From positions 4,900 to 68,899 of the forward strand of contig NZ_PJJM01000095.1 of the NCBI RefSeq assembly GCF_002929805.1: a stretch of 64,000 bases of DNA, given 5' to 3'. Under the pieces are notes generated by a model. It saw only the letters and a program-made list of their open reading frames with translations, made no database searches and was not told where the DNA came from. The position numbers and the translations under genes are program-made. The DNA comes from Cryobacterium sp. Y50 (GTDB lineage Bacteria > Actinomycetota > Actinomycetes > Actinomycetales > Microbacteriaceae). Below are positions 1-64,000 of the stretch, one piece after another. Numbering within the stretch: position 1 is the first letter of the stretch; each line of letters starts with the position of its first letter.

Positions 1-9
1 ATTGCCGTA

Positions 10-395
10 ATGACTGCCTACCGCGAACTGGCCAGCCGAGGAATCTCGACTCGCGTCGCCGCCCGATTGATCGGGGTCCCTCGAGCGACCGCGACCCGAA
101 AACGACGAATCCCGGTGGTCGGGCCGGCGCCGATCCCGGCGAACAAGATCGGTGACAGCGACCGTCGGCAGATTCTTGACGTCGTCAATTCGGAGTCGTT
201 CGTGGATCTGCCGTCGATCCAGATCTACGCGCAGCTGCTCGATGCCGGGACGTACTTGTGCTCAATATCAACGATGTATCGGGTGTTGAACGAGAACAAG
301 CAGGTCAAGGACCGCCGCCGCTTGGATCGCCATCCGGCGCGGGCGATCCCCGAGCTGACGGCAACGGGCCAGGCCAGGTCTACTCGTGGGACATC
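10..395 (+). pseudogene. IS3-family transposase (OrfB) N-terminal fragment, frameshifted
   Basis: The translation resembles the N-terminal, DNA-binding half of IS3-family OrfB transposases, with the family segments RLIGVPRATATRKRR, STMYRVLNENKQV and RHPARAIPELTATG. Around 367-371 one C appears to be missing. Restoring it brings back the expected path ...GQVYSWDI, which leads to the first Asp of the DDE catalytic triad. The match ends exactly at that Asp-Ile (GACATC, 390-395), where a palindrome begins. The integrase core is therefore absent and the copy is dead. Its 5' end may lie before the window. Confidence 0.8.
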
Positions 396-421
396 TAATG
401 CCGACGTCGGCATTAGATGTC
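390..421. repeat. Perfect 32-bp palindrome joining two IS fragments
   Basis: Positions 390-405 (GACATCTAATGCCGAC) are the exact reverse complement of 406-421, with no spacer. The outer six bases on each side (GACATC / GATGTC) are the Asp-Ile codons at which both flanking transposase fragments stop matching. The inner 20 bp, from TAATGCCGAC outward, match neither transposase. The next bases outside (g389, g422) break the symmetry. Confidence 0.95.
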
Positions 422-832
422 GCCGCAGAATCGAGTGCCCGGGACGGTCGAGATGAACTCTCGCTTCCCGTCCCCGTCGAGCATGTGATTGCGGATGTGC
501 TCGGTTCGAGCGTCTGGGTCAACGGTCGTGGTCTTCTTCCACGCCCGCATGCGCACGGCCCGTAGGCCGCGGCCGGTAAGGATCGTCCCGACCGTGCCCG
601 TGGCGATGCTGACGCCTTCCTGACCGAGAATGGTGGTGATCTGGTCCCGGCCGGCCATGCCCTTGTCACGCTCGTAGACCCGCACCACGTGCGCGTCCAG
701 CACAGTGTGACGCACCTGCGTCGGCGTCGGAACAGCCGGCCGCAGCGAGCGGTAGAACGATGCCCGTGAGACCTTCAGCTTGCGGCACATCCAGTCGATG
801 GGAAAGGAAGCCTTCACCGCCAAGATAAACAC
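413..832 (-). pseudogene. IS3-family transposase OrfB, truncated
   Basis: The 139-residue product has the IS3 OrfB N-terminal region: WMCRKLKVSRASFYRSLRP, a helix-turn-helix-like part with QITTILGQEGVSIATGTVG, and RAVRMRAWKKTT. It ends in VPGTRFCGDI directly before a stop inside the palindrome. The DDE core downstream of the first Asp is absent. The frame is open upstream of the GTG at 832 and overlaps the end of orfA in the -1 frame (GAA ACA ACG ATA AAC against GCG AAA CAA CGA TAA). This fits the OrfAB -1 frameshift fusion known in the family, although no classic A6G slippery site is seen. Confidence 0.8.
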
Positions 833-843
833 GAAATAGTCGT

Positions 844-1134
844 TTATCGTTGTTTCGCGGCGAAGAAGGCGCTGACTTTTCCCAGGAATTCGATCTCCCT
901 TTTCAACTCAGCATTCTCCGCCTGCAGGGCCTTGTATTTGGCCCACTCGACCGGGCCTAGCTCGGCAGCACCAGCCTCGGGGTGTTCCTCTTTCCAGAGG
1001 CGCACCCAGTTGCCCAGCGTCCTCTCGACGACACCGATTTCGGGGGCGACATGCGCGACCGGCCGACCCGATGAGATCACCAGATCCACGGCCTCGGCAC
1101 GGAATTCGGCATTGAACTTTCGACGATTAGTCAT
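844..1134 (-). CDS. IS3-family transposase OrfA
   Basis: This 96-residue protein has the OrfA layout: NRRKFNAEFRAEAVDLV, a helix-turn-helix (VAHVAPEIGVVERTLGNWVR), then a leucine-zipper-like coiled coil (YKALQAENAELKREIEFLGK) and the usual end SAFFAAKQR. An AAGGAG ribosome site lies a few bases before the ATG at 1134. In IS3 elements OrfA binds the terminal repeats and is joined to OrfB by frameshifting. OrfB is truncated here, so this OrfA cannot support transposition alone. Confidence 0.85.
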   Translation of the reverse strand: MTNRRKFNAEFRAEAVDLVISSGRPVAHVAPEIGVVERTLGNWVRLWKEEHPEAGAAELGPVEWAKYKALQAENAELKREIEFLGKVSAFFAAKQR

Positions 1135-1170
1135 GAAACAGATTCTCCTTACCTCTGTCTCAATTCACCA

Positions 1171-1435
1171 TACGGGCGCAGTCCGGCGCACATCGCCATC
1201 CAGAGTCAGCGTTCTCCTCGGAACCGAGCCAATCTGGGCCGCAATCGTCGGAATCACGATCGCTCACGACAGCGTGGCCCCCGCCGGATATTTCGGTATC
1301 GCTCTTATCCTCGCCGGAACAGCGTGGGCCACTCCATCGAGCAACGGCAACCGCCTCAGCGTGAACCCACCCGACCGCCAAAAGTCACGAGCGTCAACTA
1401 CAAACGAACGGGGACGAGCAGCGGGAACTCTCTGA
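1171..1435 (+). pseudogene. C-terminal remnant of an EamA/DMT-family transporter
   Basis: From about 1178 the plus strand reads AVRRTSPSRVSVLLGTEPIW and continues with a hydrophobic helix ending in LILAGTAW. This is the last two-helix unit of an EamA (DMT) permease. It closely parallels the end of the intact EamA protein at 41815-42741 (IRRTSAARASLLMGTEPIW). No start codon or N-terminal helices precede it, because the inferred IS3 end lies at 1170. The gene was evidently cut by the insertion sequence. The frame closes with TGA at 1433-1435. Confidence 0.7.
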
Positions 1436-1818
1436 GACGACTCGCGTGGTAATCAACGTGGTCAGGAACTCACTGTTCGCAGCATCGCCGTATCTCCCAC
1501 ACGGCCTAAATGACAGTGAGGCCGGCAGCCGAAATCAGTGAATCCTCTGATTCAAGGCACGGCCAAAGCCCTCCCTGAAACGCTAGTCCGCGATCAGCAC
1601 ATCTGCGCCGTCCAACGCGGATTCAAGTTCCAGATAGGGAACCCCGAACGGGCAGTGTCGACGATCATGCCGGTCGGACTGACACGTGCCGTGATGATCG
1701 AGTTGCTCAATGCCCGGCGGTATGCCTTGGGGATGTAACAGCGTCGACGATTCCCAACAGGATGCTGGCACTGAGCACTCGAGCAGACTGGCTACCTCGT
1801 CTTACTCATTGTCCGCGT
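1436..1818. other. Stretch without a recognisable gene
   Basis: Short open frames exist on both strands but none has a convincing ribosome site or family similarity. A minus-strand stretch near 1583-1660 looks protein-like (LELESALDGADVLIAD) and may be debris of another disrupted gene. A small inverted repeat, TGAATC-CTCT-GATTCA, lies at 1539-1554. The position between an insertion sequence and small orphan genes fits a degraded region. Confidence 0.5.
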
Positions 1819-2373
1819 TTATATTGGCGCCGCAGCGAATGGGTCTCGTTCAGCCAAAGTGAATGCTTCGCCAAAAAGGGAAGAATTCGCGTCGGGCGAT
1901 CCTGAATCGCGGGGCGCAATTCCTGTCGCGGCCCAGAGGCTCTCCCGTAACCACTGCGCTGCACCGTAGACCCGAAAATTGCCGACACGGTCAGGTTCTG
2001 CCGGGGCAGCTTCAAGAATAATGATGGCTCTTTGGAGGGTCTCCATCTGATGCGAGTACGTCGTCCAGTCGGCCTGATCCGCACCGTACTCGTTCGGGTC
2101 AAAGGGTTCGTCAGGATCTGCGCTGAAGATGTGCCGTTCTTCGGCAGTTGCCCGGGCTTTGAGCAGTGGTGCATCCAGGATGGTGAACATGGAGGTAGCC
2201 AGCGACGCGTCAACGAACTCGTCGAAAAGATTCGCCGCAAAGCGGTCGAAAGGCAGCTCGATACCGCCCCATGTTTCCAATAAGGTCGTCCCCTCCATCA
2301 GAGTCGTGGCCGCAGGCACCGCGTAATGTTCTCTGGCCGCGGTGAGCAGCGAAACGACACGTTCCTCGGTCAT
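1819..2373 (-). CDS. Hypothetical acidic protein
   Basis: The gene codes for a 184-residue soluble protein with no signal peptide or membrane segment. It is rich in Asp, Glu and Ala, with an alpha-helical look in the N-terminal half (TEERVVSLLTAAREHYAVP; FDRFAANLFDEFVDASLATS). A GGAAGAGAAGG ribosome site precedes the ATG at 2373. I do not recognise the family. Its place in a patch with IS debris and a WapI-type immunity gene on the same strand makes an accessory role such as toxin immunity conceivable, but this is only guilt by association. Confidence 0.6.
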   Translation of the reverse strand: MTEERVVSLLTAAREHYAVPAATTLMEGTTLLETWGGIELPFDRFAANLFDEFVDASLATSMFTILDAPLLKARATAEERHIFSADPDEPFDPNEYGADQADWTTYSHQMETLQRAIIILEAAPAEPDRVGNFRVYGAAQWLRESLWAATGIAPRDSGSPDANSSLFGEAFTLAERDPFAAAPI

Positions 2374-2573
2374 GCCTTCTCTTCCTGTTGATGTGGTCTC
2401 TGAATTGAAGCATCGCGCAAACTCCAGTGGTCAGCGAGAGCTCGACCAGACACCTCGCGTTCAACGCGCCTACAGGCTTCGTAGGCTATCGACATCACGA
2501 CTTGTTCCCGGTTTTGCGGATTGATCGTGAGTCGAAGCCCAAGAGCGTGCTATCTCGGGCCGAGCCGGCCTGT

Positions 2574-2726
2574 TCACTGCGTGAGATGAGTACTCGTCTC
2601 GCGTTCAGGATCCAACCACGTCGCTAGAACCCCGCTCGTGGTAACGAGAACCGCGGCGAGAATCAGGATGATAACGCCGACAATGAGGATTCGCAGCGCC
2701 GTGCGCTGCTTTGTGCCTTCTCGCAT
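2574..2726 (-). CDS. Small single-pass membrane protein
   Basis: The reading starts at the ATG at 2726 and gives 50 residues: a short basic N-terminus (REGTKQRTALR), one long hydrophobic segment (ILIVGVIILILAAVLVTTSG) and a short charged tail (DPERETSTHLTQ). The frame stays open further upstream to 2861, but that part overlaps the end of the next gene and does not look coding. The ribosome site is weak. No family recognised. The topology would put the N-terminus inside the cell by the positive-inside rule. Confidence 0.45.
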   Translation of the reverse strand: MREGTKQRTALRILIVGVIILILAAVLVTTSGVLATWLDPERETSTHLTQ

Positions 2727-2773
2727 TTCCCACGGCTTATGGCGGTGGGCACGGGCGTTGTCGACGGGAACGC

Positions 2774-3244
2774 TTAGCGGTCCGGAAAGGCTAAGAGCGC
2801 CTTGTCCCACTGATTGGCCGACGAGTCGATATCTGCAGCCGTCACTGCAATTTCCACCCAAAACTGATCACGGCCATCGCTGCTCTGGCCGACGGGCCTG
2901 CTTTCAAGCGCAAAGTGCACCCTGACCGATATCGACCCGTCCTGATAGCTGCCAACACTGAACGCAAGATTTGGTTCGGTAAATTCGAGTGACGGCACAA
3001 CCCCGGCGTCTCCACTGACGCTCACGGGGACGTCACCGTTGGCTACGCCGCGCAGCCAAGCCGAAATGCGCTTCGCTTCAAACGTCGTCAAACACGGAAC
3101 AGCAAATTGCCACTCCGCGTCAGGCGCCGATACGTCCCCCTTGATGACCAGCCAATTGTTATCCCACTCATCACCCGCAGGGTTCGCGAACTCATATCGA
3201 TCAGGTTCCAACGTTACTGACGATTCGTACCCCTTCAACTGCAT
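2774..3244 (-). CDS. WapI-family immunity-like protein
   Basis: The 156-residue product shows the pattern I know from the WapI-family immunity proteins: an N-terminal YEFANPAGDEWDNNWLVIKG block, then W-F-V-PCLTTFEAKRISAWL, followed by a C-terminal beta-rich half. In Bacillus, WapI neutralises the toxic C-terminal domain of the secreted contact-dependent toxin WapA. No cognate toxin gene is seen nearby, so this may be an orphan immunity gene. It lies upstream of the small membrane gene on the same strand. Family assignment is from motif memory, not from a search. Confidence 0.65.
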   Translation of the reverse strand: MQLKGYESSVTLEPDRYEFANPAGDEWDNNWLVIKGDVSAPDAEWQFAVPCLTTFEAKRISAWLRGVANGDVPVSVSGDAGVVPSLEFTEPNLAFSVGSYQDGSISVRVHFALESRPVGQSSDGRDQFWVEIAVTAADIDSSANQWDKALLAFPDR

Positions 3245-3570
3245 GGATAAATCCTACTGACCGGAATTCTTGCTGACGCGTGCGCTCGCCCTCGCAAAAA
3301 GTTCAGCCTCGGGGTCCCACAAGCCGGACGCCCACCGGGACACTCGAACGCGCACGGAGCGCCGAAGACGTTCCGCAAAGTTTCGGGGTCGCCCTATTCC
3401 CGTATGTCCCGATCGAGAAAATGCTCGCTGCAGGGGCGGCGGACAAACGGGACACCCTACGATCATGACCGGGAGACCGGTTGACTACGCGCACGGATCG
3501 CCAACGGCTGGACGGCCTCACAGAAAAGGCCTCGCCGCCCTCTGCAGAAAATGACGCGCAGCGAGTCTGG
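3245..3570. other. Stretch without a supported gene
   Basis: Several overlapping open frames of 60-95 codons run on both strands, as expected in G+C-rich DNA, but none has a ribosome site, codon pattern or family motif I can support. I see no tRNA, strong hairpin or repeat. It probably holds the promoter region of the minus-strand immunity gene and the 3' end region of the cupin gene. Confidence 0.5.
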
Positions 3571-3924
3571 CTAATTGGAGAGGAGGCCGAGGGGCTCCGG
3601 AGTGCCGGAGGCGAGTGTGTCCGGGGCGGGTTCCTTGAGCTCCACGAAAATGGTGTGAGTGGCCGTCTCGCCGATATTCGTCCCCGAATGCTTTTGTGCC
3701 GGGAGCCATCGCGCGACCCCCTCCGGCAGGTCGACGTCGAGGGATCGGCCACCGGACGAGAGCCGCCGGGTGAACGCGGTGAGCGTGAACATGACGCTGT
3801 CGGGGTGCCGGTGCGGCACGGTTTCGTGACCGGGCCGGTCGAGATATTCGAGCACCCGCACCCGGTCGTTCTCGAAAATTACGCGGTAGAACTGTGGGTT
3901 GGTGACGACCGGATCGCTTTGCAT
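3571..3924 (-). CDS. Cupin-domain protein
   Basis: The 117-residue protein matches a single small cupin barrel: FENDRVRVLEYLDRPG then HETVPHRHPDSVMFTL (first cupin motif with the metal-type histidines), and GTNIGETATHTIFVELKEP (second motif, one His). The ATG at 3924 is chosen because the open frame further upstream runs antisense to a membrane-protein gene and does not look coding. Such small cupins often bind a metal and are enzymes or sensors of unknown substrate. No operon partner is evident. Confidence 0.75.
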   Translation of the reverse strand: MQSDPVVTNPQFYRVIFENDRVRVLEYLDRPGHETVPHRHPDSVMFTLTAFTRRLSSGGRSLDVDLPEGVARWLPAQKHSGTNIGETATHTIFVELKEPAPDTLASGTPEPLGLLSN

Positions 3925-4066
3925 GCCAGCACGGTAGCACCGCGCCGCCACCCTGCACAGGAGCCCGCAATCAGGCCTTTGGTCACTGGCCAGCCGTGCG
4001 GAGGTGGGCGATGCTGAACAGGGACTTTCCGTCCCTCGGCATGAACGATTTCTGAAAGGCCGCCAG

Positions 4067-4348
4067 ATGATGAGCAATCTGACCCCTCCACCGCCACTCG
4101 GCTTGACTCCTCCTAATTCCCTGCTCACGGCTCCAGCCCGGGCTCGGACCGGCGCTCGGCCGGGGCCGATCATCATGCTCGTTCTGGGCACGGTGCTCGG
4201 CCTGGTCGCCGCCGGCGTGCACACCGACCTGCTCGAACCGATCGCCGCGGCGCTTCTCGTGGGTGGCGGCATCCTCTTGTTGATCGGTGGGCTGTTTGTC
4301 GTCTTCGGCGCCATCGGCCTCGGACGCCATCTCAAGCCGGAACCGTAG
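4067..4348 (+). CDS. Small membrane protein, probably the 5' part of a split DUF4389 gene
   Basis: The product has 93 residues from ATG 4067, which has a GAAAGG ribosome site. A Pro/Ala-rich head is followed by two hydrophobic segments (PIIMLVLGTVLGLVAAG and ALLVGGGILLLIGGLFVVFG). These resemble the first and last helices of the N-terminal region of actinobacterial DUF4389 proteins, with the intervening extracellular part missing. After the TAG at 4346-4348 the same frame stays open for 48 codons and runs straight into the DUF4389 domain at 4493. Either a decayed long gene or two separate small genes. Confidence 0.55.
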   Translation: MMSNLTPPPPLGLTPPNSLLTAPARARTGARPGPIIMLVLGTVLGLVAAGVHTDLLEPIAAALLVGGGILLLIGGLFVVFGAIGLGRHLKPEP

Positions 4349-4492
4349 GCAGGCGTCTCGCCCGACCAGCGAGGTGAGCCCCAGCCACTTGCCTTCAATA
4401 GAACGGATGCCGCCGGTCAGCCGGTCCTGCCACTGGCAGCAGCGGCGGGAACCATTGCGCTAGCATCCGTTTCAGTCGCTGACTCAAAGAAG

Positions 4493-4897
4493 GTGATTTA
4501 TCCGGCAGCCCTGACCGGCCACCTCGACCCCGTGCTCTCGCGCGGCCTGTGGCTGGTGAAATGGCTGCTGGCCGTTCCGCACCTCGTGCTGCTCACGGTG
4601 CTGGTCGGTGGAATGTCGACCTGGGCCTACCCGTGGCGCGGCGACGGCGGTTGGGACAATAGCGCGAACACCGATGGAAGCTCGCTGCTGGGCGTGCTCG
4701 TCGTCGTCGCCGGGGTTATTCTGCTGATAACCGGACGGTACCAACGGCCGCTGTTCAATTCCATCATGGGCGTCAACCGCTGGGTGTACCGCGTCATCAC
4801 CTACACAGCGCTGATGCGCGACGAATACCCGCCGTTCCGCCTGGACCAGGGCCCAACCGAGCCGATACCAGATCCGAACGAAGCCACCCAAGGCTGA
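4493..4897 (+). CDS. DUF4389 domain membrane protein (short form)
   Basis: The 134-residue product is recognisable as DUF4389: YPAALTGHLDPVLSRGLWLV at the start, two or three hydrophobic helices, then TGRYQRPLFNSIMGVNRWVY and RDEYPPFRLDQGP. The domain starts at the very first residues. The only start in frame is GTG 4493, and its AAGAAGG sequence abuts the start codon too closely to act as a normal ribosome site. This supports the view that the open frame is the downstream half of a longer gene whose 5' part lies at 4067-4348. Function of DUF4389 is unknown. Confidence 0.65.
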   Translation: MIYPAALTGHLDPVLSRGLWLVKWLLAVPHLVLLTVLVGGMSTWAYPWRGDGGWDNSANTDGSSLLGVLVVVAGVILLITGRYQRPLFNSIMGVNRWVYRVITYTALMRDEYPPFRLDQGPTEPIPDPNEATQG

Positions 4898-4909
4898 GTG
4901 GCGAAAGGT

Positions 4910-4957
4910 GCACATCGAGGTGCCGGGCCCGGGTTGGGGCCCGGCACCTCGATGTGC
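4910..4957. terminator. Perfect 21-bp stem hairpin
   Basis: Positions 4910-4930 (GCACATCGAGGTGCCGGGCCC) are exactly complementary to 4937-4957, with a 6-nt loop. It lies between the convergent DUF4389 gene and the alkyltransferase-like gene, so it can serve both strands. No T-run follows, as is common for actinobacterial terminators. Confidence 0.7.
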
Positions 4958-4994
4958 GCGGTATCCGTTGCGTTGCGTGGCGTGGTCGATTGCG

Positions 4995-5330
4995 TTAGGC
5001 AGACGGTGACCAGCGCGCGGCGCGGTAATCGACGCGGTAGGCGGCATCCGCTTCTATGGTGCTGGCAGCGGCAGACCGCAGTAACGGCGTGTGCTCGGCC
5101 TCGTAGTGCGGCAGCGCCTGGGCCGCATGAGCGATTGGCGGATGCCCGCTGGCGCGAATTACGCGCCACCATGCCACGTCGGAGCCGTACCGGGCCATGA
5201 CCTGACCGACGGCACGGGCGGCGCGGGAACCCAGCTGCGCGGCCACACCACCATAGGTCATCACCCGGCCCGGCGGGATCGAATCGACTACGCCGAGCAC
5301 CCGGGAGACGAAGTCGTCGGGCTCACTCAC
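4995..5330 (-). CDS. Alkyltransferase-like protein (ATL), MGMT family
   Basis: The 111-residue protein has the DNA-binding domain of O6-alkylguanine alkyltransferases: IPPGRVMTYGGVA, GSRAARAVGQVMARYG (with the arginine-finger region near R39) and the active-site segment. In true transferases that segment reads PCHRV. Here it reads AWWRV (residues 53-57), so the alkyl-accepting Cys is Trp54. Such ATL proteins bind O6-alkylguanine without repairing it and hand the lesion to nucleotide excision repair (known for E. coli and yeast ATLs). The gene follows the GNAT gene on the same strand with 9 bp between them. Confidence 0.9.
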   Translation of the reverse strand: MSEPDDFVSRVLGVVDSIPPGRVMTYGGVAAQLGSRAARAVGQVMARYGSDVAWWRVIRASGHPPIAHAAQALPHYEAEHTPLLRSAAASTIEADAAYRVDYRAARWSPSA

Positions 5331-5339
5331 AAAAGAAAA

Positions 5340-5792
5340 TCACAGCTGCAGGGAGCCGATGACCTCGCCGTACTGGGTTTCGCCGACATCGACGAAACCG
5401 AGCCGGTGGAAGAAAGCCTCCGGCCCGTCGGCGCCCGGCTCCCAGATGACGTTGACGTGGTCGAATCCGCGTTCACGGGCCTCGGTGGCGAGGGCTTCGG
5501 CGGCGAACTTGCCGACGCCCTGCCCCTGGGTCTCCGCGTTGACGTTGATGCGCCAGATGCAGGCGCGAAATTCTTCGTGCTCGGAGTTGGGGTCGAAATT
5601 GCCGTGGATGAAACCGGCGACGACGCCGTCGAGGAGCACTACGCGCTGCCACGAGGTAGCCGGGTTGATCACCGACGCGGCCACCGAATAGGAGACCGGC
5701 GCGATGAACTGCTCCTGGCCCGGCTTCAGGCTCAGGTTATTGGCCGCAACGATGTTTCGTGCGGATAATTCTTCCAGCTTCAGCTCACCCAT
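5340..5792 (-). CDS. GNAT-family N-acetyltransferase
   Basis: This 150-residue single-domain protein carries the acetyl-CoA binding motif A ([20 protein letters not shown], with Q-x-x-G-x-G) around residue 90 and the late beta-strand and helix part [13 protein letters not shown]. The family moves an acetyl group from acetyl-CoA to an amine; the substrate cannot be read from sequence. The N-terminal part ([13 protein letters not shown]) recalls diamine/spermidine-type acetyltransferases. It is probably co-transcribed with the ATL gene downstream. Confidence 0.85.
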
Positions 5793-5950
5793 GTGTTCAG
5801 GCTAACGTGCGCCCGGGGTCGTCGGTAGTCGAGCGAGTTTTTGGCGACGGCAATTTATCTGTAAATTTATCTCGATGTGAAGATAGTTGCCCGTCTCTAG
5901 TAAGATTGACGATGGTCGTGACGGCCACACTGAACAAAGAGGAGAATTTT

Positions 5951-7165
5951 TTGTCGAAGATCAAGGTTGAGGGAACAGTCGTCGAGCTCGATGGCGACGA
6001 GATGACCCGTATCATCTGGCATGCGATCAAGGAAACGCTCATTCACCCGTACCTCGATATCGACCTCGAGTACTACGACCTCTCCATTCAGAAGCGCGAC
6101 GAAACCAACGACCAGATCACGATCGACGCAGCCTACGCCATTCAGAAGCACGGCGTCGGCGTGAAGTGCGCGACCATCACGCCCGACGAAGCGCGGGTAG
6201 AAGAGTTCGGCCTCAAACAGATGTGGCTCTCGCCGAACGGCACTATTCGCAACATCCTCGGCGGCACCATCTTCCGCGAGCCGATCGTCATCTCCAACAT
6301 CCCACGCCTCGTGCCGGGTTGGAACAAGCCGATCATCATTAGCCGTCATGCCTACGGTGACCAGTACAAGGCCACCAACTTTCGTTTCAAGGGCAAGGGC
6401 ACGCTCAGCATGACCTTCACCCCGCAGGACGGCAGTGAGCCGTCGACCTTCGAGGTGTTCGAGGCTCCCGGCGACGGCGTCGCCATGGGCATGTACAACC
6501 TCGACTCATCGATCACCGACTTCGCCCGGGCCACGCTCAGCTATGGCCTCGAGCGCAACGTGCCGGTGTTCCTGTCGACCAAGAACACCATCCTCAAGGC
6601 CTACGACGGCCGGTTCAAGGACATCTTCCAGGACATCTTCGACACCGAATTCAAGACGGCGTACGAAGCGGCCGGCCTTACCTACGAGCACCGCCTTATC
6701 GACGACATGGTCGCCTCGGCCATGAAGTGGGAGGGTGGCTACCTCTGGGCCTGCAAGAACTACGATGGCGACGTTCAGTCCGATACGGTCGCCCAGGGAT
6801 TCGGCTCGCTCGGCCTGATGACCAGCGTGCTCTCCACCCCCGACGGCAAGATCGTCGAAGCCGAAGCGGCCCACGGTACCGTCACTCGTCACTACCGTCA
6901 GCACCAGCTCGGCAAGCCCACCTCGACCAACCCGATCGCCTCGATCTATGCCTGGACCCGCGGCCTGTCGCACCGTGCGAAGCTCGACAACAACCCGGCC
7001 CTGGCCGAGTTCGCCCTGACCCTCGAAGACGTCGTCATCAAGACCGTCGAGAGCGGCAAGATGACCAAGGACCTCGCGCTGCTGGTCGGCCCGGAGCAGA
7101 AGTACCAGACCACCGAGGAATTCCTCGCCTCGCTCGCTGAGAACCTGCAGACGCGCCTGGCGTAA
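5951..7165 (+). CDS. icd: NADP-dependent isocitrate dehydrogenase (short, eukaryote-like type)
   Basis: The enzyme oxidatively decarboxylates isocitrate to 2-oxoglutarate with NADP+ in the TCA cycle. The 404-residue length and the motifs [32 protein letters not shown], the metal/isocitrate region [20 protein letters not shown] and [14 protein letters not shown] match the homodimeric eukaryote-like class, not the large monomeric IDH of some actinobacteria. The start is a TTG at 5951, supported by an AGAGGAGAA ribosome site at about 5936-5945 and by the family N-terminus SKIKVEG. An A+T-rich stretch at 5848-5890 may hold the promoter. A strong hairpin follows. Confidence 0.95.
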
Positions 7166-7180
7166 GCAGCCCCGGCAACA

Positions 7181-7223
7181 CGAAGGCAAGGCGCCGACCG
7201 TTCTGGTCGGGGCCTTGCCTTCG
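7181..7223 (+). terminator. Rho-independent-type terminator after icd
   Basis: CGAAGGCAAGGC (7181-7192) pairs with GCCTTGCCTTCG (7212-7223). An inner CCGACC/GGTCGG stem is separated by one G:G mismatch, and TTTGT follows. It lies 15 bp after the icd stop. Confidence 0.85.
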
Positions 7224-7476
7224 TTTGTCAGTCTGTCGGCTGCACCGGGGCGCGAATCACTGCAATTACGATCGAAAACTGGAGACAGACCAGTTCACCT
7301 TGTGGTAGTCAGACCGGTCTGCATCGGACGCGCCTGAGGCTCTGATTGTGCGCAAACCAAGGTAACGATCGGGTTACCGAGCAATCTGCACACTGTACGG
7401 GGGTGCAGCCTGTGCGATACGTTCACGAGCACGTTGTGCCCCCAACCGGGGCAAGCGCCAGCGCATTCCGATCGGA

Positions 7477-10400
7477 TTGGACACGCACGTGATCTCACAC
7501 TTCTGGCGAACCACACTCCCGCCCGAAAGCCGGCATCTCACCCCACATCATGCCCGAACAGCGATGGCGCTGTTCGTGACCAGCACCCTCGTCGCGGCCG
7601 GAGCCATGGTGGGCGTGACCGGCGCTGCCGCGGCCCCGATGGCCCCCGGCCTCGGGGGCATCATCGGCGCCGGCATTGGCCAGCCGGTGACCGATTTCAC
7701 CGCCGGCCGCTACATTGTGACCCTCGCCGACGAAGCCGTCGCCACCTACACCGGCGGAGTCGACGGTTTTGCCCCCACCACCCCGGGTGCCGGTGCCCGC
7801 CTCGACCCGCAGAGCCGCGCGTCGGAAACCTACTCGGACTACCTGGGAGACAAACAGAAGGCGGTAGCGGCATCCGTTGACGCCGTCATCGACTATTCGT
7901 ATACGCTCGCCCTCAACGCCTTCGCCGCCGAGCTCACAGCTCGGCAGGCAGCCAAGCTGTCGGCCGAGAAGGACGTAGTCGCGATCACGCCTGACGAACT
8001 CAAACACGTGACGGCGACCTCGTCGACAGACTTTATGGGACTGTCCGGTGATGACGGCGTCTGGGCGAAGACCGGCGGCGCAGAGACCGCGGGGGAGGGC
8101 GTCGTCATCGGCGTGCTCGACACCGGTCTGGCGCCGGAGAACCCCTCCTTCGCCGGCGACCCGCTCGGCACGACGCCTGGCGCGGATCCGTACCTCGATG
8201 GTGACGCGATCACCATGCAAAAGAGTGACGGCACCACCTTCACCGGCCAGTGCATTGCCGGCGTGCAGTTCGATGCCGCTGACTGCAGCACCAAAGTCGT
8301 CGGTGCACGGTACTTCGTGACCGGTTTCGGGGCCGACCGCATCGGCGGTGCTTCCATCGGCGAGTACCTCTCGCCGCGCGACGGCGACGGCCACGGATCG
8401 CACACCGCGAGCACCGCTGGCGGTAACCATGACGTGACGGCGACCATCGGTGGCCTCGCCTACGGGATCATCTCCGGTGTCGCCCCGGCCGCTAAGATCG
8501 CCGCCTACAAGGTGTGCTGGTCTGGTCCAGATTCCACGGTATCGACCGATGACGGCTGTGCTACGTCCGACCTGTTGGCCGGTATTAACCAGGCCGTTGC
8601 CGACAACGTCGACGTACTGAACTATTCGATCGGCGGCGGCGCGGCCGACACCACGGTCTCGCCGACCGACCAGGCCTTCCTCGGAGCGGCCGCCGCAGGC
8701 ATTTTCGTGGCGGCCTCGGCCGGAAACTCCGGCCCCGGCGCGTCCACGCTCGACAACGCGGCACCGTGGATCACCACGGTCGCGGCCAGCACCATCCCGG
8801 GCTATGAAGCCACCGCCACCCTTGGCGATGGAACGGCCTACGCGGGCGGGTCGATCTCGGTCGACCGCACCGACGGTGCAACGCCGTTGGAAGGTGCCCT
8901 CGTGCGCGGCGACCTCGTGGCCGTCGCCGGTCACGACAGCGCCGATGCGCTGCTGTGCGGCCCCGGTTCGCTCGATACCGCCGTCGTCGCTGGGTTGATC
9001 GTGATGTGCCAGCGCGGCGTCTACGATCGGGTGGCGAAATCCGCCGAGGTCTTGCGGGCTGGCGGTATCGGCATGCTTCTCGTGAACCGTGTGCCCGGCT
9101 CGGTCGACACCGACGAGCACACCGTACCCACTATTCACCTCGACGCTCCGTACTGGGATGCGACGTTTGCCTACGCGGGCAGCGCCGGGGCATCCGTTGT
9201 CTTCAGCAACGGAAATTCGACGGCCTACACGCCGCCGACACCGCAGGTGGCCGGGTTCTCCTCGCGCGGACCGGTGCAGGCCGACGGCAGCGACATTCTC
9301 AAGCCCGACGTGACCGCGCCCGGCGTGGCCATTCTCGCCGATGGTCCCAACGCCGACGGGGGCGAGCCGACCTGGCAGTTCCTCTCCGGCACGTCGATGT
9401 CGAGCCCGCAGATTGCGGGACTCGCCGCCCTCTACCTGGGCGAACGCCCGCTCGCGACCCCCGGCGAGATCAAGTCAGCGCTGATGACGAGCGCCTACGA
9501 CACCGTCGACTCCAACGGGGACACAGTCACCGACCCCTTCTCCCAGGGGGCCGGCCAGGTCGACCCGACGAAAATGTTCGAGCCCGGTCTGCTCTACCTC
9601 AACGGCACCGCGGACTGGTATTCCTATATTCAGGGCATCGGCTACGACGTCGGTGCCGAAGCGGTCGACCCCAGCAACCTCAACCTGGCCTCCATCGCGA
9701 TCGGCGCCTTGACCGCCTCGGAGACCCTCACCCGCACCGTCACGAGCACCGAGGCCGGCACGTTCACCGCCCAGCCGGTCACCGTTCCGGGCATCGACGC
9801 CGTCGTGTCGCCGACGACATTGAGCTTCGGCGCCGCCGGAGAATCAGCCAGCTACACCGTGACCTTCACCAGAACGGATGCCGCGCTCGACCAGTTCACG
9901 ACCGGCTCCCTCAACTGGGTGAGCGGCTCGGGAACCGTCGTGCACAGTCCCATCGCCATTCAGCCGGTGACCCTCGTGGCCCCAGCCACTGCGAACGGGA
10001 CCGGCGTTGACGGTTCGGTTGATGTGACGATCACCCCCGGAGCCACCGGGGATGTGGCGCTCAACTTGACCGGTCTCGCGGCCGGTCTGCACCAGTCCGA
10101 CCCGGCCGATCCGACCAGCCCGAACAGCGGATCCGGTGTCGCCGGCGACGAGTTCAGCTACCAGGTCGAGGTGCCGGAGGGAACCCAGCTGGCCCGCTTC
10201 GACCTCGACGCGGTCGACCAGAGTGCCGACCTCGACCTGATCGTGTATCGCCTGAGCGGTGACGGGGGAGACCCCGTGGCCGGCTGGCAGTCCGCGACCG
10301 GTTCGGCCGATGAGCTCATCGACCTCGCCAACCCTCCCGGTGGCTTCTACCAGGTGATCAACTCCGTCTACAGCGGAGCGACCGCGTTCAACGTGAACAC

Positions 10401-11157
10401 CTACTCGGTGCTTGCCGGCGCCGGCGAGGGGTCGTTCGCGGCCGCTCCGCCGGTCGTCGCCGGTCAGCAGGGTATTGCGACAACATACTCGCTGTCGTGG
10501 TCGGGCCTCACTCCCGAGACCGGCTACCTCGGCCTCGTCGGTTACGGTGACAGCTCCGTGTTGACGGTGGTCTCCGTCGCGGGCGGGGCGGCACCCGAGC
10601 CGGAGGCGCCGGTGAACACCGTCGCCCCATCGATCGAGGGCACGCCGGTCGTTGGCCAGAAACTCACCGCCAACCCCGGTGGGTGGAGTGTGGCGGGGCT
10701 GACCTTCAGCTACCAGTGGCAGTCCGACGGGCACGATATCAAGAAGGCCACCAAAGTCGACTACCGGCCGAGTAAGTCGCTCGGGGGCAAGACGCTCAGC
10801 GTGGTCGTGACCGCGACGGGCGATGGGCTTCCGACCGGCACGGCCACCTCCGCCGGAGTCGTGGTGAAGTACGCTGCCACGGTCGATCTCACGGTGGATT
10901 CGAAGGCCAAACCGCACTCGAACGGCGTGAAGATCGAGGTATCGGTCGAGACCGATGCGCCGCGCGCCGCACAGCTGGGCACCGTGCAGGTTTTGGTCGA
11001 TGACACGAGCTACGACGTGGCCCTCGACCGCACGGGCCAGGGAATGCTCCGACTGAGCGACCTCGACCGCGGCACGTACACGGTCATCGCACACTATGCG
11101 GGAACCGACCTCGTCGCTGCGGCGACGAGCAAGCCGCGCACGCTGACCGTGCGGTAG
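7477..11157 (+). CDS. Large secreted S8 family subtilisin-like serine protease (copy 1)
   Basis: The 1226-residue precursor reads: signal peptide (hydrophobic core ALFVTSTLVAAGAMVGV, cleavage near AAAAP), inhibitor I9 prodomain (about 75-180, GRYIVTLADEAVA), S8 catalytic domain with Asp215 (GVLDTG), His306 (GDGHGSHTAS), oxyanion Asn417 (SAGNSGPG) and Ser640 (SGTSMSSP). A PA-type insert lies between Asn and Ser. C-terminal beta domains follow, with an Ig-like VNTVAPSIEGTPVVGQ unit and a final Ig-like repeat ending TLTVR. It would act outside the cell. The start may be TTG 7477 or GTG 7489; no strong ribosome site decides. A paralogue follows in tandem. Confidence 0.93.
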   Translation: MDTHVISHFWRTTLPPESRHLTPHHARTAMALFVTSTLVAAGAMVGVTGAAAAPMAPGLGGIIGAGIGQPVTDFTAGRYIVTLADEAVATYTGGVDGFAPTTPGAGARLDPQSRASETYSDYLGDKQKAVAASVDAVIDYSYTLALNAFAAELTARQAAKLSAEKDVVAITPDELKHVTATSSTDFMGLSGDDGVWAKTGGAETAGEGVVIGVLDTGLAPENPSFAGDPLGTTPGADPYLDGDAITMQKSDGTTFTGQCIAGVQFDAADCSTKVVGARYFVTGFGADRIGGASIGEYLSPRDGDGHGSHTASTAGGNHDVTATIGGLAYGIISGVAPAAKIAAYKVCWSGPDSTVSTDDGCATSDLLAGINQAVADNVDVLNYSIGGGAADTTVSPTDQAFLGAAAAGIFVAASAGNSGPGASTLDNAAPWITTVAASTIPGYEATATLGDGTAYAGGSISVDRTDGATPLEGALVRGDLVAVAGHDSADALLCGPGSLDTAVVAGLIVMCQRGVYDRVAKSAEVLRAGGIGMLLVNRVPGSVDTDEHTVPTIHLDAPYWDATFAYAGSAGASVVFSNGNSTAYTPPTPQVAGFSSRGPVQADGSDILKPDVTAPGVAILADGPNADGGEPTWQFLSGTSMSSPQIAGLAALYLGERPLATPGEIKSALMTSAYDTVDSNGDTVTDPFSQGAGQVDPTKMFEPGLLYLNGTADWYSYIQGIGYDVGAEAVDPSNLNLASIAIGALTASETLTRTVTSTEAGTFTAQPVTVPGIDAVVSPTTLSFGAAGESASYTVTFTRTDAALDQFTTGSLNWVSGSGTVVHSPIAIQPVTLVAPATANGTGVDGSVDVTITPGATGDVALNLTGLAAGLHQSDPADPTSPNSGSGVAGDEFSYQVEVPEGTQLARFDLDAVDQSADLDLIVYRLSGDGGDPVAGWQSATGSADELIDLANPPGGFYQVINSVYSGATAFNVNTYSVLAGAGEGSFAAAPPVVAGQQGIATTYSLSWSGLTPETGYLGLVGYGDSSVLTVVSVAGGAAPEPEAPVNTVAPSIEGTPVVGQKLTANPGGWSVAGLTFSYQWQSDGHDIKKATKVDYRPSKSLGGKTLSVVVTATGDGLPTGTATSAGVVVKYAATVDLTVDSKAKPHSNGVKIEVSVETDAPRAAQLGTVQVLVDDTSYDVALDRTGQGMLRLSDLDRGTYTVIAHYAGTDLVAAATSKPRTLTVR

Positions 11158-11173
11158 CCGGGCTAAGCGCGAG

Positions 11174-11221
11174 ACGCGCGTCGCGTACATCCGTTTCGAA
11201 GCGGATGTTCGCGGCGCGCGT
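11174..11221. terminator. Imperfect hairpin between the two subtilase genes
   Basis: ACGCGCG, CGCG and ACATCCG on the left arm pair with CGGATGT, CGCG and CGCGCGT on the right, around a TTCGAA-containing loop. The three interruptions are two U:G wobbles and one U:U. It lies 16 bp after the first protease stop. The inner stem is built from the recurrent CATCCG word. Confidence 0.65.
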
Positions 11222-11370
11222 CTGCGTGTGCCACTGCCTGCGGTGCTTAGGGACTTCCCCTATCGGGGGTTCGTGGAGCGCGCTACGGTCACCAGCGAAC
11301 CGTGCCGTGCCGTGCATCGGAACAGCTTCTGTTCCTGTCGTGGACGAGACCACCCCGCACCTCTATTCGA

Positions 11371-14300
11371 TTGGACACTCACGTGAGTTCTTTCTTCAGG
11401 CGTATGATTTTAGCGCCGGATTCAGCGCCGAACCCGGCGCCAACATCCCGCACACGCCGTCGCGCCACAATCGCGGCGGCCGTCACTTTCGCCCTGGTGG
11501 GCGCTTCAGCATTCGTCGGCGGTAACCTCCCGGCCAGTGCTGTCCCCGCAGTGACCGGCGTCACCGGCAGCATCGGTCTGCCCGGCGGCACTCGCATGGA
11601 CTTCACCGCTGGCCGCTACATCGTGACCCTCAGCGACGAGGCCGTTGCGCTGTATCGGGGTGGTGTCAATGGTTTCTCGGCGACGATGCCGGGTATTGGA
11701 GCCAAGCTGGACGCGCAAAGCCGCTCGGCCGAGACCTACCGGGACTATCTCAAGCGGGTGCAGGGTGAGGTGGCGGCATCCGTTGATGCGAGCGTGGGGT
11801 ATTCCTACACGCTTGCTCTGAACGGATTCTCGGCGCAACTGAGCGGCAAGCAGGCGGCCGCCCTCGCCGGGAAAAAGAATGTTGTATCGGTGGTCCCCGA
11901 TACGCTCAAACACCTGGTCGCCGAGTCGTCGACCGACTTTCTGCGGTTGAGCGGCCCGACCGGGGTCTGGTCCAAGCTGGGCGGCCCGAGCAAAGCCGGC
12001 AAGGGCGTGGTGATCGGGGTACTCGATTCGGGAATCGCCCCGGAGAACCCGTCATTCGCCGGCGAAACCCTCGGAACGACGCCCGGCGATGAGCCGTGGC
12101 TTGACGGAGACACAATCACCATGACCAAGGCCGACGGCAGCACCTTTACCGGGAGTTGCCAGACCGGCGAACAGTTCGCGGCGAGCGATTGCAGCACGAA
12201 ACTCGTCAGTGCGCGGTATTACCTCGACGGGTTTGGCGCCGATCAGATCGGCACCACCTCGATCGCCGAGTATGTTTCGCCGCGCGACGGCGACGGACAC
12301 GGTTCGCACACGGCCAGCACCGCCGGCGGCAACTTCGAGGTCGCCGCCAACATCAACGGCGTCGATTTCGGCTCCATCTCGGGTGTCGCTCCGGCCGCGA
12401 AAATCGCCGCCTACAAGGTGTGCTGGTCGGGCGCTGACCCCACGACAACGGATGATGATGGTTGCGCCGAATCCGACATTCTGAAAGCCATCGACCAGGC
12501 CATCTTCGACGGAGTCGACGTAATCAACTACTCCATCGGTGGCGGTCCGGCCCAAACCACGTTCTCGGCCTCTGACCAGGCGTTCCTGGGCGCTGCGGCG
12601 GCGGGAATCTTTGTGGCGGCATCCGCTGGAAACGCCGGCCCTGGTCCGTCGACCGTGGACAATGTCGCCCCGTGGATCACCACGGTCGCGGCGAGCACGA
12701 TTCCGGCCTTCGAAGCCACCGCCACCCTCGGTGACGGCTCGGCCTATGCCGGAGCGTCGATCACCGTCGACCGCACGCCGGTGGCGACGCCGCTGTTGGG
12801 TTCACTGGTACGGGCCGATCTCGTGTCGGTCGACGGCTTTGACCCGACCGACGCGCTGCTCTGTGCTCCGAACTCGCTCGATACGACGAAGGTAGCCGGC
12901 GCAATCGTATTCTGCGAGCGCGGCGTCTACGACCGAGTCGCCAAGTCGGCCGAGGTTTTGCGGGCCGGTGGCAGCGGAATGGTGCTGGTCAACCGCACTC
13001 CGCTCGACGTCGATCCGGATGAACACTCGGTGCCGAGCATCCACTTGGACGCTCCTGCTTTCGATCCGATCTTCGCCTATGCGGCGACGGACGGCGCGAC
13101 GGTCACATTCACCACCGACAATACGACCGCCGAGCAGACGCCGGTACCCCAGGTTGCCGGATTCTCCTCGCGCGGACCCTTGCTGGCCGACGGCGGTGAC
13201 CTGCTCAAGCCCGACATCGCCGCCCCCGGCGTTGGCATTCTCGCCGACGGCGCCAACGCGGCCTGGGATGACCCGACCTTCCAGTTTCTCTCGGGCACCT
13301 CGATGGCGAGTCCGCACATCACCGGCCTGGCCGCCCTGTACCTCGGCGTGCGCCCGCTTGCGACGCCCGCCGAGATCAAGTCGGTCATGATGACGACCGC
13401 CCTGGACACCGTCGATTCCGCCGGTGTGCGCGTGACCGACCCGTTCGCGCAGGGTGCCGGACAGGTCACCCCGTCGGCAATGGACTTTCCAGGGTTGATC
13501 TACCAGAGTGGTCCGGCCGACTGGCTGGCCTACCTGCAGGGAATCGGGTTCGATGCCGGCGTTTCGCCGATCGACGCGAGCAACCTGAACCTGGCGTCGA
13601 TCCAGATCGGTGCACTCACCGCGCCGGAGACGATCACCCGCACGGTGACGGCCGTACAGGTTGGCACTTACACCTCCACTCCGATCGAGATTGCCGGCAT
13701 TGATGCGGTCGTTTCTCCGGCCGAGATGACGTTCACGAGTGTCGGTGAGACACAGAGCTACACGGTGACGTTCACTCGAACGGATGCCCCGCTCGACGTG
13801 TTTGCCACCGGCTCGCTGGACTGGGGCTACGGCGATGGCGGCTCGGGTGACCCTGGCGACTTCTTCTCCATTGTGCACAGCCCGATCGCGGTTCGTCCGG
13901 TCACCGTCGTAGCCCCCACCCAGGTGAATGGCACCGGCGTGGACGGCACCGTCGACGTGACCGTCGCTCCCGGCGGATCAGAGCCGGTCGCGCTGAACCT
14001 CAGCGGCCTGGCCAACGGGGTGCACCAGAACAACGCCGACGACCCGTCCAGCCCGCACACCAATGCAGGCACGACCGGCGACCAGTTCGCCTACGAGATG
14101 GAAATCCAGGGCGACCGGCTGGCCCGGTTCGACCTTAACGCCGTGGATGATTCCACCGACCTCGACCTGTTCGTGCTGCTGCTCGACGGCCCGGGTGGCA
14201 AACCGATCGCCGGCTGGCAGTCGGCCACCGGGTCCGCCGATGAGCAGGTCGACCTGAGCGACCCGGAGGCCGGCTTTTATCAGGTCATCGTTGACGTGTT

Positions 14301-15075
14301 CTCCGGCACGACCGCGTTCGACGTGAACACCTTCTCGGTTTCGTCTGGCGAGCCCACGAACGGGTTCGCGACGACGACGCCGACGATTCAGGGGCCGCAG
14401 GGCGTGCCGATCACGTACGCGCTGAGATGGGCCGGCCTCGTACCGAACACGCCGTATCTGGGCGTGGTCGACTATGGCGACAGCACGGCGTCGACGATTC
14501 TCGCCATCGCGGCGAGCGAAGGCAGCGAACCTGTGCTGAACACGGTGGCGCCAAGCATTTCGGGCACGCCCGAGATCGGTTTGGTGCTGACGGCTGACCC
14601 CGGCCAGTGGAACACCGAGGGTCTGACCTTTGGCTTCCAGTGGCAGAGCGACGGCGTTGACATCGCCGGCGCGACCTCGGCGACGTTCAAGCCGGCCGCG
14701 GCGCTCGCCGGAACGACGCTGACCGTGCTAGTCACCGCTTCGGCACCGAACGGGGCCAGCAAAACGGCGACCTCGGCCGGGGTCGTGGTGAAGTATGCCG
14801 CGAAGGTGGCGGTGAGCCTCAACCACCGAGCCGTGTTCTTCTCCAGTCGCGTCACCGCGTCTATCACGGTCACCAGCAAGGGTGAAGTCGGCGACACCGC
14901 CACCATCACCGTCGACAAGCGCCGCTTCACGGTGACGCTCGATGAGAACGGGCGCGGCAGCGTCACCCTGCCGAAGCTCAGCCGTGGCCTCTACAAGGTC
15001 GCCGGGCAATACGCTGGCAACGCGCTGGTCGCGCCCGCGAACAGCGCGTCGCGCTCGCTACTGATCGTGCGCTGA
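11371..15075 (+). CDS. Large secreted S8 family subtilisin-like serine protease (copy 2)
   Basis: This is a paralogue of the preceding gene with the same architecture over its whole length: signal peptide (ATIAAAVTFALVGASAFVGG), I9 prodomain, S8 domain with Asp219 (GVLDSG), His310 and Ser644 (SGTSMASP), PA-type insert, and C-terminal Ig-like units ending SLLIVR. Residue numbers count from TTG 11371, which corresponds to TTG 7477 of copy 1; GTG 11383 is the alternative. The sequence around the start (ATTGGACAC.CACGTGA) is shared with copy 1, which indicates duplication including the leader. The copies differ in many substitutions and small indels, so the duplication is not recent. Confidence 0.93.
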   Translation: MDTHVSSFFRRMILAPDSAPNPAPTSRTRRRATIAAAVTFALVGASAFVGGNLPASAVPAVTGVTGSIGLPGGTRMDFTAGRYIVTLSDEAVALYRGGVNGFSATMPGIGAKLDAQSRSAETYRDYLKRVQGEVAASVDASVGYSYTLALNGFSAQLSGKQAAALAGKKNVVSVVPDTLKHLVAESSTDFLRLSGPTGVWSKLGGPSKAGKGVVIGVLDSGIAPENPSFAGETLGTTPGDEPWLDGDTITMTKADGSTFTGSCQTGEQFAASDCSTKLVSARYYLDGFGADQIGTTSIAEYVSPRDGDGHGSHTASTAGGNFEVAANINGVDFGSISGVAPAAKIAAYKVCWSGADPTTTDDDGCAESDILKAIDQAIFDGVDVINYSIGGGPAQTTFSASDQAFLGAAAAGIFVAASAGNAGPGPSTVDNVAPWITTVAASTIPAFEATATLGDGSAYAGASITVDRTPVATPLLGSLVRADLVSVDGFDPTDALLCAPNSLDTTKVAGAIVFCERGVYDRVAKSAEVLRAGGSGMVLVNRTPLDVDPDEHSVPSIHLDAPAFDPIFAYAATDGATVTFTTDNTTAEQTPVPQVAGFSSRGPLLADGGDLLKPDIAAPGVGILADGANAAWDDPTFQFLSGTSMASPHITGLAALYLGVRPLATPAEIKSVMMTTALDTVDSAGVRVTDPFAQGAGQVTPSAMDFPGLIYQSGPADWLAYLQGIGFDAGVSPIDASNLNLASIQIGALTAPETITRTVTAVQVGTYTSTPIEIAGIDAVVSPAEMTFTSVGETQSYTVTFTRTDAPLDVFATGSLDWGYGDGGSGDPGDFFSIVHSPIAVRPVTVVAPTQVNGTGVDGTVDVTVAPGGSEPVALNLSGLANGVHQNNADDPSSPHTNAGTTGDQFAYEMEIQGDRLARFDLNAVDDSTDLDLFVLLLDGPGGKPIAGWQSATGSADEQVDLSDPEAGFYQVIVDVFSGTTAFDVNTFSVSSGEPTNGFATTTPTIQGPQGVPITYALRWAGLVPNTPYLGVVDYGDSTASTILAIAASEGSEPVLNTVAPSISGTPEIGLVLTADPGQWNTEGLTFGFQWQSDGVDIAGATSATFKPAAALAGTTLTVLVTASAPNGASKTATSAGVVVKYAAKVAVSLNHRAVFFSSRVTASITVTSKGEVGDTATITVDKRRFTVTLDENGRGSVTLPKLSRGLYKVAGQYAGNALVAPANSASRSLLIVR

Positions 15076-15182
15076 CCCCGTGGTAGTGGTGCCCGGGCCC
15101 CGGCTTCTGTACCCGGTCCGGGCCCGGAAGGTAGGCCCGGGCCGCGAACGCGGTGCGTGGCTGGGCAGCTTAGGCTGGAGGG

Positions 15183-16421
15183 ATGCGACTGGCGGGATGG
15201 ATGCGGGGGCGACTCCGGGCATCCGCTGTACCCGAACCGGGTGTTACTCCGAAGCCGCGGCTCAACCGCGACGTGATTGTGCTCGGCGTCATCGCGTTTT
15301 TTGTGATGGTGGGCTTCGGCGTCGTCGTTCCGGTGTTGCCGGTCTACGTGCAGAGCTTCGGGGTTGGCAACCTCGAGGTCGGCGCGGTCGTCTCGGCATT
15401 CGCGCTCATGCGATTCGTGTTCAGCCCGGCGTGCGGTCGCCTGATCGACTGGGCCGGGGAACGCACCGTGCTCGCGATCGGAATCGGCATCGTCGCGCTC
15501 TCCAGCGGACTGGTCGGCCTGGCCGATAGCTATCTGCAACTGTTGCTGCTGCGCGGGGCCGGCGGCATCGGCTCGGCCATGTTCTCGGTGTCGGCGATGA
15601 CGTTGCTGCTGCGCACCGCCGAACCGGGCCGCCGAGCCCGCGCGATCGGCTTCTACCAGGGCGGATTTCTCATCGGCGGCATGGCTGGCCCGGCGATCGG
15701 CAGCTTGCTCGCGACCATCTCGCTGACGGCTCCGTTCTTCTTCTACGCCGGAACCCTTGGCGTGGCCGGCTTGGTCGGGCTGTTCTTACTGCGGTCGGGC
15801 GGGCCGGGCAGCGCGCTGGCCGGCGCCGACGCATCCGCTGTGCGGACGCCGTTTCGCACAGTACTGCGGGATGAACGCTTTCGGGCGGCCTGCCTTGCCA
15901 ACTTTGCGCAGGGCTGGACCTCGCTCGGGGTGCGCACGACGCTCATTCCGTTGTTTGTGGTCGTCGTGCTCGGTGGTACGAGCTCGTGGACCGGCATCGC
16001 CTTCGCTGCCGCGGCCGTTGCTCAGGCGCTCGCTCTCGCGCCGGCGGCCCGGTTCGTCGATACCGTCGGACGCAAACCGGCCATCATCGGGGCTTTCGCG
16101 GTGGCCGGAGTTGCGATTGTTGCCATCTCGTTCGCGCCGAACATCTGGGTGCTCGGTGCCCTGCTCTGCGTCTACGGGGTCGCCGCCGCGTTTATGGGAA
16201 CCGCGCCGGCCGCAGCGGTGGGCGACGCGGCCGGTGCGCGCGGGGGCCGGCCGGTCTCGGTGTTCTCCATGTGCGCGGATGCCGGTGCGATCGTTGGTCC
16301 GCTGGTCGCCGGTCTGCTCGTCGATACCTTCTCGTTCTCGGTCGGATTCGCCGTGGGCGGAGTGTTCCTGCTGATCGCCGCTGCTTATGCTCTGCGGATG
16401 CCGTCGGAACGTCGCGCCTGA
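15183..16421 (+). CDS. Major facilitator superfamily transporter
   Basis: The 412-residue protein has about 12 hydrophobic segments. A motif-A-like loop follows helix 2 (GRLIDWAGERTVLA) and its counterpart lies in the second half (ARFVDTVGRKPAIIG). The N-terminal helix LGVIAFFVMVGFGVVVPVLP resembles DHA1-type drug exporters. Proton-driven efflux is therefore likely, but the substrate is unknown. It stands alone between the protease pair and a separate + strand operon. G+C-rich repeats (CCCGGGCC) at 15096-15145 upstream may end protease transcription. Confidence 0.88.
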   Translation: MRLAGWMRGRLRASAVPEPGVTPKPRLNRDVIVLGVIAFFVMVGFGVVVPVLPVYVQSFGVGNLEVGAVVSAFALMRFVFSPACGRLIDWAGERTVLAIGIGIVALSSGLVGLADSYLQLLLLRGAGGIGSAMFSVSAMTLLLRTAEPGRRARAIGFYQGGFLIGGMAGPAIGSLLATISLTAPFFFYAGTLGVAGLVGLFLLRSGGPGSALAGADASAVRTPFRTVLRDERFRAACLANFAQGWTSLGVRTTLIPLFVVVVLGGTSSWTGIAFAAAAVAQALALAPAARFVDTVGRKPAIIGAFAVAGVAIVAISFAPNIWVLGALLCVYGVAAAFMGTAPAAAVGDAAGARGGRPVSVFSMCADAGAIVGPLVAGLLVDTFSFSVGFAVGGVFLLIAAAYALRMPSERRA

Positions 16422-16456
16422 GACCATTGGAGCGGCGTCAGGGCAGCTGGGCGCGT

Positions 16457-16553
16457 GTGGCGTATTCAGAAAAATCGGGCATTGCCCATCGGACTTGTGC
16501 ATGACTGCGGGGCGCTCGCAGGGCAGTGGTGGCGGATTTCCTGAATTAGCCAC
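16457..16553. repeat. 97-bp palindrome-ended repeat, copy 1
   Basis: It begins GTGGCGTATTCAG and ends GATTTCCTGAATTAGCCAC. The ends are near-perfect inverted repeats of each other (GTGGC-2 nt-ATTCAG...), so the element can fold on itself. A second 97-bp copy with the same 13-bp start and 19-bp end but a much diverged core lies at 32140-32236. The core here holds small hairpins (GGGCATTGCCC; CTGCG...CGCAG). It lies in the leader region of the dioxygenase gene. Confidence 0.8.
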
Positions 16554-16650
16554 AGAAAGGCGCGCGTGAGCGGTCTGGCTGAACACGGGATGGGAATACC
16601 ACGGGCGGTGCATGCGTTTGCATGAATATCAAAATCGCCAGGAGGACCTC

Positions 16651-17628
16651 ATGACCGTTCAGACCGCCGGACTGCACCACGTCACCGCGATTGCCGGTGC
16701 CCCGCAACGCAATATCGACTTCTACGTGACCGGGCTGGGACTTCGTCTCGTCAAGAAGACCGTCAACTTCGACGACCCGGGTACCTATCACCTGTACTAC
16801 GGCGATGATTCCGGCCGGCCCGGCTCGCTACTCACCTTCTTTCCCTGGACCGGCGTTCGCAGCGGCCATGCCGGCGCCGGCCAGTCGACCACGACCGCGT
16901 TCTCTGTTCCGGCCGGCAGCATCGGCTGGTGGAAAGACCATTTCGCCAAGCTCGGTGTGGAATCCGCAGTGGCTGGGCGTTCGTCCCGCGAAGAGCGGCT
17001 CTCGCTGCGCGACCCCGACGGGCTTCAGCTCGACCTGGTGGCATCCTCAACGGTGGATCCGCGCAATCCCTGGGATTCCGCATCCGTTCCGGCTGAATTC
17101 GCAGTGCGCGGGCAGCACTCGTCGGTGCTCACCGTCGCCGACCCGGCAAAGACCGTTCAGGTGCTCACGGACGACCTCGGTATGCACATCATCTCCGAAA
17201 CGGATGGCCGCACCCGCGTTGGTGCCGGCGATGGCGCGCCCGGAAACCTCGTCGACGTGCTCGCCGACCCCTCCGGAACCCCGGGCCTGACCGCCGGCGG
17301 CAGCGTGCATCACGTGGCCTTCCGGGTGCCGGACCGCGCCACCCAGGCCGAATGGCGCGAACAGCTAGCAGAACGCGGCTATGGCGTGACCGCCATCCTG
17401 GACCGTCAGTACTTCACCTCAATCTATTTTCGCGAACCCGGCGGCGTGTTGTTGGAACTCGCCACCGACACCCCCGGCTTCGACATTGACGAGCCGCTGC
17501 TCGAGCTTGGTCGCGCGCTCAAGCTGCCGCCGTGGCTCGAGCCGAGCCGCGAGGCCATCGAGAACGCGGTCGCGCCGATCGTGCTGCCGCCCGAGAACAA
17601 CCCCGCGGCAGTTTCGGCTGCACTTTAG
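16651..17628 (+). CDS. Ring-cleaving dioxygenase of the VOC (glyoxalase-fold) superfamily
   Basis: The 325-residue protein has two VOC modules. Metal-ligand signatures are visible as LHHVTAIAG (residues 8-16), GGSVHHVAFRVP and the C-terminal REPGGVLLELATDTPGF with the Glu ligand. It resembles the MhqA/MhqO/PcpA group, Fe(II) extradiol-type dioxygenases acting on hydroquinones. A canonical AGGAGG precedes the ATG at 16651. The stop overlaps the start of a hydrolase gene by one base, so the two are translationally coupled, as in the Bacillus mhqNOD quinone-resistance genes. The exact substrate is inferred, not shown. Confidence 0.85.
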   Translation: MTVQTAGLHHVTAIAGAPQRNIDFYVTGLGLRLVKKTVNFDDPGTYHLYYGDDSGRPGSLLTFFPWTGVRSGHAGAGQSTTTAFSVPAGSIGWWKDHFAKLGVESAVAGRSSREERLSLRDPDGLQLDLVASSTVDPRNPWDSASVPAEFAVRGQHSSVLTVADPAKTVQVLTDDLGMHIISETDGRTRVGAGDGAPGNLVDVLADPSGTPGLTAGGSVHHVAFRVPDRATQAEWREQLAERGYGVTAILDRQYFTSIYFREPGGVLLELATDTPGFDIDEPLLELGRALKLPPWLEPSREAIENAVAPIVLPPENNPAAVSAAL

Positions 17629-18287
17629 TGGGCGCCGAACTGAACGCCGAGTGGCCGCACCTGTTTCATCCGGGCTCGGTCGGCGCACCTGTGCTGCTGA
17701 TGCTGCACGGAACCGGCGGTGATGAGCAGCAGATCAGTGCACTGGCCGGAGCGATCGACCCGAACGCCGCAGTGCTCGCGCCGCGAGGTCGAGTGACGGA
17801 GAGCGGCATGAACCGCTGGTTCCGCCGCTTGTCGGAGGGTGTCTTCGACACCGACGATGTGGCTCGGCGAGCTGATGACCTCGCCGGGTTCCTGGTCTGG
17901 GCGCGCAATCACTACGACCTGGGGGATCGCCCGCTCGTCGCTGTGGGATTCTCGAACGGCGCCGACATCGCCCTTGCCACGGCGCTGCTGCACCCCGAGG
18001 TGCTGTCGCGGGTCATCGCGTTCTCCGGGATGCATCCGCTCGACGCGTCTGAGCTCGACGGTGCTGAGCTCAGCGCACGGGTCGCGGCCAGCGACCTGGC
18101 GGCATCCACTGTGCTGCTGCTGAATGGTGAGAGTGATCCGATGGCACCGCTGGCGAGTGTGCAGAAGCTCGTCGTTCTGCTCAAGCAGCGCGGAGCGAAG
18201 GTGCTGCAGAAGCTGCGCCCCGGTGGCCACGGCATAGCCGAAACGGATGTCGCCGCCGCAGCGGCCTGGCTGTCGGGTCATTCGTAG
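17628..18287 (+). CDS. Alpha/beta hydrolase (carboxylesterase/phospholipase family, MhqD-like)
   Basis: The 219-residue protein has the small carboxylesterase fold: LLMLHGTGGDE (oxyanion loop), the nucleophile elbow GFSNGAD with catalytic Ser, the acid in LLNGESDPMAP and the His in GGHGIAETD. The start is GTG 17628, which overlaps the TAG of the dioxygenase gene (TAGTG). In Bacillus the MhqD hydrolase is co-expressed with ring-cleaving dioxygenases against quinones and azo compounds. The same pairing suggests a shared detoxification role here. A strong terminator follows at once. Confidence 0.87.
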   Translation: MGAELNAEWPHLFHPGSVGAPVLLMLHGTGGDEQQISALAGAIDPNAAVLAPRGRVTESGMNRWFRRLSEGVFDTDDVARRADDLAGFLVWARNHYDLGDRPLVAVGFSNGADIALATALLHPEVLSRVIAFSGMHPLDASELDGAELSARVAASDLAASTVLLLNGESDPMAPLASVQKLVVLLKQRGAKVLQKLRPGGHGIAETDVAAAAAWLSGHS

Positions 18288-18307
18288 CTGGTCGCAAGAA
18301 TGGAAAG

Positions 18308-18341
18308 GTTCCCGATTGACGCGTGTCAATCGGGAACTTTT
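18308..18341 (+). terminator. Rho-independent terminator
   Basis: GTTCCCGATTGAC (18308-18320) pairs perfectly with GTCAATCGGGAAC (18325-18337) around a GCGT loop, followed by TTTT. It ends the dioxygenase-hydrolase operon and lies just before the convergent yrdB gene. Confidence 0.92.
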
Positions 18342-18358
18342 GCGTTATCGGTGGGCGG

Positions 18359-18715
18359 CTAGCGGAGTTCTTTGCGACCGGAGATGACGCCGCTGACCGT
18401 GGCGACGACGGCAAAGAACACCGTGATGATCGGTAAACTGAGGTCCCACCAGGCAATCGCGGCCGCACCGAAAATAGCGATTTCGATGAAGGCCTTGCCG
18501 AAAGGGTCGAGCTGGAAGACTGCTTTGGGGGAGCGGAACAGGCCCCAGACCAGAATGGCGAAGGCGGGGGCCGCGAGGCCGACCAACACACCGGGCCACG
18601 GGAGAGGCCAGGCCATGAAACCCCAGATTCCGAGGCTGACGAAGGCGAAGAGTTCGAGCACGAACCGGAGCATGTCGTTGGGGCCGATTTTCGGCAGGTC
18701 GCGCGTATCTGTCAC
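18359..18715 (-). CDS. YrdB family protein (DUF2568)
   Basis: The 118-residue integral membrane protein has about four hydrophobic segments and the DUF2568 N-terminal pattern NDMLRFVLELFAFVSLGIWG, then PAFAILVWGLFRSPKA. Function of the family is unknown. It is convergent with the hydrolase gene and lies downstream of purU on the same strand, with about 75 bp between. Start at ATG 18715, consistent with family length. Confidence 0.8.
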   Translation of the reverse strand: MTDTRDLPKIGPNDMLRFVLELFAFVSLGIWGFMAWPLPWPGVLVGLAAPAFAILVWGLFRSPKAVFQLDPFGKAFIEIAIFGAAAIAWWDLSLPIITVFFAVVATVSGVISGRKELR

Positions 18716-18792
18716 TCGCTAATCCTACCGATCCATGGTGCCCCTGCTTTCCGGGCACGGTCCCGTAAGGTGAACCCGAAACCAGAGGCGCG

Positions 18793-19653
18793 CTACTTGA
18801 AGATGATCGTGCGGGCGCCGTCGAGCAGCACCCGGTTCTCGGCGAACCACTTCACCGCCTGGGTCAGCGTGCGGCTCTCCTCGTCCTGCCCGATCGACAC
18901 CAACTCGGCTGGCGTACGCGAGTGATCGACCCGCACCACGTTCTGTTCGATGATCGGCCCCTCGTCGAGGTTTCCGGTCACGAAGTGCGCGGTCGCGCCG
19001 ATGAGCTTCACTCCCCGCGCGTGCGCCTGGCGGTAGGGGTTGGCACCCTTGAACCCCGGCAGAAATGAGTGGTGAATATTGATGGCGCGCCCGTTGAGCC
19101 GCTCGCAGAGCTCCGGCGAGAGGATCTGCATGTAGCGGGCGAGCACGACGAGTTCGATATCGAGCTCGTCGACCGCCTCGATGATGCGAGTTTCGAAGGC
19201 GGCCTTGCTCGCGGCATCCGTTATCGGCAGCGATTCGAACGGCACACCATAGAATCCGACCAGGTCGCGCAGCGTGCCGTGATTGCTCAACACGAGCGGA
19301 ATTTCCACCGGAATCTGCCCGCCGCGCTGGCGGAACAACAGGTCGTTGACGCAGTGCCCGGCCGAGGACGCGAGCACGAGTGTGCGCAGCGGACGCCCGA
19401 CGACATCGATGACCGAGGCCATCGCGTAGCGCTCGATCACCGGTGCGAGTGCCGCCTCGAGTTCGGGCTGGGTGGCCGGTGACTGCACCTGCAGCCGCAT
19501 GAAAAACCGTCCGGTATCGTCGCTGGAGAACTGCTGGCTTTCCGAGATGTTGCCATGCGCCTGCACGATTGCGCCACTGACGGCGTGCACGATGCCGGGC
19601 TGGTCGGCACAGACCAGCGTGATTACCCAGTGGTGCGGGGTCGAAGAAGTCAT
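18793..19653 (-). CDS. purU: Formyltetrahydrofolate deformylase
   Basis: PurU hydrolyses 10-formyl-THF to formate and THF, balancing one-carbon pools and feeding PurT-type purine synthesis. The 286-residue protein has an N-terminal ACT domain (about 9-80, LVCADQPGIVHAVSGAI) and a formyltransferase-like domain with the catalytic Asn192-x-His194 (INIHHSFLPGFKGANPY) and Asp230 (GNLDEGPII). Length and order fit the family. It is separate from the glyA-folD one-carbon genes further along the window. Confidence 0.93.
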   Translation of the reverse strand: MTSSTPHHWVITLVCADQPGIVHAVSGAIVQAHGNISESQQFSSDDTGRFFMRLQVQSPATQPELEAALAPVIERYAMASVIDVVGRPLRTLVLASSAGHCVNDLLFRQRGGQIPVEIPLVLSNHGTLRDLVGFYGVPFESLPITDAASKAAFETRIIEAVDELDIELVVLARYMQILSPELCERLNGRAINIHHSFLPGFKGANPYRQAHARGVKLIGATAHFVTGNLDEGPIIEQNVVRVDHSRTPAELVSIGQDEESRTLTQAVKWFAENRVLLDGARTIIFK

Positions 19654-19806
19654 TGACTCAGAATACCCGGCACGAGAGCGGATGCCGCGGCTCGCTCACC
19701 TTGCCGCCGCATTGGGTTTGGGTAGACTACGTGGTGGTCGCACTGAACAAGTCGGCCCCGGGCGCGCACGTCGGCGCGCAGTCGAGTAGCTTCGGCCTCG
19801 GTGTGA

Positions 19807-21117
19807 ATGGTTCCACCGGTCGACCTCGTCTCCCCAGCTTCGAATGCAGTCATGACCAACACCGCCAGTATTTTCTTGCCCACCGGGTCGAACCCGGTCA
19901 TTGCCCCCACCCGCTCCGGCCGGGTCGACCCTCCCTTCCCGTGGGTCGGGTTGATCACCCTGTCTGCCGCAGTGTTCCTCTCGGTCACCAGCGAAATGTT
20001 GCCGACCGGCCTGCTCCCCGAAATGAGCCGTAGCCTGAATGTTGCGCAGTCGCAGATCGGCCTCCTGGTGTCGTGGTTCGCGTTCACGGTTGTGCTCACG
20101 AGCGCACCGGTCGCCATCTGGACCCGACGATTCCCGCGGCACGACCTGATCATCGTCGTGCTGGTGATCTTCGCGGTGAGCAATATTCTCACCGCCATCG
20201 CACCGACCTACGAGTTCGTCGTCGCGGCGCGGGTGCTCGGCGGCGTCGCCCACGGCCTGTTCTGGTCGGTGGTTGGTGCCTACGCCGGGCACCTCGTGCC
20301 TAAAGCGCAGATCGGTCGCGCCGTCTCCATCACGGTCGCTGGCGGCACGCTCGCCTTCGTCTTCGGTGTGCCGCTCGGCACGGCGGGCGGCCACCTGGTC
20401 GGCTGGCGGCTCTCCTTCGTTGTCCTCGCCGGGCTGATGCTCGTCGGCGCGGTCCTGGTCTGGAAATTTCTACCACCGGTGGCGCGGTATTCAACCGGCG
20501 CACCGGCATCCACTGCGAAGAAGTCGGCCACGAAAACTTCGCGCGACGCCACGGTGCCTGCGGTGGTGCTGATCTGCATCATCACCGGCATCACCATGAT
20601 CGGCCACTACAGCTTCTACACCTACATCGCGCCGTTCCTGCTCGATGGGCTCGGCGTCGACCTCGGTTTCGTGGCCCCGCTGCTCTTCGCCTACGGCGTC
20701 GCCGGCGCAATCGGACTGCTGCTGGTCGGCACTGTTTTCGGCCCGCGCCCGAGCCTTGGTCTGATCCTGGGCCTGGCCATGAGCGCCCTTAGCGTGAGTA
20801 TCCTGGCGATGTTCACGGCAACCCTTCCCCTCGCGATCGCCGCGTTCGTGCTTTGGGGAATGGCGTTCGGTATGCTCCCCCCGCTCATGCAGACCCGGAT
20901 GTTGCACGTCGCATCCCCCGAAATCCGCGATACTGCAAGTGCCTTCTACACGACCGCTTTCAACGCTGGAATTGGCGGTGGTGCACTACTTGGAGCGTTG
21001 CTGATCGAGAGCGTCGGCCTCGAACTGGTGCCGATCATCTATGTAGGACTGCTGGTTGTCGCCCTCGCGCTGGTGATCGTCACCGACCGCATGACCCAGC
21101 GCCGCGCCCGCGCCTGA
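19807..21117 (+). CDS. Major facilitator superfamily transporter (AraJ/PbuE-like)
   Basis: The protein has 436 residues from ATG 19807; a second ATG at 19852 (421 residues) is equally possible, as neither has a clear ribosome site. Twelve hydrophobic segments, the opening SVTSEMLPTGLLPEMSRSLN and the motif ARVLGGVAHGLFWSVVGAY match the DHA1-type group that includes AraJ, PbuE and sugar/purine efflux proteins. A charged loop (AKKSATKTSRDA) separates the two halves. The substrate is unknown. It is divergent from purU and convergent with the amino-acid permease. Confidence 0.88.
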   Translation: MVPPVDLVSPASNAVMTNTASIFLPTGSNPVIAPTRSGRVDPPFPWVGLITLSAAVFLSVTSEMLPTGLLPEMSRSLNVAQSQIGLLVSWFAFTVVLTSAPVAIWTRRFPRHDLIIVVLVIFAVSNILTAIAPTYEFVVAARVLGGVAHGLFWSVVGAYAGHLVPKAQIGRAVSITVAGGTLAFVFGVPLGTAGGHLVGWRLSFVVLAGLMLVGAVLVWKFLPPVARYSTGAPASTAKKSATKTSRDATVPAVVLICIITGITMIGHYSFYTYIAPFLLDGLGVDLGFVAPLLFAYGVAGAIGLLLVGTVFGPRPSLGLILGLAMSALSVSILAMFTATLPLAIAAFVLWGMAFGMLPPLMQTRMLHVASPEIRDTASAFYTTAFNAGIGGGALLGALLIESVGLELVPIIYVGLLVVALALVIVTDRMTQRRARA

Positions 21118-21143
21118 GCGCTTAACCGTCAGACTCCATGCAG

Positions 21144-22832
21144 CTAGTTGTGCGGATGGTCGGAGAGCGGACGGTTGGCGACGACGGGTACGCGGCCGGT
21201 GAAGCCGTCGCGGGCGGCCGCGATCTCGATAATGCGGCTACGGCAGGCATACCACCCGACCATGAGCCCCGGAATAATGAGCACGAGCGAGCCGATCGTG
21301 AGCGTACCGACCGGCCAGTCGAACGCCATCAGCACGAGCACACCGACCAGGAACACGAGCGTGACATAGCCGGAGTACGGCGCCCACGGCATGCGGAAAA
21401 CCGGACGCACCAGGATGCCCCGCTTGGCCCAGGCCTGCAGCCGCAGCTGGCAGAGCACGATCATTCCCCAGGCGCTGACGATGCCGATCGCGGCCATGTT
21501 CAGCACGATCTCGAAAGCCTCATCGGGCACGATGGCGTTGAGCGCCACACCGAGCAGCGTCACGACCCCGGTCAGCAGGATGCCGCCGAACGGCACCCCG
21601 GTGCGGCTGATCCTGCCCGCGAAGCGCGGCGCTGATCCGGCAAGGGACATCGACCGAAGTATGCGTCCGGTGGAATATAACCCGGCGTTGAGCGACGACA
21701 GCGCCGCAGTGAGCACGACGAGGTTCATGATCACGTCAACACCGTCGACCCCGATCGTACCGAAAAACGTGACGAAGGGGCTCTCGCCGGCCTGGTAGGC
21801 CGTATACGGCAGCAACAGTGAGAGCAGCAGAATCGATCCGACGTAGAACACGGCGATGCGAATGATGACCGTATTGATCGCCTTCGGCATGACCTTCTCG
21901 GGATTCTTCGTCTCGCCAGCGGTGGTGCCGACGAGTTCGATTGAGGCGTACGCGAACACCACGCCCTGCACGACCAAAACGGATGCGATCAGCCCGTTCG
22001 GCAACCAGCCTCCGTTTTCGCCGATCAGCGCAAAGCCGGCCGTGGCCCCGTCGAGGGGAGTGCCGAAGATCACCATCCAGGTTCCGACGAGGAGAAAGGC
22101 CACGATCGCGAGCACCTTGATCAGCGCGAACCAGAATTCCATCTCGCCGAAAACCTTGACCGAGAGCAGGTTGAGGAACATGACCAGCGCGAGCGCGGCG
22201 AGGGCGTACAGCCACTGCGGCACCGCACCGAACGGTGCCCAGTAGGTCGCGAAGAAGTTCATGTACAACGCGACAGCGGTCACGTCGACGATCGCCGTCA
22301 TGGCCCAGTTGAGCCAGTACAACCAGCCAGTCACGAAGGCCGTCTTCTCGCCGAAGAATTCGCGCGCGTACGACACGAAGGAGCCGGAGCTCGGGCGGTG
22401 CAGCACCAGTTCGCCGAGTGCTCGCAGAATGAGAAAAGCGAAGAAGCCGCAGATTGCATAGATGAACACCAGGGCGGGACCTGCGCTGGCAAGGCGTCCG
22501 CCCGCACCGAGGAACAATCCGGTGCCGATGGCACCGCCAATGGCGATCATCTGCACGTGGCGAGACTTGAGTCCCTTATGCAGGGCGTCATCCTCGTGAA
22601 CGCCCAAAGCGTCTTCGATGTGCTCGAACGGCGTCTCCTCCGACGGGTTCGCGTGGTCGTGGTGACCGTGCGGTTCCGAGGACGAGGAGTTCGGTGCGGG
22701 CGTGGGGAAGGGCTGCTGGCCGCGGGTGGGGCTCAAAACGAAACTCGATTTCGCTGGCCGGTCACGCAGAAAGCTTCGTGGCACGGGAAATGGCCGGAAA
22801 CTGTACACTCGCGCGCTTCTGGCGGCGGGCAA
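21144..22832 (-). CDS. Amino acid permease (APC superfamily)
   Basis: The protein has the AAT/APC signatures: [20 protein letters not shown] (first helix), a Glu-containing helix 3 region ([20 protein letters not shown]), [19 protein letters not shown], and about 12 helices in all. It resembles asparagine/GABA/D-serine permeases. The long N-terminus from GTG 22832 (562 residues) is uncertain: the family domain begins only near residue 85, and a TTG within the first 33 codons could be the real start. A His/Glu-rich stretch ([19 protein letters not shown]) precedes the first helix. Confidence 0.85.
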
Positions 22833-22977
22833 CGTCGACCGGGGGGATAGCGCAACCCTACCCCGCGGTCCCGCGCGCTCGGCCGCAGGATACTCCTGAG
22901 CGACAGCCCGTCAGGGTGACACCTGTCGGCGGGTAAACTAGACCCCCACACCCCGACCTGACAAGCCTGGAGGCCGC

Positions 22978-25929
22978 ATGATTCAATTCCTCCTCGCGTT
23001 TGTCGTTCTTTCGGTGCTCACGCCGTGGCTCACCCGGCACCTCGGTACCCGCGTCTTCTACCTCATCGCCCTGCTGCCGGCCGGAGCGTTCGCGTACACG
23101 CTCACCCAGACCGCCACGGTCACCGCCGGCGGGGCCGTGACCCAGTCGATCCCATGGATTCCGCAGCTCGGCATCAGCCTCTCTTTTCGGGTCGATACCC
23201 TGGCCTGGCTGCTCGCCCTCGTGGTCACCGGCGTCGGTGCCCTCGTGCTGGTCTATTGCGCGCGTTACTTCACCGACGACGAACCGAGTCTCGGCCGGTT
23301 CGCCGCGCTGCTGCTGGCCTTCGCCGGCACCATGTACGGCCTGGTCACCGCAGATGATCTGGTGATCATGTTCATGTTCTGGGAGATCACCAGCGTGCTC
23401 TCCTACCTGCTGATCGGGCATTACACCCATAAACGGGAGAGTCGCGGCGCCGCCCTGCAAGCCCTGATCGTGACGACCTTCGGCGGCCTGGTCATGCTCG
23501 TGGGCGTCGTGATGATCTCGGTCGCTTCCGGCACCACGAGCCTGGCTTACATCGTGGCCAACCCGGTGACCAGCACGATGGGCAGCTGGGCGATTCTGCT
23601 CATCCTGATCGGGGCGCTCTCCAAGAGTGCACTCGTGCCGTTCCACTTCTGGCTGCCCGCCGCGATGGCCGCGCCCACCCCGGTCAGCGCCTATCTGCAC
23701 GCCGCCGCCATGGTCAAGGCCGGCATCTATATCGTCGCCCGGCTCGCTCCCGGCTACGCCGACAGCGACGGCTGGCTACCGGTGCTCGTCACCCTGGGCG
23801 TCTGGACCATGGTGGTCGGGGCCTGGCGCGCGCTGCGTCAGTACGACCTCAAGCTGCTGCTCGCCTACGGCACGGTCAGCCAGCTCGGCTTTCTCATGAT
23901 CGCGATCGGATTCAATACCCGCGACACCGCACTCGCCGGGGCCGCCTTGCTGCTCGCGCACGCCCTCTACAAGGCCACCCTCTTTCTCGTCGTCGGCGTT
24001 ATCGACCACCGCGCCGGCACCCGGGACTGGCGCAAACTCAGTGGTGTCGGCCACAGCGCCCCGACGCTCGCGGTGATTGCGCTCGTCGCCGTCGCGTCAA
24101 TGGCCGGGCTGCCCCCGCTGTTCGGTTTCGTCGCCAAGGAAGCCGTGTTCACCTCGCTGCTCGACGCCGGCGTCGGGGGATCCGGCTGGGGCTACGCGGC
24201 CCTGATCGGCACGGCCGTTGGATCCGTGCTGACGGTGGCTTACAGCATCCGTTTCTTCTGGGGTGCGTTTGGAACGCGCAAGAAACAGCCGAACACTGTG
24301 CTGCACGCGAGCCCTTGGGACACCCTGCTCGCGCCCGGCGTGCTCACCGTCGCGACGATCGGCCTCGGCCTGTTCGCCTCGCTGCTCGACCCGCTGCTCA
24401 CGCCCTACGCCGACACCGTGCCGGGCGCGGGCAGCGTCACCGAGCCGCCCTACCATCTCGCGCTTTGGCACGGGTTTGAACCGGCCCTGTACCTGAGCGC
24501 CGTCGTTCTGCTGCTCGGTGCGCTGCTGTTCCGGGCGCGCCGGGGAGTGTCGAAATTGCAGGCGAAGGTGCCCGACTACATCGACGCCGGCCGCGGCTAC
24601 GGCAAAGCCATCCGCGGCGTGGATCGCGTCGCCGCCCGGGTCACCCACTTCGCCCAGCAGGGCGGGCTGCCGCAGTATCTCGGTACGATTCTCAGCGTGT
24701 TCGTGGTCGCCCTCGGCTTCGCGGCGTTCGTCAACCGCACCTGGCCCGGAACGATCGTGCTCTGGGACTACCCCGGCCAGGTATTGATTGCCCTGATCAT
24801 GTCCATTTGCGCGGTGATGGCGGCTCGGGTCGGGCAGCGGATGACCGCGGTCATTCTCGCCGGCGTCACCGGCTACGGCCTCGTCGCCCTGTTCGCCTTT
24901 CATGGAGCGCCCGACCTCGCTCTCACCCAAGCCTTGGTCGAATCGATCACGCTCGTGATCTTCGTGCTCGTGCTGCGCCGCCTACCGGCGAACATCGCCC
25001 AGCACAACAAACCGGTGCGCCGCAAACGCCGCCTGCTGATCGGCAGCCTAGTCGGCCTGGTCATGGGCACGATCGGTTTCATCGCGCTCGGCGCCCGCGA
25101 CTTTGCGAGCATCGCCGGCGCACTGCCGCGCCTCTCGGTCGACGATGGGCACGGTGACAATATCGTCAACGTGATGCTCGTCGACATTCGCGCCTGGGAC
25201 ACCATGGGCGAGGTGTCCGTGCTCATCGTCGTCGCGACCGGCGTCGCGAGCCTGCTGTTCGTCTCCGGCCGGAACTCGGTCGTGCCGCGCCTGAAGGAAT
25301 CCCGCAGCCTGCGCTCGGGCGCCAACCGACGCCGCGTCGTGGCCGACCCGGAGCTGTCCAGCGACGGGCATGCCGTCACCCGGCAGGCGTTCCTGCTTGC
25401 TGGGCGCAAGAACGACCCGCGCAACCGGTCGATCCTGATCGAAGTGCTCGTGCGGTTGCTGTTCCATCCGGCCATGATCGTGTCGATCTACCTGCTCTTC
25501 GCCGGCCACAACCTGCCCGGCGGCGGTTTCGCCGGCGGGCTGCTCGCGGGCCTTGCCCTCGTGGCCCGCTACCTTGCCGGGGGGCGCTACGAACTCAGCG
25601 AAGCCGCCCCGATCGACCCGGGCAAGATTCTCGGGCTCGGCGTCATCCTCGCCGTGGGCATGGCCGTCGTCTCGCTGTTCTTCGACGGAATCCCGCTTGA
25701 ATCGGCCTACTTCACCGCCACGGTGCCCGTTCTCGGCGACCTGTCGTTTGGCACCTCGACCATCTTCGACATCGGCGTCTACCTCGTCGTTATCGGCCTC
25801 ACCTACGACATCTTGCGCAGTCTCGGCAGTGAGATCGATCGGCAGAGTGAGAATGACGAGATCGGGCCGCGGCCGCACACCGCTCTCGAGGCCGCATCCA
25901 CGGCAACTCCCAAGGAGGTCGTCCGATGA
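22978..25929 (+). CDS. mrpA: Na+/H+ antiporter subunit A (MrpA, with fused MrpB-like domain)
   Basis: The largest subunit of the Mrp secondary Na+/H+ antiporter, a membrane complex related to respiratory complex I. The 983 residues show the ND5-like antiporter core, including LSKSALVPFHFWLPAAMAAP and YLHAAAMVKAGIYI (residues about 210-260), then DUF4040-like helices. An MnhB-type C-terminal domain follows (about 815-965, GHNLPGGGFAGGLLAGLAL). No separate mrpB follows, which fits this fusion. A GGAGG ribosome site precedes ATG 22978. It is first of six genes, each overlapping the next by 4 bp. Role: pH and sodium homeostasis. Confidence 0.95.
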   Translation: MIQFLLAFVVLSVLTPWLTRHLGTRVFYLIALLPAGAFAYTLTQTATVTAGGAVTQSIPWIPQLGISLSFRVDTLAWLLALVVTGVGALVLVYCARYFTDDEPSLGRFAALLLAFAGTMYGLVTADDLVIMFMFWEITSVLSYLLIGHYTHKRESRGAALQALIVTTFGGLVMLVGVVMISVASGTTSLAYIVANPVTSTMGSWAILLILIGALSKSALVPFHFWLPAAMAAPTPVSAYLHAAAMVKAGIYIVARLAPGYADSDGWLPVLVTLGVWTMVVGAWRALRQYDLKLLLAYGTVSQLGFLMIAIGFNTRDTALAGAALLLAHALYKATLFLVVGVIDHRAGTRDWRKLSGVGHSAPTLAVIALVAVASMAGLPPLFGFVAKEAVFTSLLDAGVGGSGWGYAALIGTAVGSVLTVAYSIRFFWGAFGTRKKQPNTVLHASPWDTLLAPGVLTVATIGLGLFASLLDPLLTPYADTVPGAGSVTEPPYHLALWHGFEPALYLSAVVLLLGALLFRARRGVSKLQAKVPDYIDAGRGYGKAIRGVDRVAARVTHFAQQGGLPQYLGTILSVFVVALGFAAFVNRTWPGTIVLWDYPGQVLIALIMSICAVMAARVGQRMTAVILAGVTGYGLVALFAFHGAPDLALTQALVESITLVIFVLVLRRLPANIAQHNKPVRRKRRLLIGSLVGLVMGTIGFIALGARDFASIAGALPRLSVDDGHGDNIVNVMLVDIRAWDTMGEVSVLIVVATGVASLLFVSGRNSVVPRLKESRSLRSGANRRRVVADPELSSDGHAVTRQAFLLAGRKNDPRNRSILIEVLVRLLFHPAMIVSIYLLFAGHNLPGGGFAGGLLAGLALVARYLAGGRYELSEAAPIDPGKILGLGVILAVGMAVVSLFFDGIPLESAYFTATVPVLGDLSFGTSTIFDIGVYLVVIGLTYDILRSLGSEIDRQSENDEIGPRPHTALEAASTATPKEVVR

Positions 25930-26450
25930 GCGCCTCCCTCACCCTCGTCATCGTCATGGCTGTTATGTACGCGGCCGGCGTCTACGTGATGCTCGAACGC
26001 AGCCTGACCCGGGTGCTGATCGGCTTTCTGCTGGTCGGCAACGCCACCAACCTGCTCATTTTCATCATGAGCGGACGCCCCGGCAGCTCGCCGATCGTCA
26101 CCGGCACGAGCGTTCAGGACATGGTCGACCCGATTCCGCAGGTGCTCATGCTCACCGCGATCGTGATCAACTTCGGCATCACCGCGCTGCTGCTCGCCCT
26201 CATCTACCGGTCCTGGTGGCTGGCCCAGCTCGGCGACGAGGGCGACACCCTCACCGATGAGCACGCCACCGAAAGCGCAGGCGACGCCGACGCCACCTTC
26301 CGTTCCTCCTCCGACGATGACGACGCGATTGCCGAGTCCATCGACGAGTTTGAGCGCGGCGACGGCGCCACCAGTGATGAAGACACGTCGAAAACGGATG
26401 CTGCCGGCCGCGCCGGCGCATCCGCTTCAGATGAGAGGAACGCGCGATGA
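25926..26450 (+). CDS. mrpC: Na+/H+ antiporter subunit C (MrpC, NuoK-like)
   Basis: The 174-residue protein has three membrane helices of the NuoK/MnhC type: YAAGVYVMLERSLTRVLIGF, GNATNLLIFIMSG, and PIPQVLMLTAIVINFGITAL. It is followed by an unusually long acidic cytoplasmic tail (about residues 105-174, rich in Asp, Glu, Ala, Ser). ATG 25926 overlaps the mrpA stop by 4 bp. The end of the tail is encoded by a strong inverted repeat (26395-26424) just before the mrpD start. Confidence 0.94.
   Translation: MSASLTLVIVMAVMYAAGVYVMLERSLTRVLIGFLLVGNATNLLIFIMSGRPGSSPIVTGTSVQDMVDPIPQVLMLTAIVINFGITALLLALIYRSWWLAQLGDEGDTLTDEHATESAGDADATFRSSSDDDDAIAESIDEFERGDGATSDEDTSKTDAAGRAGASASDERNAR
26395..26424 (+). 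promoter_or_regulatory. Intra-operon hairpin at the mrpC-mrpD junction
   Basis: CGGATGC-TG-CCGGC (26395-26408) pairs with GCCGG-C-GCATCCG (26412-26424) around a 3-nt loop, inside the last codons of mrpC and 22 bp before the mrpD ATG. It could slow ribosomes, tune coupling or stabilise an mRNA end. That role is inference; only the pairing is seen. Confidence 0.5.
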
Positions 26451-28054
26451 CCGCCCTCGTTCCCCTGATTGTCTGCCTGCCGTTGCTCGGTGCGGCGATC
26501 GCGCTGATGCTCGGCCAGCGCCGACGCCTGCAAGTCATCGTGAGCGTTCTCAGCCTCACCGCGGCGACCGTGATGAGTGCCGTGCTGCTCGTACTGGTCG
26601 ACCGGTTCGGACCAGCCGTGGTGCAGGTCGGCGGTTGGGACGCGCCGTGGGGCATTGTGCTCGTCGTCGACCGGCTGTCGGCGATCATGCTGCTCATCTC
26701 GGCGCTCATGCTGCTCGGCGTGCTGCTGTTCGCGGTCGGCCAGGGCATCATCGACGGTCATACCGAAACGCCGGTCTCGATCTTTCACCCGACTTATCTC
26801 GTACTGGCCGCTGGATTGTTCAACGCCTTCGTGGCCGGTGACCTTTTCACCATGTATGTCGGCTTCGAGATGTTGCTCTCGGCCAGCTACGTGCTGCTGA
26901 CCCTCGGCGGCACCGGCGCGCGCATTCGGGTGGGCATCACCTATATCGTGGTGAGCCTGGTGTCGTCCCTGCTGTTCCTCAGTGCGATCGCCCTCATCTA
27001 CGGCGCCACCGGCACGGTCACCCTCGCCCTGATCGCTGAACGGATGCCCGACCTCCCCGCCGATATTCAGCTGATTCTCGGTCTGTTGCTGCTGCTCGCC
27101 TTCGGGGTGAAAGCGGCCGTATTTCCGATGTCATTCTGGCTGCCGGACTCCTACCCCACCGCGCCAGCGCCGGTTACCGCGGTGTTCGCCGGGCTACTCA
27201 CCAAGGTCGGTGTCTACGCGATTCTGCGCACCCAGACCCTGTTCTTTCCGGACAACCAGTTCGCGACGCCGCTCATGGTCGTCGCCGCGCTGACCCTGCT
27301 GGTGGGCATTTTGGGCGCGCTCGCCCAGGCCGACATCAAACGACTGCTCTCGTTCACCCTGGTCAGCCACATCGGCTACATGCTGTTCGGCATCGCGATC
27401 GGCACTCCGCTCGCCCTCGCCGCGACCATCTTCTACGTCGTGCACCACATCACGGTGCAAACAACCCTGTTTCTGGCAGCCGGGCTGATCTATCGGGTCG
27501 GCGGAACCACGTCGCTGTCGCGACTCGGCGGGCTGCTGAAATCGTCGCCGCTCGTGGCCATTTTGTTCTTTCTCGGCATGCTCAACCTCGGCGGAATCCC
27601 ACCCTTCTCCGGTTTTCTCGGCAAGATCGCCCTGTTTCAGGCCGGCACAATCGTGGCCGACCCGCTCATCTACGTGCTGATCGGGGTCGGCGCGCTCACC
27701 TCGCTGCTGACCCTCTACGCCCTCGCCCGGGCCTGGAACCTGGCGTTCTGGAGGCCGAAGAAACAGGTGAAGGACTACACCTCGTCGATGTCGGCGCAGC
27801 TCGTGGAAGACCCGCAGGACGCTGGGCTCGTGCAGAAGAAGACGATCTCGCCGCTCATGGTCGGCGCGACCATCTCTATGCTCGTGCTGACCCTGGGGCT
27901 GACGGTGTTCGCCGGGCCGATCTTCGACCTGACCACCCGAGCTGCCGCCAATATCAGCTCGCCGTCGACCTACATTGATGCCGTGCTCCCGAACGGCACC
28001 GGCTCAATCGAAGACAGCAACGTCGGCACCAACTTTGTGGGGGGCGCGAAGTGA
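26447..28054 (+). CDS. mrpD: Na+/H+ antiporter subunit D (MrpD)
   Basis: The 535-residue protein is of the ND2/ND4-like antiporter type with about 14 helices. Signatures are GVKAAVFPMSFWLPDSYPTA, the key Lys in LLTKVGVYAILR, and GALAQADIKRLLSFTLVSHI. With MrpA it forms the ion-translocating path of the Mrp complex. ATG 26447 overlaps the mrpC stop by 4 bp, and the stop overlaps the GTG start of mrpE, so all are translated from one message. Confidence 0.95.
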   Translation: MTALVPLIVCLPLLGAAIALMLGQRRRLQVIVSVLSLTAATVMSAVLLVLVDRFGPAVVQVGGWDAPWGIVLVVDRLSAIMLLISALMLLGVLLFAVGQGIIDGHTETPVSIFHPTYLVLAAGLFNAFVAGDLFTMYVGFEMLLSASYVLLTLGGTGARIRVGITYIVVSLVSSLLFLSAIALIYGATGTVTLALIAERMPDLPADIQLILGLLLLLAFGVKAAVFPMSFWLPDSYPTAPAPVTAVFAGLLTKVGVYAILRTQTLFFPDNQFATPLMVVAALTLLVGILGALAQADIKRLLSFTLVSHIGYMLFGIAIGTPLALAATIFYVVHHITVQTTLFLAAGLIYRVGGTTSLSRLGGLLKSSPLVAILFFLGMLNLGGIPPFSGFLGKIALFQAGTIVADPLIYVLIGVGALTSLLTLYALARAWNLAFWRPKKQVKDYTSSMSAQLVEDPQDAGLVQKKTISPLMVGATISMLVLTLGLTVFAGPIFDLTTRAAANISSPSTYIDAVLPNGTGSIEDSNVGTNFVGGAK

Positions 28055-28644
28055 CCACGCCGCGCGAACGCCTCGAAGCAGTCGGCAACCAGATTCCGCC
28101 GCTGATCGCCCTGATCGTGCTGTGGATGCTGCTCTGGGGCGAGTTCTCCTGGCTCAACCTGCTCGTCGGGCTCGTCGTTGGCATCGTCGTTACCGTGGCG
28201 TTCTATCTGGTTCCGGTGCAGCTGAGTGGGCGGCTGCATCCGTTGGACGCCGTCGTCTTCTTCGTACGACTGATCCTGGACATTGTGCGCGCCTCGATCG
28301 ACGTGTCCTGGCTTGCCGTGAAGCCGCGGCTGGTCACGTCGAATGCAATCCTCGCGATTCGACTGCGCACCCGCAGCGACCTCATTCTCACCTGGACCGC
28401 CGTGGCCACATCGATCGTTCCCGGCTCGATCGTGGTCGATATCGACCGGGAATCGTCGATCCTCTACCTGCACGTGCTCAATATGCAGAGCGCTCGCGAT
28501 ATCGAAAGTTTTCGCCGCCGAGTGCTCGCCGCCGAGCGGCGCATCGTGCGCGGTTTCGGCTCGCGCGAAGACGTTGAACGGCTGCGCGGGGTGCGGCCCG
28601 TAGATCGGCGCGCCCAGCGAATGAACGGAAAGGAACCATCATGA
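28051..28644 (+). CDS. mrpE: Na+/H+ antiporter subunit E (MrpE)
   Basis: The 197-residue protein has the MnhE layout: two N-terminal helices (PLIALIVLWMLLWGEFSWLN; GLVVGIVVTVAFYLVP), then a cytoplasmic domain with SIVVDIDRESSILYLHVLN, typical of the family. GTG 28051 overlaps the mrpD stop (GTGA). The charged C-terminus extends past the usual end. A small Mrp subunit, required for complex stability in known systems. Confidence 0.93.
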   Translation: MTTPRERLEAVGNQIPPLIALIVLWMLLWGEFSWLNLLVGLVVGIVVTVAFYLVPVQLSGRLHPLDAVVFFVRLILDIVRASIDVSWLAVKPRLVTSNAILAIRLRTRSDLILTWTAVATSIVPGSIVVDIDRESSILYLHVLNMQSARDIESFRRRVLAAERRIVRGFGSREDVERLRGVRPVDRRAQRMNGKEPS

Positions 28645-28910
28645 TGTTGCAGATTGTGGCCGTCGTTGCGTCGATCATGTTCGGCGTCGGTGCGCTCCTG
28701 GCCGTGTACCGCATCGTCGTCGGCCCGAGCGTGCTGGACCGGGTCATTGCCTCCGACGTGCTGGTCGCGACGATCATTTGTGCCCTGGCCGCGGAGATGG
28801 CTCTCAACCGGCACACCGATACCCTGCCGGTGCTGCTCGTTCTGGCGCTGTTCGCGGTGCTCGGCTCCCTCAGCGTCGCCCGCTTTCTGCCAGCTCGGGA
28901 CAGCGCATGA
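28641..28910 (+). CDS. mrpF: Na+/H+ antiporter subunit F (MrpF)
   Basis: An 89-residue, three-helix membrane protein with the MnhF pattern YRIVVGPSVLDRVIASDVLV, followed by EMALNRHTDTLPVLLVLALF. ATG 28641 overlaps the mrpE stop by 4 bp (ATGA) and its own stop overlaps mrpG. Length equals that of known MrpF proteins. Confidence 0.93.
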   Translation: MMLQIVAVVASIMFGVGALLAVYRIVVGPSVLDRVIASDVLVATIICALAAEMALNRHTDTLPVLLVLALFAVLGSLSVARFLPARDSA

Positions 28911-29251
28911 GCGCCGTACTGCACGACATGCTGACGGCGATTCTAGTGCTCGCCGGGGCCGCGATGTGCCTCGCGGCCGGAATCGGGCTGATTCGCTTTC
29001 CCGACGTTCTGTCGCGCCTGCATGCCGCGACCAAGCCGCAGATCTTCGGGCTCATGACCGTGACAGCGGATGTCGCGATCAACAATTTCTCCGTCGGCAC
29101 CGTCACTCTCGTGGTCGCCATCGTGGTGTTTCAAGCGCTGACCGCGCCGATGGCCGCGCACCTGGTGGGCCGGGCCGCCTATGAGACCGAGCACCTGCGC
29201 CCCGACCTGCTTATCGTTGACGAGTTGCGCGATCGCCGCGCTGCCCGCTGA
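28907..29251 (+). CDS. mrpG: Na+/H+ antiporter subunit G (MrpG)
   Basis: A 114-residue three-helix protein with the MnhG signature GIGLIRFPDVLSRLHAATKP, followed by NNFSVGTVTLVVAIVVFQAL. The start is ATG 28907, which overlaps the mrpF stop (ATGA). It ends the six-gene operon. No T-rich terminator follows, though the next 200 bp are G+C-rich and contain a repeated 16-mer (CGAGTACCGCGACGAC near 29345 and a one-base variant near 29379). Confidence 0.93.
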   Translation: MSAVLHDMLTAILVLAGAAMCLAAGIGLIRFPDVLSRLHAATKPQIFGLMTVTADVAINNFSVGTVTLVVAIVVFQALTAPMAAHLVGRAAYETEHLRPDLLIVDELRDRRAAR

Positions 29252-29464
29252 TCCGGTTGCGCGGCGCGGTCGCCTGGCCAGCTCGCCCGGCTCGCGGCGC
29301 TTGCTAGAGATCGGGGCGCCCTAGCTGGGGGTACCGGCGTCGCTACCGAGTACCGCGACGACATGAGGCCGAGCCAGCGAGTGCCGCGACGACCGGGGTC
29401 GCGCCGGCCTGAGGCGCGGCGCCGCGAAAAGACGCACGCGGCGGCATCCGCTGATAGGCTGGCG

Positions 29465-29543
29465 GAGTCGCAACTGGCGTAGCACGAAGATGGGTCACCA
29501 TCGGGGAGCGACTGACACGGTTAGTGGCCGCACGCCTGGGCCG
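29465..29543 (+). ncRNA. ZTP/ZMP riboswitch (pfl motif) upstream of glyA
   Basis: The conserved pfl blocks appear in order: AACTGGCG (29472-29479), GGGTCACCATCGGGGAGCG (29492-29510) and CGCCTGGGC (29533-29541). P1 forms between AGTCGC (29466-29471) and GCGACT (29508-29513). Known ZTP riboswitches sense the purine intermediate ZMP/ZTP, which builds up when 10-formyl-THF is short, and turn on one-carbon genes. The glyA ribosome site (AGAGGAGAA) lies 15 bp downstream inside a small GGAGAACTCC inverted repeat. With no T-run seen, control of translation is more likely than termination (inference). The 29252-29464 part of this intergenic stretch shows nothing else supported. Confidence 0.9.
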
Positions 29544-29569
29544 CAACATCCATATAAGAGGAGAACTCC

Positions 29570-30880
29570 GTGCCTGATTCCGCCACCACTATGCAGTCAA
29601 ATTACGCAGTGCAGTCGACTTTCAACGAACCGCTCTCGGTCGTTGACCCCGAGATCGCCGCCGTGCTCGAGCAGGAGCTCGGCCGCCAGCGCGACTACCT
29701 CGAAATGATCGCGAGCGAGAACTTCGTTCCGCGCGCAGTGCTGCAGTCGCAGGGTTCCGTGCTCACCAACAAGTACGCCGAAGGCTACCCGGGGCGCCGA
29801 TACTACGGCGGTTGCGAGTATGTCGACGTCGCCGAGCAGCTCGCCATCGACCGGGCAAAGAGCCTGTTCGGAGCCGCCTACGCGAACGTGCAGCCGCACT
29901 CCGGTGCTACCGCGAACGCCGCGGTCCTCTCGGCCATCGCCACCCCCGGTGACACCATCCTCGGCCTCGAGCTGTCCCACGGCGGCCACCTCACCCACGG
30001 CATGAAGCTCAACTTCTCGGGCAAGCTGTACAACCCGGTGGCGTACGGCGTTGACCCGGAGACCTTCCGCGTCGACATGAACGTCGTGCGCGACACAGCC
30101 ATCGAGCACAAGCCGAAGGTCATCATCGCCGGCTGGTCGGCCTACCCGCGTCACCTCGACTTTGAGGCCTTCCGCGCCATCGCCGACGAGGTCGGTGCGC
30201 TGCTCTGGGTGGACATGGCCCACTTCGCCGGACTCGTCGCCGCCGGCCTGCACCCCTCGCCAGTGCCCTACGCCGACGTCGTGTCGAGCACCGTGCACAA
30301 GACCCTCGCCGGCCCGCGCTCGGGCTTCATCCTCTCGCGGGATATGACCCTGGCCAAAAAGCTCAATTCCAACGTGTTCCCCGGCCAGCAGGGCGGCCCG
30401 CTCATGCACGTAATCGCCGCCAAGGCGACTGCGTTCAAGCTCGCTGCCGAGCCCGAGTTCAAGGAACGTCAGGAGCGCACCCTGCGCGGTGCCCGAATCC
30501 TCGCCGAACGCCTGACCGCTGACGACTCGCGTGAGCACGGCATCGATGTACTCACCGGCGGAACCGACGTGCACCTCGTGCTCGCCGACCTGCGCCACTC
30601 CGAGATTAACGGCCAGCAGGCCGAGGATGCCCTGCACGAGGTGGGCATTACGGTGAACCGCAACTCAGTTCCGTTCGACCCGCGCCCGCCGATGGTCACT
30701 TCGGGCCTGCGTATCGGTACGCCGGCCCTGGCCACCCGCGGATTCGGAGATGCCGAGTTCACCGAGGTTGCCGATGTCATCGCCGCGGCCCTCAAGCCCG
30801 GCGCCGACATTACAGCGCTCCGCACCCGCGTCAGCGTGCTCACGCAGGCGTTCCCGCTGTACTCCGGGCTGGAGCAGTAG
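29570..30880 (+). CDS. glyA: Serine hydroxymethyltransferase
   Basis: A PLP enzyme that converts serine and THF to glycine and 5,10-methylene-THF, the main source of one-carbon units. The 436 residues contain [34 protein letters not shown] and the PLP-binding Lys244 in [14 protein letters not shown]. The start is GTG 29570 with an AGAGGAGAA ribosome site. The ZTP riboswitch directly upstream links its expression to one-carbon status. folD, which uses its product, is the next gene after a terminator-like hairpin. Confidence 0.96.
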
Positions 30881-30886
30881 CTCTTT

Positions 30887-30935
30887 CGAGAACGGATGCT
30901 GCTGGCCGGTCTGGCCGGCAGCATCCGCCTTCTCG
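30887..30935 (+). terminator. Hairpin after glyA
   Basis: CGAGAA (30887) and GGATGCTGC-T-GGCC pair with GGCC-G-GCAGCATCC and TTCTCG (ending 30935). It begins 6 bp after the glyA stop. The stem is built around the recurrent GCATCCG word. The T-tract is weak, so termination may be partial. Confidence 0.75.
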
Positions 30936-31095
30936 TGCTTGCCTGCGAGTGAACTGTGCGATCTACTTCTGCCGCACCTTGGTTTGAAGCCCGTGATCTG
31001 GGCCCGCATTATAACTGGCCTGCGCTCCGGGCCGAGCCCCGACCGAGTGACCTGGACGATAGCACTGACCTGAACCACAACAGTAGGGAACCAGA

Positions 31096-31980
31096 ATGAC
31101 GGCAATCACACTCGACGGAGTCAAGACCGCATCCGACATCAAGGCTGAGCTTCGCGATCGCATCGTGGACCTGCGCGCGCACGGTATCGTGCCCGGACTC
31201 GCCACCCTGCTCGTCGGCAACGACCCCGGCTCACAGACCTATGTCGCCGGCAAGCACAGCGACTGCGCCGAGGTCGGTATCGAATCGATTCGCATCGACC
31301 TGCCGGGCTCGGCGACCAGCGCCGACGTGCGTGCCGCCATCAAGGATCTCAACAACAGCCGCGAAGTGACCGGCTACATCATTCAGCTGCCGCTTCCGGT
31401 GGGTCACAACGAGAACGCCATGCTCGAACTGATCGACCCTGCCAAGGACGCCGACGGGCTGCACCCGACCAACCTGGGCCGCCTCGTGCTCGGTATTGAG
31501 GGCGAGCTACGCTCCCCGCTGCCGTGCACTCCGGCCGGCATCGTCGAACTGCTGCGACGCTACGACGTGCCGATCGTGGGTCAGAAGGTCGTCGTGGTGG
31601 GCCGTGGCCTGACCGTCGGTCGACCGCTTGGCCTGCTGTTCACCCGCAAGGGCCTCGACGCGACGGTCACCCTGACCCACTCGCGTACGGTCGACCTCGC
31701 CGATGAGGTACGCCGTGCCGATATCGTCGTGGCCGCCGTTGGCGTGCCGCACCTGATTCAGGCCGACTGGATCAAGCCGGGCGCCGCAGTGCTCGACGTG
31801 GGGATCACCCGCGTGCAGGACCCGCTCACCGGCAAGGGCCGGCTGACCGGCGACGTGCATCCCGATGTTGCCGTTGTCGCCGGGCACCTGTCGCCGAACC
31901 CGCGCGGCGTCGGACCGATGACCCGCGCCATGCTGCTGTCGAACGTGGTCAAGGCCGCCGAGCAGTCGCTGCTGGCGTAG
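31096..31980 (+). CDS. folD: Bifunctional methylenetetrahydrofolate dehydrogenase/cyclohydrolase
   Basis: FolD oxidises 5,10-methylene-THF with NADP+ and hydrolyses the product to 10-formyl-THF. The 294 residues show [20 protein letters not shown] with the catalytic Lys of the YVxxK type, [39 protein letters not shown] and the nucleotide fold [17 protein letters not shown]. An AGGGAACC ribosome site precedes the ATG. It may be read through from glyA or use its own promoter in the 215-bp gap; no riboswitch is seen before it. Confidence 0.96.
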
Positions 31981-32301
31981 CGGCGGCTCTATCGACGGAG
32001 ATTTTCGACGGATGGCCCGAAAATAGGCGTTCTCGCCGGTTCCGCACAGGAATCTCTGCAGTTATGAACGAGACTACCGCTAGCTGGATGGTTCCAGTCC
32101 GCTTGAACGGTCCGAAGCGCGGTGACTCCACGGGATCCCGTGGCGTATTCAGGAAATCACCGGCATCCGAGTGACTCCACCCGCACGAATTCGGGCGCGG
32201 AGCGCGGTACAGCCGCAGATTTCCTGAATTAGCCACCGGAATGCGAAGCTCAGCCGGTTAAATATCCAGCGCTTCCAGCGCTTCCAGTGGTCCCAGTGGC
32301 G
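31981..32301. other. Intergenic stretch with repeat copy 2 and palindrome
   Basis: This 321-bp gap between folD and the convergent carbonic-anhydrase-like gene has no supported gene. It holds a perfect 16-bp palindrome CCACGGGATCCCGTGG (32128-32143), the 97-bp repeat copy 2 (32140-32236) and a short direct repeat (AGCGCTTCC twice, then GTGGTCCCAGTGG) at about 32269-32298. Confidence 0.7.
32140..32236. repeat. 97-bp palindrome-ended repeat, copy 2
   Basis: It has the same length as the copy at 16457-16553, the same first 13 bases (GTGGCGTATTCAG) and the same last 19 (GATTTCCTGAATTAGCCAC). The ends are inverted repeats of each other; here GTGGC-gt-ATTCAGGAAATC faces GATTTCCTGAAT-ta-GCCAC across a 2x2 internal loop. 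The core has diverged in sequence but again contains short hairpins (CCCG...CGGG; GCGCGGAGCGC). Confidence 0.8.
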
Positions 32302-32844
32302 CTACGGCTGGGCGAGGGCGGAACGGTGCAGCTCGGTGTGCTCCAGATAGTTCTGTGCATTGTGACGGATGCTGTCGATCTCGTCGTCGGTGAGCGGGCG
32401 TCGAACCTTGGCGGGAACGCCGGCCACGAGGGATCCGGGCGGCACTATGGTGCCGCCGAGCACAACGGCACCGGCAGCGACGAGGGATCCAGTGCCGATG
32501 ATGGCGCCGTTCAGAATCGTCGCGGCCATGCCCACCAGCACGTTGTCTTCGATCGTGCAGCCGTGCAACACGGCGCCGTGACCGACCGAGACGCCGGTGC
32601 CGAGGGTGAGCGGAAAGTCGGTGTCGACGTGGCAGGAGACGTTGTCCTGCAGGTTTGAGCCGGCCCCGATCGTGATCGGCTCGAGTTCGGCGCGCAGCAC
32701 GGAGTTGTACCAGACGCTGGCTCGGCCGGCGAGGGTGACATTACCCACGATCACCGCGCCGGGAGCGACGAATGCGCTCTCGGCGATGCTCGGGGCAGGC
32801 GTGTTGGGCAGGACGATGATTCGGGCGGCGCACTCAGCAGTCAT
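32302..32844 (-). CDS. Gamma carbonic anhydrase family protein
   Basis: The 180-residue left-handed beta-helix protein has repeated hexapeptides (GAVIVGNVTLAGRASVWYNS, NLQDNVSCHVD, VSVGHGAVLHGCTIEDNVLV, GAAVVLGG). The three metal His positions of the family are visible in CHVD, GHGAVLHG. It resembles YrdA/CaiE/PaaY-type gamma carbonic anhydrases. ATG 32844 is used because the domain starts right after it and the upstream frame overlaps araA. Whether it has carbonic anhydrase activity cannot be judged. Confidence 0.86.
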   Translation of the reverse strand: MTAECAARIIVLPNTPAPSIAESAFVAPGAVIVGNVTLAGRASVWYNSVLRAELEPITIGAGSNLQDNVSCHVDTDFPLTLGTGVSVGHGAVLHGCTIEDNVLVGMAATILNGAIIGTGSLVAAGAVVLGGTIVPPGSLVAGVPAKVRRPLTDDEIDSIRHNAQNYLEHTELHRSALAQP

Positions 32845-32957
32845 ACGCGCCAGCCTAGCCCGGGGGAGGGAGGCACCGAGGCGGCGGGCCAGCAAGGTGC
32901 GGCGAGCCCCTGTGGTGAGCAGGCGGCCGAGTTCGAGACCGAACTCGGCCAGTGGGA

Positions 32958-34475
32958 TCAGATGCCCTGCGCCAGCCGGTAGTAGGCCTGGTTCCATCGC
33001 ACCTCGCGGATGAAGTCGCGCAGGGTGGTCGACTTGTCGATCACGAGGAGTTCCGTGCGCGCGATCTCGGCGAAGTCCTGGAAGGCCTCGATGCCGACGG
33101 CCGTCGACATAACGGTGTGGTGGGCGGCGCCGGCGGTCAGCCAGGCTGCGGCTGAGGTGGCGAAGTCGGGTTCCGGACGCCAGACGGCGCGGCCGACCGG
33201 GAGTTTCGGGAGTGCCTCGGTGGGAGCGACGACCTCGACGAGGTTCGCGATGAGTCGGAATCGGTCGCGCATGTCGCTCATCGCGACGACGACTGCGGGG
33301 CCGGGGGCAGCGTTGAAGACGAGGCGCACGGGGTCCTCGCGGCCACCGATGCCGAGCGGATGGATCTCGAGGGTCGGCTTCTCGGCCGACAACGCCGGGT
33401 TGACTTCCAGCATGTGGGCGCCGAGGATGAGTTCGGCCCCGGGAGTGAGGTCGTAGGTGTAGTCCTCCATGAGGCTCGCGCCGCCGGGAAGACCGGCGCC
33501 CATCACGTTGGCTACCCGCACGAGGATGGCCGTCTTCCAGTCGCCCTCCCCGGCGAAGCCGTAGCCCTGCTCCATCAGTCGTTGCACGGCGAGACCGGGC
33601 AGCTGGCGGAGCGCGCCGAGGTCTTCGAAGCTCGTGGTGAAAGCGCTGAAGCCGCCGGCCTCGAGAAAGGATTTGAGCCCGATCTCGATCGCGGCGCCGT
33701 AGCGGAGCGACTCGTGCCGTTCGCCGCCGGTTTGCAATTCGGGAACGACGTCGTAGCGCTCTTCGTATTCGGCGATCAGGGCGGTGATCTCGGCATCCGT
33801 CGCTGCGTGCACGGCCTCCGCGAGCTCATTGACCGGCCAGGTGTTCACCTGCACGCCGAAGCGCAATTCGGCCTCGGTCTTGTCACCCTCGGTGACGGCG
33901 ACGTAACGCATGTTGTCGCCGAAGCGGGCGAGTTTCATGCTGCGGCTCGCAGCCCAACCGGCGGCAGCGCGGGTCCAGGTACCGATGGTACGAGTCACGG
34001 CCGGGTTGGAGACGTGGCCAACGACGGTCTTGCGGGATACCCCGAGCCGGGTCTGGATGTAGCCGAACTCACGGTCGCCGTGGGCGGCTTGGTTGAGGTT
34101 CATGAAGTCGAAGTCGATCTCGCTCCAGGGCAGCTCGACGTTGGCCTGAGTGTGCAGGTGCAGCAGCGGTTTGGTCAGAGCGTCGAGCCCGGAGATCCAC
34201 ATCTTCGCGGGCGAGAAGGTGTGCATCCAGACGATCAAGCCGATCACCGAGTCGTCGGAGTTCGCGTCGAGCGCCGCCCGGCGGATCGATTCGGAGTCCT
34301 TGAGAACCGGCTTCCAGACGATTTTCACCGGGATGTCGCTGCTCGCGCCGAGTGCATCGGCGATGGCCTTGGACTGGTCGGCGACCTGTCGCAGCGTCTG
34401 TTCGCCATAGAGGTTCTGGCTTCCAGTGAGAAACCAGACTTCTACATGGTCGAGGTTCGTAGTGAGAGAAGGCAT
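32958..34475 (-). CDS. araA: L-arabinose isomerase
   Basis: It converts L-arabinose to L-ribulose. The 505-residue length and the motifs [61 protein letters not shown] and the late His in AAHHTVMS match the family, including the Glu and His metal ligands. It lies 66 bp downstream of araB on the same strand, so they form one unit. No araD (L-ribulose-5-phosphate epimerase) is present here, although many bacteria keep it with araB and araA. Confidence 0.96.
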
Positions 34476-34541
34476 TGGTCGAGTGCTCCTTGAGGTGCTA
34501 ACGGTTGAAGTGTGAGGTGATCGCGGCGGGGTAGCTGGTGG

Positions 34542-36245
34542 TCACGCCGCCGCGCCGGCATCGCGTTTGAGCGCCTTGAGCCGGTGCATGACGTCGTTTG
34601 CCCCGCGGCCGAAATAGTCGTGCAGCAGGGAATACTCGGCGAAGAGCTGGTCGTAGGCCGTGGCCGACTCGGCATTGGGCGTGTACACGTTCTGGTTGAG
34701 CTTGCCCATGGCCTCTCCCGCGGCGCGCACGTCCGGATACGCGCCGGCGGCCACGGCGGCGTGGATGGCGGAGCCGAGTGCAGGCCCCTGCTCGCTGTCA
34801 ATCGTGGAGATGGGCATCCGCAGAATGTCACTGTAGGTCTGCATCAGGAACGCATTCTTGAGCAGTCCGCCGGCCACGATGAACTCGGTCACCGGCACTC
34901 CGCTGGCGTTGAAGGTTTCCACGATGGTGCGGGCGCCAAACGCCGTGGCTTCGAGCAGGGCGCGGTAGATCTCCTCCGGGCGGGTGGTGAGGGTCGTGCC
35001 GAGCACGAGCCCGGAGAGTTCATGGTCCACGAGTACCGAACGGTTGCCGCTGTGCCAGTCGAGGGCGATCAGGCCGTGCCCGCCGACCGGCTGGTCCTTG
35101 ATCAGTTCGGTCAGATGCTGGTGCACGCTCAGGCCTGCAGCCTCCGCCGCGGCAAAGTACCGTTCGGGAACCTGATTGTTGACGTACCAGGCGAAGATGT
35201 CGCCCACGCCGGACTGGCCGGCTTCGTAGCCGTACAGCCCGGAGACGATGCCACCGTCAACGACGCCGCACATGCCGGGTACCTCGGCGAGTCGATCCGA
35301 ATTCATGACGTGGCAGGTGCTTGTGCCCATGATGGCCACCATTTGGCCCGGGTTCACGGCGCGCGCGGCCGGTGCCGTGACGTGCGCATCGACGTTGCCG
35401 ACGCTGACGTGGATACCCTCGGGTAGTCCTGTCCAGGCCGCCGCTTCGGCCGTGAGGGTGCCGGCGGATGCTCCCAGTTGGCCGATCTCATAGGTCACCT
35501 TGTCGAGAGCGAACCGTGAAAAGGCCGGATTGAGCGCCCGGAGAAACTCCTCACTCGGGTACTCGCCGTCCTGCAGGATTCCCTTGTAGCCGGCGGTGCA
35601 GGCGTTGCGCACATACCGGCCGGTGAGCTGCCAGACGATCCAGTCGGCGGCCTCGACCCAGTGGTCCATGCGCTCGTACAACTCAGGATCTTCCTCGAGC
35701 AGCTGCAATCCCTTAGCGAATTCCCATTCGCTGGAAATGAGCCCACCGTAGCGGGGCAGCCAGCTTTCGTCGCGCTCGAAAGCGAGATCGTTGATGCGGT
35801 CGGCCTGAGACTGCGCAGAATGGTGCTTCCACAGCTTGACGTAGGCGTGCGGTCGGTCGGCGTACTCCGGCAGCTCGTTGAGTGGGGTGCCGTCGGCGAT
35901 AACCGGTACCATCGTGCAGGCGGTGAAGTCGGTGCCGATGCCGATGACCCGGGCCGGGTCGATTCCCGCACTGACGACCGCAGCCGGAACGGCGCTCTTC
36001 AGCACGGCGACATAGTCCTGCGGAACCTGCAGGGCCCACTCCGGGGGCAGCTTCGTGCCCGTGGTCGCGAGGGTGGTGTCCATGACCGCGTGAGGATAGT
36101 CGAGCACGGCCGAGCCGAGTTCGGCACCGTCCGAGACTCGCACGACGACCGCGCGGCCGGACAGTGTTCCGTAATCGATGCCGATGACGTAGGACTCGGT
36201 CCCGGCTGGTTGGTCTGCGCGCGATTGCTCTGCGGTCGTGCTCAC
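34542..36245 (-). CDS. araB: L-ribulokinase
   Basis: A FGGY-family kinase that phosphorylates L-ribulose. The 567 residues show VIGIDYGTLSGRAVVVRVSD at the N-terminus, YVKLWKHHSAQSQADRIND, GNVDAHVTAPAA, the phosphate-binding MGTSTCHVMNSD and the C-terminal FIVAGGLLKNAFLMQTYSDI. It is the first gene of the ara unit. Its promoter region (36246-36495) is shared with the divergent LacI-type regulator and carries an inverted pair of 12-bp sites. Confidence 0.96.
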   Translation of the reverse strand: MSTTAEQSRADQPAGTESYVIGIDYGTLSGRAVVVRVSDGAELGSAVLDYPHAVMDTTLATTGTKLPPEWALQVPQDYVAVLKSAVPAAVVSAGIDPARVIGIGTDFTACTMVPVIADGTPLNELPEYADRPHAYVKLWKHHSAQSQADRINDLAFERDESWLPRYGGLISSEWEFAKGLQLLEEDPELYERMDHWVEAADWIVWQLTGRYVRNACTAGYKGILQDGEYPSEEFLRALNPAFSRFALDKVTYEIGQLGASAGTLTAEAAAWTGLPEGIHVSVGNVDAHVTAPAARAVNPGQMVAIMGTSTCHVMNSDRLAEVPGMCGVVDGGIVSGLYGYEAGQSGVGDIFAWYVNNQVPERYFAAAEAAGLSVHQHLTELIKDQPVGGHGLIALDWHSGNRSVLVDHELSGLVLGTTLTTRPEEIYRALLEATAFGARTIVETFNASGVPVTEFIVAGGLLKNAFLMQTYSDILRMPISTIDSEQGPALGSAIHAAVAAGAYPDVRAAGEAMGKLNQNVYTPNAESATAYDQLFAEYSLLHDYFGRGANDVMHRLKALKRDAGAAA

Positions 36246-36329
36246 TGATCGACTCCCTTGGCGGCATGCGGATGCGACGGGTCACGTTTGCGAGATACTC
36301 GCTGTCGATGACCGATCACGATGACTAAA

Positions 36330-36341
36330 TGTTAGCGCACT
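36330..36341 (+). promoter_or_regulatory. Putative LacI-type operator half (araB side)
   Basis: ATGTTAGCGCAC lies 85 bp upstream of the araB start. Its exact reverse complement occurs at 36445-36456 near the regulator gene. The TTAGCGC core resembles LacI/GalR-family operators. Such a pair in a divergent promoter is typical of autoregulation plus control of the neighbouring operon. Confidence 0.65.
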
Positions 36342-36444
36342 ACTGCTTCTTGTTTATTGGCAATTTCTGCCCGGGTTGCACTGATTGGAAACCAGTCTGA
36401 TGACTGTTCGGCTTGGTTTTCGGGCCCTTATGTCACCATTTATG

Positions 36445-36456
36445 GTGCGCTAACAT
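36445..36456 (-). promoter_or_regulatory. Putative LacI-type operator half (regulator side)
   Basis: GTGCGCTAACAT is the exact reverse complement of the site at 36330-36341. The centres lie 115 bp apart, which would allow looping. It lies 39 bp before the regulator ATG. Confidence 0.65.
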
Positions 36457-36495
36457 GGAGTGATCGGGGTTGTCACCTCGGACGAGAGGAGTCGC

Positions 36496-37542
36496 ATGGC
36501 CAGGGAGCCTCGGCCGCGCGGCCAGAGCGTGCGCATGACCGACGTTGCGAAACTCGCCGGGGTGTCACAACAAACCGTCTCCCGGGTCGTCAACGGACAC
36601 AGCAACGTCGGCGCCGAAGTGCGAGAACGGGTCGAACGGGCCATTGCGCAGTTGCGGTACAACCGCAATTGGGCCGCACGCGCCCTTGCCACGAACCGAT
36701 CCATGAATTTAGGCGTGGTCTCCCATTCCCTTCCGGTCCACGGTTCCGCCCTGGTGCTCTTCGGTATTGCCGAGGAGGCGCGGCGCAACGGCTATGCGAC
36801 CAGCCTGGTGACCATTCCCCGGGTCGACTCGGCCGGCATTCGTACCGCGCTCGACACGCTCGTCGCCGATGCGGTGGACGGGATCATCGTGCTCGCGCCG
36901 ATGACGGCCGCCGCCCCGGTGTTGCGGGGGCTGGAACCTGAGGTAGCGATCGTGCGATTCGAGCAGGGTTCACCCGCGAGTTCGACGGCGGTGTCGATGG
37001 ACGATGCGCTGGGCGCACAGCTGGCTACCCGGCACCTGCTCGATCTGGGGCACGACACGGTCTGGCACGTTGGCGGGCCACCCGGCTGGATGGCTTCGGA
37101 GGCACGGCGCGCCGGATGGCTGTCCGAACTCGCGCTGCGCCATCGAACGGTCAATCCCGAGTTCCGCACCGAGGATTGGACGGCCGATTCCGGCTACCGG
37201 GCTGGGATAGCCATTGCTGAGGATCCCACGATCACCGCGGTCCTGGTGGCCAACGACGCGATGGCGCTCGGTGTCATCAAAGCCCTCACCGAACGAGGGA
37301 TCGACGTGCCCGGCGACGTGAGCGTCGTCGGCTTCGACGATATGAGTGAGGCCCGCTATTTTCAACCTAGCCTTACGACCGTTCGGCTCGACTTCAACGA
37401 GGTCGGCCGGCTGGCGGTAGAGCGCGTGCTTCGGCTGATGGCTGGCGAGCCCGCGGAGCTGATCCCGGTCATCCAGCCGGAACTGGTGGTGCGCGACAGC
37501 AGCGCGGCGCCCCGGGAGCGCCGCGTTCGTTCCGCTAGTTGA
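36496..37542 (+). CDS. LacI family transcriptional regulator (probable arabinose regulator)
   Basis: The 348-residue protein has the LacI helix-turn-helix and hinge (MTDVAKLAGVSQQTVSRVVN, about residues 14-33) and the periplasmic-binding-like sensor domain (GIIVLAPMTAA, AVLVANDAMALGVIKAL, VSVVGFDDMSEARYFQPSLT). ATG 36496 is preceded by GAGAGGAG. Its position facing araB, with inverted operator sites in the shared promoter, suggests that it represses araBA and itself until arabinose or a derivative binds (inference). Its last 8 bp overlap the 3' end of the convergent galK. Confidence 0.9.
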   Translation: MAREPRPRGQSVRMTDVAKLAGVSQQTVSRVVNGHSNVGAEVRERVERAIAQLRYNRNWAARALATNRSMNLGVVSHSLPVHGSALVLFGIAEEARRNGYATSLVTIPRVDSAGIRTALDTLVADAVDGIIVLAPMTAAAPVLRGLEPEVAIVRFEQGSPASSTAVSMDDALGAQLATRHLLDLGHDTVWHVGGPPGWMASEARRAGWLSELALRHRTVNPEFRTEDWTADSGYRAGIAIAEDPTITAVLVANDAMALGVIKALTERGIDVPGDVSVVGFDDMSEARYFQPSLTTVRLDFNEVGRLAVERVLRLMAGEPAELIPVIQPELVVRDSSAAPRERRVRSAS

Positions 37543-38719
37543 GCGGACTTCCGTCGCGGGCGGCCCCATCGGCAGCATGCACCACGAACAGGTCGGGGGA
37601 TGCAAAGCCGTGGGTGGTGAAGGCGGCGAGAACGGCGGCTTGCACGGCCGGCACGAGTTCGGTCGGGGTCAGGGCGATGGCCGCGCCGCCGAAACCACCA
37701 CCGGTCATGCGCGCACCGATCGCGCCGGCCGCGCGTGCGGTGACCACGGCGAGATCGAGCTCAGGCGCTGAAATCTCGAAGTCGTCGCGCATCGACAGGT
37801 GCGAGGCATCGAGCAGGTCACCGATTGCGGCGCATCCGCTCACGCGCAGGGTTTGCACGGTGTCGAGTACGCGCTGATTCTCGGTGACGATGTGGCGCAC
37901 CCGGCGAAAAGTTTCGTCGTCGAGCAGCGCCTCCGCTCGGGGAAGATCATCGACGCTGAGGTCGCGCAGGGCGGGCACCCCCATGATGCGGGCGCCGGAC
38001 TCACAGGATGCGCGGCGCGCGGCGTAACCGCCCGTTGCGTGCGAGTGGCTGACCTTTGTGTCGATGATCAGCAGCTCCAGGCCGGCCGGGTTGAGCCCGA
38101 GCGAGATCACCTCGGCCGCGAGGCTGCGGCAGTCTAGAAACACGGCCGCGTCGACCTGGCCCAGCAGCGACGCCGACTGGTCCATGATGCCGGTTGGGGC
38201 GCCCACGACCCGGTTTTCCGCGAGCTGCCCGACCCGGGCCAGGGTCGGCCGATCGAGGTTCAGTCCCCAAACATCGTTGAGGGCTACCGCGACAGAGCAT
38301 TCGAGCGCGGCCGATGAGGAAAGTCCGGCCCCGACCGGCACCTCGGAGTCCACATAGACATCGAACCCCGCCACGACCGCGAGGTCGGCTCCGAACTGCC
38401 CCAGCGCCCAGGCCACACCGAGCGGGTAAGCCGACCAGCCGTTGAGGTTCTCGGGAATCAACTCGTCGAGGGAAACCTCGACGGTCTCGTCGGCGAAGGA
38501 ACTGGCCACCCGAATGACCCGGTCGGTCCTCGTCGCCAGGGCAACGATGGTGCGCCGGTCGATGGCGAGCGGCAGCACGAAACCGTCGTTGTAATCGGTG
38601 TGCTCGCCGATCAGATTCACTCGACCGGGCGCCGACCACAGGCCCGTCGCTGGGCGATCGAAGCGACTGGCGAAGCCTTTCTCGGCCGCGCGATCCAGGG
38701 CGTTGACGGCCGCGGTCAC
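37535..38719 (-). CDS. galK: Galactokinase
   Basis: A GHMP kinase that phosphorylates galactose in the Leloir pathway. The 394 residues carry GRVNLIGEHTDYNDGFVLP (galactokinase signature, about residue 33), the GHMP ATP loop PVGAGLSSSAALE and the C-terminal GARMTGGGFGGAAIAL. GTG 38719 overlaps the galT stop (GTGA), so galT and galK are translationally coupled. Its 3' end overlaps the convergent LacI-type gene by 8 bp. Confidence 0.96.
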   Translation of the reverse strand: MTAAVNALDRAAEKGFASRFDRPATGLWSAPGRVNLIGEHTDYNDGFVLPLAIDRRTIVALATRTDRVIRVASSFADETVEVSLDELIPENLNGWSAYPLGVAWALGQFGADLAVVAGFDVYVDSEVPVGAGLSSSAALECSVAVALNDVWGLNLDRPTLARVGQLAENRVVGAPTGIMDQSASLLGQVDAAVFLDCRSLAAEVISLGLNPAGLELLIIDTKVSHSHATGGYAARRASCESGARIMGVPALRDLSVDDLPRAEALLDDETFRRVRHIVTENQRVLDTVQTLRVSGCAAIGDLLDASHLSMRDDFEISAPELDLAVVTARAAGAIGARMTGGGFGGAAIALTPTELVPAVQAAVLAAFTTHGFASPDLFVVHAADGAARDGSPLN

Positions 38720-39888
38720 GACGGTGTCCCCGCTGAAACGGCGACTGAGTCCGCTTCGGCGGCGCGCGCAACGGCCGCGCGAATCGTGGTGGCGGCATCC
38801 TCTGGAGTGACATCGCCGATCCAGGCACCCATCGCTGCCTCCGAGCCAGCCAGAAACTTGAGCTTGTCTTCGGCGCGCCTCGGACTGGTCAGCTGCAGCA
38901 TCAGACGGATGTCCGCCCGATGCGCCCGCACAGGGGCCTGATGCCAGGCGGCGATATAAGGAGTCGGGGTCGAGTAGATCGCGTCGATGCCGCGCAGCAG
39001 CCGACGGTACAACACGGCCAGCTCGTCGCGTTCGGCGAGGGTGGTTTCGGCAAAGTCGGGTACCTGGCGGTGCGGAAGCATATGCACTTCAATGGGCCAG
39101 CGAGCGGCGAACGGCACGAACGCGGTCCAGTGTTCGCCGCGAAGAATCACCCGGTCGCTGGCTTGTTCGCTCGCCAGAATGTCAGCGAACAGGGTGGGGC
39201 CATAACGCTCGAGTGAGTCGGCGAGACGCTGCGTTCTGGGGGTGATATAGGGATACGAGTAGATCTGACCGTGCGGATGCCGCAGGGTCACCCCGATCTG
39301 TTCGCCTCTATTCTCAAACGGGAACACTTGTTCAATGCCCGGCAGCTGCGACAGCACGTGGGTGCGTTCGGCCCAGGCCTCGATGACGGTGCGTGCTCGA
39401 GTCACCGACAGGCTCGCGAAGGATCCTTCATTCTCGGGGCTGAAGCAGACGACCTCGCAACGGCCAACGGACTGTCGCGTGCGACCGATGCCGATGCGGT
39501 CGAGATCGGCCAGATCGATGGGAGCCTCCGCCAGCAGCGGACCAAAGGACGGAGACTTGTTCTCGAACACGGCCACGTCGTAATTGCTCGGAATCTCGGA
39601 GGCATTGCCGGGGGATTGCGGTGCCAGCGGGTCTCGCGTCGCTGGTGGCAGGAACACGCGGTTTTGGCGGTTGGCGGCGATGGAGACCCACTCGCCGGTG
39701 AGCGGGTCCTGACGCATGGTCGCGGTCGCCGCGCGCTCGGTGGGCGCCCGCAGATCGAGGGCCCGTTCGGGTGGCAGCGTGGTGTCGGGGTCATCGAAAT
39801 AGACCAGATCGCGACCGTCGGCGAGGGTGCTGGACTGCCTTGCGATGGTCTCGTCGGCAACAAAATGAGGGCGGTCTGGATTCGTCAT
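38716..39888 (-). CDS. galT: Galactose-1-phosphate uridylyltransferase
   Basis: It exchanges UMP between UDP-glucose and galactose-1-phosphate. The 390 residues show MRQDPLTGEWVSIAANRQNR, the active-site HPHGQIYSYPY (nucleophilic His) and the C-terminal EVHMLPHRQVPDF and HQAPVRAHR parts. It is the first gene of the galTK pair. The 85-bp gap to the divergent DeoR gene holds a clear palindromic operator. No galE lies in the window. Confidence 0.95.
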   Translation of the reverse strand: MTNPDRPHFVADETIARQSSTLADGRDLVYFDDPDTTLPPERALDLRAPTERAATATMRQDPLTGEWVSIAANRQNRVFLPPATRDPLAPQSPGNASEIPSNYDVAVFENKSPSFGPLLAEAPIDLADLDRIGIGRTRQSVGRCEVVCFSPENEGSFASLSVTRARTVIEAWAERTHVLSQLPGIEQVFPFENRGEQIGVTLRHPHGQIYSYPYITPRTQRLADSLERYGPTLFADILASEQASDRVILRGEHWTAFVPFAARWPIEVHMLPHRQVPDFAETTLAERDELAVLYRRLLRGIDAIYSTPTPYIAAWHQAPVRAHRADIRLMLQLTSPRRAEDKLKFLAGSEAAMGAWIGDVTPEDAATTIRAAVARAAEADSVAVSAGTPS

Positions 39889-39930
39889 AGCAGTGCCACG
39901 ATAGCAAATTTGCCCAAACGAAACCAGTTA

Positions 39931-39950
39931 TTTACTTATTGATAAGTAAA
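39931..39950. promoter_or_regulatory. 20-bp palindromic operator in the galT-deoR promoter
   Basis: TTTACTTAT-TG-ATAAGTAAA is a perfect 9+9 inverted repeat in an A+T-rich island between galT and the DeoR-family regulator. It is the most likely binding site of that regulator (inference). Confidence 0.75.
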
Positions 39951-39973
39951 AGAAAAGAAGCGATACTGATTAA

Positions 39974-40837
39974 ATGAACGTGCGCAGCCCGCTCCCCGAT
40001 CCGCTCCCCGATCCACTGCCCGCTCATCTGCGCCGTGAGCGAGCGCAACGCCTCGTCGACGAACGCGGTTTTGTGCGGGTGAGCGAACTACGCAGTGCTT
40101 TCGGTATTTCGGGAGTGACCGCCAGGGCCGACCTCGACGCCCTCGAGCGGCAGGGCGCCGTGCGGCGCGTGCACGGCGGGGCGGTGCCGGCGCATTCCCC
40201 GGGTGACGGGCTTGGGGTGGAACGTGAGCACTCCTTCGAAGAAGCGCTGGAAGCATCCGTCGTTCCTAAACAGCAGATCGCCGAGGTCGCGGCGAAACTC
40301 GTGCAGAGCGGCCAGAGCGTGATTCTGGACGTAGGAACGACAACCCACGCGATCGCGCGCGCTCTCTGTGCCAGGTCCGACCTCCACGACGTCGTCATCA
40401 TCACCAGCGGGCTCAGCATCGCCCTCGAACTGGAAAAAGCTATCCCCCGCTTCACCGTGATCGTTACCGGCGGGTCGCTGCGGCCGCTGCAACACTCCCT
40501 GGTCGATCCGCTCGCCGGCCTGGTGCTGAGCCAGGTTCATGCCGACCTGGCCTTTATCGGTTGCAACGGCGTCGATTTGGCCGGTGGCGTGACCAACATC
40601 AACCTCCCCGAGGCGGGGGTTAAGGCGCTCATGCTCACCGCGGCGGAGCGGGTGATCGTCGTGGCTGATCGTTCCAAGCTCGGCCAGGTGCACCTCGGTC
40701 GGGTCGGCCCGCTGAGCGCCTTCCACACCCTGATCACCGATGCCACGGCCGACGGGGAAGCGCTGGATAAATTGCGCGAGGGCGGACTCACTGTTTTGCT
40801 CCCGGAAACCACGCCGAATACGCAGGCCGTAGTCTGA
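39974..40837 (+). CDS. DeoR/GlpR family transcriptional regulator (probable galactose regulator)
   Basis: The 287-residue protein has a DeoR helix-turn-helix (RRERAQRLVDERGFVRVSEL to ARADLDALERQGAVRRVHGG) and a DeoR sensor domain (ILDVGTTTHAIARAL, FIGCNGVDLAGGVTN, VADRSKLGQVHLGRVG). The N-terminal DPLPDPLPAHL is encoded by a short tandem repeat. The gene is divergent from galTK and followed 4 bp later by galM. This suggests control of galactose genes through the palindrome at 39931-39950. DeoR proteins usually sense a sugar phosphate. Confidence 0.9.
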   Translation: MNVRSPLPDPLPDPLPAHLRRERAQRLVDERGFVRVSELRSAFGISGVTARADLDALERQGAVRRVHGGAVPAHSPGDGLGVEREHSFEEALEASVVPKQQIAEVAAKLVQSGQSVILDVGTTTHAIARALCARSDLHDVVIITSGLSIALELEKAIPRFTVIVTGGSLRPLQHSLVDPLAGLVLSQVHADLAFIGCNGVDLAGGVTNINLPEAGVKALMLTAAERVIVVADRSKLGQVHLGRVGPLSAFHTLITDATADGEALDKLREGGLTVLLPETTPNTQAVV

Positions 40838-40841
40838 ACGA

Positions 40842-41786
40842 ATGTGCGCACCCACTGGAATCCAGTACGACCTGACCTTGCAGACACCGAGCGGCACGGC
40901 GCGGGCGGTCGTGACCGAGGTGGCGGCCGGCCTGCGGGCATATGCCGTGAACGGCATAGACCTGGTCGAGACCTTTGCTGAGACGTCACAACCGCCGATG
41001 GGTGCGGGAATCGTGCTGGTGCCTTGGCCCAACCGCATTCGCGACGGCCAGTGGACCCAGGGTGGTGTGACCCGTCAGCTCGCGCTCACCGAGCCGGCCC
41101 GGCAGAACGCCATCCATGGGCTGCTGCGCTTTACGCCGTATCGGGAGGTGTCCCGGCAGAGCGACTCCGTAACGCTCGGTGCGACTGTCTTCCCCCAGTC
41201 CGGCTATCCGTTTCACCTCGAGACCGATGTGACCTACACCCTCAACGCCGACGGACTCAACGTGACGCACCGGCTGCAGAACGTCGGCACCGAGGCGGCG
41301 CCGGTGGCCGTGGGGGCGCATCCGTATCTAAAAATTGGCGACGTGCCGACCGGTGATCTCGTCGTGCGAGTGGATGCCGCGACCCACCTCGACGTCGACG
41401 ACCGCCTCAACCCGACTGGCGAGACCCCTGTCGATGACACCCGGTTTGACCTGCGCGCGGGTGTCACGGTCGGCGAGCTCGACCTCGATGATGGCTTTGG
41501 CCGGGTCGGCGGCTCCGGCGAACACACCGTCACCGCAGCGGATGGCCGGAGCGTCACCCTCTGGGGCGACGAGAACATGCGTTACGTCCAAGTATTCACG
41601 CCGCGGATCTTTCCGGTGAGCACCGTCGATGCTGATCCGATCCGCGGCCAGGCTATCGCCCTCGAACCCATGACGGCGCCCGCCGATGCCTTCAATTCCG
41701 GTGCGGGCCTGCACTGGCTGGCGCCGGGGGAGCAGTGGATAGTGCGCTGGGGCATCCGTCATGCCGGGTTTGACCTGTCGGCCTAA
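40842..41786 (+). CDS. galM: Aldose 1-epimerase family protein
   Basis: The mutarotase interconverts the alpha and beta forms of galactose or glucose. The 314-residue protein shows PWPNRIRDGQW, the His in QNAIHGLLR, GAHPYLKIGD (second His) and the catalytic-type Glu in IALEPMTAPADAFNSG. It resembles the GalM-like branch common in actinobacteria. It starts 4 bp after the DeoR stop and forms an operon with it. Confidence 0.92.
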   Translation: MCAPTGIQYDLTLQTPSGTARAVVTEVAAGLRAYAVNGIDLVETFAETSQPPMGAGIVLVPWPNRIRDGQWTQGGVTRQLALTEPARQNAIHGLLRFTPYREVSRQSDSVTLGATVFPQSGYPFHLETDVTYTLNADGLNVTHRLQNVGTEAAPVAVGAHPYLKIGDVPTGDLVVRVDAATHLDVDDRLNPTGETPVDDTRFDLRAGVTVGELDLDDGFGRVGGSGEHTVTAADGRSVTLWGDENMRYVQVFTPRIFPVSTVDADPIRGQAIALEPMTAPADAFNSGAGLHWLAPGEQWIVRWGIRHAGFDLSA

Positions 41787-41814
41787 CTCGGATGCCGCCG
41801 AGCAGCACCGCCTC

Positions 41815-42741
41815 ATGATCACAGTCTTGAACCGACGCACGCTGCTGCCGCACGCTCTTGGGCGCTACCGCGTCGACCTCGTGCTGCTGCTCGTGGCCGC
41901 GGTCTGGGGTGGCAGCTATCTGAGCGCGAAGGTGCTCACCGAGCAGGCGAGCGTGTCGGCCGTGCTCGCCCTGCGGTTTCTGGTGGCGGCCCTGGCTCTG
42001 CTGATCGTCTGGGTCGTGCGGCGCGAACGGCTTCCAACGCGGCGAGCGCTCGGGCTCGGGCTGCTCCTCGGGGTGACGCAGGCGAGCATTCTCTGGCTGG
42101 AAACCCAGGGTGTCGCGTTCACCTCCGCCACGAATGCCGGGCTCATCATCAGCCTCACCATCATCGTCACACCGGTGCTGGAGTCGGTTGCGGCCCGGCG
42201 CTGGCTGCCGCGCCCGTTCTTTGTGGCCGCGGTGCTCGCGGTCGTCGGCGTCGCCCTGCTGGTCTCGGGCAACGGATTCGCCGAGCCGAATGTGGGCGAC
42301 CTGCTCATTTTCGCGGCGGCACTCGTGCGATCCCTGCACGTGACCATGATGGGTCACCTCACCCGCGGCCGCAGCGACAGCACCATCACACTTACCCTGC
42401 TGCAGGCGCTCGTTGGCGCGGTCGTGTTCACGGCATTCGACGTTCCCGGACTGGTCGCGGCGATTGCGTCCTTCGATGTAGCCGCCTGGATCGGCGTGCT
42501 CTACCTGGGCCTGGCCTGCAGCGTGTTCGCGTTTCTGGCCCAGATGTGGGCGATTCGCCGCACCTCGGCGGCCAGGGCCAGCCTGCTCATGGGCACCGAA
42601 CCGATCTGGGCCGTGCTCGTGGGAGTATCGCTCGGCAGTGAAACGCTCGGCCTGGTGGGCGCTATCGGGGCGATTCTCATCATTGCGGGAACCTTCTGGG
42701 GCCAGCGCATCGAGGCTGGTCACCGAATGATTTCAGGCTAG
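41815..42741 (+). CDS. EamA/DMT family transporter
   Basis: A ten-helix permease built from two EamA repeats: VDLVLLLVAAVWGGSYLSAK in the first and DVAAWIGVLYLGLACSVFAF in the second, ending LLMGTEPIWAVLVGVSLGSE. From ATG 41815 it has 308 residues. An earlier ATG at 41761 would overlap galM and add a polar leader. The substrate is unknown; the family includes amino-acid and metabolite exporters. The 1171-1435 remnant is a cut relative of this protein. Confidence 0.88.
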   Translation: MITVLNRRTLLPHALGRYRVDLVLLLVAAVWGGSYLSAKVLTEQASVSAVLALRFLVAALALLIVWVVRRERLPTRRALGLGLLLGVTQASILWLETQGVAFTSATNAGLIISLTIIVTPVLESVAARRWLPRPFFVAAVLAVVGVALLVSGNGFAEPNVGDLLIFAAALVRSLHVTMMGHLTRGRSDSTITLTLLQALVGAVVFTAFDVPGLVAAIASFDVAAWIGVLYLGLACSVFAFLAQMWAIRRTSAARASLLMGTEPIWAVLVGVSLGSETLGLVGAIGAILIIAGTFWGQRIEAGHRMISG

Positions 42742-42773
42742 CGCGACTTCTGGTTCGAGTGCCCGAGTCGCTC

Positions 42774-42833
42774 GCCGAGGAGTGAGTTTCGACCCGTTTC
42801 TGGTTCGAATCGGCCCGAAACTCACTCCTCGGC
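42774..42833. terminator. 18-bp perfect stem between convergent genes
   Basis: GCCGAGGAGTGAGTTTCG (42774-42791) is exactly complementary to 42816-42833, with a 24-nt loop. The word TTCTGGTTCGA occurs just before the stem and again in the loop. The position between the EamA gene and the convergent copper ATPase fits a bidirectional terminator. Confidence 0.7.
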
Positions 42834-42920
42834 GCTCGATGCTCACAGTTCCGCGAGTGGATGCGCCGGCCGCGACCATCCGCTGGTCAAGACCGCCAGA
42901 CCACCGTCCCACCCGGTCGC

Positions 42921-45065
42921 CTAGTGGTCGCGCACGCTCGACTCTGGGCGTAGGTCGAGGCGACGCAGCAGCTGCGCGTTGAGCGCGACGACGACGGTGG
43001 ACACCGACATGAGCAGCGCGCCGATCTCCATCGGCAGCACGAACCCGATCGGCGCGAGAACTCCGGCGGCTAGGGGAACGGACAGCAGATTGTAGCCCGC
43101 CGCCCACCACAAGTTCTGTTTCATCTTGCGGTAGCTCGCCCGTGACAGCTCGATCACCGAGAGCACCGAGCGCGGATCGTCGCTCGCCAGAATGACGCCA
43201 GCCGACGCGATCGCCACGTCGGTGCCGGCACCGATCGCGATACCGACATCGGCCTGAGCGAGCGCTGGAGCGTCGTTGACGCCGTCGCCGACCATCGCCA
43301 CGCGGCGGCCCTCGTGTTGCAACTCGGCGACCTTGCGCGCCTTGTCCTCCGGGTGTACGCCCGCGAACACCCGTTCGATTCCGAGCTCAGCGGCCACCGA
43401 CTGGGCCACCGCCTCGGCATCGCCGGTGATCATGACGACCTCGATGCCCTGCCGGTGCAGGGCATCAACGGCTTGCCGTGACTCCTCGCGAATCTCATCG
43501 GCGAGGCCGATCGCACCGATGACTTCACCGTCCCGTAGCACGTGCAGAATGATCGCACCCTGACTCTGCCACGCCTCGGTCTCGGCGAGCGCCGCCGCCC
43601 CGTGCTCATCGAGCAGGTTCGGCCCGCCTACACCGATCCGACGCCCGTCGACCAGGCCGGTCACGCCGATCGCCGCGGCAGTCTGAAACTCGCTCGCACG
43701 CGGCACGGTCAGCCCGCGGGTGCGCGCGGCTGTCACAATGGCGCGGGCAAGCGGATGCTCACTGTCACCTTCTACTGCGGCCGCCCAGGCGAGCACCTCG
43801 TCGCTGGTCAAATTCGGATCGGCCGAAGCGGAGCCAGCGGGTGCCGTGGCATCCGCTTCACGAACGGCGATGTGGCTGACCGTGGGCTCTCCCTTGGTGA
43901 GCGTGCCGGTTTTGTCGAAGAGCACCGAGGTGACCTGGCGCATGCTCTCCAAGGCGAGGCGGTCCTTGATCAGCACGCCGCCCTTCGCTGCGCGTTCGGT
44001 GGCGATCGACACCACAAGCGGAATGGCCAGCCCGAGAGCGTGCGGGCAGGCGATCACGAGCACGGTGATGGTGCGTACCACGGCAATCTGCGGCTGGCCG
44101 AGCAGCGTCCAGACGATCGCGGTCACGACGCCGGCGCCGAGCGCGAACCAGAACAGCCAGCCGGCCGCGCGGTCGGCGATGCGCTGCGCTCGTGACGACG
44201 ACGACTGCGCTTCGGTGACGAGCCGCTGAATTCCGGCCAGGGCCGTGTCATCGCCGACCGCAGTGATGCGCACCCGCAGGGCGGAATCGGTAGCGACCGT
44301 GCCCGCAACGACCTGATCGCCGACACCGCGCTGCACCGGCCGTGATTCGCCGGTGATCATGGATTCGTCGACATCGGCCGTGCCCTCGGTGACCTGCCCG
44401 TCGGCCGGAACACGCCCACCGGGGCGCACCACGACGAGGTCGCCGAGCGCCAAGTCGCTGGGCGAGACGACGACGACGTTCTCGCCCTCGACCCGCTCGG
44501 CCTCATCGGGCAGCAGCGCAGCGAGTGATTCTAGGGCCGTAGACGTTTGCGCGAGCGAACGCATCTCGATCCAGTGGCCGAGCAGCATAATCACGATCAG
44601 CAGGGCGAGTTCCCACCAGAAGTCGAGCTCGGCATCGATGAAGCCGAGGCTCGCGCCCCAGGACGCGAGAAACGCGACCGTGATCGCGAGGGCGATCAGC
44701 AGCATCATGCCGGGCTTGCGAGTCTTCAGCTCGGATACAGCCCCGGTCAGAAACGGCCGCCCGCCCCAGACGTACATGACGGTGCCCAGCACGGGGGAGA
44801 TCCAGCCGATGCCCACGAAATCCGGCAATGAGTAGCCGACGAACATCGAAAACATGTGGCTGAACGCCACGACGGGTATTGCGATGATGAGCATAGTCCA
44901 GAACAAGCGCCGAAACTGCCCGACGTGGTCGCCGTGGCCCGCGTGGTTCATGGCACCGTGGTCCTGATGGCCGGGCTCTTTCGCGCCCTGCTTCACAGCG
45001 CCATGCTCCATGTTCGCGTGATCGGCGCTGCTGGGTGTGCTGTGGTTCATCTGGGGCTGGGTCAT
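42921..45065 (-). CDS. copB: Copper-translocating P-type ATPase (CopB-like, CPH type)
   Basis: A P1B ATPase of 714 residues. Its N-terminus is rich in His and Met (HGAVKQGAKEPGHQDHGAMN, to about residue 47) instead of a CXXC domain. Then come eight or so helices, the TGES actuator loop (238-241), the membrane metal site Cys340-Pro-His342 (IACPHALGLA), the phosphorylated Asp384 (DKTGTLTKGE), SEHPLARAI and GDGVNDAPAL. CPH plus a His-rich tail marks the CopB class that exports copper. ATG 45065 has a GAGGAAAAA ribosome site, and a CsoR-type palindrome lies 26 bp upstream. Confidence 0.94.
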   Translation of the reverse strand: MTQPQMNHSTPSSADHANMEHGAVKQGAKEPGHQDHGAMNHAGHGDHVGQFRRLFWTMLIIAIPVVAFSHMFSMFVGYSLPDFVGIGWISPVLGTVMYVWGGRPFLTGAVSELKTRKPGMMLLIALAITVAFLASWGASLGFIDAELDFWWELALLIVIMLLGHWIEMRSLAQTSTALESLAALLPDEAERVEGENVVVVSPSDLALGDLVVVRPGGRVPADGQVTEGTADVDESMITGESRPVQRGVGDQVVAGTVATDSALRVRITAVGDDTALAGIQRLVTEAQSSSSRAQRIADRAAGWLFWFALGAGVVTAIVWTLLGQPQIAVVRTITVLVIACPHALGLAIPLVVSIATERAAKGGVLIKDRLALESMRQVTSVLFDKTGTLTKGEPTVSHIAVREADATAPAGSASADPNLTSDEVLAWAAAVEGDSEHPLARAIVTAARTRGLTVPRASEFQTAAAIGVTGLVDGRRIGVGGPNLLDEHGAAALAETEAWQSQGAIILHVLRDGEVIGAIGLADEIREESRQAVDALHRQGIEVVMITGDAEAVAQSVAAELGIERVFAGVHPEDKARKVAELQHEGRRVAMVGDGVNDAPALAQADVGIAIGAGTDVAIASAGVILASDDPRSVLSVIELSRASYRKMKQNLWWAAGYNLLSVPLAAGVLAPIGFVLPMEIGALLMSVSTVVVALNAQLLRRLDLRPESSVRDH

Positions 45066-45090
45066 TTTTTCCTCGATACTGAGTAGCCTA

Positions 45091-45107
45091 ATACCCCCTA
45101 AGGGTAT
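45091..45107. promoter_or_regulatory. CsoR-type copper operator
   Basis: ATACCC-CCTAA-GGGTAT is a 17-bp inverted repeat of the form bound by the copper-sensing repressor CsoR in other actinobacteria and Bacillus. It lies just upstream of the copper ATPase start. A weaker relative with 14 of 17 matching positions (ATACCCCCACAGAGTAT) occurs at 45315-45331. No csoR gene is in the window. Confidence 0.8.
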
Positions 45108-45174
45108 ACCTTTAAACGGGTTTGCGCACCCGGCTGGCACGCGATCGCCCGGCAGTCGAAACCCGATGAAACGA

Positions 45175-45324
45175 CTAGTCCGTCGCGAGCAGGTCGTTCA
45201 TAACAGCGATTTGGGCCTTCTGTGAACTCACGATCGCCTCGGCCAGCGCGAGCTCGCCCTCGTGGTGCGGAATCATCAATCGCGCAATCATCACGTCGTC
45301 ATTGTTGAAAGCGCATACCCCCAC
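45175..45324 (-). pseudogene. Remnant of a DUF305 protein
   Basis: The minus strand reads FNNDDVMIARLMIPHHEGEL followed directly by ALAEAIVSSQKAQIAVMNDL. In DUF305 proteins the DV..A..MIPHH block and the LA..I...Q..EI..M block are separated by about 20 residues, so an internal part is missing. No signal peptide, start codon or ribosome site is clear. DUF305 proteins often sit beside copper ATPases, which fits a decayed copper gene here. Confidence 0.6.
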
Positions 45325-45396
45325 AGAGTATCCGATCTGAGCGGAATACGAATCAATGTGCGCGCACCGCACCGCACAATCGGGCAGGCTTGACCC

Positions 45397-46680
45397 ATGG
45401 CCCAGATCGAAACGGCACCACCCGTCGAATCCCCCCAGGACACCGCCCGCCGCACCGCGCTCACCAGCATGAAGCAGCTCGCCGGCGGACTGTTCGTGCT
45501 CATGGCTCTCATCTTCACCGTCTCGTTCGCCCTGCAGAATCGCTACCCCTGGCTCGAATACGTGCGCGCCGCGGCCGAGGGCGGCATGGTGGGCGCCATC
45601 GCCGACTGGTTCGCCGTCACCGCTCTGTTTCGCTACCCCTTCGGCCTGCGCATCCCGCACACCAACATCATCGCCAACCGCAAGGACGAGATCGGTGCGA
45701 GCCTCGGAGAGTTCGTCGAGGTCAATTTTCTCTCCGAGGCGGTCATCCGCGGCAAGCTCGAGTCCGTGCAGCCTTCCCGACGCCTCGGCGCGTGGCTCAG
45801 TGAGGAGAAAAACGCCGAAAAGCTCACCGACGAACTTGCCGTCGCCGGCCAGGGCGTGCTCGACCTGCTAGGCGACGATGCCATCAAGAGCCTCATCGAG
45901 TCCGTCGCCCGTGAACATTTGGTCAAGCCCGAGTGGGGCCCGAGTCTTGGACGGGTGGGCGAACGCCTCATCACCGGCGGACAGCAGCACGCGGCCGTCG
46001 ACCTGCTCCTCGACCGCGCTGACCGCTGGCTGCGCGCCCACCCCGAGGCGTTTGGCCGCGTGGTGTCGCAGCGGCTGCCCACCTGGCTGCCCGGATTCGT
46101 CGACAAACTCGTCGACGACAAGGCCTACCGCGAGGTGCTCGCCTTCGTTGCGTCCGCCCGACAGAACCGGCAGCATCCGGTTCGAAAAGCCCTCGATGAC
46201 TATCTCAGCGAGGTCATGCACGACCTGCAACACGAGCCGGCCATGATCAACCGGGTTGAAATGCGAAAGGCAGAGGTACTCGACAACGCCAAATTACGCG
46301 AGTTCGCCGGCGACACCTGGGCGACGGTCAAGGCCTCACTCAGCGAGGCACTCCAGAACCCGGCCAGCGCGCTGCGGGCCGGCATCTGTTCGACGCTCGA
46401 AGACGTCGGCCGACGACTGACAACGGATGCCGCGCTCGGCGCCCGCATCGACCGCTGGCTCGCCGACACGGCCAGTTATGTCGTGGCCAACTATCGCCAT
46501 GAGATCGCCGAAGTCATCACCGAAACAGTGGAGCGCTGGCCCGCCGCCGAGACTGCCGCGAAGATCGAATTGCAGGTCGGCCGCGACTTGCAATTCATTC
46601 GCATCAACGGAACCGTCGTCGGTGCCCTCGCCGGCCTGACCATTTTTACGCTCGCCCACGCGGTGTCAGCCCTGCTCTGA
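45397..46680 (+). CDS. DUF445 domain-containing membrane protein
   Basis: The 427-residue protein begins with one helix ([18 protein letters not shown]), then the conserved [26 protein letters not shown] of DUF445, a long helical middle part and a C-terminal helix ([20 protein letters not shown]). The two ends are probably membrane-anchored with a soluble middle. Function unknown. ATG 45397 is used; the region before it holds the weak CsoR-like site and the DUF305 remnant on the other strand. Confidence 0.87.
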
Positions 46681-46771
46681 GACCACTAATTGGCTGATAA
46701 TCGGCGACTCGATACGTAGGTTTTACCCATTCGGGACAGAATGGGGTCTTCTCCTGTCCCGAAAGGCGCGA

Positions 46772-48052
46772 ATGCACGACCTCGTCCGGTGGGCCCTTCG
46801 TCCGTTGATGCGCGTTTGGACGGCATCTGCCGAACGGGCGGACCGCCACCTGCCTCGCCCGCGCGACGTGCCGCAGGCCCACGCCCCTGGTATCGACAGC
46901 GACCGCGTTTTGATCCTCGGCTGCGGTCCCGCGGTCGGCTGGGGCGTGCTCAGCCACCAGCTTGCCCTGCCCGGCTCGCTCGCCCGCGAAATCTCGATAC
47001 GCACCGGACGCGGCGTCGACATCGACCTCCTGGCCAGCCGCACCATGACCGCCGAGAATGCGCTGACGGCGCTTGCTGACAGCCGGCTCGGCCGCTTCGA
47101 CGCGGTCCTTGTCGTTCTCGGCCTCAACGAAGCGCTCGACCTGACCGGCGTCACCGAGTGGCGCGACCGGTTGACCACCCTGCTCCAGGAGCTGGAACGC
47201 GAGACGTCACGCAGAACCCAGATATTTCTGCTCGGGATTCCGCCCATCCACAGCATCGACATCTTCCAACGTCCGCTCGTACGCATCGCTGATTGGTCAG
47301 CCACCGACCTCAACGCGGTCACGGCACGATTAGCTGCCGGGGCGCCGCGCACGACGTTCATACCATTCTCGCCGTCGGCGACAGCTGAAACCGACCGGCA
47401 CCGCACCCCAGCCGACTACCGCGGTTGGGCCGTGCTCCTGGCCGGCGCCCTGGCCGACAGCCTCGACTCCGCGCGCGTCGGCATCGTGCCGCACATCGAT
47501 CCGCGTCAAACGGATGCAGCCAGCCAGGAACGCGCCCGGCAGGCGGCCGTCGATGGCCTGGCCATTCTCGATACCCCACCGGAGGCTCGGTTCGACCAAC
47601 TGGTTGCCCTGGCTCAGCGGCTCTTCGACACCGAATCTGCAGTCATCAGCGTCATCGATCACGATCGTCAGTGGCACAAGGCCCGGGTCGGGCTCGCCGC
47701 CACGGAGATTCCGCGCGCCGATTCCTTCTGTGCACGCACCATTGAGGGGACCGGTGCTCTCGTTGTCGAGGACGCGCGAACCGATGAGAGATTCAGTGGC
47801 AGCTCGGTCGTGGTGGATGAGCCGCGCATCCGCTTTTATGCCGGGTTTCCCATCGAATCGCCATCGGGGGAGCGCATCGGTGCGCTCTGCGTGTTCGACT
47901 CTCGACCGCGGGCGCTGGCGGAGGTCGACCAGGTGCTGTTGCGCGAGCTTGCGCTGCTCGTGCAGTGTGAACTGCGCGTGCCGTCGGCGCAGCCGAGGCT
48001 ATCGTGCGGTCAATTGGGCGGTGAAATGGGCGGTGACCGTGGCAGCCGGTGA
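46772..48052 (+). CDS. SGNH-hydrolase-like domain fused to a GAF domain
   Basis: The 426-residue protein has an SGNH/GDSL-like first half (about 40-235: [20 protein letters not shown], then [14 protein letters not shown] and [12 protein letters not shown]) and a GAF domain (about 258-410: [40 protein letters not shown]). In the usual GDS motif the Ser would lie in [10 protein letters not shown]. Only Cys51 or Gly is present there, and the late Asp-x-x-His is not evident, so the first domain may bind rather than hydrolyse. A GAAAGG ribosome site precedes the ATG. Confidence 0.75.
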
Positions 48053-48113
48053 CGGCGGTCGATCCGTTCGAGAGCGTCGACGATATCCGGGCCGCGCACT
48101 GTAAGCTCGCGGC

Positions 48114-48632
48114 GTGAGCGACTCCTTGCGGCGCAGACTGCGCGCCCTGCCAGACTTTCCCGACCTACTGCCCGTTTTTGATCCGTCCGACGCACCGGCC
48201 GACCCGGTCGACCTGTTTCTGCAGTGGCTTGATCACGCGCTCGCCGCCGGTGTACCACAGCCCCATGCCTTCAGCCTCGCGACGACGACCACCGATGGTC
48301 GGGTATCGTCGCGCATGCTCATCCTGAAGAACGTTGCCGGCGGGGCTTGGCAATTCGCGAGCACACGCGGTTCCCGCAAGGGACGCGAGCTCGCTGCCAA
48401 CCCCCAGGCGGCGATGAACTTCTATTGGCATGCTCTCGGCCGGCAGGTGCGCGTTGTCGGCTCGGTTTCACTGCTGACGGCTGAGGCATCCGCTTTGGAT
48501 TGGGAGGAGCGGCCAGGAGCCGATGGTCGAGCCAATCCCGACTGGCAGCTCTACGCCCTACACCCCACCGAGGTCGAATTCTGGCAGGCCAGCCCCGATC
48601 GTCACCATATTCGCCACCGCTACGACCTCTGA
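48114..48632 (+). CDS. Pyridoxamine 5'-phosphate oxidase family protein (short)
   Basis: The 172-residue flavin-binding split-barrel protein has FSLATTTTDGRVSSRMLILK, GSRKGRELAANPQAAMNFYW and the PNPOx C-terminus VEFWQASPDRHHIRHRYDL. Compared with PdxH (about 210 residues) the middle is shortened: the usual SRQS-type segment after the second barrel part is replaced by EERPGADGRANPDWQL. It may still oxidise PNP/PMP to PLP or a related substrate. GTG 48114 is the start. It is close behind the SGNH-GAF gene. Confidence 0.8.
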   Translation: MSDSLRRRLRALPDFPDLLPVFDPSDAPADPVDLFLQWLDHALAAGVPQPHAFSLATTTTDGRVSSRMLILKNVAGGAWQFASTRGSRKGRELAANPQAAMNFYWHALGRQVRVVGSVSLLTAEASALDWEERPGADGRANPDWQLYALHPTEVEFWQASPDRHHIRHRYDL

Positions 48633-48794
48633 AAGTCACCCGTCGGCAGCCGCTGACCTCGTCGGTTGGTCATAACTCCTGCAAATTGCGGCAAGCTTCT
48701 CGCCGATGTCAGCAAAACGCTGCGCACCCAGCGCGCGCCACCGGAACTTGCCAAAATCATGCGCCTTGAGTGGTGATAATGCTCGCTGAAACGC

Positions 48795-48830
48795 AAAATG
48801 CGCACCGAATCCACAGGATTCAGTGCGCAT
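48795..48830 (-). terminator. Terminator of the tRNA-Lys gene
   Basis: On the minus strand ATGCGCAC-T-GAATCC pairs with GGATTC-G-GTGCGCAT around a TGT loop (48798-48830), followed by TTTT. It lies 27 bp after the tRNA 3' end. Confidence 0.85.
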
Positions 48831-48856
48831 CTGCCGCGCCACCTGCGCGATTATTG

Positions 48857-48929
48857 TGGGCCCCGTCGGGCTCGAACCGACGACCCAAGGATTAAAAGTC
48901 CTTTGCTCTACCAACTGAGCTAGAGGCCC
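48857..48929 (-). tRNA. tRNA-Lys (UUU anticodon)
   Basis: The minus strand folds into a 73-nt tRNA. Acceptor GGGCCTC pairs with GGGGCCC; the D arm has AGCTCAGTTGGTAGAGC; the anticodon arm AGGACTTTTAATCCT has loop CTTTTAA and anticodon TTT; the T arm has GTTCGAGCC. The discriminator is A and no CCA is encoded as a full triplet. No integrated element abuts its 3' end. Confidence 0.97.
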
Positions 48930-49033
48930 GTGGGTTCTAATCTACCGTGGATTCGCGCTCAGCTTTTCTGGGTAGCGTTGAGGGCAGCAAAAACCAGCCG
49001 TCTAAATGCCGAAAGAACCGAGGAGAATCCGCC

Positions 49034-49663
49034 GTGGCCGACAACTTCCACAAGCCCACCTTGTTCTCCGGAAACAAGTTCGAGGCGTTCCAGGGCGGCG
49101 AAGACCCGGCGAACATCAGCCGCATCGCACACGAAACCGCGCAGGCCCTGCTCAACCGGGTGCGCAGCAACCCCGACCCCGAGACGGTCGAACGCCTCGT
49201 CGCCTACACCGACGAAAACGGCATCGACGCGGTCGCCGAACTGTGGTCGCGGGCCACGCCGCGTAGCCTGCCCGGCGCACTCTGGCGCATCTATCTCGTT
49301 CGTATGCTGATTCGGCAGGATCCCGAGGGCTGCGCGTACCTGTACCAGCGGGGAACGGATGCTGCCGCCACGATCGATCCGCTCGTCGCGGGTGCCGCGG
49401 TGCCGACCGGTCCGGCCGAGATCATCGTGCTCGCCGACGAGATTCTGCGCGGCCTGTTCACCGGAGACTTCGCCGTCGCGCTTGATCGCGGAGCGGCGTA
49501 CTGCCGAGTCACCGCACTAGGGGCGACGAGCATCGCCGACGACCACGACCTGACCGAGCCGCACCGCTCCTCGGAATTAACGACTCGGGCTCTACGGTTC
49601 TCCACGACCGCCGCCGAGTTCGCGGCCTGCGCGCGCCTCTGGCGCCGCGACTCCCTGGAGTAG
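49034..49663 (+). CDS. Conserved actinobacterial protein of unknown function
   Basis: The 209-residue, mostly helical soluble protein begins MADNFHKPTLFSGNKFEAFQ and contains HETAQALLNRVRSNPDPETV, ELWSRATPRSLPGALWRIYL and GPAEIIVLADEILRGLFTGD. I recall close relatives in Microbacteriaceae labelled 'DNA-directed RNA polymerase subunit beta', but I see no RpoB domain, so that name looks like a propagated error. GTG 49034 has a GAGGAGAA ribosome site. A longer frame to 48947 lacks one. It starts about 100 bp from tRNA-Lys, in the opposite direction. Confidence 0.75.
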   Translation: MADNFHKPTLFSGNKFEAFQGGEDPANISRIAHETAQALLNRVRSNPDPETVERLVAYTDENGIDAVAELWSRATPRSLPGALWRIYLVRMLIRQDPEGCAYLYQRGTDAAATIDPLVAGAAVPTGPAEIIVLADEILRGLFTGDFAVALDRGAAYCRVTALGATSIADDHDLTEPHRSSELTTRALRFSTTAAEFAACARLWRRDSLE

Positions 49664-50128
49664 CCCGCCCTTTTTTCCAGGCCCGGAAAGTGGGCCCATG
49701 ACCTATCGTGGGTCTGCTTCCGCAGGGTGAGCCCGGTGGGTTCACGCGCAGTCGCTCCGGCTTTCGGTCTCCAACACGCCGGCTCGCTGATCACGATTGC
49801 CCGACGATTGCCCGATGATTGCTCGACGATTGACCTACCGGCCCACGCAACCCGAAATCCCCTGTGCGCCGACGGCGAACATTCAACGACGGCCGCTTCG
49901 CTCGAATACACTGGAGTCTGGTCGGGCCGCAGTAATCCCGGGTTCCATTATTCGCCGCTTCGAGCGGCCTCGCGCCGAGAGGTGCTCTGCGGCCCGGCCT
50001 TTTGCGTTGACGCGGCGGGCGTGATGAGACCGGCATCCGGCATCCGTTTCGAAGCTTAATTCCCGCAAATACCAATCTGTTAGCGACTTCGCACCGAACC
50101 CTAGTCATGGAACGGGACGAGACCTGAC
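49664..50128. other. Intergenic stretch with an 11-bp tandem repeat
   Basis: No supported gene lies in these 465 bp. At 49795-49835 the unit GATTGCCCGAC is repeated about 3.7 times with small changes (GATTGCCCGAT, GATTGCTCGAC, GATTGACC). The part before sigK is A+T-richer (50056-50085) and probably holds its promoter. Two adjacent copies of the GCATCCG word lie at 50033-50045. Confidence 0.6.
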
Positions 50129-50725
50129 ATGCTAGATCTCATGACTGCTGATTCCGTCGGAGATCTTGCATCGGCAGCCCCTGCCACCAAGGAGGAGCTG
50201 CTCGCTCGAGTAGCGCTCGGCGACCAATCGGCCTTCGGAGAGCTGTATGACCAGATCGCCCCGCGGGTGCTTGGGCTGGTCAAGCGCCTGCTCATCGATC
50301 ACGCGCAGTCGGAGGAAGTGACCCAGGAGATTTTTCTGGAGATCTGGCAGTCGGCATCGCGGTACGAATCCACGCGTGGCGGGGCGAGTACCTGGATCCT
50401 CACCATGGCACACCGGCGAGCGGTCGATCGAATTCGGTCGTCGCAGGCTGGCCGTGACCGCGATACCAAAATCGGAATCCGTGACCTGGCCGTTGCCTAC
50501 GATCACGTGGCCGAAACCGTTGAAGTACGAATCGAACATGAAAGGGTGGAGAAGGCGATGACTCGATTGACTCAGCTGCAGCGCCAGGCTGTGAGTCTCG
50601 CGTATTACGGCGGGTTTAGTCACAGTGAGGTCGCCGACATACTCCACATTCCATTGGGTACCGTGAAAACACGACTCCGTGACGGACTGATCCGCCTGCG
50701 CGACGAATTGGGCGTGGCATCATGA
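50129..50725 (+). CDS. sigK: ECF RNA polymerase sigma factor SigK
   Basis: The 198-residue protein has sigma region 2 (DQSAFGELYDQIAPRVLGLV to EEVTQEIFLEIWQSASRY, with STWILTMAHRRAVDRIR) and region 4 (QAVSLAYYGGFSHSEVADIL, PLGTVKTRLRDGLIRLRDEL). It is followed by an RskA-type anti-sigma gene overlapping by 4 bp, the arrangement known for SigK in Mycobacterium. An alternative ATG lies four codons downstream (50141). Targets are not visible in the window. Confidence 0.92.
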   Translation: MLDLMTADSVGDLASAAPATKEELLARVALGDQSAFGELYDQIAPRVLGLVKRLLIDHAQSEEVTQEIFLEIWQSASRYESTRGGASTWILTMAHRRAVDRIRSSQAGRDRDTKIGIRDLAVAYDHVAETVEVRIEHERVEKAMTRLTQLQRQAVSLAYYGGFSHSEVADILHIPLGTVKTRLRDGLIRLRDELGVAS

Positions 50726-51606
50726 CCGGCCGCAACGAGCAGCACCCGGCCGACCTGGCCGGCGCCTACGCCCTGCACGCCCTCGACGCCGACGACACGG
50801 CCGCGTTCGAATCGCACCTCGCCGAATCAGAACGGGCGCGCATCGAAACGGCCGAGTTGAACGACACAGCGGTGGCCCTCGGCCTCGCCGTGGCCCCGGT
50901 CCAGCCCTCCGCTGCGCTCAAGGCCAACCTCATGTCGATGCTCGCGTCGACCCCGCAACTTGCGCCACTGCCGCGCGCTGTTGGCCCCGCCACAACGGAT
51001 GCCGCCACCGCCGTCTCCGAGACGACTCCCGTCGTTTCCCCGGTTACGTCGGGAACGGCGCCGTCCGGGCCGGTCACCGGCATCCGTTCTGGTGATGCGT
51101 CGAGCCCACACCGTTCGTCGGCGACCGAGCGTGCCAAGGCGCGCTGGTTCAAGCGGCCAGCGCTGTACTACCTGCTGGCCGCTGCGGCGGCGGCAGCCCT
51201 GTTCGTCGGCGGATCCTTGTTCGGCCAGACACTCAACAACGACGAATTTGAGTCGCAGCAGGCCGCCGGGCTCGCCCAGATCAACGCGGCGGATGACTCT
51301 CAGCGTGCCGCGACGACAACGGCCGAGGGGCAGGAAGCGACGCTGGTCTGGTCGAACAAGCTCGGAATCTCCGCCGTGCTTGTGGCCGACCTGCCCGTGC
51401 TGCCGAGCGATCAGGACTATCAGCTCTGGTACATCAACGGTGACGGCCCAGCCTCGGCTGGAACCTTCGACTCGACCGGCGATGGCCCCGCCTGGCGCGT
51501 GCTCGACGGCACCATGCACGCCGGCGACCAGGTCGGCATCACCGTTGAACCCAACGGTGGGTCCGACCAGCCCTCGAGCACCCCGATCGTCGCGTTTCAG
51601 AGTTAG
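50722..51606 (+). CDS. rskA: Anti-sigma-K factor RskA family protein
   Basis: The 294-residue protein has a cytoplasmic anti-sigma domain (HPADLAGAYALHALDADDTA), a Thr/Ser/Pro-rich stretch, one membrane helix (about 148-168, YYLLAAAAAAALFVGGSLFG) and an extracytoplasmic RskA domain (SNKLGISAVLVADLPVLPSD, YQLWYINGDGPASAGTF). It would hold SigK at the membrane and release it after regulated proteolysis, as in mycobacteria. ATG 50722 overlaps the sigK stop (ATGA). No HXXXCXXC zinc motif is seen, as expected for RskA. Confidence 0.9.
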   Translation: MTGRNEQHPADLAGAYALHALDADDTAAFESHLAESERARIETAELNDTAVALGLAVAPVQPSAALKANLMSMLASTPQLAPLPRAVGPATTDAATAVSETTPVVSPVTSGTAPSGPVTGIRSGDASSPHRSSATERAKARWFKRPALYYLLAAAAAAALFVGGSLFGQTLNNDEFESQQAAGLAQINAADDSQRAATTTAEGQEATLVWSNKLGISAVLVADLPVLPSDQDYQLWYINGDGPASAGTFDSTGDGPAWRVLDGTMHAGDQVGITVEPNGGSDQPSSTPIVAFQS

Positions 51607-51754
51607 CGTTCGATCTCGACGTCGGCCGCCAGCCGGTGCGGGATCGCAAGTCGTCCTGATTCTGACTTCCACAGGGCGATTTGCGACCCCTCATAGCGGC
51701 GGCGGCCGCAGATGCGCCGCACGCGCCCTGGTGAGCGCGAAGTAGGCTCGGGGC

Positions 51755-52642
51755 ATGAGACTGCCCTTCACGTTGCTGATCGATCCCGTCCCCGCCGATT
51801 CATTGCAGCAGAACTTCGACGACACGTTCCACGAGATGGAATCCAGCGCCCCGGCGTTGCGGGTCGGCGAGCTGAGCACGCAGCGTGGCGATGGAATCTT
51901 CGAGACCCTCGCCGTCGTCGATGGGCATCCGCAGGAGGTTGAGCCGCACATCAGTCGGCTGCGCAACTCCGCGCGCATCTGCGATCTCCCGGTTCCAAAC
52001 GCCGAGCAGTGGCGCGCCGCGATCGCCTACGCCGCCCTGCGCATCCCGCAGCGGGGCGAGATCGCGCTCAAGTTCGTGCTCAGCCGCGGTGTCGAGCACG
52101 GCCCGGCGCCGACCGCTTGGCTGCACGCGGTCGCCGCGGCGGATTTCAGCGGCGTGCGCGCGACCGGCGTGCGCGTCGTGACCCTCGACCGCGGCTACCC
52201 GCGTGGTGTCGCCGAAAAGGCACCCTGGCTGCTGATGGGCGCCAAAACCCTTAGCTATGCGGTGAACATGGCCGCTATTCGTGAGGCCCACCGCCGCGGC
52301 GCCGACGACACCATCTTCGTCACCACCGATGGTTACGTCATGGAAGGTCCGACCTCGAGCGTCGTGCTGCGCAGCAACGGATCGTACGTCACGCCCGCCC
52401 CGAGCGGCGCGATTCTGCACGGAACCACGCAGCAGAGCATGTTCGACTATCTGCGCGGGCAGGGGGCTTCCGTCGAATACCGCGACGTCACGCTCGACGA
52501 ACTTCGCCAAGCGGATGCCGCCTGGCTCGTCTCCAGCGTGCGCCTCGCCGTGTCCGTGATCGCCCTGGACAGCGAGCCGTTCCCGGCAGACCAGCCGGTG
52601 ACCGAGGCCCTGAACGCGTACTTGTTGGCGCGGACGGCGTAG
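51755..52642 (+). CDS. pabC: Aminodeoxychorismate lyase / class IV aminotransferase
   Basis: A PLP fold-type IV protein of 295 residues with the phosphate-pocket RGDGIFETLAVVDG, the PLP Lys164 in LMGAKTLSYAVNMAAIREA and Glu197 in VMEGPTSSVV. Actinobacterial proteins of this kind are usually assigned to aminodeoxychorismate lyase (p-aminobenzoate for folate). Branched-chain or D-amino-acid aminotransferase activity cannot be excluded by eye. It stands alone; no pabA or pabB lies nearby. Confidence 0.8.
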   Translation: MRLPFTLLIDPVPADSLQQNFDDTFHEMESSAPALRVGELSTQRGDGIFETLAVVDGHPQEVEPHISRLRNSARICDLPVPNAEQWRAAIAYAALRIPQRGEIALKFVLSRGVEHGPAPTAWLHAVAAADFSGVRATGVRVVTLDRGYPRGVAEKAPWLLMGAKTLSYAVNMAAIREAHRRGADDTIFVTTDGYVMEGPTSSVVLRSNGSYVTPAPSGAILHGTTQQSMFDYLRGQGASVEYRDVTLDELRQADAAWLVSSVRLAVSVIALDSEPFPADQPVTEALNAYLLARTA

Positions 52643-52870
52643 GGCGCGCCGGCGCAGGCGCGGCTACTTCACGCGCCTGCGGACAGTCGCGGCTCGCAGG
52701 CAGGCAGGCAGATCGAACTAGCGGAGACCAGTATCGACGGGCATAACCCGGTCTTGGGAACCCGTAGACCGATGCGCGGGCCGTGCGGCGCGGGTATCCG
52801 CTCTGAAAGAAACCGCGAATTGGGGCAATGTGTCGCTGCCACTAGGCTCTGGGGGGACCGAGAGGGATAT

Positions 52871-54181
52871 ATGAGAATTTCTGTCATTGGATGTGGCTAC
52901 CTGGGCGCCGTACACGCGTCAGCTATGGCCGAGCTGGGGCACGATGTCGTCGGGATCGACGTCGACGCCGCCAAGATCGCTCAACTTGCCATCGGCAAAC
53001 CCCCGTTCTTTGAACCCGGACTTCCCGAGGTTCTGCGCAAGGCCGTGAACAGCGGCCGACTGCGATTCAGTACCGATATAGCGGATGCCGCCGGCTCGCA
53101 GGTGCACTTCATCGCCGTCGGCACGCCGCAGAAGCCCGGCAGCTACAGCGCCGACCTGCGTTATGTCGATGCGTCGATCGAGTCCCTCATCCCTCATCTG
53201 GCCGACGGCGACCTCGTCGTGGGCAAAAGCACCGTTCCGGTGGGGACCGCCGCCCGCCTGGCCGAGCTCATCGGAGCCGGTAGTGGCGCGTCGCTGGCCT
53301 GGAATCCGGAGTTTCTGCGCGAGGGATTCGCCGTGCAGGACACCATCAGCCCCGACCGTCTGGTCTACGGTGTCGCGCCGGGCGCGCCCGGCGCGCACGC
53401 GGTCAAGCTGCTCAACGAGATCTACGCCACGGCGCTCGCCGCGGACACCCCCCTGGTCATCACCGACTACGCCACGGCCGAGCTCGTCAAGGTCGCCGCG
53501 AACGCGTTTCTGGCGACCAAGATCAGCTTCATCAACGCCATGGCTGAGATCGCCGAGGTCACCGGTGCCGATGTCACCCAGCTAGCGGATGCCATCGGCT
53601 ACGACGGCCGCATCGGCCGCCGTTTTCTCGGCGCCGGCGTTGGATTCGGCGGCGGTTGCCTGCCCAAGGACATTCGCGCCTTCACCGCTCGCGCCGAAGA
53701 ACTGGGTCGTGGCGAGTCCGTGGCTTTTCTCAAGGAGATCGACAAAATTAACCTGCGTCGTCGCCAGCGGGTCGTCGACTTGACCACCGAGGCCCTCGGC
53801 AACACGGTCTACAACGCCAAGGTCGCGGTGCTCGGACTGAGCTTCAAGCCGCACTCCGACGACGTGCGCGACTCGCCGGCACTCGACGTGGCCGTGCAGC
53901 TGCGCGGTCTGGGAGCCGAAGTAGTGGCGACCGACCCGGAGGCCATCGCGAACTCGCGGGCACGGCATCCGCAGCTGCAGTATGAGGAGTCCCTCGAGAA
54001 CACCCTGCGGGGAGCGGATGCTGTCGTGCTCGTCACCGAGTGGCCCGAGTTTCGGCACCTCGACCCGGTCTGGGCGGGTTCACTCGTGAAAACGAAGACC
54101 GTGATCGACGGCCGCAACGCGCTCGACCCCGCCGTTTGGCGTGCCGCCGGGTGGACCTATCACGGGCTCGGGCGGCCGTAG
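52871..54181 (+). CDS. ugd: UDP-glucose 6-dehydrogenase
   Basis: It oxidises UDP-glucose twice to UDP-glucuronate for polysaccharide or envelope sugars. The 436 residues show the NAD fold at the start (ISVIGCGYLGAVHASAMAEL), GKSTVPVGTA, NPEFLREGFAVQDTISPDR, Lys207 (AELVKVAANAFLATKISF), the catalytic Cys263 (GFGGGCLPKDIRA) and the C-terminal FKPHSDDVRDSPAL. ATG 52871 follows an AGAGGGAT ribosome site; the open frame before it does not look coding. Confidence 0.94.
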   Translation: MRISVIGCGYLGAVHASAMAELGHDVVGIDVDAAKIAQLAIGKPPFFEPGLPEVLRKAVNSGRLRFSTDIADAAGSQVHFIAVGTPQKPGSYSADLRYVDASIESLIPHLADGDLVVGKSTVPVGTAARLAELIGAGSGASLAWNPEFLREGFAVQDTISPDRLVYGVAPGAPGAHAVKLLNEIYATALAADTPLVITDYATAELVKVAANAFLATKISFINAMAEIAEVTGADVTQLADAIGYDGRIGRRFLGAGVGFGGGCLPKDIRAFTARAEELGRGESVAFLKEIDKINLRRRQRVVDLTTEALGNTVYNAKVAVLGLSFKPHSDDVRDSPALDVAVQLRGLGAEVVATDPEAIANSRARHPQLQYEESLENTLRGADAVVLVTEWPEFRHLDPVWAGSLVKTKTVIDGRNALDPAVWRAAGWTYHGLGRP

Positions 54182-54254
54182 CGCCAGCTCTTTCCCCGCC
54201 CGCAGCTTCTGGTTGCGCTAGTCTCGAGACATACTTAAAGGGAAATCGGGTCTC

Positions 54255-55661
54255 GTGCGACGGTGGCTGGCCAGGCCCGATGTGCTCATGGTAGCTGCGA
54301 CAGCGCCGACCTATGTGGCTACCAGGGAAGCGCTCACGGCGCTCTCCCCGCAAGATCTCACCGCCGTCCGTTTTCTCGCTGGCGCTGCCATTATCGGCGT
54401 CCATCTGCTCATCACTCGGCAGCGCCTCACCCTGCGGCGGCACGATATTCCGCGCATGCTCGCCGTCTCCCTCTGCGGCTACGCCGGCTACGGCATGCTG
54501 GTCAACCTCGGTCAGGCCACGGTCCCAGCGGGAACCACGAGCCTGCTGCTCAACATCTCGCCGGTGTTCGCGTTCATCCTCGGATACTTCGTGCTCGTGG
54601 AGCGCACCACCTGGCTTGGCTACCTCGGCATGGTCATCGCCGTCGGCGGCGTCATCGTCATCACCCTCGGCGGCGGGAGCGAGACCGGATTCAACGGCAA
54701 TGCCCTCCTCATCGTGGGTGCAGCCCTGCTCCTGTCCGTCTTTCTGATCGTGCAACAGCCGCTGTTTGCGCGGGTGCCTCCGATTGAAATGGCCTTTTGG
54801 GGCTGTGCCATCGGGGGTTTCACCGCACTGCCGACGGCCCGGTTCGACGTCGATCCGAGCCGGCTGACGGCATCCGTTTGGGTGGCGCTTCTCGTGCTCG
54901 TCGTGGTGAACACCGTGCTGGCCTACTACTTGTGGAATCTGACCCTCTCCCGCACGAGCGTGGCTGAGGGCGGTTCGCTGCTGCTCATCGTGCCGATATT
55001 TTCGCTGCTGCTCGGCTGGCTGCTGCTCAGCGAAGTGCCAACGATCACCGCGCTGGTCGGCGGCGGCGCGGCCCTCGTTGGGGTCGTCATGCTCTCGCGG
55101 GCGACGTCGCGGCGCAAGCAGGCGGGGCTCGGGCTGCTCACCGGAGCGATTCCGATCGTCGGTGTGCTCACCGGGGCGGTGCCGATCATCGGTCTACCGC
55201 GCGAGCACGAAGACGTGGCCGCCCTTAATCTGTCCGATGACGTGACGTTGCAGTTGCATGACATTGCGATCGAGGCAGCGGATGCCGTCGGCGCCCAGTT
55301 GGTCACCGTGTCACTCTGGCGAGAAGAATTCGACGATCTCGTGCGGGTGTACTCCAGCCGGCCGCACGTCTACCAGCTCGGTGGGGTCTCATCAGACCTG
55401 GACGCGAACTGGGTCGAGCAGTGCGTCATCGGGCAGAAGTCGCTTCTTTCGGATGACGAGGCTGGCGACCTTGACCACGAGGGAGTGCTGACCGCGCCCA
55501 ACCGGGCCGCCACCGTCAATGCCGTCATCGTCGACGACGCCGGATTTCTCGGCTGTATGAACTTTCTCGACGCGTCCGGCGCCTATACCGAGGCCAGCGT
55601 CGAACAGGCGAATATCTTCGCCGCCCGTCTGGCCCCTGTCTTGCGACACCTTTCGGCCTGA
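54255..55661 (+). CDS. EamA-family transporter fused to a C-terminal GAF-like domain
   Basis: The first 300 or so residues are a ten-helix EamA permease (NISPVFAFILGYFVLVERTT, NTVLAYYLWNLTLSRTSVAE). A hydrophobic linker with the repeat LTGAIPIVGVLTGAVPIIG follows. The last 140 residues form a soluble alpha/beta GAF-like domain (LHDIAIEAADAVGAQLVTVS, NAVIVDDAGFLGCMNFLDAS). Most EamA proteins end after helix 10, so a sensor-like tail is unusual and may gate transport or signal. GTG 54255 is the start. It follows ugd on the same strand by 73 bp. Confidence 0.8.
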   Translation: MRRWLARPDVLMVAATAPTYVATREALTALSPQDLTAVRFLAGAAIIGVHLLITRQRLTLRRHDIPRMLAVSLCGYAGYGMLVNLGQATVPAGTTSLLLNISPVFAFILGYFVLVERTTWLGYLGMVIAVGGVIVITLGGGSETGFNGNALLIVGAALLLSVFLIVQQPLFARVPPIEMAFWGCAIGGFTALPTARFDVDPSRLTASVWVALLVLVVVNTVLAYYLWNLTLSRTSVAEGGSLLLIVPIFSLLLGWLLLSEVPTITALVGGGAALVGVVMLSRATSRRKQAGLGLLTGAIPIVGVLTGAVPIIGLPREHEDVAALNLSDDVTLQLHDIAIEAADAVGAQLVTVSLWREEFDDLVRVYSSRPHVYQLGGVSSDLDANWVEQCVIGQKSLLSDDEAGDLDHEGVLTAPNRAATVNAVIVDDAGFLGCMNFLDASGAYTEASVEQANIFAARLAPVLRHLSA

Positions 55662-55734
55662 GCCGCCGCGCAGGCCCACCTTGTGAAAGTGGGCCCAGCC
55701 TGCAAACTGCACCGGGTCATGCAGGAGACGCTTG

Positions 55735-56883
55735 GTGCGCCAGCGTAAACTGGTGTCAATGTGGCTTCGGGGAGTGTTCGTGGCGGCCCTCGCAGCCCTT
55801 GCAGCTTGGGGCGTGCACACCGCTCTGCCCGCCATTCCGCTGCTCACTATCGCCGTCGTGTTGGGGATCGTCGTCGGCCAGATCCCCGCTGCGCGTCCCC
55901 TGCTCGTCGGAGCGCTCGCACCCGGCCTCGCGGTCGCTACCAAATCGTTCATGCAGCTCGGAATCGTGCTCCTCGGCCTCAAACTCAGCCTCGTCGACAT
56001 CGCCGCGCTCGGCTGGGTGACAATCGCGACCACGGTCGCGATTGTGCTCATGGCCTTCGCCGGTACTCTCGGACTCGGCCGCTGGTTCGGCCTGCCCGGT
56101 CATCAGCCCCTGCTCATCGCCACCGGATTCAGCATCTGCGGCGCCTCGGCAATCGGGGCCATGAGCGGCGTCGTCAAGGCGAAAGACGAGGAGACCGCCA
56201 CCCCGATTGCCCTGGTGACCCTGTGCGGAACCCTTGCGATCGCCGTGTTGCCGCTGTTGTGGCATCCGCTTGGGCTCAGCGCCCTGCAATTCGGACACTG
56301 GGTCGGCGCCGGCGTGCACGACGTCGGCCAGGTCGTCGCGACCGCACAAATCGCCGGCTCGGCCGCTCTGGCCGTCGCCCTCGTCGTCAAACTCACCCGC
56401 GTGCTCATGCTCGCCCCGATCGTGGCCGTCGCGTCTATAGTCGAGCGCCGTCGTCTCGGCGTGATCGAAGCGGATGCCGCCACTCCGGTCGACCCCGCGG
56501 GCGGCGACGTTGGCGTGTCTGGCCCAGGTTTCGCTGACCGCGCTTCCTCTGACTCACCTGCCGCAGAGCCCGGCGCCGGCGACCCAGCCGGGTCTGGCCC
56601 CGTCGCCCGAATCTCTTCGTCGACGAGGCCACCGATCGTTCCGCTGTTCGTCGCGGGGTTCATCGTCGCGATGCTGGTGCGTACGCTGATTCCGCTGCCC
56701 GTTGAGGTCCTCGAGACCACTGACCTGCTGCAAACCGCACTGCTGGCCATGGCGCTTTTTGCCCTCGGGGCGGCCGTCAATCTCGGCACGTTGCTGCGCA
56801 CGGGTGGCCGGGCACTGGCCGTCGGGCTGCTCTCCTGGTCTCTGATCGCCGCACTGGCCTTCGGTGCCGTGCAGCTTTTCTGA
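55735..56883 (+). CDS. YeiH family (UPF0324) putative sulfate exporter
   Basis: The protein is a roughly ten-helix membrane protein with the YeiH signatures SFMQLGIVLLGLKLSLVDI, ATGFSICGASAIGAMSGVVK, LCGTLAIAVLPLLWHPLGL and GAGVHDVGQVVATAQ. A loop of about 65 residues rich in Gly, Ala, Ser, Pro and Asp (about 236-300) is inserted before the last helices and is not typical of the family. GTG 55735 has an AGGAG 7 bp upstream; ATG 55759 is an alternative. The function of this family is tentative. Confidence 0.87.
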   Translation: MRQRKLVSMWLRGVFVAALAALAAWGVHTALPAIPLLTIAVVLGIVVGQIPAARPLLVGALAPGLAVATKSFMQLGIVLLGLKLSLVDIAALGWVTIATTVAIVLMAFAGTLGLGRWFGLPGHQPLLIATGFSICGASAIGAMSGVVKAKDEETATPIALVTLCGTLAIAVLPLLWHPLGLSALQFGHWVGAGVHDVGQVVATAQIAGSAALAVALVVKLTRVLMLAPIVAVASIVERRRLGVIEADAATPVDPAGGDVGVSGPGFADRASSDSPAAEPGAGDPAGSGPVARISSSTRPPIVPLFVAGFIVAMLVRTLIPLPVEVLETTDLLQTALLAMALFALGAAVNLGTLLRTGGRALAVGLLSWSLIAALAFGAVQLF

Positions 56884-56939
56884 CCATTGATGATCGAATT
56901 TGCTACTCTAGAGTCAGAAGTAATCACTTAGGAGCGCGC

Positions 56940-57725
56940 ATGGCTGAGATCGTCGTTGTCGAGAGCAAGCAGGCCGCGGGGGAGCTGGTAGCCACAGAAA
57001 TTCGCCGGCTGATCGAGTCGAAGGCCGATACCGTGCTGGGGCTCGCGACCGGGTCTACGCCCTTGCCGGTCTATGCGGCCCTCGCGGCATCGTTCCGGGC
57101 TAACCCGCTCGACGTGTCGCGGGTGCGTGGATTCGCGCTCGACGAATATGTAGGGCTGCCTGCGGAGCACCCCGAAAGCTATCGCACGGTGATTACCCGT
57201 GACGTCATCGGGCCGCTCGGCTTGACGCCGAACCAGATTCAGGTTCCGAACGGTGACGTTGCGACGCTCGAGCACGCCGGCGCAAAATACGAGCGTGCGA
57301 TCGAGGCCGCCGGCGGAATCGACCTGCAGATTCTCGGCATCGGCCGCACCGGCCACCTCGGATTCAACGAACCCGGCTCCTCCTTCGCCTCATGCACCCG
57401 GGTCAAGACTCTTGCCCCGAAGTCCCGCGCAGATAACGCGCGCTTCTTCGCTTTGCCCGAGGACGTACCCAGGCACTGCATCACGCAGGGGCTCGGCACA
57501 ATCCGGCGCGCCCGCCATCTCGTGCTGCTCGCGTTCGGCGTTGAGAAGGCCACCGCGATCGCGGCCGCGGTCGAGGGCCCGGTAACCGCAAGCCAGCCCG
57601 GGTCGGCCATTCAGTTGCACGCGCACGTCACGGTCGTCCTCGACGAAGAAGCCGCCGCCCAGCTCGCCGGTCTCGACTACTACCGCTACATCTGGGCCAA
57701 CAAGCCAGCCTGGCAGGGCATCTGA
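56940..57725 (+). CDS. nagB: Glucosamine-6-phosphate deaminase
   Basis: It turns glucosamine-6-phosphate into fructose-6-phosphate and ammonia, the last step of amino-sugar use. The 261 residues show VLGLATGSTPLPVYAAL, the catalytic-type Asp68 in GFALDEYVGLPAEHPESY, and GIGRTGHLGFNEPGSSF. AGGAG precedes ATG 56940. It is convergent with nagA, on the other strand from the nagA-deoR-kinase unit, and probably belongs to the same regulon. Confidence 0.95.
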   Translation: MAEIVVVESKQAAGELVATEIRRLIESKADTVLGLATGSTPLPVYAALAASFRANPLDVSRVRGFALDEYVGLPAEHPESYRTVITRDVIGPLGLTPNQIQVPNGDVATLEHAGAKYERAIEAAGGIDLQILGIGRTGHLGFNEPGSSFASCTRVKTLAPKSRADNARFFALPEDVPRHCITQGLGTIRRARHLVLLAFGVEKATAIAAAVEGPVTASQPGSAIQLHAHVTVVLDEEAAAQLAGLDYYRYIWANKPAWQGI

Positions 57726-57824
57726 GCCGTGCCGACGGTGCCTGTCGGTACCCAACACGGGCAGAATTGGAACACTCCGGGTAAATCGAGTCGAGATTGC
57801 GGCGGTTCTCGAAATCTGCCGGTG

Positions 57825-59204
57825 TTATCTAGGCGGAATGTCGAACGAGAGCCGTTGCCCCGCAGCGAAGACCTCCTCGACCGCGAAGTCGTCACTCAGG
57901 AGCACGGCGTCGGCGGCGAATCCGGGAGCGAGCAGCCCGAGATCGTGCGCGCGGCCAATAGCGCGGGCCGGCGTCTCGGTCAGCGCGGTCACGGCCTCCG
58001 CGATCGGTATTCCTACCTCGAAGACTGCCCGCCGCAGTGCCGCATCGAGGGTCAGCGTCGACCCCGCTATCGCTCCGCAAACGGCTGCCGCCTCGTCGCG
58101 GGCAGACCCGATGACCGCGCCGCCCACGCGATCTACGACGCCGATAGTGCGATCGACCATGCGGTCTACAGTGCGGTCGACAGTGCGGTCAACGCTGCGG
58201 GCGTCGACGGCGAGCCGGGCGACTCCGTCGACCACGACCACCGCGAGCGACCCCAACCGATACTCGCCGTCGCCAAACCCGGTCGCGGCCATCGCGTCGG
58301 TCACCAGGGCGATGCGCCCGGGAGCCCCGGCGAAGGCGAGGCGCACCACCTCCGGATGCACGTGCACCCCATCGTTGATGATCTCGAGCGTGACCCCGCC
58401 CGACCGCATCGCTGCCACCACCGGGCCCGGCGCCCGGTGATGAATGCCGTGCATGGCGTTGAATGCGTGCGTGAGCACGGACGCACCCGCATTGAATGCG
58501 GCGCAGGCCTGGGAGTAGTCTGCGGCGCTGTGTCCGATCGCGACAGCGACCCCGGCGTCGACGAAGCGAGTAATGGCGGCCCCGGCGCCGGGCAGCTCGG
58601 GGGCGAGCGTGATCTGACGCAGGTACCCGTGGGAGGCGAGGAGCAGGCGATCGGTGGCTGCGGCATCCGCTGCCCGTAGCAGCGCCGGATCGTGCGCGCC
58701 GCGAAAAGCAGCGTCGAGGAACGGGCCCTCAAGGTGCGCGCCGAGAACGAGCGGGTCCGCTTCGGCGGCGGCGGCGATGATGCCGAGCCGGGATTCGAGG
58801 TCGAATAGCTGAGCGGTCACCAACGAGAGCACCGACCGGGTCGTGCCGTGCGCCCGATGCACGGCGAGAGCGGTGCGAATGCCCGACAAGCCGTCGTCGA
58901 AGGCGGCCCCGCCCGCTCCGTGGCAGTGAATATCGATGAAGCCCGGCGTCAGCCAGCGCCCGCGGGCATCGACGATCTCGGCAGCGGATGCCGCAGCGGG
59001 CGTCCCCCCGCCCCGCGTCGACACCGAAACGGTCGCGAAATCGGCCGCGGAGGCTGACTTCGAGGTCGAACCGACGAGACCACGCCAGCAATCGCCCGTG
59101 CCGACCGCTGACACGGTGTCGCTGGCGAACGCGACCCACGCATCGAGTGTCAGGGTACCTCCGGACACGAGCCGCGCCGAGTGGATTACCCGGGTCACGT
59201 TCAT
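57825..59204 (-). CDS. nagA: N-acetylglucosamine-6-phosphate deacetylase
   Basis: It removes acetate from GlcNAc-6-phosphate. Metal and substrate motifs are PGFIDIHCHGAGG (His93, His95), HLEGPFLD, AIGHSAADY, THAFNAMHG and VTDAMAATG. ATG 59204 has a GGGAGGCGTC ribosome site. At 459 residues it is longer than usual (about 380-400). Extra length comes from a Ser/Thr/Ala-rich stretch near residues 38-75 and a tandem VDRT repeat near residues 330-352 encoded by five 12-bp units. It is the last gene after the kinase and DeoR regulator. Confidence 0.92.
   Translation of the reverse strand: MNVTRVIHSARLVSGGTLTLDAWVAFASDTVSAVGTGDCWRGLVGSTSKSASAADFATVSVSTRGGGTPAAASAAEIVDARGRWLTPGFIDIHCHGAGGAAFDDGLSGIRTALAVHRAHGTTRSVLSLVTAQLFDLESRLGIIAAAAEADPLVLGAHLEGPFLDAAFRGAHDPALLRAADAAATDRLLLASHGYLRQITLAPELPGAGAAITRFVDAGVAVAIGHSAADYSQACAAFNAGASVLTHAFNAMHGIHHRAPGPVVAAMRSGGVTLEIINDGVHVHPEVVRLAFAGAPGRIALVTDAMAATGFGDGEYRLGSLAVVVVDGVARLAVDARSVDRTVDRTVDRMVDRTIGVVDRVGGAVIGSARDEAAAVCGAIAGSTLTLDAALRRAVFEVGIPIAEAVTALTETPARAIGRAHDLGLLAPGFAADAVLLSDDFAVEEVFAAGQRLSFDIPPR
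58147..58206. repeat. Five 12-bp tandem units inside nagA
   Basis: Units read GTGCGATCGACC, ATGCGGTCTACA, GTGCGGTCGACA, GTGCGGTCAACG and CTGCGGGCGTCG on the plus strand. The minus strand codes for a run of VDRT/VDRM-like tetrapeptides. The length is a multiple of three, so the frame is kept. Confidence 0.85.
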
Positions 59205-59298
59205 GACGCCTCCCGTCCGGTGAAATCGCCGTGAGCAAACCGGGCCGCGTCCAGGCCGTTGAGCAGAGACCCGCCGCGCCGCGCCGCGCACACCACGC

Positions 59299-60084
59299 TC
59301 ACGCGACAATCACCTCGAGCCCGGCCTCGGCGAAAGCGGCCAGCTGCTCGGCCGATATGCCGGCGTCGGTGATGAGCGCGCTGAACTGGTCGAGGGCGTT
59401 GAGGGCGGCGAAGGCTACACGTCCGATCTTGCTCGAATCCGCCACGAGCACCGCTCGGGTGGCCCGCCCGGCCATGAGGGTGTTGACGGCGGCTTCGCGC
59501 TCGTCGTTCACCGTGGCCCCGAGTACCGGGTCGATGCCGTTCACCCCGATGAACGCCAGATCGAGGCGCACCTGGGTGAGCACCGATTCGGCGTAGGCGC
59601 CGACCAGCTCGTAGGAGCGCGCGTGTACGACTCCGCCGGTCACCACGGTCTTGATCTGCGGCCGCATCGCGAGTTGCGCGGCAATATTGATCGCGTTCGT
59701 CACGACCGTGAGGTTGGCGTGCGGGCTGGCCTGCGCAATATCCGCGCGGGAACTCAGCACACCGGCAATTGCGGTACTGGTCGTGCCGCCGCAGAGCCCG
59801 ACGATATCGCCGCGGGTCACGAGTGCGCTCGCCGCCTGGGCGATCTGCAGTTTCTCGGGCGCATGCCGTTCCTGCTTGTAGCGTGCCGGCAGGTCGTAGG
59901 CGACGGATTGCCCGATCGCACCGCCGCGCGTGCGGGTGAGCAGCTGCTGCTCGGCGAGGGTATCGAGGTCCCGGCGCGCGGTCGCGGCAGACACTCCGAG
60001 CTTGGTGATGATGTCATCGACCTCAACCTGCCCCGAATCGGCGAGCAGGTCGAGCACGGCGGCGAGCCGTTCGGCGCGGTTCAT
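59299..60084 (-). CDS. DeoR/GlpR family transcriptional regulator (amino-sugar locus)
   Basis: The 261-residue protein has an N-terminal DeoR helix-turn-helix (NRAERLAAVLDLLADSGQVE, VSAATARRDLDTLAEQQLLT, RGGAIGQS) and a sugar-phosphate sensor domain (GLCGGTTSTAIAGVL, AFIGVNGIDPVLGATVNDER, VADSSKIGRVAFAAL). ATG 60084 overlaps the stop of the sugar kinase by 4 bp, and nagA follows after 94 bp. It probably represses amino-sugar genes until a phosphorylated sugar appears (inference). Confidence 0.9.
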   Translation of the reverse strand: MNRAERLAAVLDLLADSGQVEVDDIITKLGVSAATARRDLDTLAEQQLLTRTRGGAIGQSVAYDLPARYKQERHAPEKLQIAQAASALVTRGDIVGLCGGTTSTAIAGVLSSRADIAQASPHANLTVVTNAINIAAQLAMRPQIKTVVTGGVVHARSYELVGAYAESVLTQVRLDLAFIGVNGIDPVLGATVNDEREAAVNTLMAGRATRAVLVADSSKIGRVAFAALNALDQFSALITDAGISAEQLAAFAEAGLEVIVA

Positions 60085-61124
60085 GGTCGCTCGCTTTCGT
60101 GAAGGGTCGGATCATCAAGAGACGCTCGGGCGCCAGCAAATTGCGCGGACTGCGCGGTCGCTATGGTCGGGGAGTAGGCCGCTGCAGACGCCTCGACCTC
60201 CAATGCCCCGCGCGCCCGCAGCGCCGCCCCGAGTAACCCGGCGTTTTCGCCAAGCAACGCCGGCACGATAAGCGGATGCCGGTGAAAGCTCAGCAGCGCG
60301 TTCACCCGTTCCCGAAGCGGTTCGAACAGGGCAGGCCCGGCCTGAGCGAGCCCGCCGCCGATCACAATCGCCTCCGGCGCGAGCACTGCGGCGAGTTGGG
60401 CGATGGTCACCGCCAAGGCATCGAGCGCCTCGGTCCAGACCCGCTCGGCAGCCGGGTCGCCGACCGCCACACGGGCAAGCACGAATCGCGCGCCCGCCGG
60501 GGGCGTGCCGGTCAACAATCCGTAGCGGCGCGAAATGGCGCCGGCGGAGGCGAGTGTTTCGAGGCATCCGTTCGCGCCGCACGCGCACGGCAGGCCGTGC
60601 GGCTCGACGATCGAGTGTCCGAGCTCGCCGGCGAACCCACCGGCGCTGTGTGGACGGCCGCCGAGAAACAGCGAGCAGGAGAGCCCGGTGCCGATCACGA
60701 TAACGATTACATCGGAGAATCCGTGCGCGGCTCCGAGCGCGAACTCGGCCGCGCCGGCCGCCCGCGCGTCGTGTGAGAAGGAGGCTGGCAGCCCCAGCCG
60801 CGCACCGGCCAGTGTCTGAAACGGAATTTCGGTCCAGTTCAGATTGACGGCGCGGTGCACGATTCCGACGGAGTCGTCGATGATTCCGGGGGCGATCAGG
60901 CCGACCGCCTGCGGGGCGACGCGCGGAAAATTACTGATCAGGGCGTCGGCGAGCTGTTGCACCTGGTCGAGTACGGCATCCGCTGTGCCGTCGGGCGATA
61001 CCGCGGTCGGGGCCCGGCGCACCCCGATCAGGTTGCCATCTGCGTCGACCAGGGCGCCCTTAATGTCGGTGCCGCCGATGTCGAACGCGAGCACGGGGGC
61101 GCCGGGCCCAAGTAGAGGGGTCAT
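60081..61124 (-). CDS. nagK: ROK family sugar kinase (probable N-acetylglucosamine kinase)
   Basis: A ROK kinase of 347 residues: ATP loop LAFDIGGTDIKGALVDADG at the start, VIVIGTGLSCSLFLGGRPH, and the ROK zinc signature CACGANGCLETLASAG with HS in GELGHSIVEPHG. The neighbours nagA, nagB and DeoR suggest GlcNAc or glucosamine as substrate; sequence alone does not separate this from glucokinase. ATG 61124 is chosen because the ATP loop starts 12 residues later. Its stop overlaps the DeoR start (ATGA). Confidence 0.87.
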   Translation of the reverse strand: MTPLLGPGAPVLAFDIGGTDIKGALVDADGNLIGVRRAPTAVSPDGTADAVLDQVQQLADALISNFPRVAPQAVGLIAPGIIDDSVGIVHRAVNLNWTEIPFQTLAGARLGLPASFSHDARAAGAAEFALGAAHGFSDVIVIVIGTGLSCSLFLGGRPHSAGGFAGELGHSIVEPHGLPCACGANGCLETLASAGAISRRYGLLTGTPPAGARFVLARVAVGDPAAERVWTEALDALAVTIAQLAAVLAPEAIVIGGGLAQAGPALFEPLRERVNALLSFHRHPLIVPALLGENAGLLGAALRARGALEVEASAAAYSPTIATAQSAQFAGARASLDDPTLHESERP

Positions 61125-61183
61125 AAGGGGTCCGAAATTGATTGATACTGATCGAAAACGAGGCTTCTCAATCACTGTAGTCG

Positions 61184-61248
61184 TTGACAACACCGCGTCA
61201 ACGCGCCTACTCTGAACTCACGGCAATTATGCAAACGACTTGCATAAT
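61184..61248 (+). promoter_or_regulatory. Promoter and operators of the ROK regulator gene
   Basis: A -35/-10 pair TTGACA (61184-61189) and TACTCT (61208-61213) is separated by 18 bp. An inverted repeat CGTTGAC...GTCAACG (61182-61188, 61197-61203) overlaps the -35. A second, perfect one, ATTATGCAA-ACGAC-TTGCATAAT, spans 61226-61248 just downstream. Both are candidate sites for the ROK or DeoR regulator at this divergent promoter. Confidence 0.75.
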
Positions 61249-61277
61249 GCTCACCACGACGTGAGAGAGATATCGCC

Positions 61278-62624
61278 ATGGCACTGTCCGGACACCACGA
61301 ACGTGAAATGCTCGCTTTTCGCCGCCGCAATTCCGCCGCCTGTATCGGCGCTCTGCGCGACCACGGCGTGCTCACGGTCAGTGAACTGGCCCGCATTACC
61401 GGCCTCTCCCGACCCACCGTCGAATCGATCGTCGCCGACTTCGAAACCCACGGCCTGGTCACGCACGAGCAGCAGGCGGCCACCGCTACCAAAGGCCGCC
61501 CGGCCCGCCGGGTCGCATTCAACGCCTCCGCCGGTTACGTCGCCGGCATAGATCTTGGGCTGCACCGCGTCACAGTGCTGATCAGCGACCTCGCCGGCAC
61601 CATCGTCGGTACCGCGCTCCATGACATCGACACCGACATCACCGGATCCGAACTCATCAGCCTCGCCGCCGCGACCCTCAAACGGGCGCTCGCCAGACTT
61701 GACGCGACCCGGCTCGCCGCTGTCACGGTCTGCATTTCGGGCATAGTAGATGCCTCCGGCCGAGTCCTGCAGAGCAACGTGCTGCCCGAATGGAACGGAC
61801 TCGGCCTGTCCGCGAGCCTCAGCCGGCAGTTGGCCTGCCCCGTCATCGTCGAAAATGACGTCAACATGGCCGCTCTCGGCGAGCTGCACGCCGGTGCGGC
61901 GCAGAACGCCGACGACGTCGTGTTCATCATGGTCGGGCACCGCGTGAGCGCCGCCATCATCCTCGGCGGAGCGCTGCACCGCGGCCGAAACTTTGCCGCC
62001 GGCGAGGTCGGCGACCTCGAATCCACCGGCTGGGGCTACCAAGACGTGCACGAGACGAGCGTGCTCGGCGCGTTTCTCGGACGTGACCCGGAAGAGGTCT
62101 TTGCCGCAGCACAGGCTGGTGACGCGGACGCCCTGCAGCTGGTCTCCCGGTTCGCGCACCGCATTATCCGCGGCATCGCCGTCGTCGGGCTGACCGTCGA
62201 CCCCGACGTCATCGTGATCGGCGGCGGGCTCTCCGTCGGGCCAGTGCTGCTCGGTGTGCTGCAGGCCGAACTTGCCCGCCTGGTTACCCGCAGCACGCAG
62301 CCGCCGCTCGTCTCGTCGGCCCTCGGCCGCAACGGCGTCGCCCTCGGTGGCCTGGTGCGGTCCCTCGAAGTCCTCTCGGAACGCCTCTACGGCTCCACCG
62401 ACATCACCGTGCCGCGGTTCAGTTTGCCCGCCATTGGCTCCATTCAAGCTGATGCCGCCGCGTCCGGAGTCGCGAATCCTGACGCCGCGGACTTCGGCAC
62501 CAGTGCCGCCACGACTGAGCCGGGCGTGACTGGGCCGGCCGCAGCCGAGTCCGTCACCTTCGGTGCCCGCCTGGCAACCTACGCGGCCAGTGCAAACGCC
62601 ACCGCCACCCACTCACTTTCCTGA
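61278..62624 (+). CDS. ROK family transcriptional regulator
   Basis: The 448-residue protein has an N-terminal winged helix-turn-helix (ALRDHGVLTVSELARITGLS, RPTVESIVADFETHGLV) and a ROK sugar-binding domain (YVAGIDLGLHRVTVLISDLA, VIVENDVNMAALGELHAG). The kinase zinc cysteines are absent, and a low-complexity Ala/Thr tail extends beyond the domain. NagC-like proteins of this kind sense amino sugars. It is divergent from the sugar kinase and lies 29 bp before the ABC transporter, so it probably controls both. Confidence 0.9.
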   Translation: MALSGHHEREMLAFRRRNSAACIGALRDHGVLTVSELARITGLSRPTVESIVADFETHGLVTHEQQAATATKGRPARRVAFNASAGYVAGIDLGLHRVTVLISDLAGTIVGTALHDIDTDITGSELISLAAATLKRALARLDATRLAAVTVCISGIVDASGRVLQSNVLPEWNGLGLSASLSRQLACPVIVENDVNMAALGELHAGAAQNADDVVFIMVGHRVSAAIILGGALHRGRNFAAGEVGDLESTGWGYQDVHETSVLGAFLGRDPEEVFAAAQAGDADALQLVSRFAHRIIRGIAVVGLTVDPDVIVIGGGLSVGPVLLGVLQAELARLVTRSTQPPLVSSALGRNGVALGGLVRSLEVLSERLYGSTDITVPRFSLPAIGSIQADAAASGVANPDAADFGTSAATTEPGVTGPAAAESVTFGARLATYAASANATATHSLS

Positions 62625-62653
62625 CCATCCATCACACACAGCAGGGGATTCCC

Positions 62654-63931
62654 ATGAGAAAAATCACCAGACTGGCGCCACTGGCGCTCGTCGCCGCACT
62701 CGCTCTGACCTCGTGTTCGGCACCGGCAGCATCCGACGAAGCAGTCACTGAAGACTCGCAAGCATCGATCAGCTACGCCATCTGGGACGAGAACCAGGTT
62801 CCGGCACTCGAGGCGAACATCGCCGCGTTCAACGAGATCTATCCGAACATTGAAGTGAAGATCGACATCACTCCGTGGGCGCAGTACTGGACCAAGCTGC
62901 AGACCCAGGCCTCCGGCGACACCCTGCCCGACGTGTTCTGGATGAACGGCCCCAACTTTCAGCTCTACGCCGCCAACGACCAGCTCGAGCCGATGACCAA
63001 CCTCATCGACGACGGCACCGTCGACCCGGCCAACTACGTCGAGGTGCTCAATGACCTCTACTCCTTCAATGATCAGCAGTACGGCATGCCCAAGGACTTC
63101 GACACGGTCGCCCTCTGGTATAACAAGGTGATTCTGGCCGAGGCCGGCGTTGACATTCCCGACGACACTTGGACCTGGGAAGACTTCGCCACCGCGGCAA
63201 AAACCGTGAGTGACACCCTCGCTGACCAGGGCATCTACGGCGTTGCGACCGGCCTGACCGGAGGCCAGGAAGGCTACTACAACACCATTTTGCAGGCGGG
63301 CGGCAGCATCCTCTCTGAAGATGGGACGACCAGCGGCTATGACGATCCGAAGACGATCAAGGGTCTGCAGTTCTGGGCCGATCTCATCGCTGACGGTTCG
63401 AGCCCGAGCCTGCAGCAGCTCTCCGACACCCCGCACAACGCCTGGTTCACCAGCAGCAAGACCGCATTCTTTTGGTCGGGCACCTGGAGCGTCGCCGAAC
63501 TCGCCGCCGCGAGCAACACCCTCGACTTGAACGTCGCCCCGCTGCCGCAGGATGAGAAGCAGGCCACTGTCATTCACGGTCTCGCCAACGTCGTCTCGGC
63601 GGGCAGCGAGAACAAGTCGGCCGCGCAGGCCTTCCAGGCCTACCTCGGCACCGAAGAAGCGCAGACCCTGCAGGCCGAAATGGGAGCGGCCAACCCCGCC
63701 TTCATCGGTGCCGGCCAGGCCTTCCTCGACTCGGTCGAACACTTCGACCTTGAGGTCTTCATCGATGAAGCCGACAACTATGCCTACCCGTTCCCGGTCT
63801 CCAAGGACACCGCGGCCTGGACCACGATTGAGAACGAGCTGCTGCCGCAGGCATTCTCCGGCACCCGCACCGTCGAAGACGTTGCCAATGAGCTGGCCAC
63901 CCGTATGAACAAAGCGCTGGCCGCAGAATGA
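62654..63931 (+). CDS. Sugar ABC transporter substrate-binding lipoprotein
   Basis: The 425-residue protein begins with a lipoprotein signal (RKITRLAPLALVAALALTSC; lipid-anchored Cys21) and continues as an extracellular-solute-binding family 1 protein: AIWDENQVPALEANIAAFNE, IDITPWAQYWTKLQTQASGD, DVFWMNGPNFQLY, YGMPKDFDTVALWYNK. Family 1 proteins bind oligosaccharides. The location next to nag genes and a ROK regulator suggests amino-sugar or chito-oligomer uptake (inference). AGGGGATTCCC precedes the ATG. The next gene overlaps its stop. Confidence 0.92.
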   Translation: MRKITRLAPLALVAALALTSCSAPAASDEAVTEDSQASISYAIWDENQVPALEANIAAFNEIYPNIEVKIDITPWAQYWTKLQTQASGDTLPDVFWMNGPNFQLYAANDQLEPMTNLIDDGTVDPANYVEVLNDLYSFNDQQYGMPKDFDTVALWYNKVILAEAGVDIPDDTWTWEDFATAAKTVSDTLADQGIYGVATGLTGGQEGYYNTILQAGGSILSEDGTTSGYDDPKTIKGLQFWADLIADGSSPSLQQLSDTPHNAWFTSSKTAFFWSGTWSVAELAAASNTLDLNVAPLPQDEKQATVIHGLANVVSAGSENKSAAQAFQAYLGTEEAQTLQAEMGAANPAFIGAGQAFLDSVEHFDLEVFIDEADNYAYPFPVSKDTAAWTTIENELLPQAFSGTRTVEDVANELATRMNKALAAE

Positions 63932-64000
63932 CCCTGCGCACCGGGAGCACGGTCGGCGAGAGCCGTGCTCCCGTCGACCGCCCGGTGCCTGTATCGGCAA
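63928..64000 (+). CDS. Start of the next gene, probably an ABC transporter permease (partial)
   Basis: ATG 63928 overlaps the TGA of the binding-protein gene by 4 bp (ATGA), and the frame stays open to the window end with 24 codons (MTLRTGSTVGESRAP...). This is the usual polar N-terminus and position for the first permease of a sugar ABC operon. The identity is by context only. Confidence 0.55.
   Translation, partial: MTLRTGSTVGESRAPVDRPVPVSA

Follow-up and report, generated by a model that had tools for sequence, protein, structure and literature searches.

A selected genomic word in Cryobacterium and other Microbacteriaceae, a candidate tag for DNA uptake

The window, by which we mean the whole 64,000-nucleotide stretch of contig NZ_PJJM01000095.1 of Cryobacterium sp. 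Y50 that was analysed, carries 69 copies of the heptamer GCATCCG (39 on the plus strand, 30 on the minus strand), against an order-2 Markov expectation of 17.6. The first-pass annotation had reported about 60 copies on both strands, several-fold over base composition; the excess and its presence on both strands stand, the count was too low, and its 11 example coordinates all proved correct within 0–4 bases. It had also described most copies as extending to GCATCCG(C/T)T, as do 47 of the 69 (24 with CT and 23 with TT). Each line below gives the coordinates, the strand and the two bases that follow the heptamer and, where available, conservation as x/y, the copies kept in aligned Cryobacterium relatives (19 Cryobacterium loci).

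1..4403, no strand: word-free left end; extends 4,899 bp leftward to the contig start (IS110 and rve integrase there)
4404..4410, minus: GCATCCG+TT
4463..4469, plus: GCATCCG+TT
5044..5050, plus: GCATCCG+CT
5139..5145, minus: GCATCCG+CC
7870..7876, plus: GCATCCG+TT
9190..9196, plus: GCATCCG+TT; conserved 0/4
9875..9881, minus: GCATCCG+TT; conserved 11/12
11776..11782, plus: GCATCCG+TT; conserved 5/5
12619..12625, plus: GCATCCG+CT; conserved 1/6
13781..13787, minus: GCATCCG+TT; conserved 13/14
15219..15225, plus: GCATCCG+CT; conserved 11/12
15831..15837, plus: GCATCCG+CT; conserved 14/15
16276..16282, minus: GCATCCG+CG; conserved 15/16
16395..16401, minus: GCATCCG+CA; conserved 15/15
17080..17086, plus: GCATCCG+TT; conserved 10/13
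18032..18038, plus: GCATCCG+CT; conserved 9/11
19214..19220, plus: GCATCCG+TT; conserved 17/17
19679..19685, minus: GCATCCG+CT; conserved 16/16
21980..21986, minus: GCATCCG+TT; conserved 14/14
24245..24251, plus: GCATCCG+TT, within mrpA; conserved 18/18
26395..26401, minus: GCATCCG+TT, left arm of hairpin pair; conserved 8/15
26418..26424, plus: GCATCCG+CT, right arm of hairpin pair (partner 26395); conserved 13/14
27041..27047, minus: GCATCCG+TT; conserved 17/18
28236..28242, plus: GCATCCG+TT; conserved 18/18
29444..29450, plus: GCATCCG+CT; conserved 11/13
30893..30899, minus: GCATCCG+TT, left arm of hairpin directly past the glyA ORF; conserved 12/13
30921..30927, plus: GCATCCG+CC, right arm of post-glyA hairpin; conserved 10/10
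31129..31135, plus: GCATCCG+AC, off-consensus, not conserved (0/15)
32163..32169, plus: GCATCCG+AG
32366..32372, minus: GCATCCG+TC; conserved 11/12
33793..33799, plus: GCATCCG+TC; conserved 1/1
34814..34820, plus: GCATCCG+CA; conserved 1/1
35465..35471, minus: GCATCCG+CC; conserved 1/1
36269..36275, minus: GCATCCG+CA
37832..37838, plus: GCATCCG+CT; conserved 5/6
39274..39280, minus: GCATCCG+CA; conserved 5/5
40253..40259, plus: GCATCCG+TC
41318..41324, plus: GCATCCG+TA
41752..41758, plus: GCATCCG+TC
41789..41795, minus: GCATCCG+AG
43752..43758, minus: GCATCCG+CT
43849..43855, plus: GCATCCG+CT
46173..46179, plus: GCATCCG+GT
46424..46430, minus: GCATCCG+TT
47511..47517, minus: GCATCCG+TT
47826..47832, plus: GCATCCG+CT
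48486..48492, plus: GCATCCG+CT
49356..49362, minus: GCATCCG+TT
50033..50039, plus: GCATCCG+GC, copy 1 of direct tandem pair
50040..50046, plus: GCATCCG+TT, copy 2 of direct tandem pair
50996..51002, minus: GCATCCG+TT
51080..51086, plus: GCATCCG+TT
51925..51931, plus: GCATCCG+CA
52512..52518, minus: GCATCCG+CT
53082..53088, minus: GCATCCG+CT
53586..53592, minus: GCATCCG+CT
53965..53971, plus: GCATCCG+CA
54015..54021, minus: GCATCCG+CT
54870..54876, plus: GCATCCG+TT
55279..55285, minus: GCATCCG+CT
56262..56268, plus: GCATCCG+CT
56471..56477, minus: GCATCCG+CT
58353..58359, minus: GCATCCG+GA
58663..58669, plus: GCATCCG+CT
58985..58991, minus: GCATCCG+CT
60273..60279, minus: GCATCCG+CT
60564..60570, plus: GCATCCG+TT
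60976..60982, plus: GCATCCG+CT
62729..62735, plus: GCATCCG+AC

No copy occurs before position 4404, either in the window or in the 4,899 contig bases to its left, which gives a word-free run of 9,302 bp (P 2e-5 under a Poisson model with the density found in the remaining sequence); the largest gap elsewhere in the window is 2,731 bp. The G+C content of this left end is 0.612 versus 0.658. Seven ORFs scanned in 1–4.4 kb included a WapI-like immunity protein, one weak match to EamA and no transposase; the transposase genes (IS110, rve integrase) are further left, beyond the edge of the window, so the earlier description of an IS-bearing patch without the word is right about the word, and about the insertion sequences just for the DNA adjoining the window. 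The suggestion that this end was acquired or relaxed agrees with the length of the word-free run, the lower G+C and the flanking IS genes, and a 9.3 kb stretch lacking the word with IS110 just beyond the window fits acquired DNA.

The excess is a property of the genome: Cryobacterium sp. Y50 has 1,951 copies of GCATCCGYT (978+973) versus 148 (76+72) of the reversed control, one per ~2.3 kb, with the consensus (CG)GCATCCGYT, and all 57 Cryobacterium genomes examined exceed their control (353–2,198 copies each). The one count that favours chance, base composition or codon and dipeptide usage as its source is the maximal-order Markov expectation from 6-mers, 54.7 of the 69, which shows that overlapping 6-mers already carry much of the heptamer's excess. 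However, shuffling synonymous codons leaves 3.0 coding copies of GCATCCGYT in the window versus 38 observed, and 12.5 versus 156 in a relative (G017), with copies in all six frames and every frame above expectation in both. Between genes GCATCCG is again in excess, 15 versus 2.4 expected in the window and 47 versus 10.9 in the relative; in low-copy Cryobacterium the intergenic heptamer is also enriched (24 versus 9.9), while GGCATCCG is not (3 versus 3.0). Codon and dipeptide usage are thus excluded by the shuffles, and enrichment extends outside coding DNA, the two points on which the first-pass annotation had staked its proposal. After synonymous shuffling the top 7-mer was GCATCCG or GGCATCC in seven of eight sets. 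Genes here were called by a simple ORF scorer made for this analysis and not by a standard annotator. Other words, such as AGCAGCA and CGAGCAC, also exceed the shuffle expectation and are far less conserved in Cryobacterium.

Conservation at synonymous sites across the 19 Cryobacterium loci singles the word out. The rare codon GCA is kept at 93.5% inside the word versus 21.7% elsewhere, GAT at 96.7% versus 38.6%, and CAT at 93.8% versus 25.3%. In synonymous conservation the word ranks first of 3,518 7-mers in clade A (Cryobacterium) and first of 3,038 in clade B, for words with at least 25 sites; the Herbiconiux/Subtercola group in this ranking includes one locus assigned to Microbacteriaceae only. 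The pairwise counts reuse species and so are not independent, for which reason ranks and contrasts weigh more than z-scores. Together with the shuffle excess, this conservation bears out the earlier proposal of a selected genomic word and refutes a reading from chance, codon usage or composition, to which we give practically no credence. Even if its function is not uptake, such strong synonymous conservation of a word calls for explanation.

Conservation also falls with a poorer match to the extension (YT.87, YV.77, RV.63, RT.37). An alternative is a word of the HIP1 or Vsr type, which patch repair or DNA modification would maintain through mutational or conversion bias and not through selection for uptake; such an account suits strand symmetry, indifference to position and occurrence in coding and non-coding DNA. 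We consider it quite unlikely: the dialect extensions show graded edges, the word is not palindromic as a HIP1-like word would be, and its C-to-T neighbours are not depleted (GTATCCG 0.97, GCATTCG 1.02 and GCATCTG 1.01 of expectation), which argues against patch repair at the level of 7-mers; 9-mer neighbours, with expectations of 1–4, are mixed (GCATTCGCT 0 versus 3.3, GTATCCGCT 6 versus 3.5). Two other neighbours are low (GCCTCCG 0.63, GCGTCCG 0.54), a deficit that we explain by the word's recruitment of synonymous codons. The heptamer is equally dense in core and rare DNA (1.13 versus 1.12 per kb), and the 9-mer is denser in core DNA (0.74 versus 0.47 per kb).

Over 150 family genomes the word is split 71,841:71,938 between strands, and in the two genomes searched for replichore or strand skew (20 stretches each) none was found (best fractions 0.536 and 0.555, against null medians of 0.546 and 0.555). 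Selected, very frequent and lineage-specific words are typical of Chi, and a family-wide double-stranded word with dialects is compatible with an intracellular recombination or repair signal of that kind, acting on AdnAB, AddAB or another end-resecting helicase. However, recognition of Chi is confined to one strand, Chi sites are usually polar, AdnAB reportedly does not obey Chi, and RecC was matched in none of the 150 family genomes; with no skew in the two genomes, this disfavours the RecBCD/Chi form of the recombination signal that had been suggested, and a Chi-like function in general appears unlikely. The same two genomes weigh against the segregation signal suggested alongside it, and on these grounds both RecBCD/Chi and segregation polarity were rejected.

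Close pairs of the word are mostly inverted (59, versus 13 on the same strand); many inverted pairs lie within genes, and in one genome (G118) 15 of 16 head-to-head pairs are a single overlapping palindrome. Of the hairpin stems noted earlier in the window, those at the head-to-head pairs 26395/26418 and 30893/30921 hold, and 11174 is without any copy. Some intergenic pairs form strong hairpins at most ~40 bases from a 3' end (window 30893/30921, L086:334, L125:1788, L158:9117), as expected if paired copies were transcription terminators at gene ends; that role is highly improbable for the word as a whole, since 54 of the 69 window copies are in coding DNA, most are single, and in clade A many single window sites match paired ones in conservation. 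Spacing was clearly more even than random in the window only (p.003), one of six sets; the other five gave p.057–.58.

The members of the Microbacteriaceae live in soils and glaciers. Of 150 sampled genomes of the family (85 genera), 76 have GGCATCCG at 5-fold enrichment or more, and none does among 184 genomes from the rest of the order, for all of which ratios were computed; both samples were drawn from larger groups. Within the family enrichment ranges from 0.4 (depleted) to 39-fold, with roughly one word per kilobase in the richest genera. That density, with genome-wide occurrence and conservation, would suit a word bound by a protein of the nucleoid, of chromosome organisation or of segregation; nevertheless we regard this as very unlikely, as there is no polarity toward the terminus and a 0.4 to 39-fold range within one family is hard to reconcile with a housekeeping role in architecture. 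Different genera extend the core differently, most of these dialects sharing ATCC(G); a consensus of more than 10 bases is pieced together from top words that overlap. Two lineages without GGCATCCG have another dominant word, GGATCCTGC and CACCGAT, with counts for replacement words of 133 versus 19.9 expected for GATCCTGC and 236 versus 69.9 for CACCGAT. The word of G081 is rarer between genes than inside them, G166 has the palindrome GATCCGGATC, G122 has a weak CGATCCGC (20 versus 7.0), and a top-word scan of G180 gave no clear replacement.

The source genome encodes a comEA-comEC operon, type IV pilus genes and two Tad-type loci. ComEC was found in 148 and ComEA in 147 of the 150 family genomes, including word-poor ones; their presence does not track the word and, being almost without variation, is of no use as a predictor of it. 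PilM (about 76–77 matching genomes, E ≤ 0.001) tracks the word weakly, with p 1e-4 over all genomes and.047 in those of at least 2.3 Mb, relatedness being ignored in both, and a number of the genera richest in the word (G128, G211, G149, G176) gave no PilM match. Among mobile DNA, a phage-like stretch of G007 is low in the word, and a TerL stretch of G013 is low in the 9-mer and has the 7-mer at normal density; TerL was matched in 3 of 57 Cryobacterium genomes. Three Microbacterium phages together have 13 copies of GGCATCCG versus 6.9 expected, and one of them has 17 of GGCATCC versus 2.7. A plasmid search with MrpA gave no Microbacteriaceae among the matches listed. One study reports that a Microbacterium was transformed by free synthetic plasmid DNA in sludge (PMC10257627).

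Based on these results we propose, with a probability of roughly 0.6, that the word is a tag of self DNA of the DNA-uptake-sequence (DUS/USS) kind; uptake, which the first-pass annotation had not named, appears to fit best among the functions considered. We infer the uptake role, the drive that keeps the word and its receptor. In favour of this reading we count the excess across genome and family, which protein sequence and codon use do not explain, the symmetry between strands, the graded synonymous conservation, the surplus of close inverted pairs, the dialects and replaced words, the com and pilus genes, and the sludge transformation. Counting against it are the failure of com genes to track the word and the weak PilM signal, the mixed counts in phage and phage-like DNA, the equal heptamer density in core and rare DNA, the intergenic result for GGCATCCG in low-copy Cryobacterium, even spacing in one of six sets, the G081 word's scarcity between genes, the inverted pairs that lie within genes, and the other words above the shuffle expectation. 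A surface pilus or pilin-associated competence receptor would bind the double-stranded word in free DNA, and word-bearing DNA would be pulled in, passed to ComEA and then ComEC, and recombined; alleles bearing the word would be taken up more often, so that it would spread to thousands of sites, whichever its orientation, and persist there. Each lineage's dialect around a common core would limit exchange to kin, and foreign DNA would begin without the word. At about even odds, the Microbacteriaceae may have an uptake language of their own, with sequence-gated transformation, dialects (GGCATCCGYT, GCGGCATCCGTC, GGATCCTGC, CACCGATR and others), an origin apart from the proteobacterial DUS and USS, words replaced outright in some lineages, and resulting breeding barriers.

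Two proteobacterial families are, to our knowledge, the established cases in which a frequent genomic word gates uptake. Literature searches with the literal word, and with "uptake sequence" and Microbacteriaceae, gave no match, and no abundant word in Microbacteriaceae appeared among the matches listed, which is weak evidence of absence given thin coverage of subscription journals. If the uptake reading is true, Gram-positive Actinobacteria would supply an independent third case, and one could compare across the tree how uptake words arise, drift and are replaced; it would point to natural competence in many Microbacteriaceae species, and word-bearing donor DNA would be a practical handle for the genetics of Microbacterium, Cryobacterium and their relatives.

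Among known systems, Chi (RecBCD/AddAB) is similarly short, over-represented and lineage-specific, and differs in the RecC and strand results above. Cyanobacterial HIP1 likewise stands out by its excess across the genome, in coding and non-coding DNA alike, but is a palindromic octamer, which GCATCCG is not. Micrococcus luteus belongs to the same order as the Microbacteriaceae in the GTDB scheme. It is likewise an actinobacterium with comEA/comEC, and needs Tad (Flp) pili for uptake; the term "uptake sequence" is absent from the paper on its transformation (PMC4322843). The DUS and USS literature describes no orientation bias, ~10% inverted repeats, enrichment in non-coding DNA, and dialects that share a conserved core (PMC1939737, PMC3630211). 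The Pasteurellaceae USS is also a 9-base word on both strands, in genes and intergenic DNA, with no orientation bias (PMC1939737); a minority of its copies form inverted repeats, and the Microbacteriaceae word shows an excess of inverted pairs, many of them inside genes. No A/T tracts were seen in the flanks of the Microbacteriaceae word, which belongs to another lineage. The Neisseriaceae DUS differs in its core, CTG versus ATCC(G) in most Microbacteriaceae dialects, and in its host, ours being high-G+C Actinobacteria with a Gram-positive envelope; it is alike in being a non-palindromic ~10-base word present in thousands of copies, at the top of unbiased word scans, with lineage dialects around a conserved core and some family members without it (PMC3630211).

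An exact count found 69 copies of GCATCCG in the window, 39 on the plus strand and 30 on the minus strand, where an order-2 Markov model predicts 17.6; the first-pass annotation had put the number at about 60, too low, although its view that the word lies on both strands and exceeds what composition predicts was borne out. Its 11 example positions were accurate to within 4 bases, but 11174, which it named as a hairpin site, holds no copy. As it had also claimed, most copies (47/69) extend to GCATCCG(C/T)T, and the 8-mer GGCATCCG occurred 43 times versus 5.5 expected. The genome-wide count that it proposed, made here with the reversed pattern as control instead of a Markov model, gave 978 plus and 973 minus copies of GCATCCGYT (Y being C or T) in the 4.40 Mb, 105-contig genome, versus 76 and 72 for the control.

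Codon usage, which had been raised as a possible source of this excess, was ruled out by shuffling synonymous codons per gene in the predicted genes of eight sequence sets, a procedure that preserves proteins and codon usage: the 9-mer GCATCCGYT had 38 coding copies in the window versus 3.0 expected, and 156 versus 12.5 in the relative G017. Frame bias had been suggested as a further check, and all six frames exceeded the shuffle expectation for the 9-mer. Enrichment outside coding DNA, on which the idea of a selected word also depended, was present, with 15 intergenic GCATCCG versus 2.4 expected in the window, 47 versus 10.9 in G017 and 24 versus 9.9 in low-copy Cryobacterium, in which intergenic GGCATCCG showed no excess (3 versus 3.0). 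When 7-mers were ranked by the shuffle test, GCATCCG or GGCATCC came top in 7/8 sets, low-copy Cryobacterium species included; the exception was the family genome G211 (ranks fifth and second, respectively), where word density was 4x higher between genes than within them.

That the word is selected, the central claim of the first-pass annotation, was supported by pairwise alignments of 19 loci from one Cryobacterium clade (mean identity 86%, window included), with codon retention scored only where the amino acid was unchanged. The rare codon GCA was retained at 93.5% inside the word versus 21.7% elsewhere, GAT at 96.7% versus 38.6%, CAT at 93.8% versus 25.3% and TCC at 95.3% versus 59.4%, ATC being the exception (83.7% versus 88.7%). 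At window sites between 9 and 40 kb the full 7-mer was kept in 282/330 comparisons versus 39.2% for G+C-matched control 7-mers; poorly kept sites were 9190 (0/4) and 12619 (1/6), and an off-consensus copy at 31129 was kept in 0/15. For conservation, GCATCCG ranked 1/3,518 in this clade, 1/3,038 in a second, low-copy Cryobacterium clade and 10/1,127 in Herbiconiux/Subtercola when the comparison was limited to 7-mers present at 25 or more sites. Conservation was graded by the two bases that follow the word (YT 0.873, YV 0.771, RV 0.627, RT 0.369).

Both orientations were used near-equally in window genes (30 and 24), which argues against a signal read at the RNA level, and strand totals over 150 family genomes were 71,841 and 71,938. 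A skew relative to origin and terminus, another suggested check, was not borne out: in two genomes sampled every 175–185 kb, strand skew did not exceed chance wherever the origin and terminus were placed. This lack of polarity in two genomes speaks against a RecBCD/Chi-type role, as does the finding of RecC in 0/150 family genomes, and a Vsr-type repair origin is opposed by the 7-mer's C-to-T neighbours, which are not depleted. Neighbouring copies at most 40 bp apart formed 72 pairs, 59 inverted and 13 in the same orientation; 38 of the 72 were of the CGGATGC-loop-GCATCCG type, some of these being strong hairpins adjoining gene 3' ends, e.g., after glyA in the window.

Window bases 1–4,403 and the preceding 4,899 bases form a word-free run of 9,302 bp with a G+C of 0.612 versus 0.658. 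Based on this absence, the lower G+C, and an IS110 transposase and rve integrase within the run, the left end fits recently acquired DNA, as had been proposed; however, the IS110 and rve genes sit outside the window, to its left. Phage and prophage tests of word scarcity in acquired DNA had a mixed outcome. A TerL_ATPase match was found in 3/57 Cryobacterium genomes, which suggests that prophages of this type are few in the genus. Other features noted in the window were:
2774-3244, minus strand, an immunity protein of the WapI-like kind, encoded within the word-free left end
7477-11157 and 11302-15075, plus strand, two large adjacent subtilases with Ig-like C-terminal domains

The 9-mer was above control in 57/57 Cryobacterium genomes (353 to 2,198 copies). 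Among 150 Microbacteriaceae genomes from 85 genera, GGCATCCG reached at least 3x its control in 102, at least 5x in 76 and at least 10x in 39, and was below 2x in 24. In an order sample of 198 genomes, it reached at least 5x in 13/14 family members and in 0/184 genomes outside the family, where the maximum ratio was 3.9, the median 1.5, and five genomes reached at least 3. A protein scan with the window's MrpA gave close matches in Cryobacterium (identity up to 96%), whereas those in Herbiconiux and Subtercola were more distant, which places the window in Cryobacterium, family Microbacteriaceae.

Unbiased word scans returned CGGCATCCGYT in the window's own species and, in other genomes, GCGGCATCCG (G134), GGCATCCG(T) (G128), GCGGCATCCGTC (G172) and CCGCGGCATCCGTC (G211), the longest dialect strings being composites. 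Two lineages without the word carry another with similar properties. In the family member G118 (stretches L214-L218, L224-L233), which lacks GGCATCCG, the dominant word is GGATCCTGC, or the palindrome GCAGGATCCTGC; GATCCTGC had 133 genic copies versus 19.9 expected, was 2x denser between genes than within them and balanced between strands (86:85), and 15/16 head-to-head pairs were a single overlapping GCAGGATCCTGC. In G081 (1.43 Mb), CACCGAT had 236 genic copies versus 69.9 expected, with strands at 127:123 and a lower density between genes than within them; CACCGAT(A/G) is strongly over-represented within the genes of this small genome (L209-L213, L234-L243). Three further word-poor genomes (G180, G166, G122) gave no clear replacement word. 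Counting both strands, 100 kb of G166 (L160-L164) contained the palindrome GATCCGGATC 14 times versus 0.2 expected.

ComEC and ComEA were found in 148/150 and 147/150 family genomes, respectively, and so do not account for which genomes carry the word. In five Cryobacterium genomes (G002, G006, G014, G051, G060) the ComEC matches begin at profile position 21–27 in ORFs of 558–576 aa, shorter than most; these genes may be split or frame-shifted. About half of the family genomes (77/150) had PilM, which serves as a marker of type IV pili. In the window's own genome, a DNA polymerase III delta gene comes after comEA-comEC, PilM is matched on two contigs, and one cluster encodes PilO together with two prepilin-like proteins and an assembly ATPase. 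Two of this genome's five confident T2SSE-type ATPases best matched a TadA-family model (one above the cut-off, one below); both genes are followed by T2SSF-type genes, one locus also having TadE. There are apparently two type-IV-pilus-like clusters in this genome, G000 (L188 = C60:65001-84405; L201 = C72:1-16000), one of which adjoins the ribosomal protein S12 and S7 genes, and two Tad-type loci (L202, L203). Micrococcus luteus is transformed via ComEA/ComEC and Tad pili (PMC4322843), and a Microbacterium in activated sludge is reported to have been transformed by free plasmid DNA (PMC10257627); as that plasmid was foreign, the word, if it matters, need not be an absolute requirement.

We infer a link between the word and DNA uptake. 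The word is strand-symmetric, lies both within genes and between them, is conserved at synonymous sites in a graded way, shows an excess of inverted pairs, and has lineage dialects with replacement. Together these traits appear to resemble those described for the DNA uptake sequence (DUS) of Neisseriaceae (PMC3630211) and the uptake signal sequence (USS) of Pasteurellaceae (PMC1939737).
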